Shown here: positions 1 through 64,000 of the stretch, piece by piece | Layout: each line of letters opens with the position of its first letter | Position numbering within the stretch: position 1 is the first letter of the stretch | Source: Oceanobacillus caeni | GTDB taxonomy: Bacteria; Bacillota; Bacilli; Bacillales; Amphibacillaceae | NCBI RefSeq assembly: GCF_019037185.1 | Contig: NZ_JAHHXM010000001.1 | Coordinates: 186,001-250,000 of the forward strand | DNA length: 64,000 nucleotides | Reading direction: 5' to 3' | Position numbers and translations under genes: made by a program | The notes under the pieces: model-generated | What the model was told of the DNA's origin: nothing | Seen by the model: the letters and a program-made list of their open reading frames with translations, nothing else | Databases searched by the model: none

Positions 1-41
1 TTCCCTTATGCAAAGAGTTTTCTTTTCTATCATCTAAACGG

Positions 42-69
42 AAAAGACGATCCATTTTGTTAGATCGCC
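42..69 (-). terminator. possible terminator of the 110-451 gene
   Basis: On the minus strand GGCGATC and GATCGTC can pair (7 bp, one G-U) around a short loop and are followed by TTTT. It lies about 40 bases past the stop of the gene at 110-451. The stem is short, so this is a modest call. Confidence 0.4.
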
Positions 70-109
70 TTGTTTAATGCTATGGAAATGATAAGTGCCA
101 TTTTACCAG

Positions 110-451
110 TCACTCTTCATTAGATTTTTCTATTACCCGATACTTATGATGCGCTACTACTGTATTAGAATAGCCATGATTTATTTCCTCTAGTACTTTA
201 AAGCTCGTTGATGATAAATCAACAATGATACTATTTTCCGCGTTTGAGGGTAATGCAATCCCTTCCAAAATAATATTATTTCGTAAAAATTGAACAACAT
301 CCCCCGGCTTTGCCTTTTCTTTATCCCCTTGAAATGCTTCTACCTTTCTCCTTTTCACTTTCTCCACAATAGTCACCCTTTTTCCCATTGTATTTTTCCC
401 CAAAATCATCCCTTTACAATATTGCCCATTAGCTGTTGTTTTTTTATTCAT
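110..451 (-). CDS. small DUF2187-like (YkvS-type) protein
   Basis: A 113-residue soluble protein. The second half (about residues 48-108) has the pattern of the small KOW/SH3-like YkvS/DUF2187 proteins of Bacillaceae: a KPGDVVQF start, a central NSIIVDL strand and a final VVAHHKYRVI strand. The first 45 residues are basic and lysine-rich and lack a recognisable domain. No membrane segment or signal peptide is visible. The cellular role of this family is unknown. It stands alone, upstream and on the same strand as metA but read after it. Family assignment is from remembered motif pattern, so moderately sure. Confidence 0.65.
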   Translation of the reverse strand: MNKKTTANGQYCKGMILGKNTMGKRVTIVEKVKRRKVEAFQGDKEKAKPGDVVQFLRNNIILEGIALPSNAENSIIVDLSSTSFKVLEEINHGYSNTVVAHHKYRVIEKSNEE

Positions 452-527
452 CTGCGTATTTTAATCGCTTTTAAGTTTCATCCCAAGTATACTATCATCC
501 TATGTAAAAAACAGAACTTATATTCTT

Positions 528-1436
528 TTATTTCCATACGTATGGTGTTTGTTGGTATACATAGTAATTTAACCAGTTAGAGAAAAGCAGATGACTATGT
601 GACCGCCAAGTATGTAGTGGACGTTTATTTACATCATCATTAGGAAAATAATTAACAGGTATATCTATATCTTTCCCACGTTCTAGGTCACGGTGATATT
701 CATCTGAAAGTGTCATTGCGTCGTACTCCAAATGTCCAGTTATCATAATGTTTTTTGCATCTCTAGATATGATAATAAACGGCGCATCTTCCTCTGATTT
801 CGAAAGTAAAAATAAATCTGGATGTGATTCAATTGCTTCTTTTGAATTACCGGTATGCCGAGAATGTGGAGCTTGGAATACTTCATCAAATCCTCTCACT
901 AATTTTACTGTTGGATCTGCTATGGTATGTTCGAATACCCCGAAACATTTCCTAGGTAAATCATATTTCTCAATTCCGTAATGATAGTACAATGCGGCTT
1001 GTGCTCCCCAACAAATGTTTAATGTCGATGTAACATTTTCCTTTGCCCAATCCATAATTTGAGTAAGTTCATTCCAATAATTTACTTTCTCAAATTCCAA
1101 ATGCTCAATGGGTGCACCAGTAATAATTAATCCGTCATATCGATTATTCTTTACTTTTTCAAAAGTTGTATAGAAGGAATCTAAATGATAACTACTCACA
1201 TGAGTAGAGCGATGGGTCGCTGTCCTTAAAAAAGTAATATTTACTTGTAATGGCGTATTACCCAATAGTCGAAGTAACTGTAATTCTGTTTTTTCTTTTT
1301 CAGGCATTAAGTTTAAAATTAATATATTAAGTGGACGGATATCTTGTGTAAGCGCCCTATCCTCATCCATTACAAATATTTTTTCCTTATTTAATAGTTC
1401 ACGGGCTGGCAATTGTTTTGGTATATTAATCGGCAA
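528..1436 (-). CDS. metA: homoserine O-acetyltransferase (MetA family)
   Basis: First committed step of methionine synthesis: acyl transfer from acyl-CoA to L-homoserine in the cytosol. I start it at TTG 1436, giving [10 protein letters not shown] as in the family, with GGGAG nine bases upstream. A longer frame to 1526 lacks a good ribosome binding site. From this start the nucleophile Cys falls at 142 (NICWGAQAA), and His235 and Glu237 (TGHLEYD) occupy the known catalytic positions. Position 111 is Glu (APIEHLEFE). Published work on B. cereus MetA ties Glu111 to acetyl-CoA use and Gly111 to succinyl-CoA use, so acetyltransferase is predicted. Length (302 aa) is normal. No S-box riboswitch was seen upstream. 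Confidence 0.93.
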
Positions 1437-1833
1437 CGAACATTTCTCCCTTCCCCAAATTATCTGAATGTTATATTCCATTATAAATTTAAAGTAGCCC
1501 CATGTCACCCTTCGATTCCTATACATTTTTGTCGAAAAATATCTTTTACAGTCTAAATAACAGAAGAGAAGTAAAAATTCACTTCCCTTGGTTTAACTCC
1601 CATTCCCTATTATAATCGGGATTGATGAAACAATAAGAAGGTCTTGTAAATTTCCCGCTAAAATTATGAAAGCCATTCAAACATATGTAGAAAAACAAAC
1701 TTCTTTCGAAAAGCCAATAGAATTGGGAAGGACAATTGGAATTAGAAAAAAGTGAAAACTAGGTGATAAAAATCCTTCCATATTTTACTGAAAGATTTTT
1801 TATAAAATTTATGTATATTTATATATAGGATTG

Positions 1834-1842
1834 TGATATACT
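1834..1842 (+). promoter_or_regulatory. extended -10 promoter of cspD
   Basis: TGaTATACT is a full extended -10 element. The -35 region 17 bases upstream is only AT-rich. It would start transcription near 1849, giving a leader of about 200 nt before the cspD start codon, as is typical of cold-shock genes. Confidence 0.55.
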
Positions 1843-1849
1843 ATTATTA

Positions 1850-2053
1850 ACTTATTGATGTTCGTGTGCAATATTAGAAAACTTGGCATTCGCCAAGCCT
1901 TAGGTGAATGCCTAGTTGCACTTAAGCAGAAAGAAGGTCTCATGCTTTCCTTTCTGCCAAGTACTTAAATACTTCTTCAAAGTAATTATGGTCTTGGTTA
2001 TCTAGAACAGAAATTAGTAATAAACGTGCCGTGAGCACATGGAGGAATTTTCT
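1850..2053 (+). promoter_or_regulatory. structured 5' leader of cspD
   Basis: The stretch between metA and cspD has no convincing gene. Its second half holds two clear hairpins, CTTGGC-ATTC-GCCAAG (1882-1897) and a longer one with arms GCAGAAAG and CTTTCTGC (about 1926-1958). Long folded leaders that change shape at low temperature are established for csp mRNAs, and I infer the same here. Bases 1900-1924 are shared, apart from one inserted base, with the repeat at 13555-13580. The first half (1437-1830) shows a weak hairpin near 1563-1590 and a short degenerate reading frame but nothing I can name. Confidence 0.55.
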
Positions 2054-2254
2054 ATGAACAAAGGTTCAGTAAAATGGTTTAACGCAGAAAAAGGTTTTGG
2101 ATTTATCGAAGTTGAAGGTGGAGACGACGTATTCGTACACTTCTCAGCAATCCAAGGCGACGGTTTCAAAACTTTAGAAGAAGGTCAAGAAGTTTCTTTC
2201 GATATCGAAGAAGGTAACCGTGGACCACAAGCAGCTAACGTTACAAAACTATAA
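2054..2254 (+). CDS. cspD: cold-shock protein CspD
   Basis: A 66-residue OB-fold nucleic-acid chaperone. RNP1 (KGFGFI, residues 13-18) and RNP2 (VFVHF, about 26-30) are intact, and the C-terminus [10 protein letters not shown] is typical. I start it at ATG 2054, because GGAGGAA at 2041-2047 sits directly upstream. The ATG at 2039 would put that site inside the coding region. It binds single-stranded RNA/DNA in the cytosol and keeps mRNA unfolded, also at normal growth temperature. Downstream of metA, as cspD is in B. subtilis, although ugtP is missing between them. A strong terminator follows. Confidence 0.95.
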
Positions 2255-2267
2255 GTTGCATTCACAT

Positions 2268-2303
2268 AAAAAGCTCTTCTCATTATTGAGAAGGGCTTTT
2301 TAT
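2268..2303 (+). terminator. rho-independent terminator of cspD
   Basis: AAAAGCTCTTCTC / GAGAAGGGCTTTT pair around a short loop, followed by TTTATTT. It starts 14 bases after the cspD stop. Confidence 0.85.
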
Positions 2304-2338
2304 TTATCTTCCTATTATATTTTAAGAAGGTGAAAAAA

Positions 2339-2731
2339 TTGATAGAAATATACACGGATGGGGCGTCTAGTGGAAATCCTGGGCCTAGCGGGGCTGGTAT
2401 ATACATAAAAGCAAATAAAAAACAATATGAATATGCCATACCTTTAAAAGATTTATCAAACCATGAGGCCGAGTTTTATGCCGTTATTAAAGCTTTGGAA
2501 ATCTGTAAAAATGAGTTTCCAGGTGAAATTTTATCATTTCGATCGGATTCCCAAATCGTCGTAAATACCATTGACCGTGATTATACGAAAAACAAAACAT
2601 TTCTACCTCTGTTAGAAAAGGTTAGAGAACTATCCACCCATTTTGCTTATGTTTTTATTAAATGGATACCAGAAAAACAAAATGGAAATGCGGATAGGTT
2701 GGCAAGAAAGGCAATTCAAGATCAAAAATAG
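2339..2731 (+). CDS. RNase HI-like protein (YpeP/YpdQ type)
   Basis: A 130-residue RNase H fold protein, expected to cleave the RNA strand of RNA/DNA hybrids. Counting from the TTG start at 2339, the four acidic catalytic positions are present: Asp7 (IYTDGASSGNPG), Glu45 (HEAEFYAVIKAL), Asp70 (RSDSQIVV) and Asp119 (NADRLARKA). I prefer TTG 2339 over GTG 2330 because the ribosome binding site AAGGTGA covers that GTG and lies five bases before the TTG. B. subtilis also has RNase H-like genes close to cspD. The biological substrate of this branch is not settled. No hybrid-binding domain is attached. Confidence 0.82.
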   Translation: MIEIYTDGASSGNPGPSGAGIYIKANKKQYEYAIPLKDLSNHEAEFYAVIKALEICKNEFPGEILSFRSDSQIVVNTIDRDYTKNKTFLPLLEKVRELSTHFAYVFIKWIPEKQNGNADRLARKAIQDQK

Positions 2732-2755
2732 GGCAGTTTCTATTTAGAACTGCCC
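2731..2755. terminator. bidirectional hairpin between convergent genes
   Basis: GGGCAGTT(T)CTA...AGAACTGCCC forms a strong stem. On the minus strand it is followed by TATTTTTG, so it probably ends the 2768-3235 transcript. On the plus strand the tail is only AT-rich. Confidence 0.7.
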
Positions 2756-2767
2756 ATTAATTAGTGA

Positions 2768-3235
2768 TCAATCTCTTTCTCTTGCTTTCTGTGTATCTCT
2801 AATATTCTTTTGAACGGTGATAGCTGCAAATATGCTGAGAACAAATGCCATTCCATAGAATCCTTTCTCACTTAAGACCATACTTCCTGCATTGAATAGT
2901 CCAATACCAATTAATGCAATTGCGATAATCAGTGCCAACCAACTAATACCATAATAAATACTAGTAACTGGTACTCCCTCATCTTTATCCCTTACTGCTT
3001 TTTGTAAGGATACTGCTGCATAAAGTCCGAATACTAATACTGCAAAGTAATATCCCTTTTCGTTTAGCTGCATTGCTTCAGCATTGAATAAACCAATTAG
3101 ATAAGCTGCAACACCTATTAAAAGCGCTGCCCAAGACGCCCCTTTGAAAGCTGAGGTCGGTTCCCCCTCTCTTCTTTCCTCTTTTATTTTTACATCGCTT
3201 TCTTTATTTAATAATCCCTCATCTTGACGTTCCAT
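2768..3235 (-). CDS. YiaA/YiaB-type four-helix membrane protein
   Basis: 155 residues. A charged N-terminal tail of about 28 residues is followed by four hydrophobic helices arranged as two similar pairs. Both pairs carry the GLFNAxxMxLxEKGxY pattern (about residues 48-62 and 112-126), which marks the yiaA/B two-helix domain. Inner-membrane location is clear, but function of the family is unknown. Each pair ends in a QK(A/N)xRD motif facing the cytosol. Monocistronic between a terminator and a long AT-rich upstream region (3236-3431) in which I see no gene. Confidence 0.75.
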
Positions 3236-3431
3236 GAATGATTCCCCCCATTTTTTATTTACGACCGACTCTTAAGCTGCTCTAATACCCCACTTAGAAC
3301 ATACATTAAATTCTTGATAGTTTATCTTATGCAAAAGTGGTAATACATTATATGGATTTGCTACCAATAAATGTAAGATAATTTTATTTTAATTATTTAG
3401 GCAAAAGAATAACCAAGAATTGTACTATTAA

Positions 3432-4084
3432 CTAAAGAGATCGTGCTTTCTTCCCGTACATTAACTTAATATGAACATCATAGGATGTACCTTCTTCTAT
3501 ATGATTAGGATCATCTGATACTTCAAGCAGTTCCTTTAATTGAATAGGCTTTTTTTGATTGGCTTCAATCGTCATTGGATATGGGCCTGCCAGATTCATA
3601 AGTGACTCCATTCGTACCCCATCCTCCATGTACGGGGAATCTATAAATTCTAATTCAAAGGACACATCTTCATTGCTTCGATTATGTAAAACAAGATGAC
3701 ATTCCCCATCCAATAGATCTTGACCCACAGATTCAAAACTACACTCGCCATTGTTATCGTATGAGATGGCTGCAATGCCACTTGCTAATGTTTCTTGGTA
3801 GATGGTAATAAGAATATTAGGCAAAAATGAATACACAAGGACAACGATGATTATGGTACGCCAGTGATATTTTTTCATGCCAATACCAAGTAATATCATG
3901 GCGATTACAAATAAAACGGATCCAATGATACCAAGAAAAATATATCCATCATGATTGCTAAGTGGGAACGACATGAATGTAAAATGCGCTCCTAACATGG
4001 CATTATTAGGAATGGGAAATATAAAGACATACATATAGCTAAAATAACAAACGAAATAATGAGTGCCAATTTGCTTCTTATCAT
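3432..4084 (-). pseudogene. membrane-anchored hypothetical protein, probably frameshifted near its N-terminus
   Basis: The long frame encodes two or three hydrophobic helices (about residues 25-40, 50-70, 78-95) and a polar extracytoplasmic domain of about 110 residues with no family I recognise. Its only start (TTG 4088) lies two bases from GGAGG. An ATG at 4084 has GGAGG at ideal spacing (six bases) but reads a different frame: a classical basic-plus-hydrophobic signal anchor of 30 residues (MIRSKLALIISF...) that stops at 3992. Joining this N-terminus to the long frame needs one base lost around 4005-4025. I infer a single-base deletion, or a sequencing error. If neither, the protein starts at TTG 4088. 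Confidence 0.5.
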
Positions 4085-4118
4085 CCAATTCCTCCTCTCT
4101 TAATCGTATTTAGCGAAC

Positions 4119-4421
4119 TTATTTAAACAACATCTCCCCTTTTATTTCAAACCAAACATTTTCTACTGTAGCTATAACGATGATTGCCAAAATAAAGGCT
4201 GCTCCACAAAGTAAGATCTTGTTTCGTAACCTAGCATTAAAGCGCTTATACAACATGCCTATGAGAATGACAATTGACACAAAAATAGGGAAACTGATGC
4301 ATATCGCTATTATGTCAACAATCGAAAATGGTTTACTTATGTATGAATCAGAATAAATATTCAGAACAAGAAGTGCTAGAAACAATATGAATTGATAAAC
4401 AAAAAATCTAATCCGGCTCAT
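4119..4421 (-). CDS. small three-helix membrane protein, unknown function
   Basis: 100 residues with three strongly hydrophobic helices (about 6-24, 32-56 and 68-87). I do not recognise a family. It lies 34 bases upstream of the frameshifted membrane protein gene on the same strand, so the two are probably co-transcribed. Nothing else in the sequence hints at a role. Confidence 0.55.
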   Translation of the reverse strand: MSRIRFFVYQFILFLALLVLNIYSDSYISKPFSIVDIIAICISFPIFVSIVILIGMLYKRFNARLRNKILLCGAAFILAIIVIATVENVWFEIKGEMLFK

Positions 4422-4554
4422 AATTGGCTCCGTTCTATGGGTTGTTATAAAAAGTATAAATCATTAAGAAAAAAAGAATATACTTTTATTTTAAAAACAG
4501 TAATCCCTTTAAATACGAAATAGCAGAATCTTTGTTTTTCTGTATAATATTAAA

Positions 4555-4582
4555 ATCCTGGTAAATCTATGTTTACCAGGAT
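4555..4582 (-). terminator. terminator downstream of wrbA
   Basis: ATCCTGGTAAA and TTTACCAGGAT form a perfect 11-bp stem with a six-base loop. On the minus strand it is followed by TTTAATATT. It ends the transcript of the flavoprotein gene at 4659-5270. Confidence 0.7.
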
Positions 4583-4658
4583 TCCAAGTTGCTTTTCGTT
4601 CAAACACTATGAATATGTTTTGTACCCAAAAAGGGAACCTATACCCCTTTATAATCTA

Positions 4659-5270
4659 TTATTGTTTTCCTTTTTTAACCCATTCGGCAACCGTTACGGT
4701 ACGTTTCGCCTGATGTTTCACTGCAGCTTCCACATCTTCTACCATTTTACCATCTTGATCCACTGTTACGCTTGTTCCGTATGGGTTTCCACCCGCACTA
4801 AATAGGACTGGATCTGTATAACCTGGTGTTGCAATGATTGCACCCCAATGCATCATAGAAGTATATAGCGATAACAATGTTGCTTCTTGACCACCATGTG
4901 GGTTCTGTGCTGAAGTCATCGCACTGACAACCTTATTGACCGTCTTACCATTTGCCCAAAGTCCGCCTTGAAGGTCTAGGAACTGTTTCATTTGAGAAGC
5001 TATATTTCCAAATCGTGTAGGTACACTAAATATGATTGCATCCGCCCATTCCAAATCATCTGAAGTTGCCACCGTTACGTCTTTTGTAGCTTCCACTGTT
5101 GCTTTCCAAGCTGCATTTGCTTCAACCACCGAATCTGGTGCTAACTCTTGAACTTTTAATAAACGAACTTCCGCACCTGCAGCTTCTGCTTCTTCTTTTG
5201 CCCATTTAGATAGTTGATAGTTTGTTCCACCCATTGAATAAAAAATTACAGCTAATTTAATGTTTGACAT
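4659..5270 (-). CDS. wrbA: WrbA-type NAD(P)H:quinone oxidoreductase
   Basis: A 203-residue FMN flavodoxin-fold protein that reduces quinones by two electrons, protecting against electrophile and oxidative stress in the cytosol. The FMN phosphate loop is at residues 10-17 (YSMGGTNY), the family signature PTRFGN is near 86-91, and GGQEATLLSLY near 126-136 is typical. I start it at ATG 5270 (MSNIKLAVIFYS), since AAGGAG lies ten bases upstream; a start nine codons earlier has none. A perfect 9-bp inverted repeat at 5332-5358 lies 62 bases upstream and may be the operator of a redox regulator. Ends in a clear terminator. Confidence 0.85.
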   Translation of the reverse strand: MSNIKLAVIFYSMGGTNYQLSKWAKEEAEAAGAEVRLLKVQELAPDSVVEANAAWKATVEATKDVTVATSDDLEWADAIIFSVPTRFGNIASQMKQFLDLQGGLWANGKTVNKVVSAMTSAQNPHGGQEATLLSLYTSMMHWGAIIATPGYTDPVLFSAGGNPYGTSVTVDQDGKMVEDVEAAVKHQAKRTVTVAEWVKKGKQ

Positions 5271-5331
5271 ATTTTCAATTCTCCTTTGGTGTTCCAAGTA
5301 TTTTTTATTAATCCCATATATTTCACCATTT

Positions 5332-5358
5332 TATTATTCCCGATTATCAGGAATAATA
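5332..5358. promoter_or_regulatory. inverted-repeat operator candidate upstream of wrbA
   Basis: TATTATTCC and GGAATAATA form a perfect inverted repeat with a nine-base spacer. It sits where a promoter-proximal operator would be. MarR- or HxlR-type redox regulators use sites of this size, but no such regulator gene is nearby, so the assignment is an inference. Confidence 0.45.
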
Positions 5359-5429
5359 TTTATTTGATTCATATAACTTTGAGATATTTGTAGTTAATTA
5401 CAATGCTACCCTTTAGCGTTTCCTTCCTT

Positions 5430-5470
5430 AAAAAAATAAGCAGCTCAACTCATACGTGAATTGAACTGCT
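5430..5470 (-). terminator. rho-independent terminator of purU
   Basis: On the minus strand AGCAGTTCAA pairs with TTGAGCTGCT (one mismatch) and is followed by TATTTTTTT. It begins 11 bases after the purU stop codon. Confidence 0.85.
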
Positions 5471-5481
5471 ATGTTTATTAT

Positions 5482-6381
5482 TTAAAATACAATCGTTTTA
5501 TTTTCATGAACAATAATTCGATCTTCTAAATGCCATTTTACTGCACTTGCTAATACACTACGTTCAATGGATTGGCCGATTTTTTTCATATCGCTAGCAT
5601 TATCACGATGATCAACACGGCCAATATTTTGTTCTATGATTGGACCTTCATCTAGGTCACCTGTTACATAATGGGAAGTGGCACCAATCATTTTTACTCC
5701 CCGAGCATAAGCACGTTCGTACGGTTTCGCCCCAATAAATGCAGGTAAGAAGGAATGATGAATATTGATAATTTGGTTTTTAAAATTTTTCACAAAGTCA
5801 TCTGTTAGAATTTGCATGTAGCGAGCTAGTACAATTAAATCGACTTCATACTCTTTTAGTAATTGCTTCTGTTTTTCTTCAACTTCTTGTCGAATGTCCT
5901 TATTAGCAGGAATATGGTAAAAAGGAATTCCAAGGGATTCCACCATTTCACGACATGTATCATGATTACTTATAACTAATGCAATATTAGCCATTAAATC
6001 TCCACTTTGGTATTCCCATAATAATTCTAGTAAACAATGTGGTTCCTTCGATACGAAAATCGCCACATTCTTCAATTGACTAACATACATAATTCTCCAA
6101 TCCATATGAAATTCTTCCGCAATTGGTTGAAAATCTTTTTCTATTTTATTGGCATTTTTCATAAGGTTAGGACATTCAAATTCAATTCGCATAAAAAATT
6201 GTCCACCCTCTGGATCCATTGTATATTGGTCAGATTCGACAATATTCGCCCCTTGTTTAAATAAAAATTCCGAAACAGTAGAAACAATCCCTGGTTGATC
6301 GGGACATTTAATTAAAAAGCGTGCTTTGTTTTCATTTTTTTCTGTAAAACCTTTAATTCTATCTTGCATATAACTATTCAT
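5482..6381 (-). CDS. purU: formyltetrahydrofolate deformylase PurU
   Basis: Hydrolyses 10-formyl-tetrahydrofolate to formate plus tetrahydrofolate, balancing one-carbon units and supplying formate for purine synthesis. An ACT domain (about residues 20-95, RFLIKCPDQPGIVS) is followed by a formyltransferase domain (about 103-290). The catalytic triad of the superfamily is Asn206 and His208 (INIHHSFLP) and Asp244 (GDLDEGPII). At 299 residues it has the standard length. Start at ATG 6381 with GAGGT seven bases upstream. Monocistronic, with its own terminator, divergent from ykuI. Confidence 0.92.
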   Translation of the reverse strand: MNSYMQDRIKGFTEKNENKARFLIKCPDQPGIVSTVSEFLFKQGANIVESDQYTMDPEGGQFFMRIEFECPNLMKNANKIEKDFQPIAEEFHMDWRIMYVSQLKNVAIFVSKEPHCLLELLWEYQSGDLMANIALVISNHDTCREMVESLGIPFYHIPANKDIRQEVEEKQKQLLKEYEVDLIVLARYMQILTDDFVKNFKNQIINIHHSFLPAFIGAKPYERAYARGVKMIGATSHYVTGDLDEGPIIEQNIGRVDHRDNASDMKKIGQSIERSVLASAVKWHLEDRIIVHENKTIVF

Positions 6382-6530
6382 ATTAAATACCTCATTATTT
6401 TCCGTGTACTCGATCGCGTAATAACGCTTTCTAATATTACTTTATGAAATTCTCGTTCTCTAGTCAAGACGATGTTCATTATGTTTGTTATAATATCTAT
6501 TAAATTGTTGCAAGTTTGGGGGGACTAGAA

Positions 6531-7751
6531 GTGGATCCATTAGATATCATGATGAATTTAGACCACGTTATTCCATATTATCAACCTATTGTAAGTGCAG
6601 ATACTCGTAAAGTGATTGGCTACGAATTAAAAGCTTATTACTTAACCGAGGATGGTGAAAAACAACGTCTAGATTGGTTTTTCAAAGATAGTTCCATCCC
6701 ACATGATTTCCGATTAGAAGTCATTACTTGTATCCAACAAAAAGCACTAGATTATTATTTAGAAACTGATAAAACCGTCCTTTTATTTTTCAGCTACGAT
6801 GCGGAATTACTTTATGAAGACGATGGTGAGACGATCCTTTCGCTTTTACAATCCTACGAAAGTAAAGGGCTCGATCTAAGTAAGATTGTTCTAGAATTGA
6901 AGGAAAAACAAATAACAGAAGAAGTATATTCTCTCAATTCCTTATTTAAATACATAAAAACTCTAGGAATCCAAATCGCTTTTGATGATGTCGGAAAAAC
7001 AAGCGGGAATTTGGATAAACTTACTTATTTCGAACCAAATATCATTAAAATCGATGTCAGCTTTTTGAAAGAAGATGCGTTGCCACACTTATATAATGAT
7101 GTCCATTATTCCATTTCCATGTTAGCACATAAAATGGGATCTACATTACTTTTTAAAGGAATCTCCACGTATAATCAATTTAATTATGCGTGGCGAAACG
7201 GTGGAAGATATTATCAAGGGCGTTACTTGGCAAAGTCAAATCCACAATTTGTAGAGAAAGATACGTATAAGGATATCATGGAGAGGGATTTTCAACTATT
7301 TGTTAAATACGAAAAGAAAAAAATGAAAGCCCAACTACAACTTACTACTGATATCCAGCAATTATTCAAGCAAACCTTGCAAGATATAGATGCGAATGCA
7401 CCACATGATGAAATTATAATTACCATTGGAAATGCATGTAGTCCTTTCGCCTTCCGAGTATATATTTGTAATGATGAAGGAATACAGTTATCTTCCAATG
7501 CGGAAAAGAATCGTGAAGGTAATTGGGAATTAATTCCAGAGGGCAGACAGAAAAACTGGAGTTGGCGTCCTTACTTTTTTGAAAGTATTGTACGGATGAA
7601 TGTAGAGAAAAAAGGAATCCTCTCCAACTTGTACACGGACATTGATCGAAATGAACAAATTCGTACCTATTCTTATCCAATTTCAAAGAATAAATATATT
7701 TTTATGGATATACCATATGATTATTTATTTGAACAAGAAGGGCTATTGTGA
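6531..7751 (+). CDS. ykuI: degenerate EAL-domain c-di-GMP binding protein (YkuI)
   Basis: 406 residues: an EAL domain (about 1-245) and the YkuI C-terminal PAS-like domain (about 250-400). The fold is clear but the active site is eroded. The EAL signature reads GYELKA, the DDFGTG loop reads DDVGKTSGNL, and the EGVE motif reads KGIS, losing a catalytic Glu. KID is kept. B. subtilis YkuI is known to bind c-di-GMP without clear hydrolysis, so a sensor role in the cytosol is expected. I start it at GTG 6531, because GGGGGG lies just upstream; an earlier TTG at 6516 would overlap that site. Monocistronic. Confidence 0.85.
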   Translation: MDPLDIMMNLDHVIPYYQPIVSADTRKVIGYELKAYYLTEDGEKQRLDWFFKDSSIPHDFRLEVITCIQQKALDYYLETDKTVLLFFSYDAELLYEDDGETILSLLQSYESKGLDLSKIVLELKEKQITEEVYSLNSLFKYIKTLGIQIAFDDVGKTSGNLDKLTYFEPNIIKIDVSFLKEDALPHLYNDVHYSISMLAHKMGSTLLFKGISTYNQFNYAWRNGGRYYQGRYLAKSNPQFVEKDTYKDIMERDFQLFVKYEKKKMKAQLQLTTDIQQLFKQTLQDIDANAPHDEIIITIGNACSPFAFRVYICNDEGIQLSSNAEKNREGNWELIPEGRQKNWSWRPYFFESIVRMNVEKKGILSNLYTDIDRNEQIRTYSYPISKNKYIFMDIPYDYLFEQEGLL

Positions 7752-7752
7752 A

Positions 7753-7925
7753 AAACAAAGGTGGAAGCGCCCGTTTAGCGACGTACGGACTGGACTGAGC
7801 CGCAGGAGATAAAGGAAACACGACGAACGGAGTGAGTCGATGTTGACTTATCGTACGGAGGTGAAGGAAGTCTCGCTAGTCGCTGGGCGCTGGAGCCGGA
7901 CGTGGCTATTTCTGTACCTAAGTTA
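7753..7925. repeat. intergenic repeat, family 2, copy 1
   Basis: A GC-richer block between ykuI and the MFS gene. Its ends are imperfect inverted repeats (AAGCGCCCGTTTAGCGAC near 7763-7781 and CGCTAGTCGCTGGGCGCT near 7873-7891). The inner part shares AAGGTGAAGGAAGTC-like and CGCTAGTCGCTGGG strings, in inverted orientation, with 46240-46310. It has no coding capacity beyond a short frame on the minus strand that I regard as spurious. It behaves like a dispersed non-coding repeat of the genome. Confidence 0.7.
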
Positions 7926-8030
7926 TCCAACGCCATACAAATTTTATAACAAAAGCCCTTTTTCATTTATCTATTTTGAAGATTCAATGAATGTGCTATA
8001 TTGTTAATAATGTGAAAGGGGTTTTTCGGT

Positions 8031-9230
8031 ATGGAGATAGAGCGTTCAAAACAGCAGACAAATAAGGTGTATTCATTCTTATTAATTAGTGGTATTGTTT
8101 TAATCGCATTAAATTTAAGGCCAGCTATTACATCTGTTGGGCCTATTATTGGTTCTATTCAAGCAGATGTTGGTTTATCAAGCTCCAGTGCTGGATTATT
8201 AACAAGTTTACCAGTCATTGCATTTGCGATTATGTCACCGTTAGCACCAAGTTTAGCAAATCGGTTATCTAATGAATGGGCAATGTTAATTGGATTACTT
8301 ATGTTATTTATCGGAATTAGTATACGTTCCAATTCTATTGTAATCCTTCTTTTTTCAGGAACTTTATTAGTCGGACTAGGAATAGCGGTATTAAATGTAT
8401 TATTGCCTAGTTTTATTAAGGATAAGTTTCCTCATAAAATAGGTTTAATGACTAGTTTATACACAACAGCAATGGGAGTTATTGCTGCAGCTGCCTCTGG
8501 TCTCAACGTTCCAATTGCGGATGGATTAAATCTCGGTTGGAAAGTCGCTTTATTTATATGGGGAATACCTACGCTTCTTGCACTATTTAATATTTTCTAT
8601 TTGGCACGAAAGGGAAATTCTGACCAGCATATGGAGAGAAAGTTTATCCGCACGAATAAAAAAATGTGGAAATCACCTCTAGCTTGGCAAGTTGCTATAT
8701 TCATGGGTACGCAGTCGTTTTTGTTTTATTCAACGATTTCATGGTTACCTACCATTTTAAATGACCAAGGGGTTAGTATGGCTACAGCGGGTTGGATGTT
8801 ATCTTTCACACAGTTTATAGGACTTCCTGCAAGTTTTCTCGTTCCAGTTATAGCAGAAAAGTTTCGTAATCAACAGGGAGTCGTTATTTCTATCATTATT
8901 AGTTCGTTTCTTGGTTATGGGGGACTTTTATTAGGTACAACAACTACAATGATGGTTATTAGTTGTACATTTATCGGATTTACGCTAGCTGGAGCTTTCT
9001 CACTGGCTTTAACATTAATCGGACTTCGTGCAAGAACGGCAATTGAAGCCGCGGAATTATCAGGTATGGCTCAAACACTAGGTTATTTACTTGCCGCAAC
9101 AGGTCCGTTATTAATCGGTTTTCTGAACGATATTTCCAATGGATGGACGCTTCCTTTAATTGTCATCTTAATAGACTCTGTAATTGTTCTTATATTTGGA
9201 CTAGGTGCAGGCCGTAATAAATATGTATAA
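8031..9230 (+). CDS. MFS transporter of the CynX/NimT family
   Basis: 399 residues with 12 predicted membrane helices. The N-terminal signature ALNLRPAITSVGPI (about residues 24-37) is that of the CynX/NimT (cyanate / 2-nitroimidazole) branch of the major facilitator superfamily, like YycB of B. subtilis. Substrate cannot be told: homologues export nitroimidazoles, glucosides or move cyanate. Located in the cytoplasmic membrane. ATG 8031 follows a GAAAGGGG site. Single gene with a terminator behind it. Confidence 0.85.
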   Translation: MEIERSKQQTNKVYSFLLISGIVLIALNLRPAITSVGPIIGSIQADVGLSSSSAGLLTSLPVIAFAIMSPLAPSLANRLSNEWAMLIGLLMLFIGISIRSNSIVILLFSGTLLVGLGIAVLNVLLPSFIKDKFPHKIGLMTSLYTTAMGVIAAAASGLNVPIADGLNLGWKVALFIWGIPTLLALFNIFYLARKGNSDQHMERKFIRTNKKMWKSPLAWQVAIFMGTQSFLFYSTISWLPTILNDQGVSMATAGWMLSFTQFIGLPASFLVPVIAEKFRNQQGVVISIIISSFLGYGGLLLGTTTTMMVISCTFIGFTLAGAFSLALTLIGLRARTAIEAAELSGMAQTLGYLLAATGPLLIGFLNDISNGWTLPLIVILIDSVIVLIFGLGAGRNKYV

Positions 9231-9242
9231 GTTTTTAGATTG

Positions 9243-9275
9243 AAAGGAATTAACATGTTAGTTGATTCCTTTTTT
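9243..9275 (+). terminator. terminator of the CynX-like gene
   Basis: AAAGGAATTAAC and GTTAGTTGATTCCTTT pair imperfectly, followed by TTTTT. Twelve bases after the stop codon. Confidence 0.75.
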
Positions 9276-9371
9276 ATGTGCGGTACAATCGCCTAAAACC
9301 TATAATTCTACTTTTTCAATTAAATTCTATACTAAATTCTCCTAGATAATTCTACTATTTTTAGAAAAAAA

Positions 9372-9380
9372 TGGTATAAT
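9372..9380 (+). promoter_or_regulatory. extended -10 promoter of the LysM hydrolase gene
   Basis: TGgTATAAT is a perfect extended -10 element, 41 bases before the TTG start codon, with only a weak -35. No WalR-type repeat was recognised. Confidence 0.55.
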
Positions 9381-9420
9381 AGATTTATTATTGACAAGTT
9401 TAGTAGGAGGAAAGTGAAAA

Positions 9421-10674
9421 TTGGCGAATAAAAAAGTAATCATGTCGGTTACAGCAGGTGCAGCAATTGCATCGGCTATGGTCGGAGCGGATCAAGTTGA
9501 AGCAGCATCTCATAAGGTACAGAGCGGAGATTCACTTTGGACTATTGCTCAGAAACACAATACAACAGTAACGAATTTGAAAAAGATAAATAACTTAACC
9601 TCGGATTTGATTTTTCCAAATCAAGTACTAGAAACAGGTTCAGCAAGTTCTTCAGCCAAGGATACTGCATCGAAAAAACAAGAAAGCTCAAAAAGCACTT
9701 CTAATACATATACAGTTAAAGCTGGGGACACTTTAAGTGGAATTGCGTCAAGACATAATATATCCCTTACTAATTTAATGAAATGGAATGGATTAGATAC
9801 TACTCTTATCTTCCCTGGAAATGTGCTAACTGTAAGTAAACAAGAATCTCAAAATACGAAAACAAGCGGAAAAAAAGAAACTAAAGTCAGCTCTTCTACT
9901 GTTTATTCCGTTGTAGCTGGAGACTCTCTTTCTAAGATCGGTGCAAAGTATAATGTCTCTGTAGCTAATCTAAAGAAATGGAATAATCTAAGTTCTGATT
10001 TGATCTATGTTGGTCAAAAATTAAACATAGCTGGTAAATCTAGTAACAATTCTTCAACTAGTACATCATCTTCGGCTAGTAAACAAGATGGAAATAAAGC
10101 TTCTGTATATACGGTCAAATCAGGAGATACCCTTTCTAAAATTGGTAAGGCACATGGGGTTAGTGTCGCTAATCTTAAGAAATGGAATAGCTTATCGTCT
10201 GATATGATATACATTGGACAAAAATTAAGCATTGGTGCTACGAAAGAGAAATCAACTGGTTCTGTAAAAAGTACAAAGACTGGCTCTTCTACAAATACAA
10301 ATGTAGACTACGATGTTAACAAACTAGTTAGTGTTGGAAAAAGTTTAATAGGCATCCCTTACAAATGGGGCGGTACAACTACTAGTGGATTTGACTGTAG
10401 CGGATTTATTTATTACGTATACAATCAAGCTGGAAAGAAAATAAATCGTCTTTCTACGGATGGTTATTTTGAACGCTCTTATTACGTGAACAATCCACAA
10501 GTTGGGGATTTAGTCTTCTTTTCAGGAACTTATCGATCTGGTATTTCTCATATGGGAATCTATCTTGGAGATAATAAATTCCTCCAAGCTGGTACAAGTT
10601 CCGGTGTATCTATTGTAAGTTTAGATAATCCTTATTGGAGTAAGCATTTCGATAGTTTTAAACGATTTTATTAA
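9421..10674 (+). CDS. secreted LysM / NlpC-P60 peptidoglycan endopeptidase (LytE/LytF-like)
   Basis: 417 residues, exported by a signal peptide (1-28, cut after VEA). Four LysM repeats bind peptidoglycan (about 30-72, 96-138, 160-203 and 228-271), joined by Ser/Thr/Lys-rich linkers. The C-terminal NlpC/P60 domain (about 300-417) is a D,L-endopeptidase with Cys326 (GFDCSGF) and His377 (SHMGIYLG). It cuts D-gamma-Glu-meso-DAP bonds, as LytE, LytF and CwlO-class enzymes do in cell separation and wall growth. TTG 9421 is chosen because TAGGAGGAAA precedes it. LysM 3 and 4 are nearly identical, showing recent repeat duplication. Has its own promoter and terminator. Confidence 0.92.
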
Positions 10675-10680
10675 AGTTAG

Positions 10681-10730
10681 AAAACGAACATCTTCGTTAG
10701 TATCTGATCGAGGGTGTTCGTTTTTCTTTT
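10681..10730 (+). terminator. terminator of the LysM hydrolase gene
   Basis: AAACGAACA and TGTTCGTTT form a perfect stem closing a 21-base loop, with a following T-rich tail. Confidence 0.7.
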
Positions 10731-10748
10731 GGGTAATCCCAGTTTAGC

Positions 10749-10911
10749 TGGGGTAAAGAAGACTTTCATCAGTGGGGTTTTCCTCTTCATCCCCCACTGA
10801 TAGTTAGTCGTACTTATCGGACCTTTACGGGAAGTTGATCTCCCACTTACTTTCTTTGTTTCCCCAGAAGTTTGAGGTGGGAGTCTTACTGCTCGTTTAG
10901 GTGGGATAAAA
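10749..10911. repeat. structured intergenic repeat, family 1, copy A
   Basis: Two-part element. Part one is a hairpin with arms ATCAGTGGGG and CCCCCACTGAT. Part two is a long imperfect stem whose arms read CCTTTACGGGAAG...CTCCCAC and GTGGGAG...GCTCGTTTAGG. The same layout recurs at 12448, 13555, 16588, 25001 and 36861. No coding potential. Confidence 0.85.
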
Positions 10912-10925
10912 CATTAACTAAAGAT

Positions 10926-10964
10926 AAAAAACAAAAGCTGTCGGGGGACGACAGCTTTTGTTTT
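10926..10964. terminator. strong bidirectional hairpin
   Basis: AACAAAAGCTGTCG and CGACAGCTTTTGTT form a perfect 14-bp stem with a GGGGA loop, extended by A/T tracts on both sides. It reads as a terminator in either direction, although no gene on the minus strand is certain next to it. Confidence 0.7.
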
Positions 10965-11346
10965 ATTTAACGAAGAGACAGCAGTTAGGTACTACTATCT
11001 TTTTCACTTATGACTTGGAGGTTATGTAAGAAGAATGTGGGCTAACTTTCTAAGGAACACCTTTTCATCTTTGACCAAAAATATGAAACGAAGGTAATAA
11101 GTATTATTTTTACCGCATACAAATAACAACTAATTCATAGAATCAGCCAGTATTCTTTCTGATGTTATTGATAAATGATAAGTATGATTATGAAAATAAT
11201 ATTATTCTATTTAATTTTACAAAAGGTCCCTTAGAATAGTTTGAATATGTGAAATGGATATTTAGTATTTTGACAGAAGTTGTTCTTTGAAGGCCAAGAA
11301 TAAAGTGTTAAAAAGGAGTAAACGGTGAATAATTAGTAGAAATCTT

Positions 11347-11517
11347 TTATTCAGAGGTTTGACGGTTACAATGATGTAACGTCATAATACTGAAATATTG
11401 TCCATTCACTCTACACAGTACTGTACTGGCATTCGAGGCAAATGAGGCAATACATCCATTCCGACAATTATTAGTTTTAAAGTAATAGTTTGAATATCCT
11501 ATCTTTCTGTTTTTTAT
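11347..11517 (-). CDS. candidate 56-residue Cys-rich small protein with a lost or AUA start
   Basis: A strong promoter and ribosome binding site on the minus strand lead into an open frame, but the codon at the expected start (11515-11517, ten bases after AAGGAGGAG) is ATA, not ATG. From there 56 sense codons follow to TAA. The peptide has four cysteines and a Tyr/Asn-rich N-terminus (NYYFKTNNCRNGC). I recognise no family. It may be a gene whose start has mutated, a rare AUA start, or chance. No terminator was found after it. Confidence 0.3.
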   Translation of the reverse strand: MKNRKIGYSNYYFKTNNCRNGCIASFASNASTVLCRVNGQYFSIMTLHHCNRQTSE

Positions 11518-11552
11518 GTAAGTTTATCTCCTCCTTAGTACCTATTATCTTT

Positions 11553-11580
11553 ATTATAGTATATAAAAGTGAATTGTCAA
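11553..11580 (-). promoter_or_regulatory. near-consensus sigma-A promoter
   Basis: TTGACA, 16 bases, TATAAT on the minus strand, followed about 20 bases on by AAGGAGGAGAT. This is among the strongest promoters in the window, yet no normal gene starts behind it. Confidence 0.65.
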
Positions 11581-11758
11581 TTGAATTCTAAAAGTTTATT
11601 ATTTTAATTCCATTTTTACTTTTTTAGTAGGTGTTCAAAAAGGAGGATAAAAAGGTTCGAAGTCGGCTAAATGCGCTATTGCCAGCTAGAAACATCGTAG
11701 TGTCATCTTCACCGGATTTTTTTAAAAACCTTTTTTTTATAGATTAGATAACTTTATA

Positions 11759-11920
11759 TTAATCAAGTGAATATTGTTTAATTATCCCATCATATTTATT
11801 ATCCTTATTTTCAAGCAGCATTTCTACATGAGTATGTCCTATTTTAATATTTCCTTGAATGGGTACACTGGCATTCGCAAGGCATTTGGATAGATGCATA
11901 AGAAGATGTTTTCCCAGCAA
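11759..11920 (-). pseudogene. possible gene remnant, 53 codons
   Basis: An open frame from TTG 11920 (or ATG 11899) to TAA, with protein-like composition (GHTHVEMLLENKDNKYDGI). No ribosome binding site is evident before either start. It looks like the C-terminal end of a decayed gene, but I do not recognise it, and at this length chance is possible. Confidence 0.25.
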
Positions 11921-12000
11921 TTAACTCAAGTTTATTCCTATGACATATTCCCCCTTCCATTTCCATAGAATTTATTAACAATTTCAAAGGAGGAGTTAAA

Positions 12001-12387
12001 ATGGAAGAGCTAATCACAAAGGAAATGGTAGAAAGATATTATGAGTTAAATCTGGTAAAGAAAAAAATCGAAGCAGAAATTAACCAATTAAAGAAGATCT
12101 TTCATACATATTTTGATAATGAGTATGGGGAGAACGAAAAAAGCGAATTAATCAAAGAACAATATAAACTACAAAGACAAGTTCGGAAAACAGAAAAGTG
12201 GGCGGAGAAGGATACCGTGGAAAAACTAGAAGAATTAAATATGAATGATTTAATTCAAATCGTTAAAACACCAGATAGCGAAAAGATTCATGCCGCCATT
12301 GAGTTAGGTTTGCTTAAGAAAAGTGATATCGAAGGATGTCTTACGAATAATTATACGAAAGCAATCACTGTAAAAGCGGTTAAATAA
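12001..12387 (+). CDS. hypothetical protein with N-terminal coiled coil
   Basis: 128 residues, highly charged. Residues about 5-75 are heptad-like helices (KKKIEAEINQLKKIF, then KEQYKLQRQVRKTEKW), and the C-terminal 50 residues look globular (DLIQIVKTPDSEKIHAAIELG). No family recognised and no membrane segment. It is preceded by an excellent AAAGGAGGAG site, so it is likely translated. It stands alone, followed by a structured repeat. Confidence 0.65.
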   Translation: MEELITKEMVERYYELNLVKKKIEAEINQLKKIFHTYFDNEYGENEKSELIKEQYKLQRQVRKTEKWAEKDTVEKLEELNMNDLIQIVKTPDSEKIHAAIELGLLKKSDIEGCLTNNYTKAITVKAVK

Positions 12388-12447
12388 AAAGGCTTGTTTC
12401 GTAATAAAGTGAAACTCATTCAGTAGGGGGCATCCAACCAGTTAAGG

Positions 12448-12545
12448 CGGATAAAGAAGAATGCCATCAGTGGGGGTTTTCCTTCATCCCCCACTAATGG
12501 TTAGTCGCGCTTATCGGACCATCACGGCCAGTAATTAGTCCACAG
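12448..12545. repeat. structured intergenic repeat, family 1, copy B (partial)
   Basis: Keeps the first hairpin (CCATCAGTGGGGG / CCCCCACTAATGG) and the linker GGTTAGTCGCGCTTATCGGACC, but the second long stem is truncated. It lies between the coiled-coil gene and the 3' end of iolS. Confidence 0.75.
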
Positions 12546-12559
12546 TTTAAATATTAACT

Positions 12560-13495
12560 TTAGCTGAAAACACGATTAATTTCCTCTATTTCATCCTCAG
12601 TAAGAGTAACGTCCAGTGTCTTTTGATTTTTCAATACCTGTTCTGGGTTTTTCGCACCTGGAATAACAGCGGTTATCGCGTCTTGGGTCAAATACCATGC
12701 AAGAACTATAGAAGCGACTTCAGCATCTTTTTCATTCGCAATGTTACGTAACACTTCTACTTTTTCTAGGTTTTGTACGAAAGCTTCACCTTGAAGATGT
12801 GGCATGTTATGTCTTAAATCATCAGCTGGGAATTTTGTGTTTTTATTATATTTCCCTGCTAAGATTCCAGCAGCTAATGGGAAAAATGGAATAAAAGCAA
12901 TATTATGTTCTAACGTATATGGGAAAAAGTCATTCTCCGCACCACGAGCTAATAAGTTATACTCTCCCTGGAATACATCTACATAGCCATCTTTGTTTGC
13001 TTCCTCAAGTTGTGCAGGCGTTAAATTAGATGTTCCGATTCCACGAATTTTCCCAGCATCTTTTAGTTCTTGTAGGGCTCCTACCGCCTCATAAAGTGGA
13101 GTTTTACCATCGGGATTATGAATATAGTACAAGTCAATATAATCCGTATCTAAACGTTTTAAGCTAGCTTCAACCGATTGCTTCATGAATTCTGGCGAAT
13201 TATCAATTTCTACTTTTCCATCCACAATACGTTGAGCACCTTTAGTTGCAAGTACTACTTCACTACGCTTACCTGTTTCCTTAATAGCCTGACCAACTAA
13301 TTCCTCTGAACGACCAATTCCATAGATGAATGCTGTATCAATGAAATTCATATCATGATTGATTGCGGCTTTCACTAGATCAATACCTACTTGTTCATCC
13401 AAATTCGGATATAGGTTATGGCCACCAACAGCATTTGTGCCAAGTCCAATTGGGTTAACCCATAAATCCGTTTTACCTAATTTTACTTTTGTCAT
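12560..13495 (-). CDS. iolS: aldo-keto reductase IolS
   Basis: 311 residues, NADP-dependent aldo/keto reductase of the IolS/YqkF group. The N-terminus PIGLGTNAVGGHNLYPNL is nearly that of B. subtilis IolS, whose gene lies beside the iol operon there too. The catalytic Tyr is in AFIYGIGRSEE (about residue 56), with Asp and Lys in the usual places (FIDTA, ATKG) and His in YYIHNPD. Its physiological substrate in inositol use is unknown; the protein may help steps with keto-inositols. I start it at ATG 13495 (MTKVKLGKTDL), preceded by AGGAATGATAGGA. It follows iolJ after a repeat element of 240 bases. Confidence 0.88.
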   Translation of the reverse strand: MTKVKLGKTDLWVNPIGLGTNAVGGHNLYPNLDEQVGIDLVKAAINHDMNFIDTAFIYGIGRSEELVGQAIKETGKRSEVVLATKGAQRIVDGKVEIDNSPEFMKQSVEASLKRLDTDYIDLYYIHNPDGKTPLYEAVGALQELKDAGKIRGIGTSNLTPAQLEEANKDGYVDVFQGEYNLLARGAENDFFPYTLEHNIAFIPFFPLAAGILAGKYNKNTKFPADDLRHNMPHLQGEAFVQNLEKVEVLRNIANEKDAEVASIVLAWYLTQDAITAVIPGAKNPEQVLKNQKTLDVTLTEDEIEEINRVFS

Positions 13496-13554
13496 TCCTA
13501 TCATTCCTTCCCTCACTTAAAACTTAACTTAGCAACTTAGCAATCGCTATTAGG

Positions 13555-13795
13555 TTAGGTGAATGCCTTAGTTGCACTTATACGGCGAGTAATCGGACCC
13601 CTAGACGGGAAAGATTTTTTCTCTAACTGCCAAAAGAAGAAGCTGCGTAAAGAAGACTTCCATCAGTGGGATTTTTCCTTCATCCCCCACTGATAGTTAG
13701 TCGCACTTATCGCATCTTTAGTGTAGTTGATCTTCTTTTTTACAAAAAGCTTGGTGTGGCAGCCTTACTTCCCGTTTAGTTGGGATAAAACATCC
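13555..13795. repeat. structured intergenic repeat, family 1, copy C
   Basis: Contains the hairpin with ATCAGTGGGA / CCCCCACTGAT and the long second stem ending in CCCGTTTAGTTGGGATAAAA, here with more mismatches. Its upstream end (13555-13580) matches the cspD leader (1900-1924). It fills the gap between iolJ and iolS. Confidence 0.8.
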
Positions 13796-13819
13796 CCTTC
13801 TCCATTGTAACCCATCCAT

Positions 13820-14683
13820 CTATCTTATCAATTGTTTTACTCTATTAGAGGATCCGAATAATTGCATTTTTTCTTTTACCACTTCTGTTATAGCATCCAT
13901 TGCAGGTATTAGGATAGATTGTGGGTTGAACAACTCTTTGTCATTTGTAAGAATTTGGCGTACTGTTTCAGCCCATGCTACATTGCATTCTGTATTTACA
14001 TTAATTTTAGCGTGTCCTAATTCAATACATTTTTTAATTTGATAATCCGGAATTCCAGAACCACCGTGTAATACTAATGGAACATCCGTTAGCTCTGAGA
14101 TTTCTTTCATTTCGTCAAAACCTAATTTAGGCTCTCCTTGATATGGACCGTGTACCGATCCAAGCGCCGCAGCTAAAGCATCTACCTTTGATTCTTTCAC
14201 TAAACGTTCGCATTCTATTGGACTAGCATATTCTACTCCACCAGTTACACCATCTTCTGTTCCACCAACAGAACCTACTTCAGCTTCAACTGAAACACCT
14301 TTTCTACTTGCATATGCAACAACTTCACTTGTCATTTTGATGTTTTGTTCAATTGAATATTTCGAGCCATCAAACATTACAGAACTATAACCAGCATCAA
14401 TGGCTTCCTTACATCTTTCTACACTTAAGCCGTGATCAAGATGCATCACAACAGGTACTGTAATATTCATTTCTTCTATCATTTTTTCAACAGTTGAGGC
14501 AATTAAGCGAAAACCACCTAAGTAATCCACGATTCTATCTGAGGAAGCGATAATAACGGGTGATTTTTCTTCTTCTGCTGCTTTTAAAATAGCCTGAACC
14601 CATTGAAAATTATTCATATTAAATTGACCAATAGCATACTTATTTTTTGCTTCATTAAGAAGTTCTTTCATAGAAACAAACAT
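13820..14683 (-). CDS. iolJ: 6-phospho-5-dehydro-2-deoxy-D-gluconate aldolase IolJ
   Basis: Class II aldolase, cytosolic. It cleaves 6-phospho-5-dehydro-2-deoxygluconate to dihydroxyacetone phosphate and malonate semialdehyde, the carbon-splitting step of inositol breakdown. 287 residues, as in B. subtilis IolJ. The zinc ligands of the class are visible: HLDHG (about 81-85), AALGSVHG (about 175-182) and LHGGSGI (about 207-213). The N-terminus FVSMKELLNEAK is typical. Start ATG 14683. Last gene of the iolA-B-C-D-E-I-J run, 30 bases after iolI. Distinct from the glycolytic aldolase by the GGVEYA segment and overall match to IolJ. Confidence 0.93.
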   Translation of the reverse strand: MFVSMKELLNEAKNKYAIGQFNMNNFQWVQAILKAAEEEKSPVIIASSDRIVDYLGGFRLIASTVEKMIEEMNITVPVVMHLDHGLSVERCKEAIDAGYSSVMFDGSKYSIEQNIKMTSEVVAYASRKGVSVEAEVGSVGGTEDGVTGGVEYASPIECERLVKESKVDALAAALGSVHGPYQGEPKLGFDEMKEISELTDVPLVLHGGSGIPDYQIKKCIELGHAKINVNTECNVAWAETVRQILTNDKELFNPQSILIPAMDAITEVVKEKMQLFGSSNRVKQLIR

Positions 14684-14713
14684 TTATATCACTTCTCTCG
14701 TTTTTAAAAAATA

Positions 14714-15568
14714 TTATTGATTAATGGACCCCTTTACTTCATAATGTTTGGAAAGCACATCTACCATCGTTTCTTTCGATGTTTTAATCACTTCTTCGGG
14801 ATTCATTTTATAATATTCCGGTCTAAATAATTCGATGGAACAAGCCTCGCCATGGAATCCAATTTCTTTTAAAGTAGATAAAATTCCATCTAAATCAATT
14901 GCACCTTGTCCTGGCCAGCAGCGATCTTCGTCTCTTAAAATTCCGATTGGATAATCATCTGTATCATCGATGTGTAAAAGGAAAATTTTTGAACCATCCG
15001 CCTGTTTTAATTCATCTAATCTAGAACCCATACCATGGAAATGGAAACAATCTAGTACCAACCCGACATTATCACGATTAACTTCTTGTACAATTTCATA
15101 TCCTTGCTTAAACGTATTTACAGTAGCTTGGGGGTGACCGATAAATTCAAAAGCTATTTTAATCCCATAACCTTTAGCTAAATCAGAGAACTCCCTTAAC
15201 ATTTTGACACAACTTTTCTTAATGTCTTCAAGCAGGATCTTTTCCTCAGTTATGTTAGGGACAGCCACAATATATGGTGCACCTAATTTTTTCCCAATCT
15301 CGAGCCATTCCTTAAATGTTTGAATAATTTGTTCCTCATCTTCTTTAGATCGATTGTTAAAAAACTCTAACGCGTTAAGTGAAAGTAATTTCAAATGATG
15401 AGTACGGAAAAACCCTGCTAAATCATCGAGACTATGATTCTCTAAATAGGCAGGTAATTTCCACATTTGAATTTCAATAAAGTCAAATCCATACTTTTCG
15501 CAAAGTTCCAAGTCTTGTTCTAACGTTGCATTTCCTTTCGTAGTTGCGACATTATAAGCTAATTTCAT
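14714..15568 (-). CDS. iolI: inosose isomerase IolI (2-keto-myo-inositol isomerase)
   Basis: 284-residue TIM barrel (AP_endonuc_2 superfamily). IolI of B. subtilis interconverts 2-keto-myo-inositol and 1-keto-D-chiro-inositol, letting D-chiro-inositol enter the pathway. The four metal ligands known there are conserved: Glu in AFEFIGHPQ, Asp in LVLDCFHFHG, His in LLHIDDTDD and Glu in SIELFRPEYY. The signature WPGQGAIDL is present. ATG 15568 after GAGGTGTAGAGG. Between iolE and iolJ on the same strand with gaps of 49 and 30 bases. Confidence 0.92.
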   Translation of the reverse strand: MKLAYNVATTKGNATLEQDLELCEKYGFDFIEIQMWKLPAYLENHSLDDLAGFFRTHHLKLLSLNALEFFNNRSKEDEEQIIQTFKEWLEIGKKLGAPYIVAVPNITEEKILLEDIKKSCVKMLREFSDLAKGYGIKIAFEFIGHPQATVNTFKQGYEIVQEVNRDNVGLVLDCFHFHGMGSRLDELKQADGSKIFLLHIDDTDDYPIGILRDEDRCWPGQGAIDLDGILSTLKEIGFHGEACSIELFRPEYYKMNPEEVIKTSKETMVDVLSKHYEVKGSINQ

Positions 15569-15617
15569 CCTCTACACCTCAACTATCTTCCAAGGGGATA
15601 AATTTATAATTAGTTCG

Positions 15618-16514
15618 TTACAACTTTTTTTGAAGTAAATTCTCGTCAATATATTTCCTTGCTTTAAGTGCATATTCTAATGGATGGGCTTTGGCAGGAT
15701 CCTGTTCTGCTTCAATGACAATCCAGCCTTTGTAATCGTTGTCAATCAGAAACTGGTAAATTTCCGTAAAGTCAATTACGCCATCTCCTGGTACAGTGAA
15801 CATTCCCTCTAGGAAAGAACCTAAGAAGGATTTACCCTCTTCTTTACATTGTTTCATTATATTTTCTCTTACATCTTTAAAATGTACATGTTTAATGCGA
15901 TCCATATGTTTGGTTAAAAGTGTCATATAGTCACCATCTGAAACAAAAATATGACCAGCATCATATAATAGATGAACATGATTTGGATCTGTATTCTCCA
16001 TTAAACGATCTACTTCTTCTAATGTTTGCACTCCAGTTCCCATATGATGGTGATATGCTAGTTTTAGATTATATGCCTTGGCAATTTTCCCAAGTTCATT
16101 TAATCCTTCACATAATAAATCCCATTCTTCATCCGAAAAATATGGTTTATTAGCAAAAACATCTGTATCTCGTAAACCTTGAACGCTATGTGTTTGTTCA
16201 GAAACAACGGCTGCATCTGCATTTACTTTTTGTAAGTAATCGCAGTGATCATGAAATGCTTTTGAAGCTTCTTCAATACCATCACGAATAATGTAACTAG
16301 AAAACCATTTACTTGCTATTTTAAGGTCACGTAATTGAACTTCCTTATTTAAAACATCAGGTTCTGGAAAAAATCCCCCAACTTCTGTTCCTTCAAATCC
16401 ACTTATTACAATATCTCCTAACAGATGCCCTAATGTATTGTCTTGACCAATTTCGGGAATATCATCATTTCTCCAACCAATAGGTGCAATTCCCCAATGA
16501 ATTTTGTTAGTCAT
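15618..16514 (-). CDS. iolE: inosose dehydratase IolE
   Basis: 298 residues, TIM barrel. It dehydrates 2-keto-myo-inositol (scyllo-inosose) to 3D-(3,5/4)-trihydroxycyclohexane-1,2-dione. The N-terminus [17 protein letters not shown] is the family hallmark. Metal-site segments are [32 protein letters not shown] and VIEAEQDP, and VPGDGVIDF is present. Metal-dependent (Co/Mn) in known members. It is separated from iolD by 243 bases that contain a family-1 repeat, but both are on the same strand. A second copy, more divergent, is at 50592-51527. Confidence 0.93.
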
Positions 16515-16587
16515 CGTTCTTCGCCTCTTTTTCGTACGTTAGATTTCTAAGCTAGTATGATAGTTTCCGACAACAAAGGAATCGTTG

Positions 16588-16747
16588 TCGGATAAAGAAA
16601 ACTTCCATCAGTGGGGATTTTCCACCTGTCCCCATTGATGGTTAGTCGCACTTATCGTACCTTTACGGGCAGTTGATCTCCCACTTAGCTTCTCTGTTCC
16701 CCGTTAGCTTGAGGTGGGAGTCTTACTGCCCGTAAAGGTGGGATAAA
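16588..16747. repeat. structured intergenic repeat, family 1, copy D, inside the iol operon
   Basis: Best-preserved copy. Hairpin one: CATCAGTGGGGA (16606-16617) with TCCCCATTGATG (16629-16640). Stem two: arms at 16660-16684 and 16714-16738 match in 21 of 25 positions, including CCTTTAC against GTAAAGG, where other copies mismatch. Paired changes relative to the other copies argue that the fold itself is conserved. It sits between iolD and iolE. Confidence 0.88.
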
Positions 16748-16757
16748 GTATATATAT

Positions 16758-18671
16758 TTAGTACTGTTTTGCTTTTTCAAGCATTTTACTATTTTCTTCA
16801 TAGGCTTTCTGAATACTTGGTGATTCGGAAACCTCAGCATTACCTACATGCCACCAGTTTTCATAACCCTCCGTCATAGTCTTAGGCAATACTTTAATTT
16901 CAATTAAAGTAGATACAGTTTGTTTCTTCGCGTCTTCAATTGCAGCTTTTAGTTCACTGGCAGTATTGACACGATAAACTTTTGCACCATAACCTTCTGC
17001 TACTTTTGCATAATCGATATTCATTATTTGATTATCATGGGTTCTGAATTCTGTGAAATAGGTTCCCATTCCATTCCCCATTTGAAGGTTATTGATACAA
17101 CCAAATCCGGAGTTATCAAATAAAACGACATTGATTTTTTGGTTATATTGAATAGATGTAACCAATTCGGAATGAAGCATGAGAAAACTTCCATCACCAA
17201 CAAAGGAATAGACTTCTTTTTCAGGTTCAGCTAGTTTGATTCCTAACGCACCAGAAATCTCGTACCCCATACAAGAATAACCGTACTCCACACTGTACGT
17301 ATTTGGAACAGCTGGATTCCAAATTCGTTGCATGTCTCCTGGAAGAGAACCTGCCGATGTAATGACGTTACTATCTGGATCTACCGCTTCATTTACCGCA
17401 AGGAGTGCGGTTGTTTGCGCAAGTTCTGTACCTAGAGCATCTGCATATTCGTTAAGCACTTCTTGAGAGAAATGGTCTTTAATTTCTGGGTCAAAGGATT
17501 CACGATTAAATTCAACGTTTGCTAAACGGTTGCGTTCATTTAACCATTCCGCTTTAAGTTCTGAAATGATATCACCAAATTCGGAAACATATCCTTCCAA
17601 TAATGGCGCCAATTGTTCTAGAGTTGTTTTCGCATCTGCTACTACTTGGAAAGCATCTAATTTATAAGATTGCATACGACTAACATTGATATTTAAGAAT
17701 TTGGCTTGATCAAAATCAAAAGCAGTTTTGGAAGATGTCGCAAAGTCTGTATATCTCGTACCAATACCAATAATTAAGTCAGCTTGTTTCGCAGCTTTAT
17801 TTGCAGAAAGTGTGCCAGTAACACCCATTCCGCCTAGATTATTCTTAAATGTTGCTTCAACTGTAGATTTTCCGGCTTGCGTTTCTACTAATGGAATATG
17901 ATGTTTTTCGGATAGTTCCATTAATATTTCACGAGCACCCGAATATTTTGCACCGCCACCGACTAAAATAAGCGGCTTTTTACTTGCTTTAATTAATTCT
18001 ATTGCACCTTGAATCTCTCTTTCTACCGGTGCTTTACGGTCTAAATAATGAACACGTTTTTTAAAGAAAGCTTCATCATAATCGTATGCCTCTCCCTCTA
18101 CATCTTGGGAAATAGCAACCGTTACAGGACCAGCAGTTGCAGAATTTGTCATCACTTCAAATGCACGGATTAGACTAGACATTAACTGTTCAGGTCTAGT
18201 TACACGATCCCAATATCTAGAAACTGGTTTTAATGCATCGTTAGTTGTAATTGCTGCACTATATTCCTGTTCTACTTGTTGTAATACTGGATCTGGTTGT
18301 CTCGTTGCAAAAGTATCTCCTGGTAAGAATAGGACGGGAATATTATTGGCAAGAGCAGTACCTGCTGCAGTAACTAAATTAGCAGATCCAGGCCCTACCG
18401 ATGTTGTCACCGCATAAATTTTACGGCGTAACATTTGTTTACTATAAGCGACTGCTGCTAAAGCCATTCCTTGTTCGTTTTTACCTTGGATTACTTTTAA
18501 GTGACCAGCTTCTTGTTCAAGAGCTTGACCAATCCCAAGAACATTACCGTGTCCAAATATATTGAAGACTCCCTCTACGAAAGGAAATTCTTCCCCATCC
18601 ACATGGATATATTGTTGATTTAGAAATTTAACTAATGCTTGAGCAGTTGTTAATCTAATTTTTTTACCCAT
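16758..18671 (-). CDS. iolD: 3D-(3,5/4)-trihydroxycyclohexane-1,2-dione hydrolase IolD
   Basis: 637 residues, thiamine diphosphate enzyme that opens the carbon ring to 5-deoxy-D-glucuronate. Domains: N-terminal ThDP (PYR) domain with the catalytic Glu65 (QGKNEQGMA), central domain about 215-370, C-terminal PP domain with the GDG...N motif (GDGS 492-495, Asn520 in FDNSGF). HGNVLGIGQA and GPGSANLVTAAGTA are typical. Cytosolic, Mg-dependent. Start ATG 18671, with AAAGG upstream at rather long spacing. 28 bases after iolC. A paralogue of almost the same length lies at 52452-54356. Confidence 0.95.
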   Translation of the reverse strand: MGKKIRLTTAQALVKFLNQQYIHVDGEEFPFVEGVFNIFGHGNVLGIGQALEQEAGHLKVIQGKNEQGMALAAVAYSKQMLRRKIYAVTTSVGPGSANLVTAAGTALANNIPVLFLPGDTFATRQPDPVLQQVEQEYSAAITTNDALKPVSRYWDRVTRPEQLMSSLIRAFEVMTNSATAGPVTVAISQDVEGEAYDYDEAFFKKRVHYLDRKAPVEREIQGAIELIKASKKPLILVGGGAKYSGAREILMELSEKHHIPLVETQAGKSTVEATFKNNLGGMGVTGTLSANKAAKQADLIIGIGTRYTDFATSSKTAFDFDQAKFLNINVSRMQSYKLDAFQVVADAKTTLEQLAPLLEGYVSEFGDIISELKAEWLNERNRLANVEFNRESFDPEIKDHFSQEVLNEYADALGTELAQTTALLAVNEAVDPDSNVITSAGSLPGDMQRIWNPAVPNTYSVEYGYSCMGYEISGALGIKLAEPEKEVYSFVGDGSFLMLHSELVTSIQYNQKINVVLFDNSGFGCINNLQMGNGMGTYFTEFRTHDNQIMNIDYAKVAEGYGAKVYRVNTASELKAAIEDAKKQTVSTLIEIKVLPKTMTEGYENWWHVGNAEVSESPSIQKAYEENSKMLEKAKQY

Positions 18672-18699
18672 TCTTTAAATCCAACCTTTCCCTGTAGAT

Positions 18700-19683
18700 T
18701 TAACCTTGTTGAGCAATTAAACTTTCGATTTCTTCAACGGTTGGCATTGCTTCAGAAGAACTGTGTTTACTTACAACGATAGCTGCAGATGCACTGCCGA
18801 ACTTTAACGCTGTTTCAATGTCTTTTCCGTTGACAATTGCGTATAAGAATGCAGAAGCATAAGAATCTCCAGCACCGAAAGTTTTTAATACTTGAGTCTT
18901 ATAGGCAAGACCTCTGTACACATCTCCGGCTTTCGTATATGCATAAGATCCATCCACACCGTGTTTAATAACAAGTAGCTCCGGACTATGGTTAAATAGA
19001 TCGTTCACAGTAGCTTCGTTATTTCCTTCGCCCTCTTCAAGGTTTTCCATCATGTCATACTCATCACGAGTTCCGATTACAACGTCGGATTGTTCTGCAA
19101 TTAAGGAGTAATAGATAGCTGTTTCTTCCTTAGAAGCCCAAGTGTATGGACGGTAGTCTAATTCAAAAATTACTTTTACATCATTTTTTCTAGCTAGGCT
19201 CACTGCTTTAATAACCGCTTCACGGGAAGGACTTTTAGCAAGGGCTGTACCAGAAACTAATAAAATTTTGGATTGTTTAATATAATCTTCATTAACTTCA
19301 TCAGGATTTAAATAAAGGTCAGCAACGTCTTCACGATACATCAAAATACTGCATTCTTCTGGGCTTTTAATTTCTGTAAAAGTAAGACCTGCTTTATGTC
19401 CCTCTTGATCCACAACCATGTTAGAAGTATCAATTCCTACTTCACTCATGTATTGCTTAATGAAGTTACCATGTTGATCATTAGGAATTTTTCCGATAAA
19501 TCCTGCTTTTAATCCTAATTTTGAACTTCCGATGGCAATGTTAGCTGGCGATCCGCCAACATATTTCGTAAAAGTCATGGTTTCTTCCATTGGACGGTTA
19601 TATTCTGCTGCATTAAGGTCGATACACGCACGGCCAATTGCAATAATGTCATAGTTTCTATCTTGGTTGAATTCAATACTCAT
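18700..19683 (-). CDS. iolC: 5-dehydro-2-deoxygluconokinase IolC
   Basis: 327 residues, PfkB/ribokinase family. It phosphorylates 2-deoxy-5-keto-D-gluconate at C6 with ATP. Signatures: N-terminal GRACIDLNA and GGSPANIAIG (about residues 40-49), and C-terminal anion hole and catalytic base GAGDSYASAF (about 268-277). Start ATG 19683 (MSIEFNQD) with GAGGGGT seven bases upstream; a longer start six codons earlier is not needed. It is the only iolC in the window, which matters because the second iol locus lacks one. 29 bases after iolB. Confidence 0.94.
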   Translation of the reverse strand: MSIEFNQDRNYDIIAIGRACIDLNAAEYNRPMEETMTFTKYVGGSPANIAIGSSKLGLKAGFIGKIPNDQHGNFIKQYMSEVGIDTSNMVVDQEGHKAGLTFTEIKSPEECSILMYREDVADLYLNPDEVNEDYIKQSKILLVSGTALAKSPSREAVIKAVSLARKNDVKVIFELDYRPYTWASKEETAIYYSLIAEQSDVVIGTRDEYDMMENLEEGEGNNEATVNDLFNHSPELLVIKHGVDGSYAYTKAGDVYRGLAYKTQVLKTFGAGDSYASAFLYAIVNGKDIETALKFGSASAAIVVSKHSSSEAMPTVEEIESLIAQQG

Positions 19684-19712
19684 TATGTTTACCCCTCTCA
19701 AAAAAGAAAATC

Positions 19713-20531
19713 TTATTTACGGTCTAAAATCCACTCATGGTCTGGATCATTATGGAATTTCCAAATACGTGTCGGGCCTGCCATTACATTTAAGTAATAA
19801 GATGTATAACCATCAGGTACTCCTACTGGGTGGTAGCCAACAGGAACTTCAACAACATCACCATTTTCCACAGTCATGGTTTCATCTAATGAACGATCGT
19901 CTGTATAGACACGCTGGAAGACAAATCCTTGTGGTGGATCCATTTCATGATAATAGCTTTCTTCTAAAAATGATTCTTCAGGTAGATTGTCTTGGTCGTG
20001 TTTATGTGGTGGGTAACTTGAGAAGTTTCCACCCTCCGTAAACACTTCTACTACTAATAAACTATTTGCAGATGGATCAGAATCAGGAAGAATATTATGA
20101 ACATGGCGTTTGTTTGAATATTTTCCTCTATCTTCAATACCGTTATCTTCTGCTTTGATTAATTTGGTTGGTAATTGTTTTTCTGATGGAGAATAACATA
20201 GGGCAACTCTAGCTTTTGTTACGGCTTCCACTTCGTATGTGCGGTCATTAGAAACATACACGCTATCCGTTGGCTTCTTTTCAAATACGCTTTCACGAGT
20301 TCCAATGTTCTCAAAGGATTCATTGCCTTCTTTTACGTTAATTTTTCCAGTTAACGCAACAATGCAACATTCTTCTTTTTCTAATGTTTCTTCATATTTA
20401 GCACCAGGTTCTACATCTATCACTTTAAAACCAACATATCTTAAATCTGAATTTTTTTTGTTCACATCATGAACTAAAGTGACACCTTCAGATATCGTTT
20501 CTTGCATAGGTTTGTGGAGTAATTTACTCAT
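19713..20531 (-). CDS. iolB: 5-deoxy-glucuronate isomerase IolB
   Basis: 272 residues, bicupin. It isomerises 5-deoxy-D-glucuronate to 2-deoxy-5-keto-D-gluconate. The metal-binding cupin motif is in the C-terminal half: SYPPHKHDQDNLPEE followed by YYHEMDPPQGF. The N-terminus (LVHDVNKKNSDLRYVGF) and the tail (MAGPTRIWKFHNDPDHEW) are typical. AAGGAGG seven bases before ATG 20531. Second gene of the operon, 105 bases after iolA. Paralogue at 51582-52394. Confidence 0.95.
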   Translation of the reverse strand: MSKLLHKPMQETISEGVTLVHDVNKKNSDLRYVGFKVIDVEPGAKYEETLEKEECCIVALTGKINVKEGNESFENIGTRESVFEKKPTDSVYVSNDRTYEVEAVTKARVALCYSPSEKQLPTKLIKAEDNGIEDRGKYSNKRHVHNILPDSDPSANSLLVVEVFTEGGNFSSYPPHKHDQDNLPEESFLEESYYHEMDPPQGFVFQRVYTDDRSLDETMTVENGDVVEVPVGYHPVGVPDGYTSYYLNVMAGPTRIWKFHNDPDHEWILDRK

Positions 20532-20636
20532 TTAACTTTTCCTCCTTAACGTATAGAAAGTATTCATTTTTAGAACAGACCCCTTTACTCTGTAAAGAGG
20601 TCTAATTGTATTGTAATGATAGATTAATAGTTCTTA

Positions 20637-22100
20637 TTAGTTAAATTCAGGAGCAGCGTAACGTGCAGTTACAACTTTTTTACGAGTATAGAAGTCTACA
20701 CTGTCTTTACCGTTAGCATGTAAAGTACCGTAGAAAGAATCTTTCCATCCAGAGAATGGGAAGAATGCCATCGGTGCTGGAACCCCTAAGTTGACCCCTA
20801 ACATACCTGCATCAATATTTTCACGGAAGTAACGTACAGAAGAAGTGTTCGTTGTAAAAATACAAGCTCCGTTAGCAAAGTTAGATTTGTTTGCAGTTTC
20901 TACTGCTTCCTTCAAGTTTTTAACACGAATGACGGATAATACTGGAGCGAAAATTTCATCTTGCCAAATTGTCATTTCAGGTGTTACACCTTCAAAGATA
21001 GTCGGCCCAACGAAGTAACCACCTTCTAAATCATCTTTACGACCATCTCTAACTAGTGTAGCTCCTTCTTCCAAACCTTTTTCAATGTAGCTAATTGTAC
21101 GTTTTTGGTTTTCTTCACGGATAACTGGTCCTAAGAATACACCATCGTCAAGTCCGTTACCCATTTTCACGTTGTCTGCCGCTTCTTTAAGTTTTGCCAT
21201 GAATTCGTCAGCAACATCTTCTTCTACTGTTACAACAGCACATGCCATACAACGTTCACCAGCAGAACCGAATGCAGCAGAGATAATATCCTTAACTGCT
21301 TGATCTAAGTCAGCATCTTTTAATACAGTAGTATGGTTTTTCGCACCAGTTAACGCTTGAACACGTTTAAGGTTTTCGCTTCCACGTTTGAATACATATT
21401 CACCAACTGGTTTAGAACCAACGAATGAAATAGCCTTAATTTCTGGATGATCAAGAATTCCATTAACAACATCATGTGCACCATAAACGATGTTGAATAC
21501 TCCATCAGGAAGGCCGGCTTCTTTAAGTAAGTCAGCTAATTTTTCAGTTAACAATGGCGTTTTTTCGGATGGTTTTAATACGAAAGAGTTACCCATTGCA
21601 ATTGCCATAGGGAACATCCAACAAGGAACCATCATTGGGAAGTTAAATGGTGTAATTCCACCGATAACTCCAATTGGATAACGATAGTTTGCAGCTTCAA
21701 CATCTGTCGCAATATTCGATAGAGAGTCACCCATCATTAATGTAGGAGCACCAGCTGCGAATTCAACGTTTTCAATTCCACGTCCAACTTCACCTAATGC
21801 CTCTGTCGTGTTTTTTCCGTTTTCAATAGTAATTAAGCGAGCTAACTCGTTTCTATTTTTTTCTAATAATTGTTGGTAAGCAAATAGAATTCTAGCACGT
21901 TTTTGAACTGGAACTTTACTCCATTTATCAAAAGCCTTTTGAGCTACTTCTGCAGCGTGGTCTACATCTTCTTTAGTTGAGATAGGAACTAATGCAACGA
22001 TTTCCTTTGTTGCTGGGTTATAAACTTCCTCATATTTAGTAGTTTTGCTTTCTACCCATTCCCCATTAATAAAGTTTTTTAGTTTTCTAGCTTCAGCCAT
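20637..22100 (-). CDS. iolA: malonate/methylmalonate-semialdehyde dehydrogenase (acylating) IolA
   Basis: 487 residues, CoA-dependent aldehyde dehydrogenase. It converts malonate semialdehyde to acetyl-CoA and CO2 with NAD. The nucleophile is Cys284 ([10 protein letters not shown]). The two arginines shown to bind the carboxylate in B. subtilis IolA are at the same numbers here, Arg107 (EVGRGIE) and Arg283. The general-base Glu of ordinary ALDHs is absent ([10 protein letters not shown]), as expected for the acylating type. ATG 22100 after GAGGAGGAATATAGC. First gene of the iol operon, behind a promoter overlapped by a perfect cre site. Confidence 0.96.
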
Positions 22101-22185
22101 GCTATATTCCTCCTCGTTTATTTATCCTTATAAATGATTCTTTAAATCTTATACTATTTCATGAAGTTAAATAACTTATGGTTAC

Positions 22186-22214
22186 ATAATAATACTGTTA
22201 TCGCTTTCAGTCAA
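22186..22214 (-). promoter_or_regulatory. iolA operon promoter
   Basis: TTGACT (22209-22214), 17 bases, TATTAT (22186-22191) on the minus strand, about 85 bases before the iolA start. The spacer is occupied by a cre site. Confidence 0.65.
22196..22209 (-). promoter_or_regulatory. cre site (CcpA operator) in the iolA promoter
   Basis: TGAAAGCGATAACA fits TGWAANCGNTNWCA in all 14 positions. It lies between -35 and -10, so CcpA binding would block RNA polymerase when glucose is plentiful. The B. subtilis iol operon is also under CcpA. Confidence 0.75.
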
Positions 22215-22232
22215 TAGTTATTATCAAATTAT

Positions 22233-22250
22233 GTTAACTTCTTTGTTAAC
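22233..22250. promoter_or_regulatory. GTTAAC repeat upstream of the iolA promoter
   Basis: GTTAAC-TTCTTT-GTTAAC, two copies 12 bases apart, centred about 30 bases upstream of the -35 box. Position and direct-repeat spacing suit an activator such as the adjacent AraC proteins, but this is inference. Confidence 0.35.
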
Positions 22251-22331
22251 TTTATATGAACTTAGCCATAAATCGATTAAGAGTAATAGAGTTTGAATAG
22301 ATAGATTGGGAGAATCAATTTTATGGAAATT

Positions 22332-22374
22332 AAAAAAACTACACCTTCCGTAATAATGGTAGGTGCAGTTTATA
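22332..22374 (-). terminator. terminator of iolT
   Basis: AAACTGCACCT and AGGTGTAGTTT pair, followed by TTTTTT on the minus strand. It ends the iolT transcript before the iolA promoter, so iolT and iolA are separate units. Confidence 0.8.
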
Positions 22375-22382
22375 TAGAACGA

Positions 22383-23801
22383 TTAAAAACCTGCTGGCTT
22401 TTTATTATCTGGTGTATCATAGGATCTGAATTTTTGTTCCAATTCTTCAAGTGATACACCTTTTGTTTCTGGTACATATTTTACAACGAATAATACGGCA
22501 AGTACATTTAATACCGCAAATACGAAGAATGTAACTGATAACCCAACAAATTCTAATAAAATTGGGAATAAAAAGCTAATTACAAAGTTGGTCATCCATA
22601 GTAGGAAAACACTCACACCCATTCCAAGTCCACGTAATCTCAATGGAAAAATCTCAGCTAACATTAACCATGTTACCGGCGCAATCGCACCTTGCATAAA
22701 TGCTAAGAATGTAACCGTTAATGATAATACAACATACGGAAGTGCTGCAGTCCCTGCTAAAACATTAGAAAAAATAGCAATAAGTGTTAGGGATACGATT
22801 ACCCCAATCTGACCTACAATTAGCATAGGGCGACGTCCGAACTTACCAAGTAAACCAATTCCTATTATAACTGCGATAACCGCAATTGCCCCATTTGCAA
22901 CATTACCAATTAACGCTGCTTGTGTTCCAAATCCTGCATCTCTCAGTATTTCAGTGCCATAATACATAATTGAGTTAACACCAGTAATTTGTTGGATAAC
23001 CGCAAGACCAATTCCTAGTAGGACAATCCTTCTAATCCAAGGTACCGCCAAATCTTTCATGGAGGCCTTTTCAATATTTTCTTCCAGTTCAATATTATCC
23101 TTAATTTCTTTTAGTTCTGTATTCGCTTGTTGAATATTTCGAATATCTTTTAGTATCTTTAGGGCATCCCCCATTTTACCTTTAGCTGCATACCAGCGAG
23201 GACTTTCTGGAACAGACAGCATTCCAATCCATAAAACGACAGCTGGAATAGTTGCGATAACAAGCATAATACGCCATACACCAGGATCTGCTACCGTATT
23301 ACCTAAAACAGCATTGGTAACATAGGCCAAAAGCTGCCCAGTAACAATCATGAATTCGTTTTGCGTAACCATTCGACCACGACGTTCTTTTGGAGACATC
23401 TCCGATAAAAATGTTGGCACTGTAACCGAAGCCCCACCAACCGCTAATCCAAGGAAGATACGCGAGATAACCATAATCGGCACGTTAGGAGCAAACGAAG
23501 TACCTAAGGTTGAAAAGAAAAATAGTATTGCTAACCATAATATTAATTTCCTACGTCCAAATTTATCAGAAAGTTGCCCACCAAATACAGCACCGAAAGC
23601 GGCACCAAATATTAACGAACTAGAAACTAGACCTTCTGTAAAAGCGTTCAAGTTTAATTGATCCGGTAAGGACATAAATGGAAGTGCACCATTAATTACC
23701 CCTGTATCAAACCCAAATAGCAAACCACCAAAAGTTGCTATCCAAGTAATTTTAGAAAGCTTCTTTTTCCGCTCAATCGCTGACAAATCATTTGTTGTCA
23801 T
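22383..23801 (-). CDS. iolT: myo-inositol transporter IolT (MFS sugar porter)
   Basis: 472 residues, 12 membrane helices, proton symporter of the sugar porter family. Signatures: GGLLFGFDTGVINGALPF (about residues 25-42), DKFGRRK between helices 2 and 3, PESPRW after helix 6, GxFGRRP-type GKFGRRP, and PETKG at the C-terminus. The N-terminus closely resembles B. subtilis IolT. Imports myo-inositol. Divergent from an AraC-type regulator (24103). A cre-like site 90 bases upstream suggests CcpA control. A close paralogue is at 56990-58426. Confidence 0.93.
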   Translation of the reverse strand: MTTNDLSAIERKKKLSKITWIATFGGLLFGFDTGVINGALPFMSLPDQLNLNAFTEGLVSSSLIFGAAFGAVFGGQLSDKFGRRKLILWLAILFFFSTLGTSFAPNVPIMVISRIFLGLAVGGASVTVPTFLSEMSPKERRGRMVTQNEFMIVTGQLLAYVTNAVLGNTVADPGVWRIMLVIATIPAVVLWIGMLSVPESPRWYAAKGKMGDALKILKDIRNIQQANTELKEIKDNIELEENIEKASMKDLAVPWIRRIVLLGIGLAVIQQITGVNSIMYYGTEILRDAGFGTQAALIGNVANGAIAVIAVIIGIGLLGKFGRRPMLIVGQIGVIVSLTLIAIFSNVLAGTAALPYVVLSLTVTFLAFMQGAIAPVTWLMLAEIFPLRLRGLGMGVSVFLLWMTNFVISFLFPILLEFVGLSVTFFVFAVLNVLAVLFVVKYVPETKGVSLEELEQKFRSYDTPDNKKPAGF

Positions 23802-23891
23802 CAGTCTTCCTCCCTATTATTCTAATCTTTTAATCTTAGATTAACGTTAATTTCAGAATGATGAACCCTCCCCTAAAAGATACCAATAAAA

Positions 23892-23905
23892 TTAAAGCGT
23901 TTACA
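23892..23905 (-). promoter_or_regulatory. cre-like site upstream of iolT
   Basis: TGTAAACGCTTTAA matches the cre consensus in 13 of 14 positions. It lies 91 bases before the iolT start, near a weak TTGTAA/GTATCT promoter. It could serve CcpA or a LacI-type regulator. Confidence 0.5.
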
Positions 23906-23965
23906 AAAGAGAGGTAAAAGAATTTATTTTATTTGCTCTCCTTTCTCTATTAAACTTTTATATTA

Positions 23966-23994
23966 TTGCGATAACAATTTTATTTTATTATACT
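23966..23994 (+). promoter_or_regulatory. promoter of the first AraC gene
   Basis: TTGCGA (23966-23971), 17 bases, TATACT (23989-23994). Transcription would start near 24001, just before the shared AraC-leader motif. Confidence 0.5.
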
Positions 23995-24003
23995 ATGAAA
24001 GAA

Positions 24004-24045
24004 AGGTCATTACTTAAAACTGCTATATTATTTAGAAATCTTGCT
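24004..24045 (+). promoter_or_regulatory. leader motif shared by both AraC genes, copy 1
   Basis: Begins AGGTCATTACT, then TGCTATATTA, and ends with TTGCT. The first 27 bases match the copy at 27604 in 25 positions, although the surrounding sequence differs. Likely the operator of one or both AraC regulators. Confidence 0.55.
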
Positions 24046-24102
24046 AAAATAGGTGAGCGCTTTACTAATTTTAATATATTAACGTCCCATGGGAGGTATA
24101 CT

Positions 24103-24933
24103 GTGTCTGAAAAAGGAGTATTAGCTCAATCAAGAATATATTTTCATACAGCTAGCCCTTTTGCGAAAAAGGCATTATATTATCTTATAAGCGGAGGCAA
24201 TTATGTATGTTCAATCCCATATGAAATTAACAGAGATAATCTTCCACAGTTTTTATTGATTTATATAAAAAGCGGTAGAATGGAACTTCATTATAAAAAT
24301 AATGTAAAAATAGTAAAGAAGAACAACCTTATTCTTCTTGATTGTAATGAACATCATATATATCGTGCACTGGAACGAACGACTTTTGATTGGCTTCATT
24401 TTAAAGGTAATGCCAGCAGTGCTTATTTTGACCTACTTTATAAGAATAGTGAATGTGTCATTTCTCTTGCAAATAATTGGACTATTGCTAACTATATAAA
24501 TCAACTTTTAACTAGCATGAAACAAAATAATGTAGACGAACATTCCGCTTCCATTCTTTTACATAAAATCTTTTATGAGTTGGAGATTATCTCTAACCAT
24601 AGTCCAGATTCACAAGATGAAGCAATTAGGCGCGTCATTCTATATATAGAAAATCACTTCATGGAGAATATCACGATTGAAGATCTAGCAGAATATGCGC
24701 AATTAAGTCCATATCATTTTTCAAGAGTATTTAAAAAATATACCAATCTATCACCACATCAATATTTGATTAATACCCGCATTACACATGCGAAAGAGTT
24801 ATTATATTTTACTACGTTGCCCATAAATGATATCGCATTCAAATGTGGCTTTAATAGTTCAGCACATTTTATAACAACATTTAAAAAACACACAAACCTC
24901 GCCCCAAATCAATTTAGAAAGATGAAGTTCTAG
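24103..24933 (+). CDS. AraC-family transcriptional regulator 1
   Basis: 276 residues: an N-terminal cupin-like sensor domain (about 1-150, IYFHTASPFAKKALYYL) and a C-terminal double helix-turn-helix (about 175-275, ITIEDLAEYAQLSPYHFSR, then INDIAFKCGFNSSAHFITT). I start it at GTG 24103 because GGGAGG is just upstream and the N-terminus then matches its paralogue at 27678; a start at 23995 would translate the shared leader motif. Such proteins usually activate sugar genes on binding an inducer. Divergent from iolT and followed by a terminator. Probably the local inositol regulator; no DeoR-type IolR is in the window. Confidence 0.85.
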   Translation: MSEKGVLAQSRIYFHTASPFAKKALYYLISGGNYVCSIPYEINRDNLPQFLLIYIKSGRMELHYKNNVKIVKKNNLILLDCNEHHIYRALERTTFDWLHFKGNASSAYFDLLYKNSECVISLANNWTIANYINQLLTSMKQNNVDEHSASILLHKIFYELEIISNHSPDSQDEAIRRVILYIENHFMENITIEDLAEYAQLSPYHFSRVFKKYTNLSPHQYLINTRITHAKELLYFTTLPINDIAFKCGFNSSAHFITTFKKHTNLAPNQFRKMKF

Positions 24934-24955
24934 ACCAATTGTATCTTATTTATTA

Positions 24956-24984
24956 AAACTGTAGATAGATTTCTACAGTTTTTT
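24956..24984 (+). terminator. terminator of the first AraC gene
   Basis: AACTGTAGA and TCTACAGTT form a perfect stem followed by TTTT. Confidence 0.85.
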
Positions 24985-25000
24985 ATGCTTTTATAAGTAG

Positions 25001-25121
25001 TGGTTTTTTCCATCCTCTACCGACTTGTCGAACCTTTACGGGCAGTTGATCTCCCACCTACCTTCTCTGTTTCCCGGGAAGCTTGAGGCGGGAGCCTTAC
25101 TGCCCGTTTAGGTGGGATAAA
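25001..25121. repeat. structured intergenic repeat, family 1, copy E
   Basis: The first hairpin is degraded. The second stem is intact: CCTTTACGGGCAG...CTCCCACC against GGCGGGAGCC...CTGCCCGTTTAGG, ending GGTGGGATAAA as in the other copies. Confidence 0.8.
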
Positions 25122-25212
25122 TGAATAGAAAACATAAGAATGGTTCTCGAAATTCATCTTGTTCTTTTATCATCCATGGCTTCCCCTGTCATCATGGACA
25201 AAACATCTTCTT

Positions 25213-25364
25213 TTTTACTTCCAAATGTACGTGAGAATGCCTATCACGGACTTTTCATATTCAGTTTTACTTCTAAATGTACGTGAGAACGCCTATCATG
25301 GACTTTTAATACATCTTTTTCACTTCTAATGTCCGTGACAACTTCGCCACGACACTTCATGATT
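25213..25364. repeat. three imperfect tandem units of about 50 bp
   Basis: Units start at 25213, 25265 and about 25316. Units one and two share ACTTC(C/T)AAATGTACGTGAG and GCCTATCAYGGACTTTT; unit three keeps CACTTCTAATGTCCGTGA. They sit between a repeat and the terminator of the 25493 operon. No gene is visible in this 560-base gap. Confidence 0.7.
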
Positions 25365-25448
25365 TACGTCACTTATAGCCAAATAGAAAGTAAAGGAAGT
25401 GGTGCTTCAGCTTAATTTAAGCGGCCCTAAGCATCATACCCTAAATAG

Positions 25449-25487
25449 AAAAAGGTGAGTTTCATCCTCATGGATAAAACCCACCCT
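25449..25487 (-). terminator. terminator of the 25493-27531 operon
   Basis: GGGTGGGTTTTATCC pairs with GGATGAAACTCACC on the minus strand, followed by TTTTT. Confidence 0.8.
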
Positions 25488-25492
25488 TATTT

Positions 25493-26395
25493 CTATACAT
25501 TCTGACTTATATCACTGACCATTCCAACACTTTCTAAATATTCCCTTGTTCGTTTTGCAATTGGAAGTGGTTTGTCAAATGGAGCTGGGTACATGTCTTG
25601 CTCGACGATGGCCCAACCATCAAAGTTCGCTTCATTCAGAACCTTCATAATCGCCTTGGTGTCAACAACACCTTTATCTGGTTCACAGAAAATATTTTCT
25701 TTCACTGCTTCGGCTAAAGACCAATTTGCTTCTTGCATTTTCTTCTTCACATTCACATCACAGTTTTTAATATGCAAATAACCAATTCGATCGTGATGTT
25801 TCTTAATAAATGATAATGGATCTCCACCACTATAAACATGATGGCCTGTATCGAAACATAATTGAATATCAGTATCTTTAAGTAAACGTTCAATTTGCTC
25901 TTCTGTTTCTACATGAGTTTCTCCATGTGGATGGTATACGGTTTCTAATCCATAGTTTTCTTTTGCGTAATCTTTTATTCGCTTAATATTATGAATAAAA
26001 GCATCCCATTCCTCATCATTTAACTCTTTCGGACGAATAAGCTCACCAGTAAATAAATCTGTATACGTTGCATCAATTAATACAACATACTTAGCAGTTG
26101 AAAACTGAACCTGCAATTTTGCCATATCATCTAATTGAGCAATCATTTTATCTACATTTTCATTTGATGTTAAATCATCCATTAACGTAGTAGCTACTAA
26201 ATCGATGTTTCTCTTAGCTAATTCTTCTTTTAATGGTTCATATTGATTCGGTAGATATCCCCATGGTCCCAATTCAATAGCATGGTACCCTGCTTCTTGG
26301 ATTTCATCTAAACATCTATTCCAAGGCGTTTGCTTCTCATCATCTGGGAACCAAACTCCCCAAGAACATGGGGCTATTCCTAGTTGAACACTCAT
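25493..26395 (-). CDS. TIM-barrel sugar isomerase/dehydratase, IolE-like
   Basis: 300 residues, AP_endonuc_2 superfamily. The N-terminus (LGIAPCSWGVWFPDDE) and metal-site segments (TVYHPHGETHVE, LCFDTGHHVYSGGDP, GYLHIKNCD) resemble IolE-type enzymes, but it is clearly distinct from both iolE copies here. It overlaps the stop of the upstream dehydrogenase gene by four bases, so the two are translationally coupled. I infer that the dehydrogenase makes a keto-cyclitol or keto-sugar and this protein dehydrates, eliminates or isomerises it. Exact substrate unknown. Confidence 0.8.
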   Translation of the reverse strand: MSVQLGIAPCSWGVWFPDDEKQTPWNRCLDEIQEAGYHAIELGPWGYLPNQYEPLKEELAKRNIDLVATTLMDDLTSNENVDKMIAQLDDMAKLQVQFSTAKYVVLIDATYTDLFTGELIRPKELNDEEWDAFIHNIKRIKDYAKENYGLETVYHPHGETHVETEEQIERLLKDTDIQLCFDTGHHVYSGGDPLSFIKKHHDRIGYLHIKNCDVNVKKKMQEANWSLAEAVKENIFCEPDKGVVDTKAIMKVLNEANFDGWAIVEQDMYPAPFDKPLPIAKRTREYLESVGMVSDISQNV

Positions 26396-27531
26396 GCTTC
26401 CACCGCCTTTTTAAGGCTAACCCATTTACCTTCTTTAGCAGATTCTAAGACCGCATTGATGGTTCGATCTACTTTCGCACCGAAGGCAAAATCACAAATA
26501 TAAGGTGTTCCGTTTGTTACAGCTGATAACAATTCATGAACTTCTAGTATTTTAATATCATTGAATCCAATTCCAATTCCTTGAGCTGGGTTAAATGCAT
26601 TAAATCCTCTATGCTCAGGTCCAAGATAAACTGTACGATATCCTCTATCCACTTCCTCATCAGAATGGAAGTACACATTTACTTCATTCAAGCGTTCAAG
26701 TGAATAATGAACAGATCCTTTTGTACCTTGAATTTCATAGGAGAGATAATTTTTTCTTCCTGTTGCTACACGGCTAGAAGAGATATTACCAACCGCACCA
26801 TTTTCATAGTTTGCTAACACGGTAATTAAATCCTCATTTTCTACTTCTGCCATTTCAGAAGACCCCTCTGATTTTGGCCTTTCTTTAATAAATGTTTTCG
26901 CTAATGCATTTACATTTTCCATATCGCCTAATAAATATTGAGACACACTTAATAAATGAGATCCCAGGTCCCCTAATGCACCACTTCCAGAGAACTTATT
27001 AATATGACGCCATGTAATTGGCAATGCCTCATCTAATAACATGTCTTGATCATATGTACCGGAAAAACGCATAATATCTCCTAGTTTTCCAGATGTAATT
27101 AATTCTTTAATATAATGTGTCGCTGGATTCATTACATTATTAAATCCAACATAATTTACTACCCCTTTTTCTTTCGCCAATTCTGCAAGCTCTTGCGATT
27201 CACCAGCAGAAAGTGTAAGAGGTTTCTCACAATATACATGTTTTCCATTTTCTAATGCAGCTTTTGCAATTTCATAATGTAAGAAGTTTGGTGTAGCAAT
27301 ATCCACAACATCCACATTCGGATCCGTCACAACATCCTTCCAGTCCGATGTATAACGACGATATCCTAATTTTTCTACAGCTATTTTAGCCGCCTCTTCA
27401 CTTACGTCAGATACTAGCTCAAATACGGGTTTTCCACTTTTAGGTCCAAATAATAGTAAAGCGTTTACAAATGAATTCGTATGAGATTTACCCATCCATC
27501 CTGCCCCAATTAAACCTATTCTTATATCCAT
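26392..27531 (-). CDS. Gfo/Idh/MocA-family dehydrogenase (379 aa)
   Basis: NAD(P)-dependent. Rossmann fold (GLIGAGWMGKSH, about residues 6-17), the catalytic Lys in CEKPLT (about 100-105), and the Asp/His pair in GDLGSHLLS. At 379 residues it is longer than IolG/IolX (about 340) and resembles the branch that includes levoglucosan and related dehydrogenases, which oxidise C3 or a ring hydroxyl. Forms an operon with the overlapping TIM-barrel gene and is divergent from the second AraC gene, which probably controls it. Substrate not determinable. Confidence 0.85.
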   Translation of the reverse strand: MDIRIGLIGAGWMGKSHTNSFVNALLLFGPKSGKPVFELVSDVSEEAAKIAVEKLGYRRYTSDWKDVVTDPNVDVVDIATPNFLHYEIAKAALENGKHVYCEKPLTLSAGESQELAELAKEKGVVNYVGFNNVMNPATHYIKELITSGKLGDIMRFSGTYDQDMLLDEALPITWRHINKFSGSGALGDLGSHLLSVSQYLLGDMENVNALAKTFIKERPKSEGSSEMAEVENEDLITVLANYENGAVGNISSSRVATGRKNYLSYEIQGTKGSVHYSLERLNEVNVYFHSDEEVDRGYRTVYLGPEHRGFNAFNPAQGIGIGFNDIKILEVHELLSAVTNGTPYICDFAFGAKVDRTINAVLESAKEGKWVSLKKAVEA

Positions 27532-27603
27532 TATTTTTCTCCCCTTTTACTTTCGATTATATTAATTTGCTATATACCAATATTTTAATATACTTATGTT
27601 AAT

Positions 27604-27646
27604 AGGTCATTACTGAAAATTGCTATATTAATTGAAAAAAATTGCT
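27604..27646 (+). promoter_or_regulatory. leader motif shared by both AraC genes, copy 2
   Basis: AGGTCATTACT...TGCTATATTA, as at 24004. It lies in the 146-base divergent region between the dehydrogenase operon and the second AraC gene, 32 bases before the latter's start codon. Confidence 0.55.
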
Positions 27647-27677
27647 CTGTTTTTTCGTTAGGGAAAGGAGAAACAAG

Positions 27678-28514
27678 ATGGATGAAACAGGAGTCTTACC
27701 TCCCTCCGAAATCTACTTTCATACAGCGAGCCCCTTTGCAAAGAAAGCATTATATTTCCTATCGAACGGTGGTAGCTATATTTGCTCTAGTAAATACGAA
27801 ATTAAACGGGAAACATATCCTCAGTATCTATTAATGCATGTAAAAGAAGGAAGTATGGAATTTGGTTACGATCAAAATAAATATGATGCGAAAGCAAATT
27901 CAGTTGTCTTTCTCGACTGTTATAACCCTCATTTCTATCGGGCATTAGAAGACTACACTACTATAAATTGGTTTCATTTTACCGGAAACGCTAGTCAGAC
28001 CTTTTTTGATACATTATATCATTATAATGGATGCGTCTTTTCGCTTGAGAATAATTGGAGGATTCCTGAATACATGGAAGAAATTTTAAGCATGATGAAA
28101 AATTCTAATGTCAACGAACAGTCTGCATCTATTATCATACAACGAATCTTTTACGAATTAGATGGCATTTCGAATCAATCGGAAGTAGAATCAGTAGACC
28201 AAACAATAAGTCGATCGCTTTCGTTTATTGAAAAACATTATATGAAAGATATTGGTCTTAAAGATATTTCGGAGCAGGTGAACCTGAGCCCTTTTCACTT
28301 TTCAAGGGTGTTCAAAAAACAGATGAACTATTCGCCCCACCAGTATTTAATTAGTTATCGGATTAACAAAGCAAAAAACTTTTTACATAATACCGCTTTG
28401 CCAATTAACGATATTGCCTTAAAGTGCGGCTTCAATAGTTCTTCTCATTTTGTGAATACATTTAAGAGACACACGAATCTTTCCCCGAACAAATTTCGAA
28501 AAATGAAGCTATAA
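27678..28514 (+). CDS. AraC-family transcriptional regulator 2
   Basis: 278 residues, a full-length paralogue of regulator 1: same sensor start (IYFHTASPFAKKALYFL), same C-terminal double helix-turn-helix (KDISEQVNLSPFHFSR; INDIALKCGFNSSSHFVNT) and identical-style end (KFRKMKL). ATG 27678 is chosen because AAAGGAG lies eight bases upstream; a frame opening at 27642 has no such site. Divergent from the dehydrogenase/isomerase operon, which is its likely target. The two regulators probably arose by duplication together with their leader motif. Confidence 0.88.
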   Translation: MDETGVLPPSEIYFHTASPFAKKALYFLSNGGSYICSSKYEIKRETYPQYLLMHVKEGSMEFGYDQNKYDAKANSVVFLDCYNPHFYRALEDYTTINWFHFTGNASQTFFDTLYHYNGCVFSLENNWRIPEYMEEILSMMKNSNVNEQSASIIIQRIFYELDGISNQSEVESVDQTISRSLSFIEKHYMKDIGLKDISEQVNLSPFHFSRVFKKQMNYSPHQYLISYRINKAKNFLHNTALPINDIALKCGFNSSSHFVNTFKRHTNLSPNKFRKMKL

Positions 28515-28547
28515 TTTGTGTAATTATTTTTAAAACTAACACACAAA

Positions 28548-28583
28548 GAAGCCCTTAAGATGTCAATTCATCTTAAGAGCTTC
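28548..28583. terminator. hairpin between the AraC and RND genes
   Basis: GAAGCYCTTAAGATG and CATCTTAAGRGCTTC form a 15-bp stem with one mismatch. On the minus strand TTTG follows, so it ends the efflux pump transcript. It may also stop the AraC transcript. Confidence 0.75.
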
Positions 28584-28593
28584 TCCATTAAAC

Positions 28594-31500
28594 TTAGTTT
28601 TCTTCTATTTCTTTACGGTTTTTCTTAAATAGCTTCGATAATAATTCATAAACAATAGGGACAATAATTAACGTTAATAGGGTGGAGCTTGTTAAACCAC
28701 CAATAACGGTAACGCCTAGTCCTTTCGAAATTAAACCGCCACCGCCAGAACCAATTGCTAACGGAATTAACGCACCAATCGTTGCAATTGCGGTCATTAG
28801 AATTGGTCTGAGACGCGTTGATCCCGCTTCAAGAATCGCTTCTCGAAGTCCCATGCCGGAGTGCTCCATGCGAATAATTCGGTCTACAAGTACAATGGCA
28901 TTCGTAACCACGATACCAATTAACATTAATAGACCCATCAAAACAGAAACAGAAATGGTTTCACCCGCGATAAACAGACCAACTAATGATCCGATTACCG
29001 TAAACGGTAATGAGAATAGAATTGCAAATGGCGCCAGACCTTCGCCAAACGTTACAACTAAGATAAAGTATACAATCAAGATTGCCGCCAACATTGCTAC
29101 ACCAAGCTGTGTAAAAGTCTCAGTCATATCTGCAGCAACTCCGCCAACACCAACTGATACACCCTTAGGTAACTCTAAATCCTCAATTGCTTTATCTACT
29201 TCAGATGTAGCTTTTGATATATCATCATCAAGGATCGTACCTGAAACCGTTGCGTAATATTCTCCTTTACTACGTGCAAGGGTATTTAACGTTGTACCTT
29301 CTTCCACTTTTACAAGCTCAGAAAGCGGCATTGTTGTGCCAAGTGCTGTTGGTATTTCTGTTGCTAGTAGTTCATCAATTGACTTAGGTTGTTTAGCTTC
29401 TTCCTGCTGGACAACGACATCCAATGTGTCACCATCTTTTTCAACCGTTGTAATCACTTCTGGTGTCGAGGATGTCCTTAGCATTCCAACAATTTGTCCT
29501 GCTGTTAACCCATACTGCAGTAACTCATCTTGATCTACATTAAATGTATACTCAACATATGCGTCTTCAGTACTAGAGGAAACATCTTTTAATCCATCAT
29601 TCTCTTTCATCACATCTTCTACCATTTTCACAGATTCATTTAGTTTATCTAAATCTTCACTGTAAAAAGTATACTCGAGTTCATCGGTAGACATCGACAT
29701 ACTTGAGAAGTCTTGGCTCTTCCATTCGCCTGATTGACCAATGTTAAACACATAATCCTCAATTTCCTCACGTGCTTCTGGGAAATTTTCCATGTCTGGG
29801 TCAAAGATTAGGAACATTAATCCACCATTTCCTCCTCCGCCCATCATTGCTGCCATTGGATCGCCATTATCGGTAACAGATAATTGAACAATATCAATGT
29901 CTTCACGTTTTAATAATTCTTTTTCTACTTCTTCAATATTTTTTAATGTCTCTTCCTTTAACTCACCGGCTTCTGGCGTATACGTAAGATACATCACCTT
30001 TTCTTCTTCACTACCTAGGAAGCTGAAACCAATCAATGGTGTTAAAGCCAGACTACCAACTAATAATATAATAGCTGCAAGTGATGTAATTATTTTATGA
30101 TTTAGTGCCCAGTTAAGGATACCTTTGTACCAATTAGCTAACTTACCAGCTTCTTTATGACTGTGTTCTGTTCTTTCGCTATACAACTTTTTCTTAAATA
30201 AGAAGTGAGATAGTGCTGGAACAATGGTAATCGCAACAATTAAGGAAGCCGCCAGTGCAAACGTCATTGTTAATGCAAATGGCATGAACAATTCCCCTAC
30301 CATACCACCAACAAAGATAAGTGGTGCGAATACCGCAACCGTTACAAGTGTAGAGGATAGGATTGGTTTGAACATTTGAATGGTCGATTCACGAATTAAT
30401 GCACGACCTGTTAATTTCTCACCCTTCAAGTGCAATCGCCGGTAAATATTCTCAACTACAACAATAGAGTCATCGATAACACGACCGATTGCAACCGTCA
30501 TCGCCCCTAGTGTCATAATATTTAATGTCATATCTAACCAGTTAAGTAGAAGTAAAGCCATTAAAATCGAAACTGGAATAGATACAATGGAAATAATAGT
30601 AGATTTAAAATCACGCAAGAATAAAAGAATAATTAAGATGGCGATTAATCCACCGAATAATGCCTTTTCAACCATCGTAAATACCGAGTCCTCAATCGGT
30701 TCTCCTTGGTCAAGTGATATATCGATTTCGAGACCATCTATCTTTTCCTGCTCTTCTTTTATTAAATCTTTTACATCGTTCACAACATTAACCGTATTTG
30801 CTTGTTGTCCTTTGACAATTTGTATTGCAATGGCATCTTCCCCATTTGTACGTGAAATTGATTGTACTTTACCAACTTCCTTAACTGTAGCTATATCGCT
30901 AAGCTTCACAAATGGTGATGGATTTGTTTCCGATGGTGTTACTGGGATTTGCATTTCCTTTAACTCATCAACTGTCATGAACTTGCCGTCAATAGATACA
31001 GCTTGTTCCCCTTCTTCAAATTCATATAGCCCTAGGGAAACATCTAAATTACTTGCCTGGATCATTTGTTCGACATCATCTTCAGTTAAATCAAGTTCTT
31101 CCATCTTGGCTTTATCATAAGCAAGCTCGACTTCTTCAATATGTTGACCTGTAATGGTGGCAGATGCAACACCGTCGATCTTCTCGATTTTTGGAAGAAG
31201 AATGTCCTCTACTGTCGATGTTAATTCAACAATATCTTCATCCTGACTACTAACACTTAATGCAACAACTGGCATCATATTCATACTAATGGCTGAAATG
31301 GTTGGCTCCTCTGCATCTTCCGGCAAGGATACTGAATCTAATGCTGCTTCCAATGCACGCTTGGCCTCATCCATATCAACACCATAATCATATTCCACTT
31401 GAATATTGGCCATGTTAGAATAAGAGTTAGAATAAACAGCTTTCACGTCCTCCAAACCTTCTACAGCCTTTTCTAAAGGGATGGAGATATCTTCCATTAC

Positions 31501-31677
31501 CTGTTCAGGGGTTGCTCCAGGATATACATCCGCGACCATTAAAAAAGGGATGGAGATATCCGGGATGGTCTCCATTTTCATACGTGTTCCTGAATAAATA
31601 CCAGAAACTGTTATAATGATGGTTAGCAACCATACTGCTAGTTTATTTTTTAAAACAAAATTGACTAAACCTTTCAC
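28594..31677 (-). CDS. swrC: RND-family efflux pump, SwrC (YerP)-like
   Basis: 1027 residues, AcrB/HAE-type proton antiporter in the cytoplasmic membrane. Twelve helices arranged 1+5+1+5, with two large extracellular loops (about 35-330 and 550-840). Helix-4 acidic residues are in GRVIDDSIVVVENI, the N-terminus has DISIPFLMVADVYPGATPEQ, and GFSFLGSEEE opens the second half. B. subtilis SwrC exports surfactin and gives resistance to it, and is divergent from yerO as here. GTG 31677 follows AGGTAGGTGA. Its substrate in this organism is unknown. Confidence 0.87.
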   Translation of the reverse strand: MKGLVNFVLKNKLAVWLLTIIITVSGIYSGTRMKMETIPDISIPFLMVADVYPGATPEQVMEDISIPLEKAVEGLEDVKAVYSNSYSNMANIQVEYDYGVDMDEAKRALEAALDSVSLPEDAEEPTISAISMNMMPVVALSVSSQDEDIVELTSTVEDILLPKIEKIDGVASATITGQHIEEVELAYDKAKMEELDLTEDDVEQMIQASNLDVSLGLYEFEEGEQAVSIDGKFMTVDELKEMQIPVTPSETNPSPFVKLSDIATVKEVGKVQSISRTNGEDAIAIQIVKGQQANTVNVVNDVKDLIKEEQEKIDGLEIDISLDQGEPIEDSVFTMVEKALFGGLIAILIILLFLRDFKSTIISIVSIPVSILMALLLLNWLDMTLNIMTLGAMTVAIGRVIDDSIVVVENIYRRLHLKGEKLTGRALIRESTIQMFKPILSSTLVTVAVFAPLIFVGGMVGELFMPFALTMTFALAASLIVAITIVPALSHFLFKKKLYSERTEHSHKEAGKLANWYKGILNWALNHKIITSLAAIILLVGSLALTPLIGFSFLGSEEEKVMYLTYTPEAGELKEETLKNIEEVEKELLKREDIDIVQLSVTDNGDPMAAMMGGGGNGGLMFLIFDPDMENFPEAREEIEDYVFNIGQSGEWKSQDFSSMSMSTDELEYTFYSEDLDKLNESVKMVEDVMKENDGLKDVSSSTEDAYVEYTFNVDQDELLQYGLTAGQIVGMLRTSSTPEVITTVEKDGDTLDVVVQQEEAKQPKSIDELLATEIPTALGTTMPLSELVKVEEGTTLNTLARSKGEYYATVSGTILDDDISKATSEVDKAIEDLELPKGVSVGVGGVAADMTETFTQLGVAMLAAILIVYFILVVTFGEGLAPFAILFSLPFTVIGSLVGLFIAGETISVSVLMGLLMLIGIVVTNAIVLVDRIIRMEHSGMGLREAILEAGSTRLRPILMTAIATIGALIPLAIGSGGGGLISKGLGVTVIGGLTSSTLLTLIIVPIVYELLSKLFKKNRKEIEEN

Positions 31678-31722
31678 ACTTTCACCTACCTAAATTGACT
31701 TATGAATTCTATTTATCTATAC

Positions 31723-31742
31723 TAATGACTAAACGGTCATCT
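31723..31742. promoter_or_regulatory. TetR-type operator between swrC and yerO
   Basis: ATGAC-TAAACG-GTCAT palindrome (31725-31740) in the 93-base divergent region, a form common for TetR/AcrR repressors. It could control both genes. Confidence 0.6.
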
Positions 31743-31770
31743 GTCAATCATAAAAGCAGGAGAAGATTAT

Positions 31771-32607
31771 ATGAGTAAAAAACAGTTAATTATGGATAAA
31801 GCATTAGAACTCTTTGCTAAACAAGGTTTCGAAGCTACTTCTGTTCAGCAGATAACAGATTACTGCGATATTTCAAAAGGTGCCTTTTACCTATCATTCA
31901 AGTCAAAAGATGAACTGATTATTGCGTTAATCGATCACTTTATGGAAGCAATTACATCTGATATTGACTATATAGTCAAGACAACAAAAAACGAAGAGCT
32001 TTTGTATTCATTTTACTACATGAACTTTCAATTTCTTCATAAACATTCAGATTTTGCTAAAGTTTTCATTAAAGAGCAAACTCATTCTTTAAATGAAGAT
32101 CTACTTGTAAAGATGCGTTATTACAACGCATTAATTGATAACACCATTTTATTGATGATTGAACGATTATTCGGGGAGAAGGTTACCGATACAAAATATG
32201 ATCTTATGTATTGTATTAAAAGTTTTATGGGGATGTATTCCGAGTTGTTTTTCTTTAATAGCACCACATTAGATTTGGATTTAGATTTACTAGCACATTC
32301 ACTCGTAGAAAAAACAAATTTACTAGCAAAACATATAAGTATCCCATTTGTCACAAAAGAGCTTTTCCAAGTTTCTAGTCAAACGTTAAATTTAGAAATG
32401 AAACGGGAACAACTACTTGACTTACTGGAGCAAAAAATAAATGAAATGGATGAACCGATCATAAAGGAGTCGTTAATACTTATAAAGCAGCAGCTACTTC
32501 ATCAAAATTTAAGTCCAGCTATTGTAAGTGGATTACTTGAAAACATACAAAAGCATCCACATTGTAAGTGGATTTCTTACTTATTGCGCAATTATTTTCA
32601 CATGTAA
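31771..32607 (+). CDS. yerO: TetR/AcrR repressor, YerO-like
   Basis: 278 residues, longer than most TetR proteins but close to YerO. N-terminal helix-turn-helix (about 8-54: ALELFAKQGFEATSVQQIT, ISKGAFYLSFKSKDEL), then a helical ligand domain. Divergent from the RND pump, with a TetR-type palindrome between them, as yerO and swrC are arranged in B. subtilis. Expected to repress the pump until an inducing amphipathic compound binds. ATG 31771 after AGGAGAAG. Ends at a bidirectional terminator. Confidence 0.85.
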   Translation: MSKKQLIMDKALELFAKQGFEATSVQQITDYCDISKGAFYLSFKSKDELIIALIDHFMEAITSDIDYIVKTTKNEELLYSFYYMNFQFLHKHSDFAKVFIKEQTHSLNEDLLVKMRYYNALIDNTILLMIERLFGEKVTDTKYDLMYCIKSFMGMYSELFFFNSTTLDLDLDLLAHSLVEKTNLLAKHISIPFVTKELFQVSSQTLNLEMKREQLLDLLEQKINEMDEPIIKESLILIKQQLLHQNLSPAIVSGLLENIQKHPHCKWISYLLRNYFHM

Positions 32608-32615
32608 GCAAGCTT

Positions 32616-32651
32616 AAAAAGGAAATTAGCCAACCACGCTAATTTCCTTTT
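32616..32651. terminator. bidirectional terminator between yerO and the SSS transporter
   Basis: AAAAGGAAATTAGC and GCTAATTTCCTTTT form a perfect 14-bp stem with T runs on both strands. Confidence 0.85.
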
Positions 32652-32665
32652 CTCATTCTATTATT

Positions 32666-34252
32666 CTATTGAGCCAAAACCAATGGCGAGAAGATAATAT
32701 AAGTGACAATCATCGTAACAATAACCAATGCACTCACTGTATAACGGTGTTTCCATTGTTCCATGCCAACCTTGTTATGTGTTTTGAATTCAAACGGTTT
32801 ATCTAACGGTTTAATTCTGCCAACTAACCAAAGAACGAACACATCAAGGATGAACATATAACTAAAGATGTATAGATAATGAACATCTATGAAAGCAGTA
32901 GATAATAAATATCCTACAATATGGAATACGAATGTAACTTTCGCACCAAGTGGTGTAACATATTTCGAATAGAAACCTAAAACAATGATTGCAAGTAATG
33001 GCATACTATAAAGTCCATTGAATTGTTGGATTACGTTATACAATCCACTCGGAGCAAACGCGATGAATGGAGCAATGATAATAGAAACAATACCAACTAG
33101 AATTGTTGTTAACTTACCAGCACTAGCAACCTTTTGATCAGATGCTCCTTTATTAAACATAGGTTTATAGAAGTCTAAAGTAAATAAAGTAGCTGTTGCG
33201 TTCAATGCACCCACAAACGAACTTAAAATTGCACCAAAGATAACTGCACCGAAGATACCATATGACCATTCAGGTAAGATAGCTTCTATTAAAGCAGGGT
33301 AAGCGTTGTCAGGATTTGCTAATGAATCACCAAACATAACAAAAGCAATAATTCCAGGGAATACTAAGAAAAACGCTCCAAAGATTTTAAAGAATGCTAC
33401 ATATAAAGCACCTTTTTGACCTTCTTTTAAGTTTTTACCTGCAAGGGTTTTTTGTACAATCATTTGGTTTGTACACCAGAAGTATAGATTATTAAAGAAC
33501 ATACCTAAAAATAGAGTAGGCCATGGAACAACCGGTGAATCAACTGCACCAATTGCATTTAATTTTTCAGGCGCTGTATCTTTCACCAAATTTAATCCAG
33601 ACATAAAGCTTCCATCACCTAAAACAATTAATGCAATAACCGGAATCGATAGACCCCCAACAATTAATGCAACACCATAAATCGTATCACTATGTGCCGC
33701 TAGAGAAAGTCCACCGACTAGTAAATAAAATAGACCAATAATACCAGTAATAGTAGAGATAATAGCCACGGCTATTAGCGGGTCTACACCTAATAACTTA
33801 TCCACTGCAAATATTTTATTAAATACAAGTGATCCAGAATAAAGCACAACTGGTAAAAAAGATGTCATGTAAGTGAAGATGAATAGGAAAGAAAGAATCC
33901 TTTTCGTAGTCGTATCGTAACGAATCTCCACAAAATCAGTTACAGTATCCACACCATATTTCATATATTTAGGAAGAAAGACAAGCGCCAAGAATACAAG
34001 CGCAAAGGCAGCGGTTACTTCCCATGCCATTACTTCCATTCCGGCCATGTAGCTTTGACCATTTTGTCCAACTAGTTGCTCTGTTGATAAATTTGTCATG
34101 ATTACAGTTCCAGCAATGGTAAACGCTGTCAAACTCCGTCCACCAAGGAAAAAACCATCTGAACTATCCATGTTTACTGCTCTACTTCGTTTATATGCAT
34201 AAAACCAAATCCCACCAACGATTAATACAAATGTGGCAAATACTATTCCCAT
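32666..34252 (-). CDS. sodium:solute symporter (SSS family)
   Basis: 528 residues, about 14 membrane helices, SGLT-like branch. GFFLGGRSLTAFTIAGTVIM (about residues 33-52) and TEQLVGQNG in helix 1-2 belong to the SSS fold, and GALNATATLFTLDFYKP fits the sugar/inositol subgroup. It would take up a sugar or polyol with sodium. In a region dense with inositol genes a cyclitol is a reasonable guess, but sequence does not fix it. Downstream of a dehydrogenase gene with a 123-base gap, in which a weak cre-like site (34348-34361) is seen. Confidence 0.82.
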   Translation of the reverse strand: MGIVFATFVLIVGGIWFYAYKRSRAVNMDSSDGFFLGGRSLTAFTIAGTVIMTNLSTEQLVGQNGQSYMAGMEVMAWEVTAAFALVFLALVFLPKYMKYGVDTVTDFVEIRYDTTTKRILSFLFIFTYMTSFLPVVLYSGSLVFNKIFAVDKLLGVDPLIAVAIISTITGIIGLFYLLVGGLSLAAHSDTIYGVALIVGGLSIPVIALIVLGDGSFMSGLNLVKDTAPEKLNAIGAVDSPVVPWPTLFLGMFFNNLYFWCTNQMIVQKTLAGKNLKEGQKGALYVAFFKIFGAFFLVFPGIIAFVMFGDSLANPDNAYPALIEAILPEWSYGIFGAVIFGAILSSFVGALNATATLFTLDFYKPMFNKGASDQKVASAGKLTTILVGIVSIIIAPFIAFAPSGLYNVIQQFNGLYSMPLLAIIVLGFYSKYVTPLGAKVTFVFHIVGYLLSTAFIDVHYLYIFSYMFILDVFVLWLVGRIKPLDKPFEFKTHNKVGMEQWKHRYTVSALVIVTMIVTYIIFSPLVLAQ

Positions 34253-34347
34253 AATTTATCCATCCTTCTTTTTCTGCATGATCTATTGAAGAATTATTTT
34301 CCCCAAATTGCGAAAGGCGTGACCCAACGCACTCGGGAATTTTATAA

Positions 34348-34361
34348 TATCAAACGTTTTC
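34348..34361 (-). promoter_or_regulatory. weak cre-like palindrome upstream of the SSS gene
   Basis: TGAAAACGTTTGAT on the minus strand matches the cre consensus in 11 of 14 positions and is almost palindromic. About 100 bases before the SSS start. Confidence 0.35.
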
Positions 34362-34375
34362 AAAAATGAGACTAA

Positions 34376-35404
34376 TTAATCACGAGTAACATCAATAAGT
34401 TCTTTCGTATCAATAGATTGTTGTAGTGCATATGCAACTCTTGTTCCTTCTAAACCGTCACGTGCACTAACTCCCGGTTGACGTTTTTCTCTAATACAAG
34501 ATGCAAACTCTTTCATTTCATTTAAAAATGCATCTCTGAAACGTTCAGGGAAATGTTGTGATGTAGGTCTAACGACACCGTTTTCATTAAAGACCGTAAC
34601 TAAATTCTTGTCTGGTTGAGCCCCGATCCGTAACATTCCTTTCGTTCCTATTAATTCTGTTTCTACATGATAGCCATGAATTGCGTTACGTCCAGCCACA
34701 AGTAGAGCCATCGTTTTATCTTCTAATTGCATCATTGCAGCGCCGGTCTCCAATTCACCAACTTCGTCTAATTCTGGGTATGCAGCATTTTTACCAAGTG
34801 CCCAAACACGGTTTACTTCTTTACCTGAGAACCAACGAACTATGTCAATATCATGAATAGACATGTCGGCGAAAAGTCCACCGCTGTTACTTGCCCCAGC
34901 AAATTTCACAAAGCTTTCCAAACCTGAACAAGGATCAATACCATAACAACGAATAACCGTTAGTTCACCTAAATCCCCGCGTTCTACCATTTCTTTTGCA
35001 TATTGGTACGACTCATCATAACGTCTCATAAATCCAAGTTGGAAAACCAGTTCGGGACGGGATTCAATAATTTCAACTGTCTTTTTAATTTCTTTTATTT
35101 CTAATCCAATTGGTTTTTCACAGAAAACATGCAACCCTTTTTCCATCGCTAGATTAATTTGTTCTGTATGAAATCCTGATGGTGATACAATTACGACTGC
35201 ATCTAAGTTTGGACTATTAACCATCTCTTCATAGGAAATATATGTTTCTGTTACACCAAGTTGTTCTCTAGCATAGTCTAATTCTGATTCTACAACACTA
35301 CATGCAGCAGTTAATGTCATTCCCGGTATATTGGAAGCAACATTATTCGCATGTGTTTTACCAAGTCTACCTAAACCTACAATACCTACTTTTATATCCA
35401 CCAT
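34376..35404 (-). CDS. Gfo/Idh/MocA dehydrogenase, inositol dehydrogenase-like
   Basis: 342 residues. GLGRLGKTHA NAD loop (about 9-18), catalytic Lys in CEKPIG, QLGFMRRYD, and Asp/His in ADMSIHDIDIVRWF, the pattern of inositol 2-dehydrogenases. Close in size to B. subtilis IolX (scyllo-inositol dehydrogenase) and IolG, but it is not the best IolG candidate here (43614-44660 is). Probably oxidises a cyclitol hydroxyl with NAD(P). ATG 35404 after GGAGGATG. Upstream is a TTGACT/TAATAT promoter overlapped by a cre-like site, with a TTAACCGCTA operator variant in the leader. Followed by the SSS gene. Confidence 0.85.
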   Translation of the reverse strand: MVDIKVGIVGLGRLGKTHANNVASNIPGMTLTAACSVVESELDYAREQLGVTETYISYEEMVNSPNLDAVVIVSPSGFHTEQINLAMEKGLHVFCEKPIGLEIKEIKKTVEIIESRPELVFQLGFMRRYDESYQYAKEMVERGDLGELTVIRCYGIDPCSGLESFVKFAGASNSGGLFADMSIHDIDIVRWFSGKEVNRVWALGKNAAYPELDEVGELETGAAMMQLEDKTMALLVAGRNAIHGYHVETELIGTKGMLRIGAQPDKNLVTVFNENGVVRPTSQHFPERFRDAFLNEMKEFASCIREKRQPGVSARDGLEGTRVAYALQQSIDTKELIDVTRD

Positions 35405-35448
35405 TTATGCATCCTCCATTCAGAAGCGTACCAATACTTAATAATAAA

Positions 35449-35458
35449 TTAACCGCTA
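35449..35458. promoter_or_regulatory. LacI-type operator variant (TTAACCGCTA)
   Basis: Variant of the TTAAGCGCTT family found throughout 35-61 kb. It lies 45 bases before the dehydrogenase start codon. Confidence 0.4.
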
Positions 35459-35497
35459 AGTATTAGTTACACCACCAAACTATCATGTTATGATTAT

Positions 35498-35526
35498 ATA
35501 TTAATTGTGGATGCGTTTTCAGTCAA
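35498..35526 (-). promoter_or_regulatory. promoter with overlapping cre-like site
   Basis: TTGACT (35521-35526), 17 bases, TAATAT (35498-35503). The spacer carries TGAAAACGCATCCA (35508-35521), 12 of 14 cre positions. The layout copies that of the iolA promoter. Confidence 0.5.
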
Positions 35527-35625
35527 GTGTTTTTTTGTAGATCTTTGTCAAATTCTATAATTTTGTTGGTAAGTCTTGTATTCTACCATAAAGAAAACTA
35601 TCCACTATTCATTAATAACAATAAC

Positions 35626-35661
35626 AAACGTAGTGATTTATATTGTGAATATCACTACGTT
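35626..35661 (-). terminator. terminator of the first LacI gene
   Basis: AAACGTAGTGAT and ATCACTACGTTT form a perfect 12-bp stem, about 105 bases past the LacI stop, with TTTGTT following on the minus strand. Confidence 0.65.
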
Positions 35662-35765
35662 TCTTTCTAATTGTGAATAAGTGGTTAATAACTTAAAAAT
35701 AAACTCGATAGAAAAGATTTAAACATACCAATTATTCACATGTTTTTATTATTAGTTAATACTTT

Positions 35766-36779
35766 TCAATTTTTTAGGTGTTTTGGAGGCTGTGCTGTTG
35801 ATTCCCTTACAATTAATTCAGGTACAAATAAAGTTCTTTCCGTAGCCAAATGAGGCATCTTGATTTGTCTAATTAAAACATCCACAATTTTGTCTGCCAT
35901 GTCTTTAATTGGTTGAGCAACAGTTGTTAATTCCGGAACTGTTGTTGTAGAAAGAATCATATTATCAAACCCAATGACGGATATATCTTTTGGCACTTCC
36001 AGCCCTAAACTTCTTGCTGCTTTCAACGCTCCTACCGCTAATATATCATTCGCCGCAAATACCGCAGTTGGTCGATCCTCTTTTTGTAACAACCCAAGCA
36101 TCGCTTTCTCCCCATTTTGTATCGATGCTGTCGTTCTTATTACATTTTCTTCGCTTACTGGCATTCCATGCATTCCTAATAAGTCACGATATGCGTGTAA
36201 CCTAAGCGTACTGCTGTGAACCTTTTCAGCAATTACTGCAATATTTTGATGCCCCAGCGAAATAAGATGATTAATAGCTAAAAAGCCACCACGGTAATCA
36301 TCGACAGAAACAACATTAAAACTTTCGGTTAAATTATCTTGAGCAAGTAATGTAACGGGAATATTGTTTTGGTGAAACTCTTCTACTAAGTGAATGTTTT
36401 GGAACCCAGATGCAATAATAAATCCATCCGCCTGTTTGCTTTGCAGTAACTCTATATACCGTTTTTCCTTTTCCTCATTATAATCCGTACTACAAATAAA
36501 TAAAGTTAACCCCATTTCGTGTGCTTTATCCTCTATGAATCTCGAAATCTCTGAAAAAAATGGGTTCGAAATATCTGGAATAATTAATGCCAAGGAATCT
36601 GTTTGTTTTTTGGTTAAAGCTGAAGCAACTACGTTAGGTTTATAGTTTAGACGCTGGATCACTTTGTTTACTTTTTTTCTAGTCGGATCGCTTATACTAC
36701 CTGTTTTATTGATGACTTTGGATACTGTTGCTATGGAAACTTTTGCTTCTTTCGCAACATCATATATTGTCGGTTTCAT
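35766..36779 (-). CDS. LacI-family transcriptional regulator 1
   Basis: 337 residues. N-terminal helix-turn-helix (TIYDVAKEAKVSIATVSKVI, residues 4-23), hinge helix with the minor-groove Leu (VVASAL, about 51-56), then a periplasmic-binding-protein-like effector domain. I start it at ATG 36779 (MKPTIYDV), after GGAGGGGGT; an opening at 36827 adds 16 residues unlike the family. A paralogue lies at 61269-62273. A Leu hinge and ATVS recognition helix fit operators with a central CG, such as the TTAAGCGCTT sites of this region. Downstream of the ABC operon and its dehydrogenase. Confidence 0.9.
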   Translation of the reverse strand: MKPTIYDVAKEAKVSIATVSKVINKTGSISDPTRKKVNKVIQRLNYKPNVVASALTKKQTDSLALIIPDISNPFFSEISRFIEDKAHEMGLTLFICSTDYNEEKEKRYIELLQSKQADGFIIASGFQNIHLVEEFHQNNIPVTLLAQDNLTESFNVVSVDDYRGGFLAINHLISLGHQNIAVIAEKVHSSTLRLHAYRDLLGMHGMPVSEENVIRTTASIQNGEKAMLGLLQKEDRPTAVFAANDILAVGALKAARSLGLEVPKDISVIGFDNMILSTTTVPELTTVAQPIKDMADKIVDVLIRQIKMPHLATERTLFVPELIVRESTAQPPKHLKN

Positions 36780-36860
36780 CCTTACCCCCTCCATACTAAA
36801 AAGAAACAGATAATACATATGTAACATCTAAGAATCTATTGGATTCTCTATGAAACAGAA

Positions 36861-36917
36861 ATAAAGAGGACTTCCATCAGTGGGGGTTTTCCTTCATCCC
36901 CCACTGGTGGTTAGTCG
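36861..36917. repeat. structured intergenic repeat, family 1, copy F (first hairpin only)
   Basis: CATCAGTGGGGG and CCCCCACTGGTG pair through 12 positions with G-U closure. The long second stem is missing. Lies in the gap between LacI 1 and the 37012 dehydrogenase. Confidence 0.75.
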
Positions 36918-36980
36918 ATAAAACTATTAAAAAACTTATGTAGATAAGAAAGTTAGGACTCTCTTATCTGCATAAAATGG

Positions 36981-36990
36981 TTAAGCGCTT
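36981..36990. promoter_or_regulatory. TTAAGCGCTT operator
   Basis: Exact copy of the palindrome, 202 bases upstream of LacI 1 and just after the 37012 gene. Could be used for autoregulation. Confidence 0.45.
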
Positions 36991-37011
36991 TCCAAGGACC
37001 TCAAAAAAATA

Positions 37012-38019
37012 TTAATCTACTCTACTTACTTCTACTTCTGTACCAGATTTTATAGAGGCAAAACAAGCTTCCAGCGTATTCATATTATGAATCGTACTCT
37101 TACTATCATAACGAGGTTCTGCTTGATTTAACATACAATCCGAAATATGCTCCATTGCTAATTTATATTCATCGCCTTCGATGATTTCTTTCCTCACTTC
37201 CCCATCATTACTAATAACTTGGATAATTCCTTCTCCATTAAATAAATCTGGGCGATATGCTCTTGGGACTTGAATAATCCCCTTGGTACCAACTACCTCA
37301 TAACTCATATGTTGAGCCATATCCATACTACAATCAAAAACACCTTTAACCCCATTGTCAAATTCCATAATCCCAGTGGTAGAAATATCAACAGGGTTTC
37401 CCTTATGAATTGCTTTTGCGTATACATGAGTAGGCTCTTGTTTTAAAATGTCACGAATCGTGTGAATACAATAAACTCCTACATCGTAAAGGCTCCCACC
37501 ACCTGTTTCCGTCGTTAATCGGAAATTACCATTCTTATTATCTAAGAAAAAGGAACAATGGGAGCGGACTAGTTTCACATCCCCAATTTCTCCAGTAGTA
37601 ATAATATCTCTTACTCTCTGATTTTGTGGATGATATTGATACATAAACGTTTCCATGAAAAGTACATTATTTTTCTCGCAAACCTCTATCATTTCTTTTG
37701 TATCCTCTACCGTTAGTGCGGCAGGTTTTTCGCAAAGAACGTGTTTACCGGCTTCAGCTGCCTTCTTTACCCATTCTGCATGTAAATGGTTTGGAAGCGG
37801 AATGTAAACGGCATCAATTGATGGATCATTTAATAATTCTTCAAAACTATGATAAGCTTTTGGGATATTAAATTTCTTAGCTTGTAAACTAGCACTCCCA
37901 CTCGCACTATGACTTGCAATTGCTATTAACTCTGCATTTTTAGCACGTAATATAGCCGGAATTGTTAATTTTCTTGCGATATCAGCTGTACTCAAAATTC
38001 CCCAATTCACTATTGACAT
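37012..38019 (-). CDS. Gfo/Idh/MocA dehydrogenase, dihydrodiol/xylose-dehydrogenase-like branch
   Basis: 335 residues. NAD(P) loop GILSTADIARK (about residues 7-17), CEKPAALT with the catalytic Lys (about 92-99), MYQYHPQ, and GGGSLYDVGVYCIH. This pattern (STADIA..., VYIPLPNHLH) marks the branch with 1,5-anhydrofructose reductase, D-xylose dehydrogenase and dimeric dihydrodiol dehydrogenase, not IolG. Last gene behind the ABC importer (25-base gap), so it probably acts on the imported sugar. A paralogue (338 aa) is at 48343-49359. Confidence 0.83.
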   Translation of the reverse strand: MSIVNWGILSTADIARKLTIPAILRAKNAELIAIASHSASGSASLQAKKFNIPKAYHSFEELLNDPSIDAVYIPLPNHLHAEWVKKAAEAGKHVLCEKPAALTVEDTKEMIEVCEKNNVLFMETFMYQYHPQNQRVRDIITTGEIGDVKLVRSHCSFFLDNKNGNFRLTTETGGGSLYDVGVYCIHTIRDILKQEPTHVYAKAIHKGNPVDISTTGIMEFDNGVKGVFDCSMDMAQHMSYEVVGTKGIIQVPRAYRPDLFNGEGIIQVISNDGEVRKEIIEGDEYKLAMEHISDCMLNQAEPRYDSKSTIHNMNTLEACFASIKSGTEVEVSRVD

Positions 38020-38044
38020 AAAAGCACTTCCTTCCTATAAATAT

Positions 38045-38920
38045 TTATCCTTTTACTGCACCCATCGTCATTCCTCGTACAAGGTGTTTTTGGGCAATAA
38101 ATGAGAATATCAATACTGGAATTATAGATATAGTTGCAGCGGCTGTCAAGGCGCCCCAGTTCGTTTCGTACTGCGTAATAAATGTTGAAATACCTGCTGG
38201 GAGTGTCATCATGTTTGTTGAATTTAGCAAGAACATCGCAAACATAAATTCGTTCCAAGTTAAGATTAGGGTAAAAATAGACGTCGCTACAAACCCTGGT
38301 AAAACCAATGGTAACACTATAATGTGGAATGATTTCATTCGAGATGCACCATCAATCATCGCAGATTCTTCAAGTTCTTCCGGAATTTCTTCAAAAAATG
38401 CCTTTAACATCCATACTACAAATGGCAAGTTAAATCCGGTATACACAATTAGCATCGCCCAATGTGTATTGATTAACCCTAATTGTTGCATGATTAGATA
38501 CATAGGAATAACAACAACTATCGGTGGCAACATACGAGCAGTTAAGATGAGAAAAGAAATCTTTTCACTACGATTATTTTTCATTTTGAAACGTGCCAAA
38601 CTATAAGCCGCGTAGGCACCGATTACTAAACAGAGAATCATAGATACGAAAGAAACAATCATACTATTGATAAAAAACTGTGGGAACGCACTACCACTTG
38701 CAAAAATTCCATTAACAGGATCAAAATAATGTTCCCAAGTTAATTCTTTAGGGAAGAACGTTTGCGCTTTAGCAAATAGCTCCCCTTCCGTTTTTAAACT
38801 AGTAATGACCATCCAATACAACGGAAATAATACAAATAGAATGGAACCTACTAGGAATACATAACGGAATATGGTAGACCCTAATTCTCCTCGAGCAACC
38901 GTATTTTTGAATTTAGACAT
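38045..38920 (-). CDS. ABC sugar importer permease (MalG type)
   Basis: 291 residues, six helices, CUT1 family. The cytoplasmic EAA loop, which contacts the ATPase, is EESAMIDGASRMKSFHIIVLP (about 185-205). Pairs with the permease encoded just upstream (15-base gap). Start ATG 38920 after AAAGGAGGGATAAGGAT. Inner membrane. Confidence 0.9.
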   Translation of the reverse strand: MSKFKNTVARGELGSTIFRYVFLVGSILFVLFPLYWMVITSLKTEGELFAKAQTFFPKELTWEHYFDPVNGIFASGSAFPQFFINSMIVSFVSMILCLVIGAYAAYSLARFKMKNNRSEKISFLILTARMLPPIVVVIPMYLIMQQLGLINTHWAMLIVYTGFNLPFVVWMLKAFFEEIPEELEESAMIDGASRMKSFHIIVLPLVLPGFVATSIFTLILTWNEFMFAMFLLNSTNMMTLPAGISTFITQYETNWGALTAAATISIIPVLIFSFIAQKHLVRGMTMGAVKG

Positions 38921-38935
38921 ATCCTTATCCCTCCT

Positions 38936-39910
38936 TTAGCCTTTAGCCTGAGATGTATTCATCATTCTTATTAGTAAAGTAGAAATAACAATGGTAATAA
39001 TCAATACAATAAATAGACCAGCAGAAGCAAATCCAAAATCTGTAAACTTCATTGCGGAACGATACATTAAATAACTGATTGTTTCTGTTGAGGTTCCTGG
39101 ACCACCCTGTGTTAAAACGAACACCTGGTCAAACGTACGAAGTGCATCCATCGTACGGATCACTAGAGCTACAATAATAATTGGCTTTAACATCGGAATA
39201 GTGATAAAACGAATGATTTGGAATTTAGTTGCTCCATCAATTGCTGCCGCTTCAAATGGATCACGTGGTAAAGCCTGTAATCCGGCAAGAATAATTAAGA
39301 AACACATTGGCATCCATTGCCAAATATCGACAAAAACTAAGGAAGCAAACGCTAAAGAAGCTTCTCCAAGGAAATTAATCTTCGGTAATCCAATACTTTG
39401 CAATAAGTAGTTAATGATTCCCATATCCGTATTTAACATAAGTCGGAAAACAACCGCTACGACTAACGGGGACAACATCATTGGTATAATTAGCAACCAA
39501 CGTAAATACTGCATAGCCTTTCCATCTTTAGATACCATGTTAGCAAGGGTGAAACCTAAAGTAATTTCAATCGATACTGATAACATAGTGAACAATAGAG
39601 TAACGTAAATCGCATTCCAAAAATCGCCATTTGTTAGTACATTAGAGTAGTTATCGATACCTGTAAAACCTATTGAATTCCCAAAAGTATCATATCCAGA
39701 AAAAGAAACAACTAATGAATATATGATTGGAAAAATAGTTACAATTGCGAGTAGCGTTAGTGTCGGTAATAATAACAAATATGGTAAATTTTTTTCGGAA
39801 TTGATTTTAGCCGGCTTTTGATTGTTTTTAGGGCTTTTTACATTTTTCGAGCCTTTTCCCTCATATCTTTCCATATCGAATTGTTGTGCCAAATTATCCT
39901 GATTACCCAT
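38936..39910 (-). CDS. ABC sugar importer permease (MalF type)
   Basis: About 324 residues, six helices, CUT1 family, after a polar cytoplasmic N-terminal tail of about 45 residues. EAA loop: EAAAIDGATKFQIIRFITIP. I start it at ATG 39910 (MGNQDNLAQQF), after GGGGAGGT; an opening at 39958 adds 16 residues without a ribosome binding site. Forms the membrane pore with the MalG-type permease. Downstream of the binding protein with a 71-base gap. Confidence 0.88.
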   Translation of the reverse strand: MGNQDNLAQQFDMERYEGKGSKNVKSPKNNQKPAKINSEKNLPYLLLLPTLTLLAIVTIFPIIYSLVVSFSGYDTFGNSIGFTGIDNYSNVLTNGDFWNAIYVTLLFTMLSVSIEITLGFTLANMVSKDGKAMQYLRWLLIIPMMLSPLVVAVVFRLMLNTDMGIINYLLQSIGLPKINFLGEASLAFASLVFVDIWQWMPMCFLIILAGLQALPRDPFEAAAIDGATKFQIIRFITIPMLKPIIIVALVIRTMDALRTFDQVFVLTQGGPGTSTETISYLMYRSAMKFTDFGFASAGLFIVLIITIVISTLLIRMMNTSQAKG

Positions 39911-39981
39911 TCTATTCAACCTCCCCTTTGAACCAAATAATATGGAGGGCAGCATCACAGTACGTAATGCTGCTAAAATGA

Positions 39982-41301
39982 TTATTTATAATAACCATTA
40001 TCTTCCATTAGTTTTTCAATCTCAGCTGCAGCTTTATCAAGAGCTTCTTTCGCCGTTAAATCATCTGTCATTGCTTGGTTAAGTGCTGTACCATAAATAG
40101 ACTCGATTTGAGAGTATAATGGTGTACGTGGACGGAAATTAGCATTGTTTAATCCTTCAGCTATTGCATCTAAATAAGGATATTCTTCTAGTAATTCCGG
40201 ATCCGTTAACACACTAGTTCGTGTTGGAACTCCACCATTTAATACCGCTTCTTTTTGAATTTCTTTAGAGTTTGCCCACTCGATAAACTGAAGAGCAGCC
40301 TCTTTCTTCTCAGAAACCTCAGGAATGGCCATAATCCAATTGCCAATCATTGGCGCATGATCATTACCTTCTGCTTTTGGAACTAAAGTGTATCCAATTT
40401 TCCCTTTAACAGATGAACCTTCTTTTTCCATTTCAGGAGCCCAAGATGGCCATACGATTGATAGTAAACCTTCACCTTGTACCATTACACGGCCAATTTC
40501 ATCGGCATTATAGTTCGCAACCCCATCTGGAGCAGTATCTCTCATGCTTAAGTAAAACTCTAAAGCTTCAATTGCTTCAGGACTATTCACTGTTACATTC
40601 CAATCTTCATCGAAGAAGTCAGCTCCATGCGACCATAAGAAAGCATTAAAGTTTGTTGCAATACCATTACCGCGTGCACCACGGTGGATGAATCCATACT
40701 CAATATCTTTACCCGCATGTTCCTTAATAGCATTTTCCACATCAGCCCAAGTTTCTGGTTCTTCCATAAGATCTTTACGATAGAATAACATTTGCACGTT
40801 TCCAACAGATGGAACACCATAGAAGCGTGGTTCTTCATTCGGATCAGACCCAGGAAGACGTGGGCCCTCTGGTGCCGGCCACATACTTACTTTACGAGAT
40901 GTTTCAGCGAAATCATCTTCCACTTCAAATCCAAGTTCGTCTAGTGGAGTTAAGAATCCACCACCAGCAAACATTGGCATCCAAGGATCATCCGCAAATA
41001 CTACATCGTACGCCCCACCATTAGAACGTAAATCGTTATAAATGCGCTCGTAAAGTGTGTCATAGTTAAATTCATTTAAGTTTACTTTAATACCAGTTTC
41101 TTCTTCAAATTGGGGGACTAGTTGTTTAATTGCAGCAGTTTCTGTACCTGCAACCATTGCTACAGATATTTCATCCGCACTACCCGATCCACTGTCAGAT
41201 CCACCAGACGAATTACTACTACCACTATCACTGCTACTATTACTACTACATCCAGCAATTATTAGTAACGCTAAAACTAGTAAAGCAAATATCTTTTTCA
41301 T
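39982..41301 (-). CDS. ABC importer solute-binding lipoprotein (CUT1)
   Basis: 439 residues. Lipoprotein signal with lipobox LIIAGC (Cys18), then a Ser/Gly-rich linker (about 19-45), then a bacterial family 1 binding protein for sugars (FEEETGIKVNLNEFNYDTLY; WMPMFAGGGFLTPLDELG). Tethered outside the membrane, it delivers substrate to the two permeases. No ATPase gene is in the operon; in Bacillus the shared ATPase MsmX serves many CUT1 importers, which I assume here. Substrate unknown. Two palindromic operators precede it. AAGGGGTGA eight bases before ATG 41301. Confidence 0.9.
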   Translation of the reverse strand: MKKIFALLVLALLIIAGCSSNSSSDSGSSNSSGGSDSGSGSADEISVAMVAGTETAAIKQLVPQFEEETGIKVNLNEFNYDTLYERIYNDLRSNGGAYDVVFADDPWMPMFAGGGFLTPLDELGFEVEDDFAETSRKVSMWPAPEGPRLPGSDPNEEPRFYGVPSVGNVQMLFYRKDLMEEPETWADVENAIKEHAGKDIEYGFIHRGARGNGIATNFNAFLWSHGADFFDEDWNVTVNSPEAIEALEFYLSMRDTAPDGVANYNADEIGRVMVQGEGLLSIVWPSWAPEMEKEGSSVKGKIGYTLVPKAEGNDHAPMIGNWIMAIPEVSEKKEAALQFIEWANSKEIQKEAVLNGGVPTRTSVLTDPELLEEYPYLDAIAEGLNNANFRPRTPLYSQIESIYGTALNQAMTDDLTAKEALDKAAAEIEKLMEDNGYYK

Positions 41302-41330
41302 CTAATCATTCACCCCTTCGTGTTATCTTG

Positions 41331-41345
41331 AATAAGCGCTTACAT
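41331..41345. promoter_or_regulatory. operator 2 of the ABC operon (AAGCGCTT)
   Basis: ATAAGCGCTTACA; on the minus strand TGTAAGCGCTTATT also fits the cre consensus in 12 of 14 positions, so LacI-type regulator and CcpA are both possible. About 30 bases before the binding-protein start codon. Confidence 0.5.
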
Positions 41346-41434
41346 AAATTCCTAATCAAGTAATTCTAAATAAAAAGACACTAATTAAGTATAGCCCTCC
41401 TCCTCTATGTATTTTAGTAAGTGTTATACTACAG

Positions 41435-41444
41435 TTAAGCGCTT
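41435..41444. promoter_or_regulatory. operator 1 of the ABC operon (TTAAGCGCTT)
   Basis: Exact palindrome immediately after the -10 element, at the expected transcription start. A second palindrome AAACCGGTTT lies within the promoter spacer (about 41463-41472). Confidence 0.6.
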
Positions 41445-41450
41445 TCTCTT

Positions 41451-41478
41451 ATATTACCATATAAACCGGTTTTTGCAA
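41451..41478 (-). promoter_or_regulatory. probable promoter of the ABC operon
   Basis: TTGCAA (41473-41478), 16 bases, TAATAT (41451-41456) on the minus strand. Confidence 0.45.
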
Positions 41479-41541
41479 TATATTTTTTGAAAATTTAACA
41501 AAATTAAATAAGAGGGAATAGATTGAATACTCGAGTCGCAA

Positions 41542-42486
41542 TTAATTAAAATTCCTTCCAATAGTATCCTTTAAAATATTGGTAGAATGGTGTAATGCCG
41601 CCATTGTATCTATTGTATGATCCTCTAATTCAAGACTGATGGAACCCTTGTAACCGCTCATTCGAATAGCTGAGAAGAACTCTTTCCACCATAATGATGG
41701 ATTACCATATCCAATCGCCACAAAGTTCCAAGATCGTTCTGTAAACCGATCTACTGTTTTGGTGTCTAATAATCCATCTTTTTCATAAATTCCTTTTTCA
41801 AATCGAACATCTTTCGCATGAACATGATGAATCGCATCACCTAATGATCTGGCAGCTATGATTGGATCTGCTCCCATCCAAAACATATGACTTGGATCTA
41901 GATTCATCCCTATCATATTTCCTGCTTGATTTCTTAACTTCATTAACGTTTCTGTATTGTAAATTAACTGAGAACCATGATTTTCTATGGCAACCTTCTC
42001 GATTCCATGCTCTTTAGCTAACGTAACTGTTTTCTCCCAATAAGGAAAAGCTACTTCATTCCATTGCCAATCTAGTATTTCTTTGTTTTCTGGTGGCCAA
42101 CTAGTCGTGATCCAATTCGGTGTGGTATCATTTGGATTTCCTCCTGGTAAACCAGACATCATGACAATTGTTTTAACATTTAAAAGTTCAGCTAGTTGAA
42201 ATGTCTTTTCTATTACTCTTCGATGTTCTTCTCCTTGTTTATTAGGTGCCAATTGATTACCCGAACAGTTTAATGCATCAATCTTCATACCATATTTTTC
42301 AATAGTATGGAGATAACTTTCCCGCTTTTCTTTACTATTTAAAAGTCCGTCTAAGTCCAAGTGTGGGGCACTAGACCAGTTTCCACATCCAATTTCTATC
42401 GTTTCGTATCCCAAATCAGATACCGTCTTTAACATTTCTTCAAATTTCAAATGAGCTAAACTATCCGTAACAATTCCTAGTTTCAT
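41542..42486 (-). CDS. TIM-barrel sugar phosphate isomerase/epimerase family protein
   Basis: 314 residues, AP_endonuc_2 superfamily. Metal-site segments: KVAIENHGSQ, GMNLDPSHMFWMGADP, HHVHAKDV and SLELEDHT. The insert with WPPENKEILDWQWNEVAFPYW is typical of the larger members often found with Gfo/Idh/MocA dehydrogenases. ATG 42486 is chosen over GTG 42495, because AAGGTGA overlaps that GTG and lies five bases before the ATG. Stands behind a terminator (42629-42672), so it has its own promoter. Reaction unknown; isomerisation, epimerisation or dehydration of a keto-sugar are all possible. Confidence 0.8.
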   Translation of the reverse strand: MKLGIVTDSLAHLKFEEMLKTVSDLGYETIEIGCGNWSSAPHLDLDGLLNSKEKRESYLHTIEKYGMKIDALNCSGNQLAPNKQGEEHRRVIEKTFQLAELLNVKTIVMMSGLPGGNPNDTTPNWITTSWPPENKEILDWQWNEVAFPYWEKTVTLAKEHGIEKVAIENHGSQLIYNTETLMKLRNQAGNMIGMNLDPSHMFWMGADPIIAARSLGDAIHHVHAKDVRFEKGIYEKDGLLDTKTVDRFTERSWNFVAIGYGNPSLWWKEFFSAIRMSGYKGSISLELEDHTIDTMAALHHSTNILKDTIGRNFN

Positions 42487-42628
42487 CTTTTTCACCTTAT
42501 TTCTATATATTTTTTATTACTTAGTTTGTGGGGCTTGCTGAAACCTTCCTGCGGTTGATTCCCGATATTTTTGTGTGAATACTGATATAATGTGCATGTT
42601 CTTCCGATAAAACTACCCAACTACTAAA

Positions 42629-42672
42629 AAACCTCTTATTAATAGAATAAAACTGTTCTATAAAAGAGGTTT
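42629..42672 (-). terminator. terminator of the 42720-48169 gene run
   Basis: AAACCTCTT and AAGAGGTTT form a perfect 9-bp stem that can extend through ATAGAA/TTCTAT; the minus strand continues TTTT. Confidence 0.75.
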
Positions 42673-42719
42673 CTTTAGCTGTTTTAATTTATTTTGGTAA
42701 CGTAAAATAATTTATAGTA

Positions 42720-43526
42720 TTAAACCATTGCATTCTTCAATATCTCTACATCTTTTTCAAGTAATTCTAATGGCTTGTCGCTTTCATTTGATAGTGGTTT
42801 TTGGTCATAGTAATTCTCAATCAGAACCCATCCTTGGTACCCTTTTTCTTTTAATTCTTCCATTGTTTCGAAAAAGCTGGAATCCCCTTCACCTAACAGA
42901 GCTCCGCTTATATGTCCCTTACCATCTTTCACATGCACTTCACAAATATAGTCATAAAGCTCCCTAACCATTTCCGCTGCATTATAGTTTCTATTTAAAT
43001 AGTAATTTTGCGTATCAAAGTATAGTTTAAGGTTATCTTTATTTACTACCTCAAAAAGTTTCTGGTTTTCTTCAATAGATAGTAAATTTTCTGTGGCAAT
43101 GATAATATCTTTTCCTTCAGCCAGTTCACAAGCGTTTATTAAACATTCTACAGTACGATCGAAGTCTTCCACGGTTTTAATTTCACCATCCAAAAAACTT
43201 CCAAGCATGACAATCGGAATGTCCATGCTTTCAGCTGCTTGGATTGCTTTTTCAATACCTTCCATTACCATATCTTTTTCAGGCGTTCCGTTTTTTCTTG
43301 TCATTCCATAACGATCAAATAGCCTTACAGATATAGCAGTGAATGTAATGTCATATTCCTTTGCAAATTGTCTATAAACTTCTTGTACATGAGGGTAAGA
43401 AAGCTGGAAACCTCTTTCAGGCTCCCCAATATCTAGTTGCATTCCTTTAAAACCGTAGTCTGCCGCTACTTTTACTCCGTATGGCCCATCCATTGGAACG
43501 GACCAAGCGCAAATCCCCATCTTCAA
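42720..43526 (-). CDS. TIM-barrel sugar phosphate isomerase/epimerase family protein
   Basis: 268 residues, AP_endonuc_2 superfamily, the small type related to hydroxypyruvate/tagatose-3-epimerase-like enzymes. Metal-site segments: IIATENLL, LYFDTQNYY, CEVHVKDG and VLIENYYD. LLGEGDSSFFETMEELK matches the end of the barrel in this family. TTG 43526 is the start, ten bases after AGGAGG. It follows iolG by 87 bases and closes the transketolase-ALDH-iolG run. Its reaction is not known. Confidence 0.8.
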   Translation of the reverse strand: MKMGICAWSVPMDGPYGVKVAADYGFKGMQLDIGEPERGFQLSYPHVQEVYRQFAKEYDITFTAISVRLFDRYGMTRKNGTPEKDMVMEGIEKAIQAAESMDIPIVMLGSFLDGEIKTVEDFDRTVECLINACELAEGKDIIIATENLLSIEENQKLFEVVNKDNLKLYFDTQNYYLNRNYNAAEMVRELYDYICEVHVKDGKGHISGALLGEGDSSFFETMEELKEKGYQGWVLIENYYDQKPLSNESDKPLELLEKDVEILKNAMV

Positions 43527-43613
43527 TGGACTATTTCCTCCTCGTACTAAGAATTTATTCTTCTTACTCCACTATAATGCGGTTGAAATTGCGAAACACA
43601 GATTCTTTAGGCA

Positions 43614-44708
<1,095 letters not shown>

Positions 44709-44716
44709 TTATCAAT

Positions 44717-46144
44717 CTACTCTTCTAAATTCACTACCACTGTTACTGTATCAACAAGCTCTTGGATGGCGTAAGCGGGACCTTCTTTACCATTTCCACT
44801 TTCTTTCACGCCACCATACGGCATTTGGTCAGCACGGAAGCTAGAAGTGTCATTGACGATAACTCCACCAACTTCTAGTAAATGAGGAATCTTGTATGAT
44901 AGACTCAAGTCAGAAGTATAGATCCCAGCTTGTAATCCATATTTAGAATCATTTACTAGTTCAATAGCTTCTTCAATTGTATCGTAGGAAGTAATCGAAA
45001 CAATTGGAGCAAATGCTTCTTCATCTACTACTTTCATACCTTTTTTCACATTGGTTAATACAGTCGGGTAATACACACTACCTTCGCGTTTTCCACCAGT
45101 TAAAATGCTTGCTCCGCCTTTTACAGCTTCTTCTACCCACTCTTCAATACGGATAGCTTCTTTTTCACTGATCATTGGTCCTACATTGGTATCTGATTCC
45201 ACTGGGTTACCAACTTTAAGTTTATTCACTTCTTCTACTAATGTTTGGATAAACGCTTCTTTAACCGAATCTTGAACAAAAATACGTTGTACTGAAATAC
45301 AAACTTGGCCGGCATTTGCAGTTGCCATTTTAGCAGCCTTTTGTGCCGCTTTTTGAACGTCAGCATCACCATGAACAATAGTTGCGGAGTTAGAACCTAA
45401 TTCTAATGTTGCTTTTCTTAAACCAATGGTGTGGTTAATATGTTTTCCAACTGCTGGGGATCCTGTAAACGTGTAATGGGCAATTCGCTCATCATTTAAA
45501 AGTTGTTCTCCAACCGTACGTCCACTTCCAACCACACATTGTACGTAACCTTTAGGTACACCTGCCTCTTCTAACAACTCACATAATTTCACAGTAGTAG
45601 TCGCAGTGTCGGATGCAGGCTTAATAATGATTGGGTTTCCAGCTGCTAAAGCAGGGCCAACTTTATGGACAACTAAATTTAACGGGAAGTTAAAAGGTGT
45701 AATTGCCGCTACCACACCAACCGGTTTCTTAATCGTGTATAGGAAACGACCCGGCGTGCTATGATTAGGAATCATTTCACCTACTAGTTTCTTAGATTCG
45801 ATTGCCGCAAGTTCTAAAGTAGAAACAGAACGACCAACTTCCACCCTTGCATCTGTAATCGGTTTCCCACCTTCTATTGCAATCATTTCTGCAATTTCAT
45901 CTTCATGTTCTTTTAATAACTTAGCAGTATGCATCAACACTTTGTAACGTTGTTCTACTGGAAAATCAACTTCTTTATGAGCACGAACTGCGGATTCGAT
46001 TGCGAAATCAACAGTTTTCTCATCTGCTAAAGCAATTTCAGAAAATAATTCTCCAGTATATTTGTTATACACTTTATGCGTATCTTCAGTTTCGATCCAA
46101 TTTCCGTTAATCAATAACTTTTCTTTCACAATATTTTTTTGCAA
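44717..46144 (-). CDS. NAD(P)-dependent aldehyde dehydrogenase
   Basis: About 475 residues, non-acylating ALDH family. The general base Glu is in TLELGSNS, the nucleophile Cys in GQVCISVQR, and the cofactor fold in ITPFNFPLN and FTGSPAVGK. Similar to lactaldehyde/glycolaldehyde-type or YfmT-like enzymes, unlike IolA, which lacks that Glu. AAGGAG lies nine bases before TTG 46144, and only three before ATG 46150, so I start at TTG. It follows the split transketolase after a repeat and precedes iolG. I infer that it oxidises an aldehyde made in this pathway. Substrate unknown. Confidence 0.83.
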   Translation of the reverse strand: MQKNIVKEKLLINGNWIETEDTHKVYNKYTGELFSEIALADEKTVDFAIESAVRAHKEVDFPVEQRYKVLMHTAKLLKEHEDEIAEMIAIEGGKPITDARVEVGRSVSTLELAAIESKKLVGEMIPNHSTPGRFLYTIKKPVGVVAAITPFNFPLNLVVHKVGPALAAGNPIIIKPASDTATTTVKLCELLEEAGVPKGYVQCVVGSGRTVGEQLLNDERIAHYTFTGSPAVGKHINHTIGLRKATLELGSNSATIVHGDADVQKAAQKAAKMATANAGQVCISVQRIFVQDSVKEAFIQTLVEEVNKLKVGNPVESDTNVGPMISEKEAIRIEEWVEEAVKGGASILTGGKREGSVYYPTVLTNVKKGMKVVDEEAFAPIVSITSYDTIEEAIELVNDSKYGLQAGIYTSDLSLSYKIPHLLEVGGVIVNDTSSFRADQMPYGGVKESGNGKEGPAYAIQELVDTVTVVVNLEE

Positions 46145-46214
46145 AACCATCCACTCCTTCATTGATTAATATTATGGGTTAAGGGACAGACTAATTAGAT
46201 TTTCTAGTCATGTC

Positions 46215-46352
46215 CCTACTTCCCTATGATGTCCTGCCCCAGCGACTAGCGTGACTTCCTTCACCTTCGTACGCGCTACGAAGCACAGGACGTGCGAGTG
46301 CAGGTGTTGCGACAGGACGTCGCATTTTTAGCCTGTAAGGGCGCTTGCGCAT
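46215..46352. repeat. intergenic repeat, family 2, copy 2
   Basis: CCCCAGCGACTAGCG, TGACTTCCTTCACCTTCGTAC and GGGCGCTTGCGC correspond, in inverted order, to the block at 7753-7925; the middle (46285-46325) differs. It occupies the 200-base gap between the transketolase and ALDH genes. Confidence 0.7.
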
Positions 46353-46361
46353 TACTTACTA

Positions 46362-47315
46362 TTATTTTTTCTTAAGAACATCTTTTACTGTTTGTGCAAC
46401 ATGATTAGGAGAAATTTCGTATTTCTCAAGCATTTGCTCGTTTGGACCAGATTCTGAATTTCGATCTTTTACTCCGACACGAAGCATTGGAACCGGCTTC
46501 TCCTCTACTAATACTTCTGCAACAGCACTTCCTAAGCCACCAATAATACTATGTTCTTCTGCTGTAACAATCGCTCCTGTAGTTTCTGCAGCTTTTATAA
46601 TTGCTTCTTTATCAATTGGTTTGATGGAAGGCATATGAACGACGGCTACAGAAACACCTTCTGCTTCAAGTTTTTCAGCAGCTTCTAGTGAGCGACTTGT
46701 TTGTGTACCGGTAGAAATAATTGTTACATCTGTTCCTTCATTTAAAGTAACAGCTTTACCCAGTTTGAAATTGTAGTCATTAGGGAAGAGAATTGGATAC
46801 GCATCTCTTGCAAGTCGAATGTATACCGGGCCATCATATGATCGTGCAAATTCCATAACTTTTTTAACCTCTGTTGCATCTGCTGGAGCCAATACAACCA
46901 TGTTTGCTAAAGAACGGAAAATAGCAATGTCTTCCAAAGCTTGGTGAGTTTTACCTGTTAAACCAGTCAGAAGACCACTATACCCACCTACCATTTTAAC
47001 GTTTAATTTTGGTTGCGCAATTTGAACTTGAATTTGGTCGATTGCACGTTTTGCTAGAAATGCAGCAAATGTAAAAGTCCATGGTTGGATACCAGTTGTT
47101 GTAAGTCCAGCTGCAACACTCATCATGTTTTGTTCTGCGATTCCCATTTGTAAAAACTTTTTAGGATTCTCATTCGCTACAATGTCGATTTTGGTTGAAG
47201 TAGCTAGATCCCCATCCAACACATATACGTTCTCATCCTCTTGCGTAAACTTTAAAATCGTTTCACTTAATGCATCTCTCATGGAAACTTTTTTATCAGA
47301 TAATAGTGTTTTCAT
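46362..47315 (-). CDS. transketolase, C-terminal subunit (split enzyme)
   Basis: 317 residues covering the pyrimidine-binding and C-terminal domains of transketolase. The catalytic Glu is in QMGIAEQNM (about residue 61), and FTFAAFLAKRAIDQI, GGYSGLLTGLTGKTHQALEDIA and a C-terminal EEHSIIGGLGSAV follow. It needs the N-terminal subunit encoded just upstream, with two bases between the genes. Split transketolases are known in catabolic clusters for unusual sugars (for example apulose 4-phosphate and sulfoquinovose pathways), where they move a two-carbon unit from a ketose to an aldose phosphate. Confidence 0.88.
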   Translation of the reverse strand: MKTLLSDKKVSMRDALSETILKFTQEDENVYVLDGDLATSTKIDIVANENPKKFLQMGIAEQNMMSVAAGLTTTGIQPWTFTFAAFLAKRAIDQIQVQIAQPKLNVKMVGGYSGLLTGLTGKTHQALEDIAIFRSLANMVVLAPADATEVKKVMEFARSYDGPVYIRLARDAYPILFPNDYNFKLGKAVTLNEGTDVTIISTGTQTSRSLEAAEKLEAEGVSVAVVHMPSIKPIDKEAIIKAAETTGAIVTAEEHSIIGGLGSAVAEVLVEEKPVPMLRVGVKDRNSESGPNEQMLEKYEISPNHVAQTVKDVLKKK

Positions 47316-47317
47316 TG

Positions 47318-48169
47318 TTATACCCCCGCTTCCAATTCTTGAACAGCATGATCAAATTCTTCATCTGTTGGAACTCGTGAATGCCATCTATGCGTATTTT
47401 CCATAAAGGAAACACCTTTTCCTTTAACTGTATTCGCAACAATAATTGTCGGCTTGCCAGATACAGTACGTGCTGCATTAAAGGCTTTTGTAATTTCGTT
47501 ATGATTGTGACCATCAATTTCGATTACGTTCCAACCAAATGCTTGCCAGCGTTCACAAGGATTTGTAACAGGTACTTCACGTTCATCAAAACTTTCTCCC
47601 CAACCGAACTGCTGTAATTTGTTATTATCTAAAATAACTACTAGATTATCTAACCCATATTTAACCGCAACATCTGCTGCTTCCCAAACTTGACCTTCTT
47701 GTGATTCTCCATCACCAATCATGCAGTACGTACGAAAGTCTTTGTTTTTAAGCTTTGCACCAAGGGCCATTCCTACTGCAGCGGAAATCCCTTGGCCAAG
47801 GGAACCTGTTGACATATCAAGCCCAGGTAAAATATTCATATCTGGGTGTGCTTGTAGCCTAGAATCCATGGAATCGAATGTATCCAACTCTTTAATAGGG
47901 AAATATCCTTTAATCGCTAAAACGGTATAAAGTGCTACTGCTGAGTGTCCCTTTGATAATACAAAACGATCACGGTTTTCAGCTCTGGCATCTTCTGGAT
48001 TAACATTCAATTCATTAAAATATAAATTAACTAATACATCGACAGCTGACATCGGGCCACCAATATGACCCGCCCCTGCGTGATGGACAGTATGAACAAC
48101 TAGTTTTCTAGATTCTATTGATTTTTCATTTAAAAGCTGTAACTTCTCTTCGCTAAGTAAATTACTCAA
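47318..48169 (-). CDS. transketolase, N-terminal subunit (split enzyme)
   Basis: 283 residues: thiamine pyrophosphate-binding domain. GHIGGPMSAVDVLV (about 36-49), DRFVLSKGHSAVALY (about 70-84) and the GDGESQEGQVWEA...LDNNKLQQFG motif (about 140-178) are standard. TTG 48169 (MSNLLSEEK) is chosen, as AAGGAGGAG lies six bases upstream; a longer opening at 48217 is unlikely. Forms the enzyme with the next gene. A TTAACCGCTT operator lies 33 bases upstream of the start. Confidence 0.88.
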   Translation of the reverse strand: MSNLLSEEKLQLLNEKSIESRKLVVHTVHHAGAGHIGGPMSAVDVLVNLYFNELNVNPEDARAENRDRFVLSKGHSAVALYTVLAIKGYFPIKELDTFDSMDSRLQAHPDMNILPGLDMSTGSLGQGISAAVGMALGAKLKNKDFRTYCMIGDGESQEGQVWEAADVAVKYGLDNLVVILDNNKLQQFGWGESFDEREVPVTNPCERWQAFGWNVIEIDGHNHNEITKAFNAARTVSGKPTIIVANTVKGKGVSFMENTHRWHSRVPTDEEFDHAVQELEAGV

Positions 48170-48201
48170 ACCAAACTCCTCCTTCTTTGATAAACTGCAG
48201 A

Positions 48202-48211
48202 TTAACCGCTT
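48202..48211. promoter_or_regulatory. operator variant (TTAACCGCTT) before the transketolase genes
   Basis: One-base variant of TTAAGCGCTT. The 170-base gap also has TTGAT...ATCAA and ATACTTGAT...ATCAAGTAT inverted repeats. No clear promoter was found. Confidence 0.45.
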
Positions 48212-48342
48212 TATCATTTTTTGAAAGAAAAATACTTGATGTTATCCACTATGATAATGGGTTAAGTGAAAAAAGTTTTGATCAGACGGTTAATCAACCT
48301 ATATATCAAGTATATTTCTATTTTATTAAGTCACCATGAAAG

Positions 48343-49359
48343 TTATTTAGTAAGAAGATTTCCTTCTGGTATTTCCGTCAGTATGGAATGGTTAAATAAT
48401 GACTCATAACTCTTCTGTATATAACGGATCATTTCAAGAGATTGATCAGCACTGTATATCGGCAATTTATTTTCTTTGATACATTCCTGAAAATGTTCCA
48501 CTTGTTCTAAATACTGATCTGATTGAAATGCTTCTTTATAAATAACATTATTTTGTTTATCTTTCACTGTTACTTTTCCGCGTTTGTCCAAAGATGATTG
48601 ATCTGGACGGAAAGAACCATCAACGCGAATCGTACCTTCTGGACCAAATATTTCATAATAATCGATGAAAGGTAACTCCATAGAAGAAAAAATTTCTGCC
48701 GTGCGATTATCTTTGTCGACTAACACACATGTGGAAGAGATATCAACCTCATGCACCGGATGGATATGACCAGTCATAGAAAGCTTCACTGGTTTCATAC
48801 CGACAATTTGAGTAATGGCATGCATACCATAACATCCTACATCCCACATGGCTCCTCCACCAAGTTCCTTATTTAATCGAACGTCATTTGGGTTGTCGAG
48901 ATTATAGGAGAAATGCGCCTTAACATGTTGGTATTCCCCTATGATTCCAGAATCTAATAATTCTTTTACCTTTGCATGTTGTTTATGAAATTGATACATG
49001 AAGGCTTCCATAAACACAACATTATTTCTTTCCTGTGTTTCTTTAATTTCTAACATTTCCTTTTCTTGTAATACTGCAGGTTTTTCTAATAATACATGTT
49101 TACCAGCATCCATTGCTTTAATGGCCCATTCTTTATGTAAAGCATTTGGGAGTGGAATATAAATGGCATCAATAGTTGGATCTTGGATAAGTTCTTCATA
49201 AGAATGATAGATGGTTGGAATCTCAAATTTTTCTGCTTTTTCTTTTGTTCTTGACGCAATTGCTGAAACGATTGCATTTTCAGAACGTCTTAGTGCAGGT
49301 ACCATTTCTTCATAAGCAATATTAGCCGCACTTAAGATACCCCATTTTACTTTCGACAT
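48343..49359 (-). CDS. Gfo/Idh/MocA dehydrogenase, dihydrodiol/xylose-dehydrogenase-like branch
   Basis: 338 residues, paralogue of 37012-38019 (same WGILS...IA NAD loop, YIPLPNALHKEW, LEKPAVLQ, MYQFHKQH and GGGAMWDVGCYGMH). The first CEKP Cys is replaced by Leu but the catalytic Lys stays. Likely an NAD(P)-linked reductase/dehydrogenase of a sugar or cyclitol derivative. AAGGAGGAAG precedes ATG 49359. Separated from the upstream dehydrogenase by a perfect hairpin at 49494-49518. Confidence 0.82.
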   Translation of the reverse strand: MSKVKWGILSAANIAYEEMVPALRRSENAIVSAIASRTKEKAEKFEIPTIYHSYEELIQDPTIDAIYIPLPNALHKEWAIKAMDAGKHVLLEKPAVLQEKEMLEIKETQERNNVVFMEAFMYQFHKQHAKVKELLDSGIIGEYQHVKAHFSYNLDNPNDVRLNKELGGGAMWDVGCYGMHAITQIVGMKPVKLSMTGHIHPVHEVDISSTCVLVDKDNRTAEIFSSMELPFIDYYEIFGPEGTIRVDGSFRPDQSSLDKRGKVTVKDKQNNVIYKEAFQSDQYLEQVEHFQECIKENKLPIYSADQSLEMIRYIQKSYESLFNHSILTEIPEGNLLTK

Positions 49360-49493
49360 AGATTTCTTCCTCCTTAAATAATCTAACGTTTAAATCCGCG
49401 GTCTGAATACTTAGTAACGAATTCCTGCTCACGAGTATCGAATTTTCATTCTTCAGTAACAGGTTCCCGCTTTCATATATTCGGGCCGCTTAG

Positions 49494-49518
49494 AGAGTGA
49501 AAATATTTTCACTCTCAG
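49494..49518. terminator. perfect hairpin after the 49528 dehydrogenase gene
   Basis: GAGAGTGAAAA and TTTTCACTCTC form a perfect stem with almost no loop, ten bases after the stop. A T-tail is lacking, so it may act as mRNA end protection, not as a full terminator. Confidence 0.5.
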
Positions 49519-49527
49519 CCAACTTCA

Positions 49528-50562
49528 TTATATTAAACTCTTCTGACTCAATGATTTAACTTCTACCTTTTCTCCTGATAGGAAGGACTGAGTTGCTGCA
49601 GTTGCAATTTCGAGTGCAGCTTTCCCATCGACCGCTGTACATATTGGTGTTTCTCCTTTTTGTACCGATTCGATAAACGCTATCATTTCAAGTAGATATG
49701 CATCTTGGAAACGTGATGGAAAGTCTTGAATTAAATCATGTGTACTTCCTTTTGCAGTTAAAATATTTACATCTGTATTGCGCATGGAACCAATTCGAAT
49801 GGATCCTTCTGTTCCTACTACTTCCCCACGGATATCGTATGCGTATGGAGCAACACGCATGGTTTCCACATCACCTGTAGCACCACCATCAAATGTTAAA
49901 TATGTTAACCCTTGATCAACATCATTATATTTCTCCATAAACCGGTTGGATTCTAATAAAATACTTCCAGAAGAATGTACAGAAGTTACATCTTGATTCA
50001 TTAAAAAGCGTGCAATATCGTAATCATGGATAGCTACATCTAGAAAAATTCCGCCACTGTATTTAATAAATTCCTCATGAGGGACATTTCCGTCACGGCT
50101 AACTCCTTTAAAATACAACGGTTTTCCAATGTCACCTGCTGCAATTCTTTTCTTCGCTTCACTATAAGCTGGATCAAATCTTCTCATAAAACCAACTTGA
50201 CAGTTAACATTTTGTTCCCGGAGAACTTGAATAACTTCATCCGCATCAGCAAGTTCCTTTGTTAACGGTTTCTCAACAAAGATTTGTTTTCCATTTTTAG
50301 CTGCTTCTTTTATTAATTCTGCATGTGTAGAAGTTGGAGTAACAATAACAACAGCATCGATGGTATCATCATGAAAAGCTGTATTGATATCTTGAGACCA
50401 ATTTTTTACTCCTAATTCTCTTGCTACTTGTTCCGCACGACCTTCCATTGGGTCGATTACTGTAACAAGTTCAGCACCTTTTACTTTTTGTGCTAGATTT
50501 TCTGCATGCCAATATCCTAATCTTCCAAGTCCTAAAACCGCTGTACGTACTACTTCTTTCAT
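49528..50562 (-). CDS. inositol dehydrogenase-like Gfo/Idh/MocA protein (paralogue a)
   Basis: 344 residues. LGLGRLGYWHAENLA NAD loop, VEKPLTKE (catalytic Lys), CQVGFMRRFDPAYSEAKKRI and Asp/His in FLDVAIHDYDIARFL, as in scyllo- and myo-inositol dehydrogenases. Full-length paralogue of 54384-55382 and 59939-60970. It lies 29 bases after iolE copy 2, so it belongs to the iolD-B-E run. Probably oxidises or reduces a particular inositol isomer; which one cannot be read from sequence. Confidence 0.85.
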   Translation of the reverse strand: MKEVVRTAVLGLGRLGYWHAENLAQKVKGAELVTVIDPMEGRAEQVARELGVKNWSQDINTAFHDDTIDAVVIVTPTSTHAELIKEAAKNGKQIFVEKPLTKELADADEVIQVLREQNVNCQVGFMRRFDPAYSEAKKRIAAGDIGKPLYFKGVSRDGNVPHEEFIKYSGGIFLDVAIHDYDIARFLMNQDVTSVHSSGSILLESNRFMEKYNDVDQGLTYLTFDGGATGDVETMRVAPYAYDIRGEVVGTEGSIRIGSMRNTDVNILTAKGSTHDLIQDFPSRFQDAYLLEMIAFIESVQKGETPICTAVDGKAALEIATAATQSFLSGEKVEVKSLSQKSLI

Positions 50563-50591
50563 ATCATAATCCCCTCTCTAGTTATGTTCCA

Positions 50592-51527
50592 TTAGTTTTT
50601 TGTAATAGAATCTGCTTTTACCTTTTCAATTGTTTCTATAATGAATTCTTTTGATTTCTTCGCATATTCATATGGATTATGTTCGATAGGATCTTGCTCC
50701 CCTTCGATTAATGCCCATCCCGAATAATTGTTTTCTATTAAAATCTTAAAGACAGGTTCAAAATCAAGTACACCATCTCCTGGTACAGTAAACATGCCAC
50801 TACGAATACATTTTCTAATGCTATAGTGTTCTTTACGTGCCTGTTCTAACACGTTTTGTCTAACGTCTTTTAGATGAACATATTTCACACGATCGATATA
50901 TTTTTGTAAAAGTTGTACTGGATCGTTTCCCCCATAATATCCGTGTCCTGTATCATACAGTAAAGACACTACATTTTTATCGGTCATTTCCATTAATCGA
51001 TCTATTTCTTCAGGCTGTTCCACAACGGTACCTGCATGATGATGGTACACTAAATCCATACCATTTTCTTTAGCAATTTCCCCGGCTTTATTTAGCCCTT
51101 CTACTAGGTACTTCCAACCTTCATCATCTAATCTTTGAACATAGGTTTCATCTACGCCTCGAGTTGGATCTTGATTAAGTATGGATCCCCCAATTTCAGC
51201 TGTACTAATTACTTTACAGCCAAATTCCTTTAAAAGCTCTACATGGGCGCGATACGCTTTTAATTCTTCTTCATGTCTCTTTGGATCTGAGAAGAATACA
51301 GATTTCCATTGCGTTGTTAATTGTAACCCATATCGATCTAACGCTTTTTTTAGTTCTTCCTTATCTTTAGGAAATTTACGGCTAATTTCCGTTCCCTTAA
51401 AACCGAGTGCTTGGATATCTCCCATCACATCTTCATATGTATAAAAATCACCATGCTCTAACACATCTTCCCCTACCCAGTTGATTGGGTGGATACCAAG
51501 CCTGAATGGTACAGATTGTAAAGTCAT
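50592..51527 (-). CDS. iolE: inosose dehydratase, IolE paralogue
   Basis: 311 residues, TIM barrel. LGIHPINWVGEDVLEHG replaces the [11 protein letters not shown] start of true IolE, but LVYHHHAGTVVEQPEEID, LLYDTGHGYYGGNDP, YVHLKDVRQNVL, VPGDGVLDF and IEGEQDP follow the IolE pattern. Expected to dehydrate an inosose; the changed N-terminal segment, which lines the pocket, suggests a different isomer. ATG 51527 after AAAGGAGGGGAAAC. Between iolB copy 2 (54 bases) and a dehydrogenase gene. Confidence 0.85.
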   Translation of the reverse strand: MTLQSVPFRLGIHPINWVGEDVLEHGDFYTYEDVMGDIQALGFKGTEISRKFPKDKEELKKALDRYGLQLTTQWKSVFFSDPKRHEEELKAYRAHVELLKEFGCKVISTAEIGGSILNQDPTRGVDETYVQRLDDEGWKYLVEGLNKAGEIAKENGMDLVYHHHAGTVVEQPEEIDRLMEMTDKNVVSLLYDTGHGYYGGNDPVQLLQKYIDRVKYVHLKDVRQNVLEQARKEHYSIRKCIRSGMFTVPGDGVLDFEPVFKILIENNYSGWALIEGEQDPIEHNPYEYAKKSKEFIIETIEKVKADSITKN

Positions 51528-51581
51528 TGTTTCCCCTCCTTTAAGGATTAGATGCCCCATAGGTATGGGGCATCTAAATGA

Positions 51582-52394
51582 TTAATTTTTAGCAAGTAAC
51601 CACTCATGGTCTTTATCATTCGTAAATTTCCATTCACGAACAGGACCTGCCATCACGTTTAAGTAATATAATTTATATCCTGGTGGGTTTGATACTGGAT
51701 GGAAACCTTTTGGAACAAGTACCAAATCCCCATCTCTAACCACAATTGTTTCATCTAAAGATTTGTCATGTGTATACACACGCTGAATAGCGAATCCATT
51801 TTCTGGGGAACTCACTCGATGATAATATGTTTCCTCTAAATAACTTTCTTGCGGTAAATTATCTTCATCATGTTTATGTGGTGGATAACTTGACCAATTC
51901 CCCTCCGGTGTGAAGACCTCAAAGATAAATAGGCTATCTGCCGGCTTATCAGCAGGAAGTATATTATGAATCTCGCGTTCAAGGCTTCCATATCCACGCT
52001 GTGCCACTAATACATCTTTTGGAGTAATAAGGCGGGCTTCATACGTTCCTTTACCAGGAGCAGTACAAACGGCAATTTCTAAGTCAGTTATTGCTGTAAG
52101 CTCTACTCTATCATCGGAAGATACGTAAACGGTATATGCTGGTGTGTCATCGAATACACTCATTCTTTCCCCAATATTATCCCAAGACTGCTTGTTTGTT
52201 TTCGCATCCGCTTTTCCAGAAAGAAGAACAACTGCTACTTCCAAATCCCCTGTTTCCTTTTCAAAAGTTTGACCAGGTTTTAATTGGTATACCTCAAAAC
52301 CAACATATTTCCAACCAGCGTCCCCTGGTGTTACTTTAATTACACTTCCATCTTGATCCGGTGTTGCTTTCGGGTTAATTAGTAATTCTGACAT
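51582..52394 (-). CDS. iolB: 5-deoxy-glucuronate isomerase, IolB paralogue
   Basis: 270 residues, bicupin. The metal motif SYPPHKHDEDNLPQE and YYHRVSSPENGF, plus the tail MAGPVREWKFTNDKDHEW, are conserved. Full-length paralogue of the operon-one IolB. Predicted to isomerise the ring-opened product to 2-deoxy-5-keto-D-gluconate. ATAGGAGGC seven bases before ATG 52394. Second gene of the iolD2-B2-E2 run. Confidence 0.92.
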   Translation of the reverse strand: MSELLINPKATPDQDGSVIKVTPGDAGWKYVGFEVYQLKPGQTFEKETGDLEVAVVLLSGKADAKTNKQSWDNIGERMSVFDDTPAYTVYVSSDDRVELTAITDLEIAVCTAPGKGTYEARLITPKDVLVAQRGYGSLEREIHNILPADKPADSLFIFEVFTPEGNWSSYPPHKHDEDNLPQESYLEETYYHRVSSPENGFAIQRVYTHDKSLDETIVVRDGDLVLVPKGFHPVSNPPGYKLYYLNVMAGPVREWKFTNDKDHEWLLAKN

Positions 52395-52451
52395 AATTAG
52401 CCTCCTATAATTGTTTTACATTTCATTTTTCCAAAGATAAGGGAATATAAT

Positions 52452-54356
52452 TTAATATTTTCTTGCTTGATTTAATTTTTCTTCCATATTTTCATAGGCA
52501 TTTTTTACCTTTTCACTGTTCGATACTTCAGCGACACCTAGACGCCACCATGATTCGTAACCAGGCACTTTACTTGGAAGTGTCTTAACATGAATCAACG
52601 TAGATACTGTTTCTTGTTTCGCTTTCTCCAATGCATCACGAAGTTCTTCTACCGTGTTAGCTGTATATCCTTTCGCCCCCATGCTTCTTGCATGTGCAGC
52701 GAAATCAAATTCCATATATTCTCCACTCAATTGATTCGTGCTTGCATTACGATAGCGAAATTCGTTTCCAAAACCTTCACTACCTTGACCAACTTGTAAT
52801 CCATGGATACATTGGAAACCGTGGTTATCAAGTAAAACAATATTGATTTTCTTGTTTTCTTGTAAACTAGTTACAAGCTCAGAATGTAACATCAAGTAAC
52901 TTCCATCTCCAACAATCGCATATGCTTCACGATCTGGTTCCGCCATCTTAATTCCTAGTGCAGCTTGTACTTCATAACCCATAGTCGAGAAACCGTATTC
53001 CATATGATATGTTTTCGGATGAGAGCTTCTCCACAGTTTCAATAGATCCCCTGGCAAGCTTCCTGCCGCACAAGTAATAATATCTTTTTCATCGATAAAC
53101 TTATTTAATTCACCAATTACTTGGGATTGTTCTAATCCTTCTTCACTTTGCAAATTAAATAGACGGTCCACTTCTTTATCCCATTCTTCTTTTAAAGAAG
53201 ATAATTCACTAGCCTCATAGCCTGATGTATAATTTTCATCTTTTAGACGGTCTGACAATTCAGCCAACGCTACTTTTGCATCTGCAATCAGCATTTGTGA
53301 TTCCATCTTCATCGCGTCCATCGAGCAAACATTAATACTTAAAAATTCAACTTCAGGGTTTTGGAAAGCTACTTTAGAAGCTGTAGAAAAGTCCGTTAGA
53401 CGAGTACCAATACCGATAATTAAGTCCGCATCTTTAGCAAGAACGTTGGATGCTTTTGAACCATTCGCACCTGTTCCACCCATATACATTGGATGATCCC
53501 AAGCAAGGGCGCTCTTACCAGCTTGTGTTTCTCCTACTGGAATTTGGAAATCTTCTATAAATTGTTTTAACTCATTTGTAGCTAAGGAATAATGTACTCC
53601 ACCACCAGCAATAATGAATGGTTTCTTCTTAGATTTAATAAGTTCAACTGCACGATCAAGGGCAACTTCACTTGGAGTTCTTCTTTCCACTGTATGAATA
53701 CGTTTCTTAAAGAATTCAACAGGATAATCGAATGCTTCAGCTTGTACGTCTTGTGGAAGAGCTAATGTTACGGCACCAGTATCAACTGGGTCTGTTAGAA
53801 CCCTTATTGCATTTAAACAAGCAGTCATTAATTGCTCAGGACGAACAATACGGTCCCAATACTTACTAACTGGTTTGAATGCGTCAGTTGCAGACATCGT
53901 ATAATCACTTGGATCTTCAATTTGTTGAAGAACAGGGTCCGGCTGACGAGTTGCAAAGTTATCACTTGGTAGTAATAACACAGGTATACGGTTAACTGTA
54001 GCTGTACCAGCCGCTGTTACCATATTTAGTGCACCTGGTCCAATGGATGTCGTACATGCATAAATTTCTTGACGGTTTTTTTGTTTTGCGTAAGCTGTGG
54101 CTGTATGTACCATCCCTTGTTCGTTTTTCCCTTGAATAAGTGTGATATCGCTTTCTTCTCTTTCAAGTGCTTCCGCTAAACCAGTAGCGTTTCCATGACC
54201 GAAGATACCGAAGATCCCTTTCACAAATTTCTTTACTTCACCATCAACTTCAATGTATTGATTATCAAGGAATTTCAATAATGCCTGAGACATTGTTAAA
54301 CGAATGGTTTCATTTTTAACTCCACTTTTTTCATTTGCAACACAAATAGCTTCCAT
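52452..54356 (-). CDS. iolD: trihydroxycyclohexanedione hydrolase, IolD paralogue
   Basis: 634 residues, thiamine diphosphate enzyme. Catalytic Glu79 (QGKNEQGMV), GPGALNMVTAAGTA, central domain, and the cofactor motif GDGSYLMLH...LLDNHGF. The N-terminus carries about 14 extra residues before the family start. All key residues are intact, so it should be active, opening a cyclohexanedione ring. GAGGAGGAAATAAGG precedes ATG 54356. Follows a dehydrogenase gene by 25 bases. Confidence 0.93.
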   Translation of the reverse strand: MEAICVANEKSGVKNETIRLTMSQALLKFLDNQYIEVDGEVKKFVKGIFGIFGHGNATGLAEALEREESDITLIQGKNEQGMVHTATAYAKQKNRQEIYACTTSIGPGALNMVTAAGTATVNRIPVLLLPSDNFATRQPDPVLQQIEDPSDYTMSATDAFKPVSKYWDRIVRPEQLMTACLNAIRVLTDPVDTGAVTLALPQDVQAEAFDYPVEFFKKRIHTVERRTPSEVALDRAVELIKSKKKPFIIAGGGVHYSLATNELKQFIEDFQIPVGETQAGKSALAWDHPMYMGGTGANGSKASNVLAKDADLIIGIGTRLTDFSTASKVAFQNPEVEFLSINVCSMDAMKMESQMLIADAKVALAELSDRLKDENYTSGYEASELSSLKEEWDKEVDRLFNLQSEEGLEQSQVIGELNKFIDEKDIITCAAGSLPGDLLKLWRSSHPKTYHMEYGFSTMGYEVQAALGIKMAEPDREAYAIVGDGSYLMLHSELVTSLQENKKINIVLLDNHGFQCIHGLQVGQGSEGFGNEFRYRNASTNQLSGEYMEFDFAAHARSMGAKGYTANTVEELRDALEKAKQETVSTLIHVKTLPSKVPGYESWWRLGVAEVSNSEKVKNAYENMEEKLNQARKY

Positions 54357-54383
54357 CCTTATTTCCTCCTCTTAACCTTTTAA

Positions 54384-55382
54384 TTAAAGAAATACTTTTT
54401 CTTTTATTTTAAATGATTCCGTTGCTGCGACAGCTACTTCTAATGTTTTCATACCGTCTACTTCATCGACAATTGGTTTCTTATTATTCTGAACACAGTC
54501 GATGAAATGTTCTAACTCTGCAACGAAAGCATCTCCAAACTTTGTAAGAAAATCCGGAACATTATCATGGTAACTCTTGTTGTTTTTTAGAATAATATTG
54601 TTATGGTATTGTAAAGAACCTATTTGAATAGAGCCTTCTGTACCTACAACCTCACCACGAATATCGTAGCCAAAAGCGGAATTTCTGCTACCTTCGATAC
54701 TTGCTGTAGCTCCATTTTTGAATTTCAGTACGGTAATGGATTGATCGACATCTCCGTACTTGTTCATAAATGGATGAACGAGTACATCTCCAAACGATTG
54801 AACAGATTCCACTTCGTTCCCCATAAGGAATCTCGCAATATCATACTCATGGATATTTAAATCTAAGAAAATACCACCACTCGTTTTGATATAGGACTCT
54901 GGGGGAGAACCTGGGTCACGACTAACTCCCTTGAAATAAAGAGGTTTCCCTATATCACCCTGTTGAATCCTTTTTTTAGCTTTAGCATATGAAGGATCAA
55001 ACCTGCGCATAAAGCCCACTTGGCAGATTACTCCATTACTAGCAACCTCTTTTATAACCTCTTCTGCTTCTTCCAATGTTTCTGTCACTGGTTTATCTAC
55101 AAAAATATGTTTCTTACTTCTTGCTGCTTGTATAATAAGCTCAGCATGAGTTTTCGTTGGGGTCACAATGATGACAGCGTCTATGGATTTATCATCAAAT
55201 ATTTCTTGTGGATCAATCGACCATCTATCTATTCCCAATTCTGCTGCTGCTCGCTTTGCACTTTCTTCCCTTGTAGCAACGACAGCAACGATTTCTGCAC
55301 CTTTGACCCTTGTAGCAGTATTTTTCGCATGAAAGATACCTAATCTTCCAACACCAATTACCGCACAGCGAATCATTCTCAA
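54384..55382 (-). CDS. inositol dehydrogenase-like Gfo/Idh/MocA protein (paralogue b)
   Basis: About 332 residues. IGVGRLGIFHAKN NAD loop, VDKPVTET (Asp instead of Glu before the catalytic Lys-Pro), CQVGFMRRFDPSYAKAKKRI and Asp/His in FLDLNIHEYDIARFL. Closest to paralogue c at 59939, sharing SRDPGSPPESY. The start is either TTG 55382 (AAGGT ten bases upstream) or ATG 55376. First gene of the iolD2-B2-E2 run, with a TTAAGCGCTT operator 47 bases upstream. Confidence 0.83.
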   Translation of the reverse strand: MRMIRCAVIGVGRLGIFHAKNTATRVKGAEIVAVVATREESAKRAAAELGIDRWSIDPQEIFDDKSIDAVIIVTPTKTHAELIIQAARSKKHIFVDKPVTETLEEAEEVIKEVASNGVICQVGFMRRFDPSYAKAKKRIQQGDIGKPLYFKGVSRDPGSPPESYIKTSGGIFLDLNIHEYDIARFLMGNEVESVQSFGDVLVHPFMNKYGDVDQSITVLKFKNGATASIEGSRNSAFGYDIRGEVVGTEGSIQIGSLQYHNNIILKNNKSYHDNVPDFLTKFGDAFVAELEHFIDCVQNNKKPIVDEVDGMKTLEVAVAATESFKIKEKVFL

Positions 55383-55428
55383 ATGTATCACTACCTTCAA
55401 AAAAATATTTACATCCTATAGTTTCCAG

Positions 55429-55438
55429 TTAAGCGCTT
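55429..55438. promoter_or_regulatory. TTAAGCGCTT operator before the iolD2-B2-E2 run
   Basis: Exact palindrome, flanked symmetrically by CCAG and CTGG at slightly larger distance (CCAGTTAAGCGCTTTCCTGG region). Placed in the short gap after the phosphofructokinase-like gene. Confidence 0.6.
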
Positions 55439-55458
55439 TCCTGGAATTGAAAAATATA

Positions 55459-56662
55459 CTAAATCACCCGTTGATAGATTGGTAACCCATTTTTCATTGG
55501 AAGAACAATTTCACCTTTAATCATTGGGAACGCGTAATCCTTAAAATCCAATGTCATTATATTTTCTTCGACGTTATACCATTCCGTTGGGATAATTTTT
55601 TCCTTCTCTGCCACTTCTTTTAGCTGTATTGTTTCATAAGAAATATGATAATCCACTTCATGTGGATCTCTCTTTAGGCCGACCATAATCCCAGTTTGGT
55701 TTAAATTCGCTAGGCGAACAGCATGTATTCCTAAATGATAAGCCTCTTCTACATCTGTTTTCGAAGCGAGAGTCATACTGCTTCTTTGCCAAACACTTGA
55801 AGTCATATACCTGGTTTTAATACCTGTTTCATTTTCGATCATATCTTTCAAATAAGATGAAACACCACCCAATTTTGGTCTTCCTAAGAAATCATATTCT
55901 GTATACGTGTTAACTAATTCACCATTTTTCTTGCGAATTCCTTCTGCAACGACTAGAATCGTATTTCTTTTTTCACGATTTGCCTTTTCCAACTTATCTA
56001 CGCACTTAACAAAATCAAATGCAACTTCAGGAATATAAATAAGTAGTTGACTATTTTCAGTAAGATAATCCTCAGCCAATGAACATGCACCAGCAAGCCA
56101 ACCTGAATTTCTCCCCATCGTTTCAATTATAGTTACACCATTGCTTTCCGGGTAACTCCCCATATCCATATCTACATCGATGATGGAAGTTGCTAAAAAC
56201 TTAGCTGAACTCCCATATCCCGGAGAATGGTCCGTACCAACTACATCATTGTCTATTGATTTAGGAATACCAATAACAATAAGATTATATTCTACATCCA
56301 TTACATACTCATGAATCATCTTCGCTACGTTCATAGAACCATTTTCCACCTATGTAGAAAAAATACCGAATATCATTCTTCACAAGGATATGTACTATTT
56401 TTTCTATATCCTCTTTTGATAATTTATAACGCTGTGTACCGAGAGCTGCTCCAGGAGTCCACCTTAATCTGTTTCGTTCACTGATAGAAAGATTCTTTAA
56501 ACTAACAAATTCTTCATGCAGTAAACCATAAATCCCACCAACAGCCCCATAAATTTCTCCATCAAATGGGGTTCTTGATATTCCGTCAATAATCCCAATG
56601 AGAGAATTATTTATGACTGCTGTAGGCCCTCCTGACTGGACAATCATACAATTCTCCTGCAT
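55459..56662 (-). pseudogene. phosphofructokinase-like gene broken by a one-base insertion
   Basis: Two overlapping frames (56309-56662 and 55459-56349) together give a 400-residue PFK-family protein. The break is in the AAAA run at 56342-56345 (minus strand), inside the sugar/nucleotide motif: YFFYIGG is followed by NGSMNVAKMI in the other frame. Removing one A restores IGGNGSMN. Other motifs are intact: SGGPTAVINNSLIG, PGAALGTQRYKL, IPKSIDNDVVGTDHSPGYG, MGRNSGWLAGA and PKLGG. The Lys before SIDND is typical of PPi-dependent enzymes, but GGNGS has Asn where GGDGS or GGDDS is usual. A real pseudogene, a slippage-corrected gene or a sequencing error remain open. Confidence 0.8.
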
Positions 56663-56687
56663 TTTCCTACTCCCTTCACTTAAAAGG

Positions 56688-56697
56688 TTAAGCGCTT
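56688..56697. promoter_or_regulatory. TTAAGCGCTT operator before the phosphofructokinase-like gene
   Basis: Exact palindrome in the leader, about 40 bases after the -10 box, 26 bases before the start codon. Confidence 0.6.
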
Positions 56698-56735
56698 CAC
56701 CTTTAGGGTAAAAATAATTTCTATCTACAGTTTAT

Positions 56736-56764
56736 ATTATATTCTTATTGTTCTAGTTAGTCAA
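56736..56764 (-). promoter_or_regulatory. promoter of the phosphofructokinase-like gene
   Basis: TTGACT (56759-56764), 17 bases, TATAAT (56736-56741) on the minus strand: near-consensus sigma-A promoter. Confidence 0.75.
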
Positions 56765-56820
56765 TAATACTTTGACTTTTTAAATTTTATTTTTTCTGCG
56801 AGAGATTATTTCGAGTATAA

Positions 56821-56862
56821 AATAAATAACGGAGAGGCTTTGGTCGCACCTCTCCGTTATTT
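56821..56862 (-). terminator. terminator of the second iolT-type gene
   Basis: ATAACGGAGAGG and CCTCTCCGTTAT form a perfect 12-bp stem extended by A/T pairs, with TTTATTTT following on the minus strand. Confidence 0.85.
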
Positions 56863-56989
56863 ATACATAGATAGTAAAATACTTTCCATTATTTATCCAA
56901 CAAGTTGTCTATTGTCGATGGTATTTTCAATTGAAATACGTTAGCACGTATCATAATTAAATTTCTTTCATTTCCAAAAACAGAAACCA

Positions 56990-58426
56990 TTATGCTTCTT
57001 TAATATCCCCCACCTCTTCCTTGTCATAATTACGAAATCGTTGTTCTAATTCTTCTAGAGAAAGTCCTTTTGTTTCTGGTAAGAATTTCACAACAAAAGT
57101 TATAGCAAATATACCGATTATCGCAAACATAAAGAATGTAATACTTAATCCAAAGCTACTTAATAGTACTGGGAAAGAGAAACTAATTAAGAAGTTCGTC
57201 ATCCAGCTAAAAAATACTGCTACACCAAAGCCCAGCCCACGAATACGTAATGGGAATATTTCTGCTAACATTAACCAAGTCACTGGAGAAATTGCTCCTT
57301 GTTGGAAAGCTAGGAAGGTAACGGTTAATGTTAGTACAATATATGGAAGTGCTGTTGCACCTGCAAATAAATTTGAAAATAATCCGATTAATGCTAGAGC
57401 ACTGGTTGTACCGATTAGCCCGACTGCCAACATTGGACGTCTTCCAACTTTACCAAGTAACCAAATACCAACAAAAGTTGCTAGCACAGAAATGATACCG
57501 TTTGCAATATTACCTATAAGTGCTGCCTGAGTCCCTAGACCAGCATCTCTTAGAATTTCCGTACCATAATACATAATCGAGTTAACACCTGTAGCCTGTT
57601 GAACAACCCCAATCCCGATACCAATGATCACAACTCTTTTTATCCATGGTTTTTTTAAATCCTTCATGGAGGCCTTATCATAATTTTGTTCCGCTTGAAT
57701 GTTCCCTTGAATTTCTTCTAGCTCTGTCTTTGCTTGATTAATGTCACGGATTTGTTTTAAAACCTTAAGCGCATCTCCCATTTTTCCTTTTGACGCATAC
57801 CAACGTGGACTTTCTGGAACGATTAACATCCCCAACCATAATACGATTGCTGGAAGGGTTGCAAGAACGAGCATGATTCTCCATACACCGGGGTCTGCCA
57901 CAGTGTTACCAAGAATTGCATTAGACACGTATGATAGAAGTTGACCTGTAACAATCATCAGTTCATTTTGTGTAACCATACGTCCACGACGTTCTTTTGG
58001 TGACATTTCAGATAAGAATGTTGGTACAGTTACAGAAGCACCACCAACAGCAAGCCCAAGAATGATACGTGATATAACCATTACTGGAACGTTTGGTGCT
58101 AAGGCACATCCCAATGTTGAGAAAAAGAATACAATGGCAAGCCATAAAATTAATTTACGACGACCATATTTATCAGAAAGTTGCCCGCCAAAAAAAGCAC
58201 CAAATGCAGCACCTAAAATCAATGAACTAGAAACAATACCTTCTGTAAAAGCATTTAAGTTTAATTGGCTTTCCATAGACATAAATGGTAAAGCACCGTT
58301 GATAACCCCGGTGTCAAAGCCAAATAACAATCCACCAAATGTGGCAATAATCGCTATGATTTTTAGCCTTTTATCACGTTCTTTAATCGTCATCGTTTTA
58401 TCCGTGGATAAACCATTTTTACTCAT
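56990..58426 (-). CDS. second IolT-type inositol/sugar transporter
   Basis: 478 residues, 12 helices, MFS sugar porter, alignable with IolT (22383) over its full length: GGLLFGFDTGVINGALPF, DKYGRRK, PESPRW, GKVGRRP and PETKG. The paralogue probably imports an inositol isomer or related polyol. ATG 58426 (MSKNGLSTDK) follows GGGAGGAA; a longer opening at 58453 is not needed. It has its own near-consensus promoter, an operator at the transcription start, a leader of almost 400 bases, and a strong terminator. Confidence 0.9.
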   Translation of the reverse strand: MSKNGLSTDKTMTIKERDKRLKIIAIIATFGGLLFGFDTGVINGALPFMSMESQLNLNAFTEGIVSSSLILGAAFGAFFGGQLSDKYGRRKLILWLAIVFFFSTLGCALAPNVPVMVISRIILGLAVGGASVTVPTFLSEMSPKERRGRMVTQNELMIVTGQLLSYVSNAILGNTVADPGVWRIMLVLATLPAIVLWLGMLIVPESPRWYASKGKMGDALKVLKQIRDINQAKTELEEIQGNIQAEQNYDKASMKDLKKPWIKRVVIIGIGIGVVQQATGVNSIMYYGTEILRDAGLGTQAALIGNIANGIISVLATFVGIWLLGKVGRRPMLAVGLIGTTSALALIGLFSNLFAGATALPYIVLTLTVTFLAFQQGAISPVTWLMLAEIFPLRIRGLGFGVAVFFSWMTNFLISFSFPVLLSSFGLSITFFMFAIIGIFAITFVVKFLPETKGLSLEELEQRFRNYDKEEVGDIKEA

Positions 58427-58680
58427 GTATATTTCCTCCCATAAATAGGGCAAGGATCCTTGTTCCAGATGTAAGATTAACTAGTGAGGTACGAACCCTG
58501 TCCCCCTCCTATGTAATCGGATTCATTTATTAGAACCCTTATTTTCTAGCAACATATTAGAAAGTAATTGCATTCACAATCTTTTAACGGATCTTTTATT
58601 TTATACTTAGAGGTCTAAAAATTTTCACTACACCTAATGACTTCCTTATTAAAAAACCCACACTTTTATGGCCTTCTCGA

Positions 58681-58690
58681 TTAAGCGGTT
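58681..58690. promoter_or_regulatory. operator variant TTAAGCGGTT
   Basis: One-base variant, about 120 bases inside the leader of the second iolT-type gene; both it and the exact site at 58795 are preceded by CGA. Confidence 0.5.
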
Positions 58691-58794
58691 AAATCTTTTC
58701 TTGAATTTATTACTTTTATATATTTTCTAGTATATTTGGCAAATTGTGCCAAATGAACATTCAGTCTACAAGTACTTCCCTCCTCACATTTCGA

Positions 58795-58804
58795 TTAAGC
58801 GCTT
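58795..58804. promoter_or_regulatory. TTAAGCGCTT operator at the transcription start
   Basis: Exact palindrome 13 bases after the -10 box, so a bound repressor would cover the start site. Confidence 0.65.
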
Positions 58805-58816
58805 TATCTAATTTGT

Positions 58817-58845
58817 ATTATATTTTATAGCAATTAGCAAGTCAA
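58817..58845 (-). promoter_or_regulatory. promoter of the second iolT-type gene
   Basis: TTGACT (58840-58845), 17 bases, TATAAT (58817-58822) on the minus strand. Confidence 0.78.
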
Positions 58846-58903
58846 CAAATATTTAGATAAAAGAAAAGGAATCCAACTTTTATAGTTGACTCCTTTTACT
58901 CTC

Positions 58904-59917
58904 TTACACCGTTTCCAATTCCTTTTTATATTCTGATAAAGTTATCTTTTCACCTGTCTTAGCACTCTCATAAATAGCATCAATAAGTTTAGCAGTTTGA
59001 TAACCATCCTCTGCTGAGACTGGTTGCTTCGATCCATTCACTAAGGAATCAATAAACAATCTATCTTCTTCTACATATCCCCATTTATCAGCAAAAGACA
59101 CATCAAAGTATTCTTCAACTTCAATCTTTTGATTTAGGCCCGGAGAATACATGACATGATCTAAATCTTTCGTTGTAATAGTAGAATGTTTTCCGTAAAC
59201 TTCTAAACTTTCAAATGGAAAACTCCAACCAGAGTGAGCATACGTTACAAAAGTAGCTATTGTTCCAGATTCATATGTTAATAAAATCGTGAAACTATCA
59301 AGTTCACTTTCTGAAATACTTTGTCTTGCCTCACAAGTAACCGTCACGGCTTCTCCAAAAAGATATCTACTTAAATCTAATAAATGGATCGGAGTTTCAA
59401 AAAAGAAGCCCCCAGTAATTTCTGGGTTACTTGTCCAAGCAGGATTTAACAATTCACCACGGTTCAATTTCATATGGGCAACATATGGATGAAGCTCCCC
59501 TTTTTCTATCAGACCCTTAACCTTTTTAAATACATGGGCATATCTTTGGTTCATCCCTAAATTATAAATAGCATCTGATTTTGTTGCCGCATCTTTAATT
59601 TTCTTTGCATCAGCTAAATTGGTTGCCATTGGTTTTTCCGAAAATACACTTACATTGTTTTCCAGACATGTTAATACAGCATCGACATGTAATGTATTTG
59701 GTATCGTTACGTAAACCGTATCAACACCTAATTCAAATAATTCATCCAAGCTTCCAACAGGTTTTGCATGTTTTGTTTGTTTTGCTAGATTTTCTGCATT
59801 CTCTTGTTTAATATCGGCAATTCCAATAATATCTACACGCGGATCATTATTTAAATTATTGACATGTGTTTGAGCGATACCACCGGCTCCTAAAATCCCA
59901 ACTTTTACTTTTGACAT
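58904..59917 (-). CDS. Gfo/Idh/MocA dehydrogenase
   Basis: 337 residues. GILGAGGIAQTHVNNL NAD loop (about 6-21), SEKPMATN with the catalytic Lys, NQRYAHVFKKVK, and FFFETPIHLLDLSRYLFG, where Glu/Thr and His fill the usual Asp/His zone. It differs from the IolX-like paralogues and from the xylose-dehydrogenase-like pair, so it forms a fourth branch in this island. ATG 59917 (MSKVKVGIL) after GGGGGGAAG. Second gene behind paralogue c (21-base gap), ends without a clear terminator. Confidence 0.82.
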   Translation of the reverse strand: MSKVKVGILGAGGIAQTHVNNLNNDPRVDIIGIADIKQENAENLAKQTKHAKPVGSLDELFELGVDTVYVTIPNTLHVDAVLTCLENNVSVFSEKPMATNLADAKKIKDAATKSDAIYNLGMNQRYAHVFKKVKGLIEKGELHPYVAHMKLNRGELLNPAWTSNPEITGGFFFETPIHLLDLSRYLFGEAVTVTCEARQSISESELDSFTILLTYESGTIATFVTYAHSGWSFPFESLEVYGKHSTITTKDLDHVMYSPGLNQKIEVEEYFDVSFADKWGYVEEDRLFIDSLVNGSKQPVSAEDGYQTAKLIDAIYESAKTGEKITLSEYKKELETV

Positions 59918-59938
59918 AAAACTTCCCCCCATAGATAC

Positions 59939-60970
59939 TTATTTCATCGCTTCAAAAACTTTTCTTCTTACTTCAATTTCTTGATCTTTTTCACATGATT
60001 CAACAGCAGAAGCAGCTACTTCTAGAGATCTTAAAGCAGAAACTGCTGTATTCACTGGTTCATTCTCATTATTTAGTACACCAACAAAGTATTCCATTTC
60101 TTTCATAAAGGATTCACGGAATCTCGTTTGATACTCAGGCACTATTTCACTACTATTGTTACCGTTTAGTGATAAAAACTGTACATCTTGATTACGCAAG
60201 CTTCCTAATTGAATCGTTCCCTCTGTTCCAATTACTTCCGAACGAATATCATAACCATAACCTGCGTTTCGGCTAGATTCGATATCTCCAAAAGCACCTG
60301 ATTCAAACGTAATTAAGGAGTGCGCTTGATCATAGTCATTGTATTTTTTCAAATATTCATCCATTAATACTTTACCAACAGACCTGATCGAATGAATCTC
60401 TGAATCCATTAAATATCTAGCTGCATCAAAATCATGGATGGTAAAGTCATGGAATATACTTCCACTTGTTTTCACATAAGATTCTGGAGGAGAACCCGGG
60501 TCCCTTCCAACCGCTTTGAAATAAATTGGCTGTCCGATATCCCCTTGTTCAATTCTTCTTTTTGCTTCTTGATATGTAGGATCGAATCTTCTCATAAAAC
60601 CTACTTGACAAATGACGTTATTTCTATTAATTATCTCAATTACTTCATGAGCTTCTTCAATCGTTTTGGTAATAGGTTTTTCAACAAAAATATGTTTGCC
60701 ACTTTCAGCAGCTCGTTTAATTAAATCTGCATGTGTATAATTCGGTGTTGTAATCACAACTGCATCTACATGATCATCCTCAAAAACTTCTGATAGACTT
60801 GTAGTCCAATTTTGAATTCCTAATTTATCCGCTGCACGTTTCGCACTTTCCTCACGCGTTGCAGCAACCTTTTCAATCCTAGCATTCGGTACTCGATGCT
60901 GAATATTAGACGCATGCAAAAAACCTAAAGTCCCTACCCCTATAGACGCAATACGTATTTCTTTAGTCAA
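59939..60970 (-). CDS. inositol dehydrogenase-like Gfo/Idh/MocA protein (paralogue c)
   Basis: 343 residues. IGVGTLGFLHASN NAD loop, VEKPITKT (catalytic Lys), CQVGFMRRFDPTYQEAKRRI, and Asp/His in FHDFTIHDFDAARYL. Paralogue of the 49528 and 54384 genes; the strand before the active site reads GSIFHDF where the others have GGIFLD. TTG 60970 with AAAGGAGG eight bases upstream. First gene of a two-dehydrogenase operon driven by a good promoter with three operator-like sites. Confidence 0.85.
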   Translation of the reverse strand: MTKEIRIASIGVGTLGFLHASNIQHRVPNARIEKVAATREESAKRAADKLGIQNWTTSLSEVFEDDHVDAVVITTPNYTHADLIKRAAESGKHIFVEKPITKTIEEAHEVIEIINRNNVICQVGFMRRFDPTYQEAKRRIEQGDIGQPIYFKAVGRDPGSPPESYVKTSGSIFHDFTIHDFDAARYLMDSEIHSIRSVGKVLMDEYLKKYNDYDQAHSLITFESGAFGDIESSRNAGYGYDIRSEVIGTEGTIQLGSLRNQDVQFLSLNGNNSSEIVPEYQTRFRESFMKEMEYFVGVLNNENEPVNTAVSALRSLEVAASAVESCEKDQEIEVRRKVFEAMK

Positions 60971-61108
60971 ATGAACGGCCTCCTTTAAATACTAAAAAAG
61001 TTTAAATTTTAGCTACGTTGGATTCGCTTCCCGCTAAAACTTTCTTTCCCAACGTAAAATAATAGAAGATAATTTTTACATATTCTCTTTCTAAATTAGA
61101 ATTATTGA

Positions 61109-61150
61109 TTAAACGCTTACATATAATGTTAATATAAGGGTAACCGCTTA
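61109..61150. promoter_or_regulatory. two operator variants before the dehydrogenase operon
   Basis: TTAAACGCTT (61109-61118) and TAACCGCTTA (61141-61150), both downstream of the -10 box. On the minus strand the latter reads TTAAGCGGTTACCC starting ten bases after the -10. Confidence 0.5.
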
Positions 61151-61161
61151 ACTATATTACC

Positions 61162-61190
61162 AGTATAATTTAAGATAAGTTTATAGTCAA
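61162..61190 (-). promoter_or_regulatory. promoter of the 58904-60970 operon
   Basis: TTGACT (61185-61190), 17 bases, TATACT (61162-61167) on the minus strand, about 190 bases before the start codon. The untranslated leader (60971-61155) shows no gene. Confidence 0.72.
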
Positions 61191-61210
61191 ACAATTTTGT
61201 CACTTTCGGA

Positions 61211-61220
61211 TAAAGCGCTT
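61211..61220. promoter_or_regulatory. operator variant TAAAGCGCTT upstream of the promoter
   Basis: About 25 bases upstream of the -35 box; with the downstream sites it could support repressor looping. Confidence 0.45.
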
Positions 61221-61224
61221 CATT

Positions 61225-61270
61225 AAAATAGGTAAAACAGATGTCAAATTCATCCGTCTTACCTATTTTT
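61225..61270 (-). terminator. terminator of the second LacI gene
   Basis: AAAATAGGTAA(GAC)GGATG and its partner ending TTACCTATTTT pair through most of their length. It overlaps the LacI stop codon. Confidence 0.75.
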
Positions 61271-62273
61271 ACAATTCTTTCGTTGATTTTCTTTTAACAA
61301 GATCCGGAACCAATGTAATACGTACTTCATCATCTCTCTCCCCTTTAAAAATAGAGATGATTAAATCCATTACTTCCCTTCCCATTCTCTGAATTGGTTG
61401 TGACATCGTTGTTAATGGCGGATCCACAATCGTTGCAATGTTTGTATTATCGAAGCCAACGATAGAAATATCATCTGGAACATTAAGCCCCGCATCTCTG
61501 ATAACTTGAATAGCCCCTATTGCAAGTAAATCATTGCACGCAAATATTGCTGTTGGGATATCTCCACTTTCGAGGTATTTTTTGGCACTTATGTTTCCCG
61601 CTCTTACAAGACTTTGTTTTTTATCTTCAATGAAGTGAAGGTCCTTCCGTGGTTCAATTTGATATTCCTTTAAAGCATCTTTAAAACCACGTATACGCTC
61701 TCTGTTACTATAAACATCTAATGCAATGAACCCGATATTTTTATGACCTAATTGAAGTAAATGATTTGCAGCTTGATAGCCTCCCATATAGTCATCTAAT
61801 GCAACCGCATTAATAGAGAAATTAGGGTAATCTCTTGCAACAATAACTACTGGAATATCTTCATTCAACAATTCTTGAACTTTTTCCAAGTTTTCAAAAC
61901 CAGAGGCTAAAATGAAACCGTCTACTCTTTTTTGTTTAAGTAAACTTATGTATTTATTTTCTTTCTCCTCCTGATAATCCGTACTACAAATGACGATATT
62001 GTAACTTAATTCGTGGGCTCGATCCTCGATACTTCTTGCTAGTTCAGAGAAGAATGGGTTTGCCAAATCTGGAATAATCAGTCCTATTGTTTTCGTCTGT
62101 TTTCCAGTTAAAGCGGATGCAAGTATATTCGGTTCATAATTCAGCTTTTCCATCGCTTCATGTACCCGTCTTCTCGTTTTTTCCCCAATCCTCCCCTTTT
62201 TATTAATTACATTAGAAACGGTAGCAATCGAAACGTTTGCTTCTTTTGCTACATCATAAATCGTAACCTTCAC
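61269..62273 (-). CDS. LacI-family transcriptional regulator 2
   Basis: 334 residues, full-length paralogue of regulator 1. Helix-turn-helix TIYDVAKEANVSIATVSNVI (residues 4-23), hinge NILASAL with the Leu that inserts at a central CG step, effector domain LGLIIPDLANPFF onward. Recognition helices of the two regulators differ only in K/N positions, so they may read the same operator. GTG 62273 is the first possible start, as a TGA stop lies three codons before it. Upstream of the dehydrogenase operon it probably controls. Confidence 0.9.
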   Translation of the reverse strand: MKVTIYDVAKEANVSIATVSNVINKKGRIGEKTRRRVHEAMEKLNYEPNILASALTGKQTKTIGLIIPDLANPFFSELARSIEDRAHELSYNIVICSTDYQEEKENKYISLLKQKRVDGFILASGFENLEKVQELLNEDIPVVIVARDYPNFSINAVALDDYMGGYQAANHLLQLGHKNIGFIALDVYSNRERIRGFKDALKEYQIEPRKDLHFIEDKKQSLVRAGNISAKKYLESGDIPTAIFACNDLLAIGAIQVIRDAGLNVPDDISIVGFDNTNIATIVDPPLTTMSQPIQRMGREVMDLIISIFKGERDDEVRITLVPDLVKRKSTKEL

Positions 62274-62448
62274 TCCTAATCATCCCTTTTCCCACTCTTT
62301 TCATGATCCTAATAACATTCTTTACGCAAAAAATGAAACAGTATTCACATATATTATTATACATAGCGAAATATTTTGTCCAATCATTTATGCAGTGAAG
62401 GTAGCGAAAAACCCATTATCGAAAGGGTATTTTCAACACAATTAATAT

Positions 62449-63657
62449 CTATGATTGTACTTTTCTTTTTTTGTAGTTGTTCATCGAATTTTTACGCTTG
62501 ATTTCCTGCCTCCCCCAAATCACAATTAATGCTGTTGTAATAAGACTAACGACCCCTAGAAAATAAAAACCTGATTCTAGTCCGAATGATGAATTAATGA
62601 TTCCCGTCACGAATGGTCCAACAAATATTCCAATCGCATAAATAGATTGGTAGGCTCCCATTGCGGTAGCTCTTTTCTCCTGAGAGATTGATTGAATAGA
62701 CATACTTAGTAATAATGGGAATACAAGCCCTAATGCAAATCCTGCAAATGCTTGAATCAGCAGAAATAGAATTTTGTTATGTGCAAAAGGCATCATAAAG
62801 GTAAATATCGCCGTTAGAAAAAATGCTGCCTTAAGTGCTGGCCATTCTCCTATACGCGGAACCAAAACATTCCCCATAAACAATGTTGCAAAAGCATGAG
62901 GAATCATAAAAGCAAAAACAATCCACGTAATTTCACTCGGGTTAAATCCTATCTGCAATGCAAAAGTGGACGTGAAACCAAACATCGTGGAAAACATAAC
63001 ACTATGAGCAATGATAGAAAGAAAAGAAACTTTAAGAAGATTAGGTTCCCGGATAACAGTTGCTAGTTCCTTTAATTGAATCGGTTGGGATACCTCTTTA
63101 TCTTTTGGCTCATAAATGAAAAAGGATAGAATGAGTCCAATAATACTGAAGATAGTTCCAATCCAAAAAGGCGATTTCCATCCCCACATCTCTACCATAT
63201 ATCCACTGAAGCTCATACCAAGAAATTGTGCTAGCACAACGACGAATGAAATACTTCCCATTGCAACATGTACCTTATCTTTAGAAAAATAGATTGGGTA
63301 CAACACAGTAAATGCAACCCAAGAAGCAGCTGCAAGACCGGCAAATGAACGGGCAAGTAATAACCATCCCGCACCATCCATCGTGATGAAAATCAAACAA
63401 CTAATTAAACTCATCACCATCCCCGCAATAATGAATGGTTTTCTCAATTTCATCATGTCTGATCTTATACCAATTGGCAAACGAAATAATAGTTGCGTAA
63501 TTCCATAACTACCTAAAACAATTCCGATAAACGTATATGGTGTCCCTATCTCTTCCATGTAGGGAGAAAGAATCGGAACATAAAGGAAATGAGGGAACCA
63601 CAACAGAAAAGAAACAACAATAAAAAGCGCTTTATTTCGTGACATAGCTTTTGACAT
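62449..63657 (-). CDS. MFS transporter
   Basis: 402 residues, 12 helices. The loop after helix 2 reads RLPIGIRSDMMKLRKP, a form of the MFS A-motif, and WVAFTVLYPIYF is in helix 5. Drug/metabolite antiporter-like (YfkF/YdhP style) but without a clear substrate. Cytoplasmic membrane. Separate from the polyol genes by a 175-base gap with no operator sites, so probably unrelated to them. Confidence 0.8.
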   Translation of the reverse strand: MSKAMSRNKALFIVVSFLLWFPHFLYVPILSPYMEEIGTPYTFIGIVLGSYGITQLLFRLPIGIRSDMMKLRKPFIIAGMVMSLISCLIFITMDGAGWLLLARSFAGLAAASWVAFTVLYPIYFSKDKVHVAMGSISFVVVLAQFLGMSFSGYMVEMWGWKSPFWIGTIFSIIGLILSFFIYEPKDKEVSQPIQLKELATVIREPNLLKVSFLSIIAHSVMFSTMFGFTSTFALQIGFNPSEITWIVFAFMIPHAFATLFMGNVLVPRIGEWPALKAAFFLTAIFTFMMPFAHNKILFLLIQAFAGFALGLVFPLLLSMSIQSISQEKRATAMGAYQSIYAIGIFVGPFVTGIINSSFGLESGFYFLGVVSLITTALIVIWGRQEIKRKNSMNNYKKRKVQS

Positions 63658-63722
63658 ATGTAACCCCTTCCAGCTTCTAGTATTAATAAAGCCGAGTAAT
63701 TACCTCAGCTTCATTTGTTATT

Positions 63723-64000
63723 TTACAATTCACCTGTAAGGAACTGAGCCTCGCCAAACCCGAAGCTCCAGTCTGCAGCGCCATTCGTCATAATATTAAT
63801 CATGATATCGTTTGGTTTCATACCACATCTTTCTCCTAGTTCCTTCACAAGCATATTATAAAAATCTTTCTTCTGTTTGTCACTTCTTTGTGTACTTCTC
63901 ATTGAAATAACAACAACCTTATCACTTCTTTCAAAACCTAAACCAGTATCTTGAATAATCATTTCGTTTGGACGATGCTGACTAACAATTTGATAACGAT
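63723..64000 (-). CDS. tautomerase-family protein (5' end outside the window)
   Basis: At least 92 residues in frame up to the window edge: YQIVSQHRPNEMIIQDTGLG, then ERSDKVVVISMRSTQRSDKQKKDFY and a C-terminal WSFGFGEAQFL. This is the pattern of the longer (about 130 aa) tautomerase_2 group related to 4-oxalocrotonate tautomerase. The internal Met at 63962 is not the start; the gene reads in from beyond 64000, where the catalytic Pro1 region would be. Monocistronic as far as visible. Confidence 0.8.
   Translation of the reverse strand, partial: RYQIVSQHRPNEMIIQDTGLGFERSDKVVVISMRSTQRSDKQKKDFYNMLVKELGERCGMKPNDIMINIMTNGAADWSFGFGEAQFLTGEL

Follow-up and report, generated by a model that had tools for sequence, protein, structure and literature searches.

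Inositol is classically degraded by the products of Bacillus-type iolG-E-D-B-C-J-A genes. In Thermotoga, the inositol route (IolM, IolN and IolO) has a lower part that bypasses IolC, and the genes of the D-apiose transketolase pathway (AptA/AptB) have apulose kinase and apiose isomerase neighbours. The upper half of the classical system is common to the island described here, with an inositol dehydrogenase, IolE, IolD and IolB all above NCBIfam cut-offs. In place of iolC, iolJ and iolA, however, the island has a split transketolase, a different aldehyde dehydrogenase and a PPi-type phosphofructokinase-like gene. It differs from the Thermotoga route in having IolE, IolD and IolB instead; among the matches listed for the island none was to the IolM model, and the best IolO-model score was 27.5 bits (TIM2, cut-off 300). 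The two-part transketolase with an aldehyde dehydrogenase (tktN, tktC, ALDH2) resembles the sulfo-TK pathway described in PMC11659671, in which SqwGH converts an unphosphorylated acid ketose and glyceraldehyde-3-phosphate to xylulose-5-phosphate and an aldehyde, further oxidised in one variant. That pathway uses 6-deoxy-6-sulfofructose in two transfer rounds, whereas the island would use 2-deoxy-5-keto-D-gluconate (DKG), supplied by iol enzymes, in one. No description of a transketolase branch of inositol catabolism was found in titles and abstract openings of the open-licence PMC literature (best 20 of 42 and best 10 of 185 matches on two topics), and the one mention of transketolase in PMC12130570 is about the pentose phosphate pathway.

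The window (the whole 64,000-nucleotide stretch of DNA analysed) comes from an Oceanobacillus-group genome. Its island, at 34376-62273, is made up of 22 intact genes and one whose frame is broken, every one of them in minus-strand orientation (ORF list with NCBIfam and Pfam; Table 1). They include eight Gfo/Idh/MocA dehydrogenases (one IolG and seven others, with the inositol/D-chiro-inositol dehydrogenase GfoC at 628 bits against a cut-off of 540), iolT2, two further AP_endonuc_2 TIM barrels and two LacI regulators. The aldehyde dehydrogenase is not of the IolA type. The ABC system comprises a binding protein and two permeases, and no ATPase gene for it was seen among the island ORFs. The predicted fold of TIM2 is closest to UlaE and D-tagatose 3-epimerases, which would assign it to the epimerase/isomerase superfamily only. 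The sequence-only reading had listed these gene types on a single strand, correctly except that pfk is split over two reading frames (56309-56662 and 55459-56349) by a single shift that falls between codons 106 and 107, whereas relative G016 has an orthologue with an uninterrupted frame. The pfk gene is the sole kinase seen among the island ORFs, and its frame break was counted against the best explanation. The same reading had placed iolC, iolJ and iolA outside the island; none was found among its ORFs (NCBIfam), and all three sit in a first operon at 13820-22100. That operon is without iolG, and the top IolG-model match of the genome (456 bits, contig C6) lies outside both clusters. Between them is a levoglucosan-dehydrogenase-like and IolE-like gene pair (25493-27531).

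Table 1. Genes and operator-like palindromes of the island, in window coordinates
Feature	Position	Strand	Basis
GfoA, inositol 2-dehydrogenase-type	34376..35404	-	TIGR04380 365.8 bits, cut-off 355
LacI-1, second LacI regulator	35766..36827	-	NCBIfam; 48% identity to LacI-2
Palindrome before LacI-1	36981..36992		TTAAGCGCTTAA, 2 mismatches
GfoB, Gfo/Idh/MocA dehydrogenase	37012..38019	-	NCBIfam and Pfam, all models below cut-off
ABC sugar importer, binding protein and two permeases	38045..41301	-	NCBIfam
Palindromes (two) before ABC genes	41332-41343, 41435-41446		2 mismatches each
TIM1, xylose-isomerase-like TIM barrel	41542..42495	-	PF01261
TIM2, epimerase/isomerase-type TIM barrel	42720..43526	-	PF01261; predicted fold
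GfoC, inositol 2-dehydrogenase/D-chiro-inositol dehydrogenase type	43614..44660	-	NF052679 627.5 bits, cut-off 540
ALDH2, proposed malate-semialdehyde dehydrogenase	44717..46162	-	Lactaldehyde DH/SafD models, below cut-offs; Cys, Glu, Asn motifs
tktC, split transketolase C-terminal half, Tyr-loop type	46362..47315	-	Transketolase models; active-site loop
tktN, split transketolase N-terminal half	47318..48217	-	Transketolase models; TPP motif; real start possibly downstream of 48217
Palindrome at tktN start	48202..48213		2 mismatches
GfoD, Gfo/Idh/MocA dehydrogenase	48343..49359	-	Pfam and NCBIfam, all models below cut-off
GfoE, IolG-like dehydrogenase	49528..50562	-	TIGR04380 345 bits, cut-off 355; PDB relatives include inositol dehydrogenases
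iolE2, inosose dehydratase	50592..51560	-	TIGR04379 379 bits, cut-off 290
iolB2, 5-deoxyglucuronate isomerase	51582..52394	-	TIGR04378 355 bits, cut-off 205
iolD2, ring-opening hydrolase	52452..54356	-	TIGR04377 950 bits, cut-off 715; TPP motif
GfoF, inositol 2-dehydrogenase-type	54384..55400	-	TIGR04380 366.5 bits, cut-off 355; nearest named PDB relatives are inositol dehydrogenases
Palindrome before GfoF	55429..55440		2 mismatches; found in G016 and O. polygoni too
pfk, PPi-type phosphofructokinase, frame-broken	55459..56662	-	PRK14072 model on both pieces
Palindrome before pfk	56688..56699		1 mismatch; before pfk in G016 and O. polygoni too
iolT2, sugar-porter MFS transporter	56990..58453	-	TIGR00879; 75% identity to iolT1
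Palindromes (two) before iolT2	58681-58692, 58795-58806		1 mismatch each
GfoG, Gfo/Idh/MocA dehydrogenase	58904..59932	-	TIGR04380 144.6 bits; Pfam
GfoH, IolG-like dehydrogenase	59939..60970	-	TIGR04380 339.5 bits, just below cut-off 355
Palindromes (three) before GfoH	61109, 61140, 61211 (span 61109..61222)		2 mismatches each
LacI-2, proposed island regulator	61269..62273	-	LacI/RbsR-like

Identity between iolT2 and iolT1 could suggest that the inositol operon was merely copied, the second copy being redundant and the additional genes passengers. However, identity is 49% for the IolD pair, 48% for IolB and 41% for IolE, too low for a recent copy, which is thereby excluded. Duplication is extremely unlikely, weakened as it also is by conservation of the gene set, which recurs across several families of the host's class; scattering of the island genes independently of one another in relatives was not observed.

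Comparison of 32 loci carrying this transketolase (tkt), among them 14 iol-type and 17 aldonate-type, bore out the suggestion that iolD, iolB and iolE might co-occur with it in other genomes. The same split transketolase accompanies them at all 14 iol-type loci, none of which has iolC or iolA; IolJ-like class II aldolase genes, a point against the best explanation, lie within two of these and three of the 17 other loci. In Shouchella shacheensis, G413 and G297, tktN and tktC are directly between or beside iolD/iolE and iolB.

In a survey of 398 genomes drawn from the host's class, tktC was present in all three genomes with iolD and without iolC but in only 2 of the 77 that carry both genes (P = 1.2e-4; best five tktC candidates scored per genome). 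The marker iolD was adopted afterwards, as a better one than iolB. With iolB, the association over all 106 iolB genomes was not significant (P = 0.12). In 25 survey genomes iolB scores low (256 bits at most) and both iolC and iolD are missing; when the analysis was limited to the 80 genomes whose iolB reaches 278 bits or more, a threshold chosen after the gap was seen, P was 4.8e-4. One genome (G292) has iolB without iolC or this tkt, its iolD being fragmentary; it was counted against the best explanation.

The sequence-only reading had left two alternatives. In the first, cyclitols of other kinds (scyllo- and D-chiro-inositol, or inositols carrying methyl or glycosyl groups) are funnelled into the first operon; on this view they would reach its IolC as DKG, and tkt and ALDH2 would serve an unrelated ABC-imported sugar. 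This alternative draws on the completeness of that operon here, on the island's own importer, its two additional TIM barrels and its eight dehydrogenases, and on the fact that, of the 11 genomes in which tkt lies near iol genes, 7 have iolC above cut-off. In the other four, iolB exceeds its cut-off and this tkt is present, whereas iolC was not found above cut-off; the three survey genomes likewise have the cluster and no iolC above cut-off. Funnelling alone does not explain such genomes. In three lineages, moreover, tkt is embedded in the iolD-iolB stretch, and it shares operator-like sites with the iol genes. We therefore regard funnelling as unlikely. The second alternative, that the lower pathway is another one and proceeds via the transketolase, is favoured by the company that tktN/tktC keeps with iolD/B/E in relatives under common operator-like sites, and by its occurrence in iolD genomes without iolC. 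From this comparative evidence the island is probably a cyclitol catabolic regulon complete in itself, in which transketolase would carry the lower half.

The operator-like palindrome TTAAGCGCTTAA was found, with one or two mismatches each time, at 11 sites in the island against 0.29 expected, preceding tktN, pfk, GfoF, iolT2, GfoH, the importer and LacI-1. Such sites are common to tkt and iol genes in Oceanobacillus and several other relatives. Of the 14 iol-type loci, 10 have a site close to where tktN starts, and of the 17 aldonate-type loci, 14 do (24 of 31 together); a LacI-2 orthologue-like gene is present at 12 of 14 and 14 of 17, respectively.

As to the chemistry, we infer the substrates of the transketolase, the aldehyde dehydrogenase and tartrate/D-malate dehydrogenase (TTC), the acceptor, the stereochemistry and the regulator's signal. 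IolG-type dehydrogenases, IolE2, IolD2 and IolB2 would convert inositol to DKG as in the classical route. DKG may then act as ketol donor for TktN/TktC, its ketose end being D-threo at C3/C4 like those of fructose-6-phosphate and xylulose-5-phosphate. Transfer of its two-carbon unit to glyceraldehyde-3-phosphate would yield xylulose-5-phosphate and (R)-malate semialdehyde. The semialdehyde would be oxidised by ALDH2 to D-malate, and TTC, encoded elsewhere in the genome, would convert this to pyruvate and CO2, while xylulose-5-phosphate would reach triose phosphate via the pentose phosphate pathway and phosphofructokinase. Transketolase and aldehyde dehydrogenase would thus stand in for kinase, aldolase and final dehydrogenase, making IolC, IolJ and IolA dispensable. 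As all three are present in the first operon of this strain, DKG could still go there.

The nearest PDB relative of tktC is the C-terminal chain of the Carboxydothermus split transketolase. In the active-site loop of tktC, the residue that aligns with His461 of E. coli is Tyr. According to PMC12016104, His461 is one of three positions altered in an engineered TktA that acts on 5-keto-D-gluconate, the 2-hydroxy analogue of DKG, giving tartaric semialdehyde in the same type of reaction. That enzyme is engineered and supplied with added acceptors, and Arg358 and Arg520 are altered in it, whereas their equivalents are retained in the island transketolase. The Tyr loop occurs in distant bacteria too, which was counted against the best explanation. 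An IolD-like gene is present at one (L081) of seven distant tkt-homologue loci. The rows of the tktC tree were hand-picked (n = 47: 14 iol-type, 15 of 17 aldonate-type with L070 and L118 left out, one other of the class and 17 distant).

The same tkt is found in aldonate-type clusters with gluconate-5-dehydrogenase-like and Zn-dehydrogenase genes, a setting that would fit a common 5-keto-hexonate substrate. In these clusters 5-ketogluconate may be converted to tartrate via the same transketolase.

ALDH2 fell below the cut-offs of its best models, lactaldehyde dehydrogenase (510 bits, cut-off 650) and SafD (389, cut-off 700), and below that of the succinate-semialdehyde dehydrogenase (SSADH) model TIGR01780 (372, cut-off 646). 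Cluster aldehyde dehydrogenases elsewhere exceed the latter (L066, 675 bits; L064, 666 bits). Counting against the best explanation, no aldehyde dehydrogenase was found near tkt at G297 and G236, and none above threshold at G101 and G102. The ALDH2 scores could suggest that the transketolase uses another ketose (for example a rare, sulfo- or branched sugar from the Gfo and TIM-barrel enzymes), ALDH2 acting on lactaldehyde or similar and the iol adjacency reflecting co-occurring substrates. The sulfo-TK pathway of PMC11659671 has such a transketolase, and the second tkt setting is without iol genes. This is quite unlikely, as it leaves unexplained the iolB/iolD genomes without iolC, the SSADH-type dehydrogenases and the TTC neighbours. 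A sulfoacetaldehyde/sulfo-TK reading, prompted by the SafD score, was dropped because iolD/B/E accompany tkt and no sulfosugar gene (sulfosugar isomerase, sulfoquinovosidase or sulfonate exporter) is named among the island ORFs, going by NCBIfam names only. A lactaldehyde/6-deoxysugar reading was also rejected, on the grounds of the sub-cut-off lactaldehyde score of ALDH2 and because SSADH-type enzymes fill the ALDH place elsewhere.

A D-malate dehydrogenase had been anticipated before TTC genes turned up near tkt, at 12 of the 32 loci (2 of 14 iol-type). TTC adjoins the ALDH2 counterpart in several relatives, and both TTC proteins scored exceed the TIGR02089 cut-off of 470.4 (L056, 495 bits; L054, 503 bits). 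The island in the window has no TTC, its 67% homologue being on contig C32 of the same genome; G104 has no good homologue (36%). The low iol-type count and the case of G104 speak against the best explanation.

On balance we lean towards natural Tyr-loop split transketolases forming, for 5-keto-hexonates, a general lower pathway whose transketolase step dispenses with kinase and aldolase, fed by inositols or aldonates, ending in TTC and under one LacI-type regulon. If true, inositols (via iolG/E/D/B) would yield xylulose-5-phosphate and D-malate, and TRAP-imported aldonates, via 5-keto-D-gluconate, xylulose-5-phosphate and L-tartrate, both branches ending in TTC. Such transketolases may be natural leads for production of tartaric and malic semialdehydes, for which PMC12016104 reports use of the engineered TktA. 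A survey from 2022 (PMC9430895; 193,757 genomes) counts iolC among its four core genes. It reports 1,024 genomes with only three, the fourth being found elsewhere in 810, and gives incomplete genomes, assembly errors and frameshifts as possible reasons for a missing core gene. Some of the remaining 214 may use the transketolase route. This would be a new lower branch of a textbook pathway, accounting for inositol clusters without iolC; in some bacteria it would wholly replace IolC, IolJ and IolA, and it would supply D-malate and tartrate naturally.

The sequence-only reading had listed a set of inositol-like catabolic genes for the island, and this list was confirmed, with all the genes on the minus strand. 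The scores of IolD2, IolB2 and IolE2 exceed the respective NCBIfam cut-offs. Among the Gfo/Idh/MocA dehydrogenases (GfoA-GfoH), GfoA and GfoF score above the NCBIfam IolG cut-off, GfoE and GfoH slightly below it, and GfoC passes that for inositol/D-chiro-inositol dehydrogenase. No iolG was found in the first operon, the classical iol cluster. The operon and island copies are 49% (IolD), 48% (IolB) and 41% (IolE) identical, so recent duplication does not account for the island. The PPi-PFK-like gene (pfk) has a broken frame, either through real loss or through sequencing error, whereas its orthologue in the related genome G016 is a single open frame. Pairs resembling the levoglucosan-dehydrogenase-like and IolE-like genes of the window were also seen near the transketolase genes at locus L054 and, in genome G099, close to its iol genes (L187).

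Coordinates of features in the window and in loci of distant bacteria
Feature	Sequence	Position	Strand	Remarks
cspA thermoregulator (RF01766)	window	1907-2301	+	92.6 bits
First operon	window	12560-23801		iolJ, iolH-like gene, iolE, iolD, iolC, iolB, iolA, iolT
Levoglucosan-dehydrogenase-like and IolE-like genes	window	25493-27531	-	dehydrogenase 363 bits (cut-off 650); pair flanked by two AraC-type regulators
Island	window	34376-62273	-	
Bacillaceae-1 RNA (Rfam RF01690)	window	46282-46338	-	between tktC and ALDH2; 41.3 bits (gathering 35)
pfk	window	55459-56662	-	single frame change between codons 106 and 107
tkt pair	L073	8062-10921		distant bacterium; after a malate/lactate-dehydrogenase-like ORF of another family (by eye)
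tkt pair	L076	7984-10933		distant bacterium; as L073 (by eye)
IolD-like gene (50% identical), IolE-like gene, tktN, tktC	L081	3284-9983		Methylomirabilota contig; consecutive

Loci with the C-terminal half (tktC) of the island's split transketolase were collected by searching 98 relatives, scanning named genomes (best 80 loci) and surveying the class, after which their neighbourhoods were read. At least 32 loci of this type occur in the class. Sorted by neighbours, 14 are iol-type, a set nearly defined by the presence of iolD, iolB and iolE, 17 are aldonate-type and one (G249) was assigned to neither set. The co-occurrence with iolD, iolB and iolE that the earlier reading proposed to look for in relatives was found at 14 of the 32 loci. 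The transketolase keeps with iol genes across lineages although gene order varies: LacI-pfk-GfoF-iolD-iolB-iolE-GfoE-tktN-tktC-ALDH in O. polygoni (L051), iolD-tktN-tktC-iolB in Shouchella shacheensis (L066) and iolD-iolE-tktN-tktC-iolB in G413 and G297, the last order being spread over two contig ends in G236. With hits counted by threshold over stretches of restricted length, iolC and iolA were each found at 0/14 iol-type loci, pfk at 10, an aldehyde dehydrogenase of one of two types at 10, a tartrate/D-malate dehydrogenase (TTC) gene at 2, a gene like that for the regulator LacI-2 at 12 and an IolJ-like aldolase gene at 2.

Among genomes with iolD, possession of tktC is also associated with absence of iolC over cut-off. 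In a survey of 398 genomes drawn from the class, 106 had iolB over cut-off, 80 had iolD and 79 had iolC, and seven (G000, G163, G236, G249, G297, G302 and G413) carried tktC, counted at E up to 1e-100. All three genomes with iolD and no iolC over cut-off (G236, G297 and G413) carry tktC, as against 2 of the 77 with both genes (Fisher P = 1.2e-4); since G236 and G297 share one genus, the three represent two lineages. The two genomes with iolD, iolC and tktC are the O. caeni genome studied and G302, whose transketolase lies in an aldonate-type cluster separate from its iol operon. A counter-example is G292, which has iolB (its iolD is fragmentary) and neither iolC nor this transketolase. The association loses significance when every one of the 106 iolB genomes is counted (3/29 versus 2/77, P = 0.12). 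The reason lies in 25 genomes whose iolB scores low (256 bits at most, above the cut-off of 205) and in which iolC and iolD both stay under cut-off; their IolB-like proteins may belong to a different pathway. In a second sample of 11 genomes, selected for a transketolase near iol genes, iolB was over cut-off in all and iolC under it in four of unstated completeness: Pseudogracilibacillus auburnensis (G098), Siminovitchia thermophila (G101), Bacillus sp. SD075 (G102) and Shouchella shacheensis (G103). Their top IolC-model scores were 188 to 206 bits, compared with 396 to 417 for IolC proper and at most 232 for other sugar kinases.

Read from its ketose end, 2-deoxy-5-keto-D-gluconate (DKG, the IolB product) is CH2OH-CO-CHOH-CHOH-CH2-COOH, with its two hydroxyl groups placed as those of fructose C3 and C4. 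By our derivation, ketol transfer from DKG would leave OHC-CHOH-CH2-COOH, malate semialdehyde of D (R) configuration, which could be oxidized to D-malate, presumptively by the island aldehyde dehydrogenase (ALDH2). The same cut in 5-keto-D-gluconate would give tartaric semialdehyde and then L-tartrate. Tartrate dehydrogenases of the TTC family accept both (+)-tartrate and D-malate. A D-malate dehydrogenase had been expected before TTC-like genes were recognized near this transketolase, at 12 of 32 loci. The O. caeni genome studied has a TTC homologue (67%) on another contig (C32), and homologues of at least 49% identity occur in 10 of 11 genomes checked, the best in G104 being only 36%.

Aldonate-type loci contain Zn-dehydrogenases and, by threshold counts of the same limited kind, a TRAP importer at 13/17, pfk at 7, ALDH at 14, TTC at 10, a LacI-2-like gene at 14 and an IolJ-like aldolase at 3. 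In G012, LacI, tkt and ALDH2 genes lie beside TRAP genes, three Zn-dehydrogenases (top model threonine 3-dehydrogenase, with L-idonate 5-dehydrogenase also matched, all under cut-off) and an SDR nearest gluconate 5-dehydrogenase (263 bits, cut-off 279); in O. jeddahense (G014) an enolase-superfamily gene replaces the SDR. Classical iol genes lie immediately upstream of the aldonate-type locus of Paenibacillus sp. P25 (L118, many split ORFs), and S. thermophila carries two transketolases, one per setting (L057 and L061). The two settings are intermixed on the tktC tree, with a minimum of 8 changes, at least 2 of them forced by well-supported branches, and labels cluster no better than when shuffled (89/500 shuffles equally low). 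A single enzyme in both settings fits a common 5-keto-hexonate substrate.

Among solved structures, the tktC profile comes nearest to the C-terminal chain of the Carboxydothermus split transketolase, in which THAGLTVGEDGASHQ aligns with the clade's usual (G/A/S)Y(S/T/A)GLL(T/N)GxTGK(T/S)HQ. The loop His position is Tyr in 31/31 distinct tktC rows of the class, and the loop Asp position Thr in 28 and Ala in 3; by alignment these correspond to E. coli His461 and Asp469. Asp469, Ser385 and Glu411 are what we take to be the E. coli numbers of the aligned positions. All 30 complete rows retain equivalents of Arg358, Ser385, Glu411 and Arg520, L118 being fragmented. Arg358, His461 and Arg520 are numbered as in the accessible text of PMC12016104, according to which a TktA variant more active on 5-ketogluconate is altered at three positions, His461 among them. 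The Tyr loop is also present in more distant bacteria whose clusters defied interpretation and is thus no proof of substrate. Genomes of the same genus also carry, at other places, a split transketolase type with the loop His and 38 to 40% identity to tktC (L035, L040, L043 and L046-L050). The Cys, Glu and Asn motifs typical of such dehydrogenases are present in ALDH2, and the ALDHs of Shouchella (L066) and Lysinibacillus (L064) score above the succinate-semialdehyde dehydrogenase cut-off.

The window carries 14 copies of an operator-like palindrome, TTAAGCGCTTAA (allowing up to 2 mismatches), where 4.3 would be expected; 0/100 shuffles reached this number. Between the genes of the island, in 3,337 bases, there are eleven sites (0.29 expected, first-order Markov; maximum 3 in 300 trials), or ten without the tktN site, which is intergenic because the start was taken downstream of the longest frame. 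They precede tktN, pfk, GfoF, iolT2, GfoH, the ABC genes and LacI-1, and window 12000-34252 has one site, within a gene. Since the pattern was derived from two near-perfect sites of the same window, relatives are the better test: it lies near the tktN start at 10/14 iol-type and 14/17 aldonate-type loci. None was found there in Shouchella, G413, G297 or G236; in G413, however, sites precede ALDH2, iolD2 and iolE2. LacI-2 presumably binds the palindrome.

Among the matches listed from the open-licence literature, no description of a transketolase branch of inositol catabolism was found, and the word transketolase is absent from a large survey (PMC9430895). The two closest precedents for the proposed branch, as far as their accessible text goes, are sulfo-TK (PMC11659671) and engineered TktA (PMC12016104). 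Comparative genomics supports the second alternative of the sequence-only reading, that the island ends in a different lower pathway through the transketolase, and argues strongly that the island represents a putative new variant of inositol catabolism.
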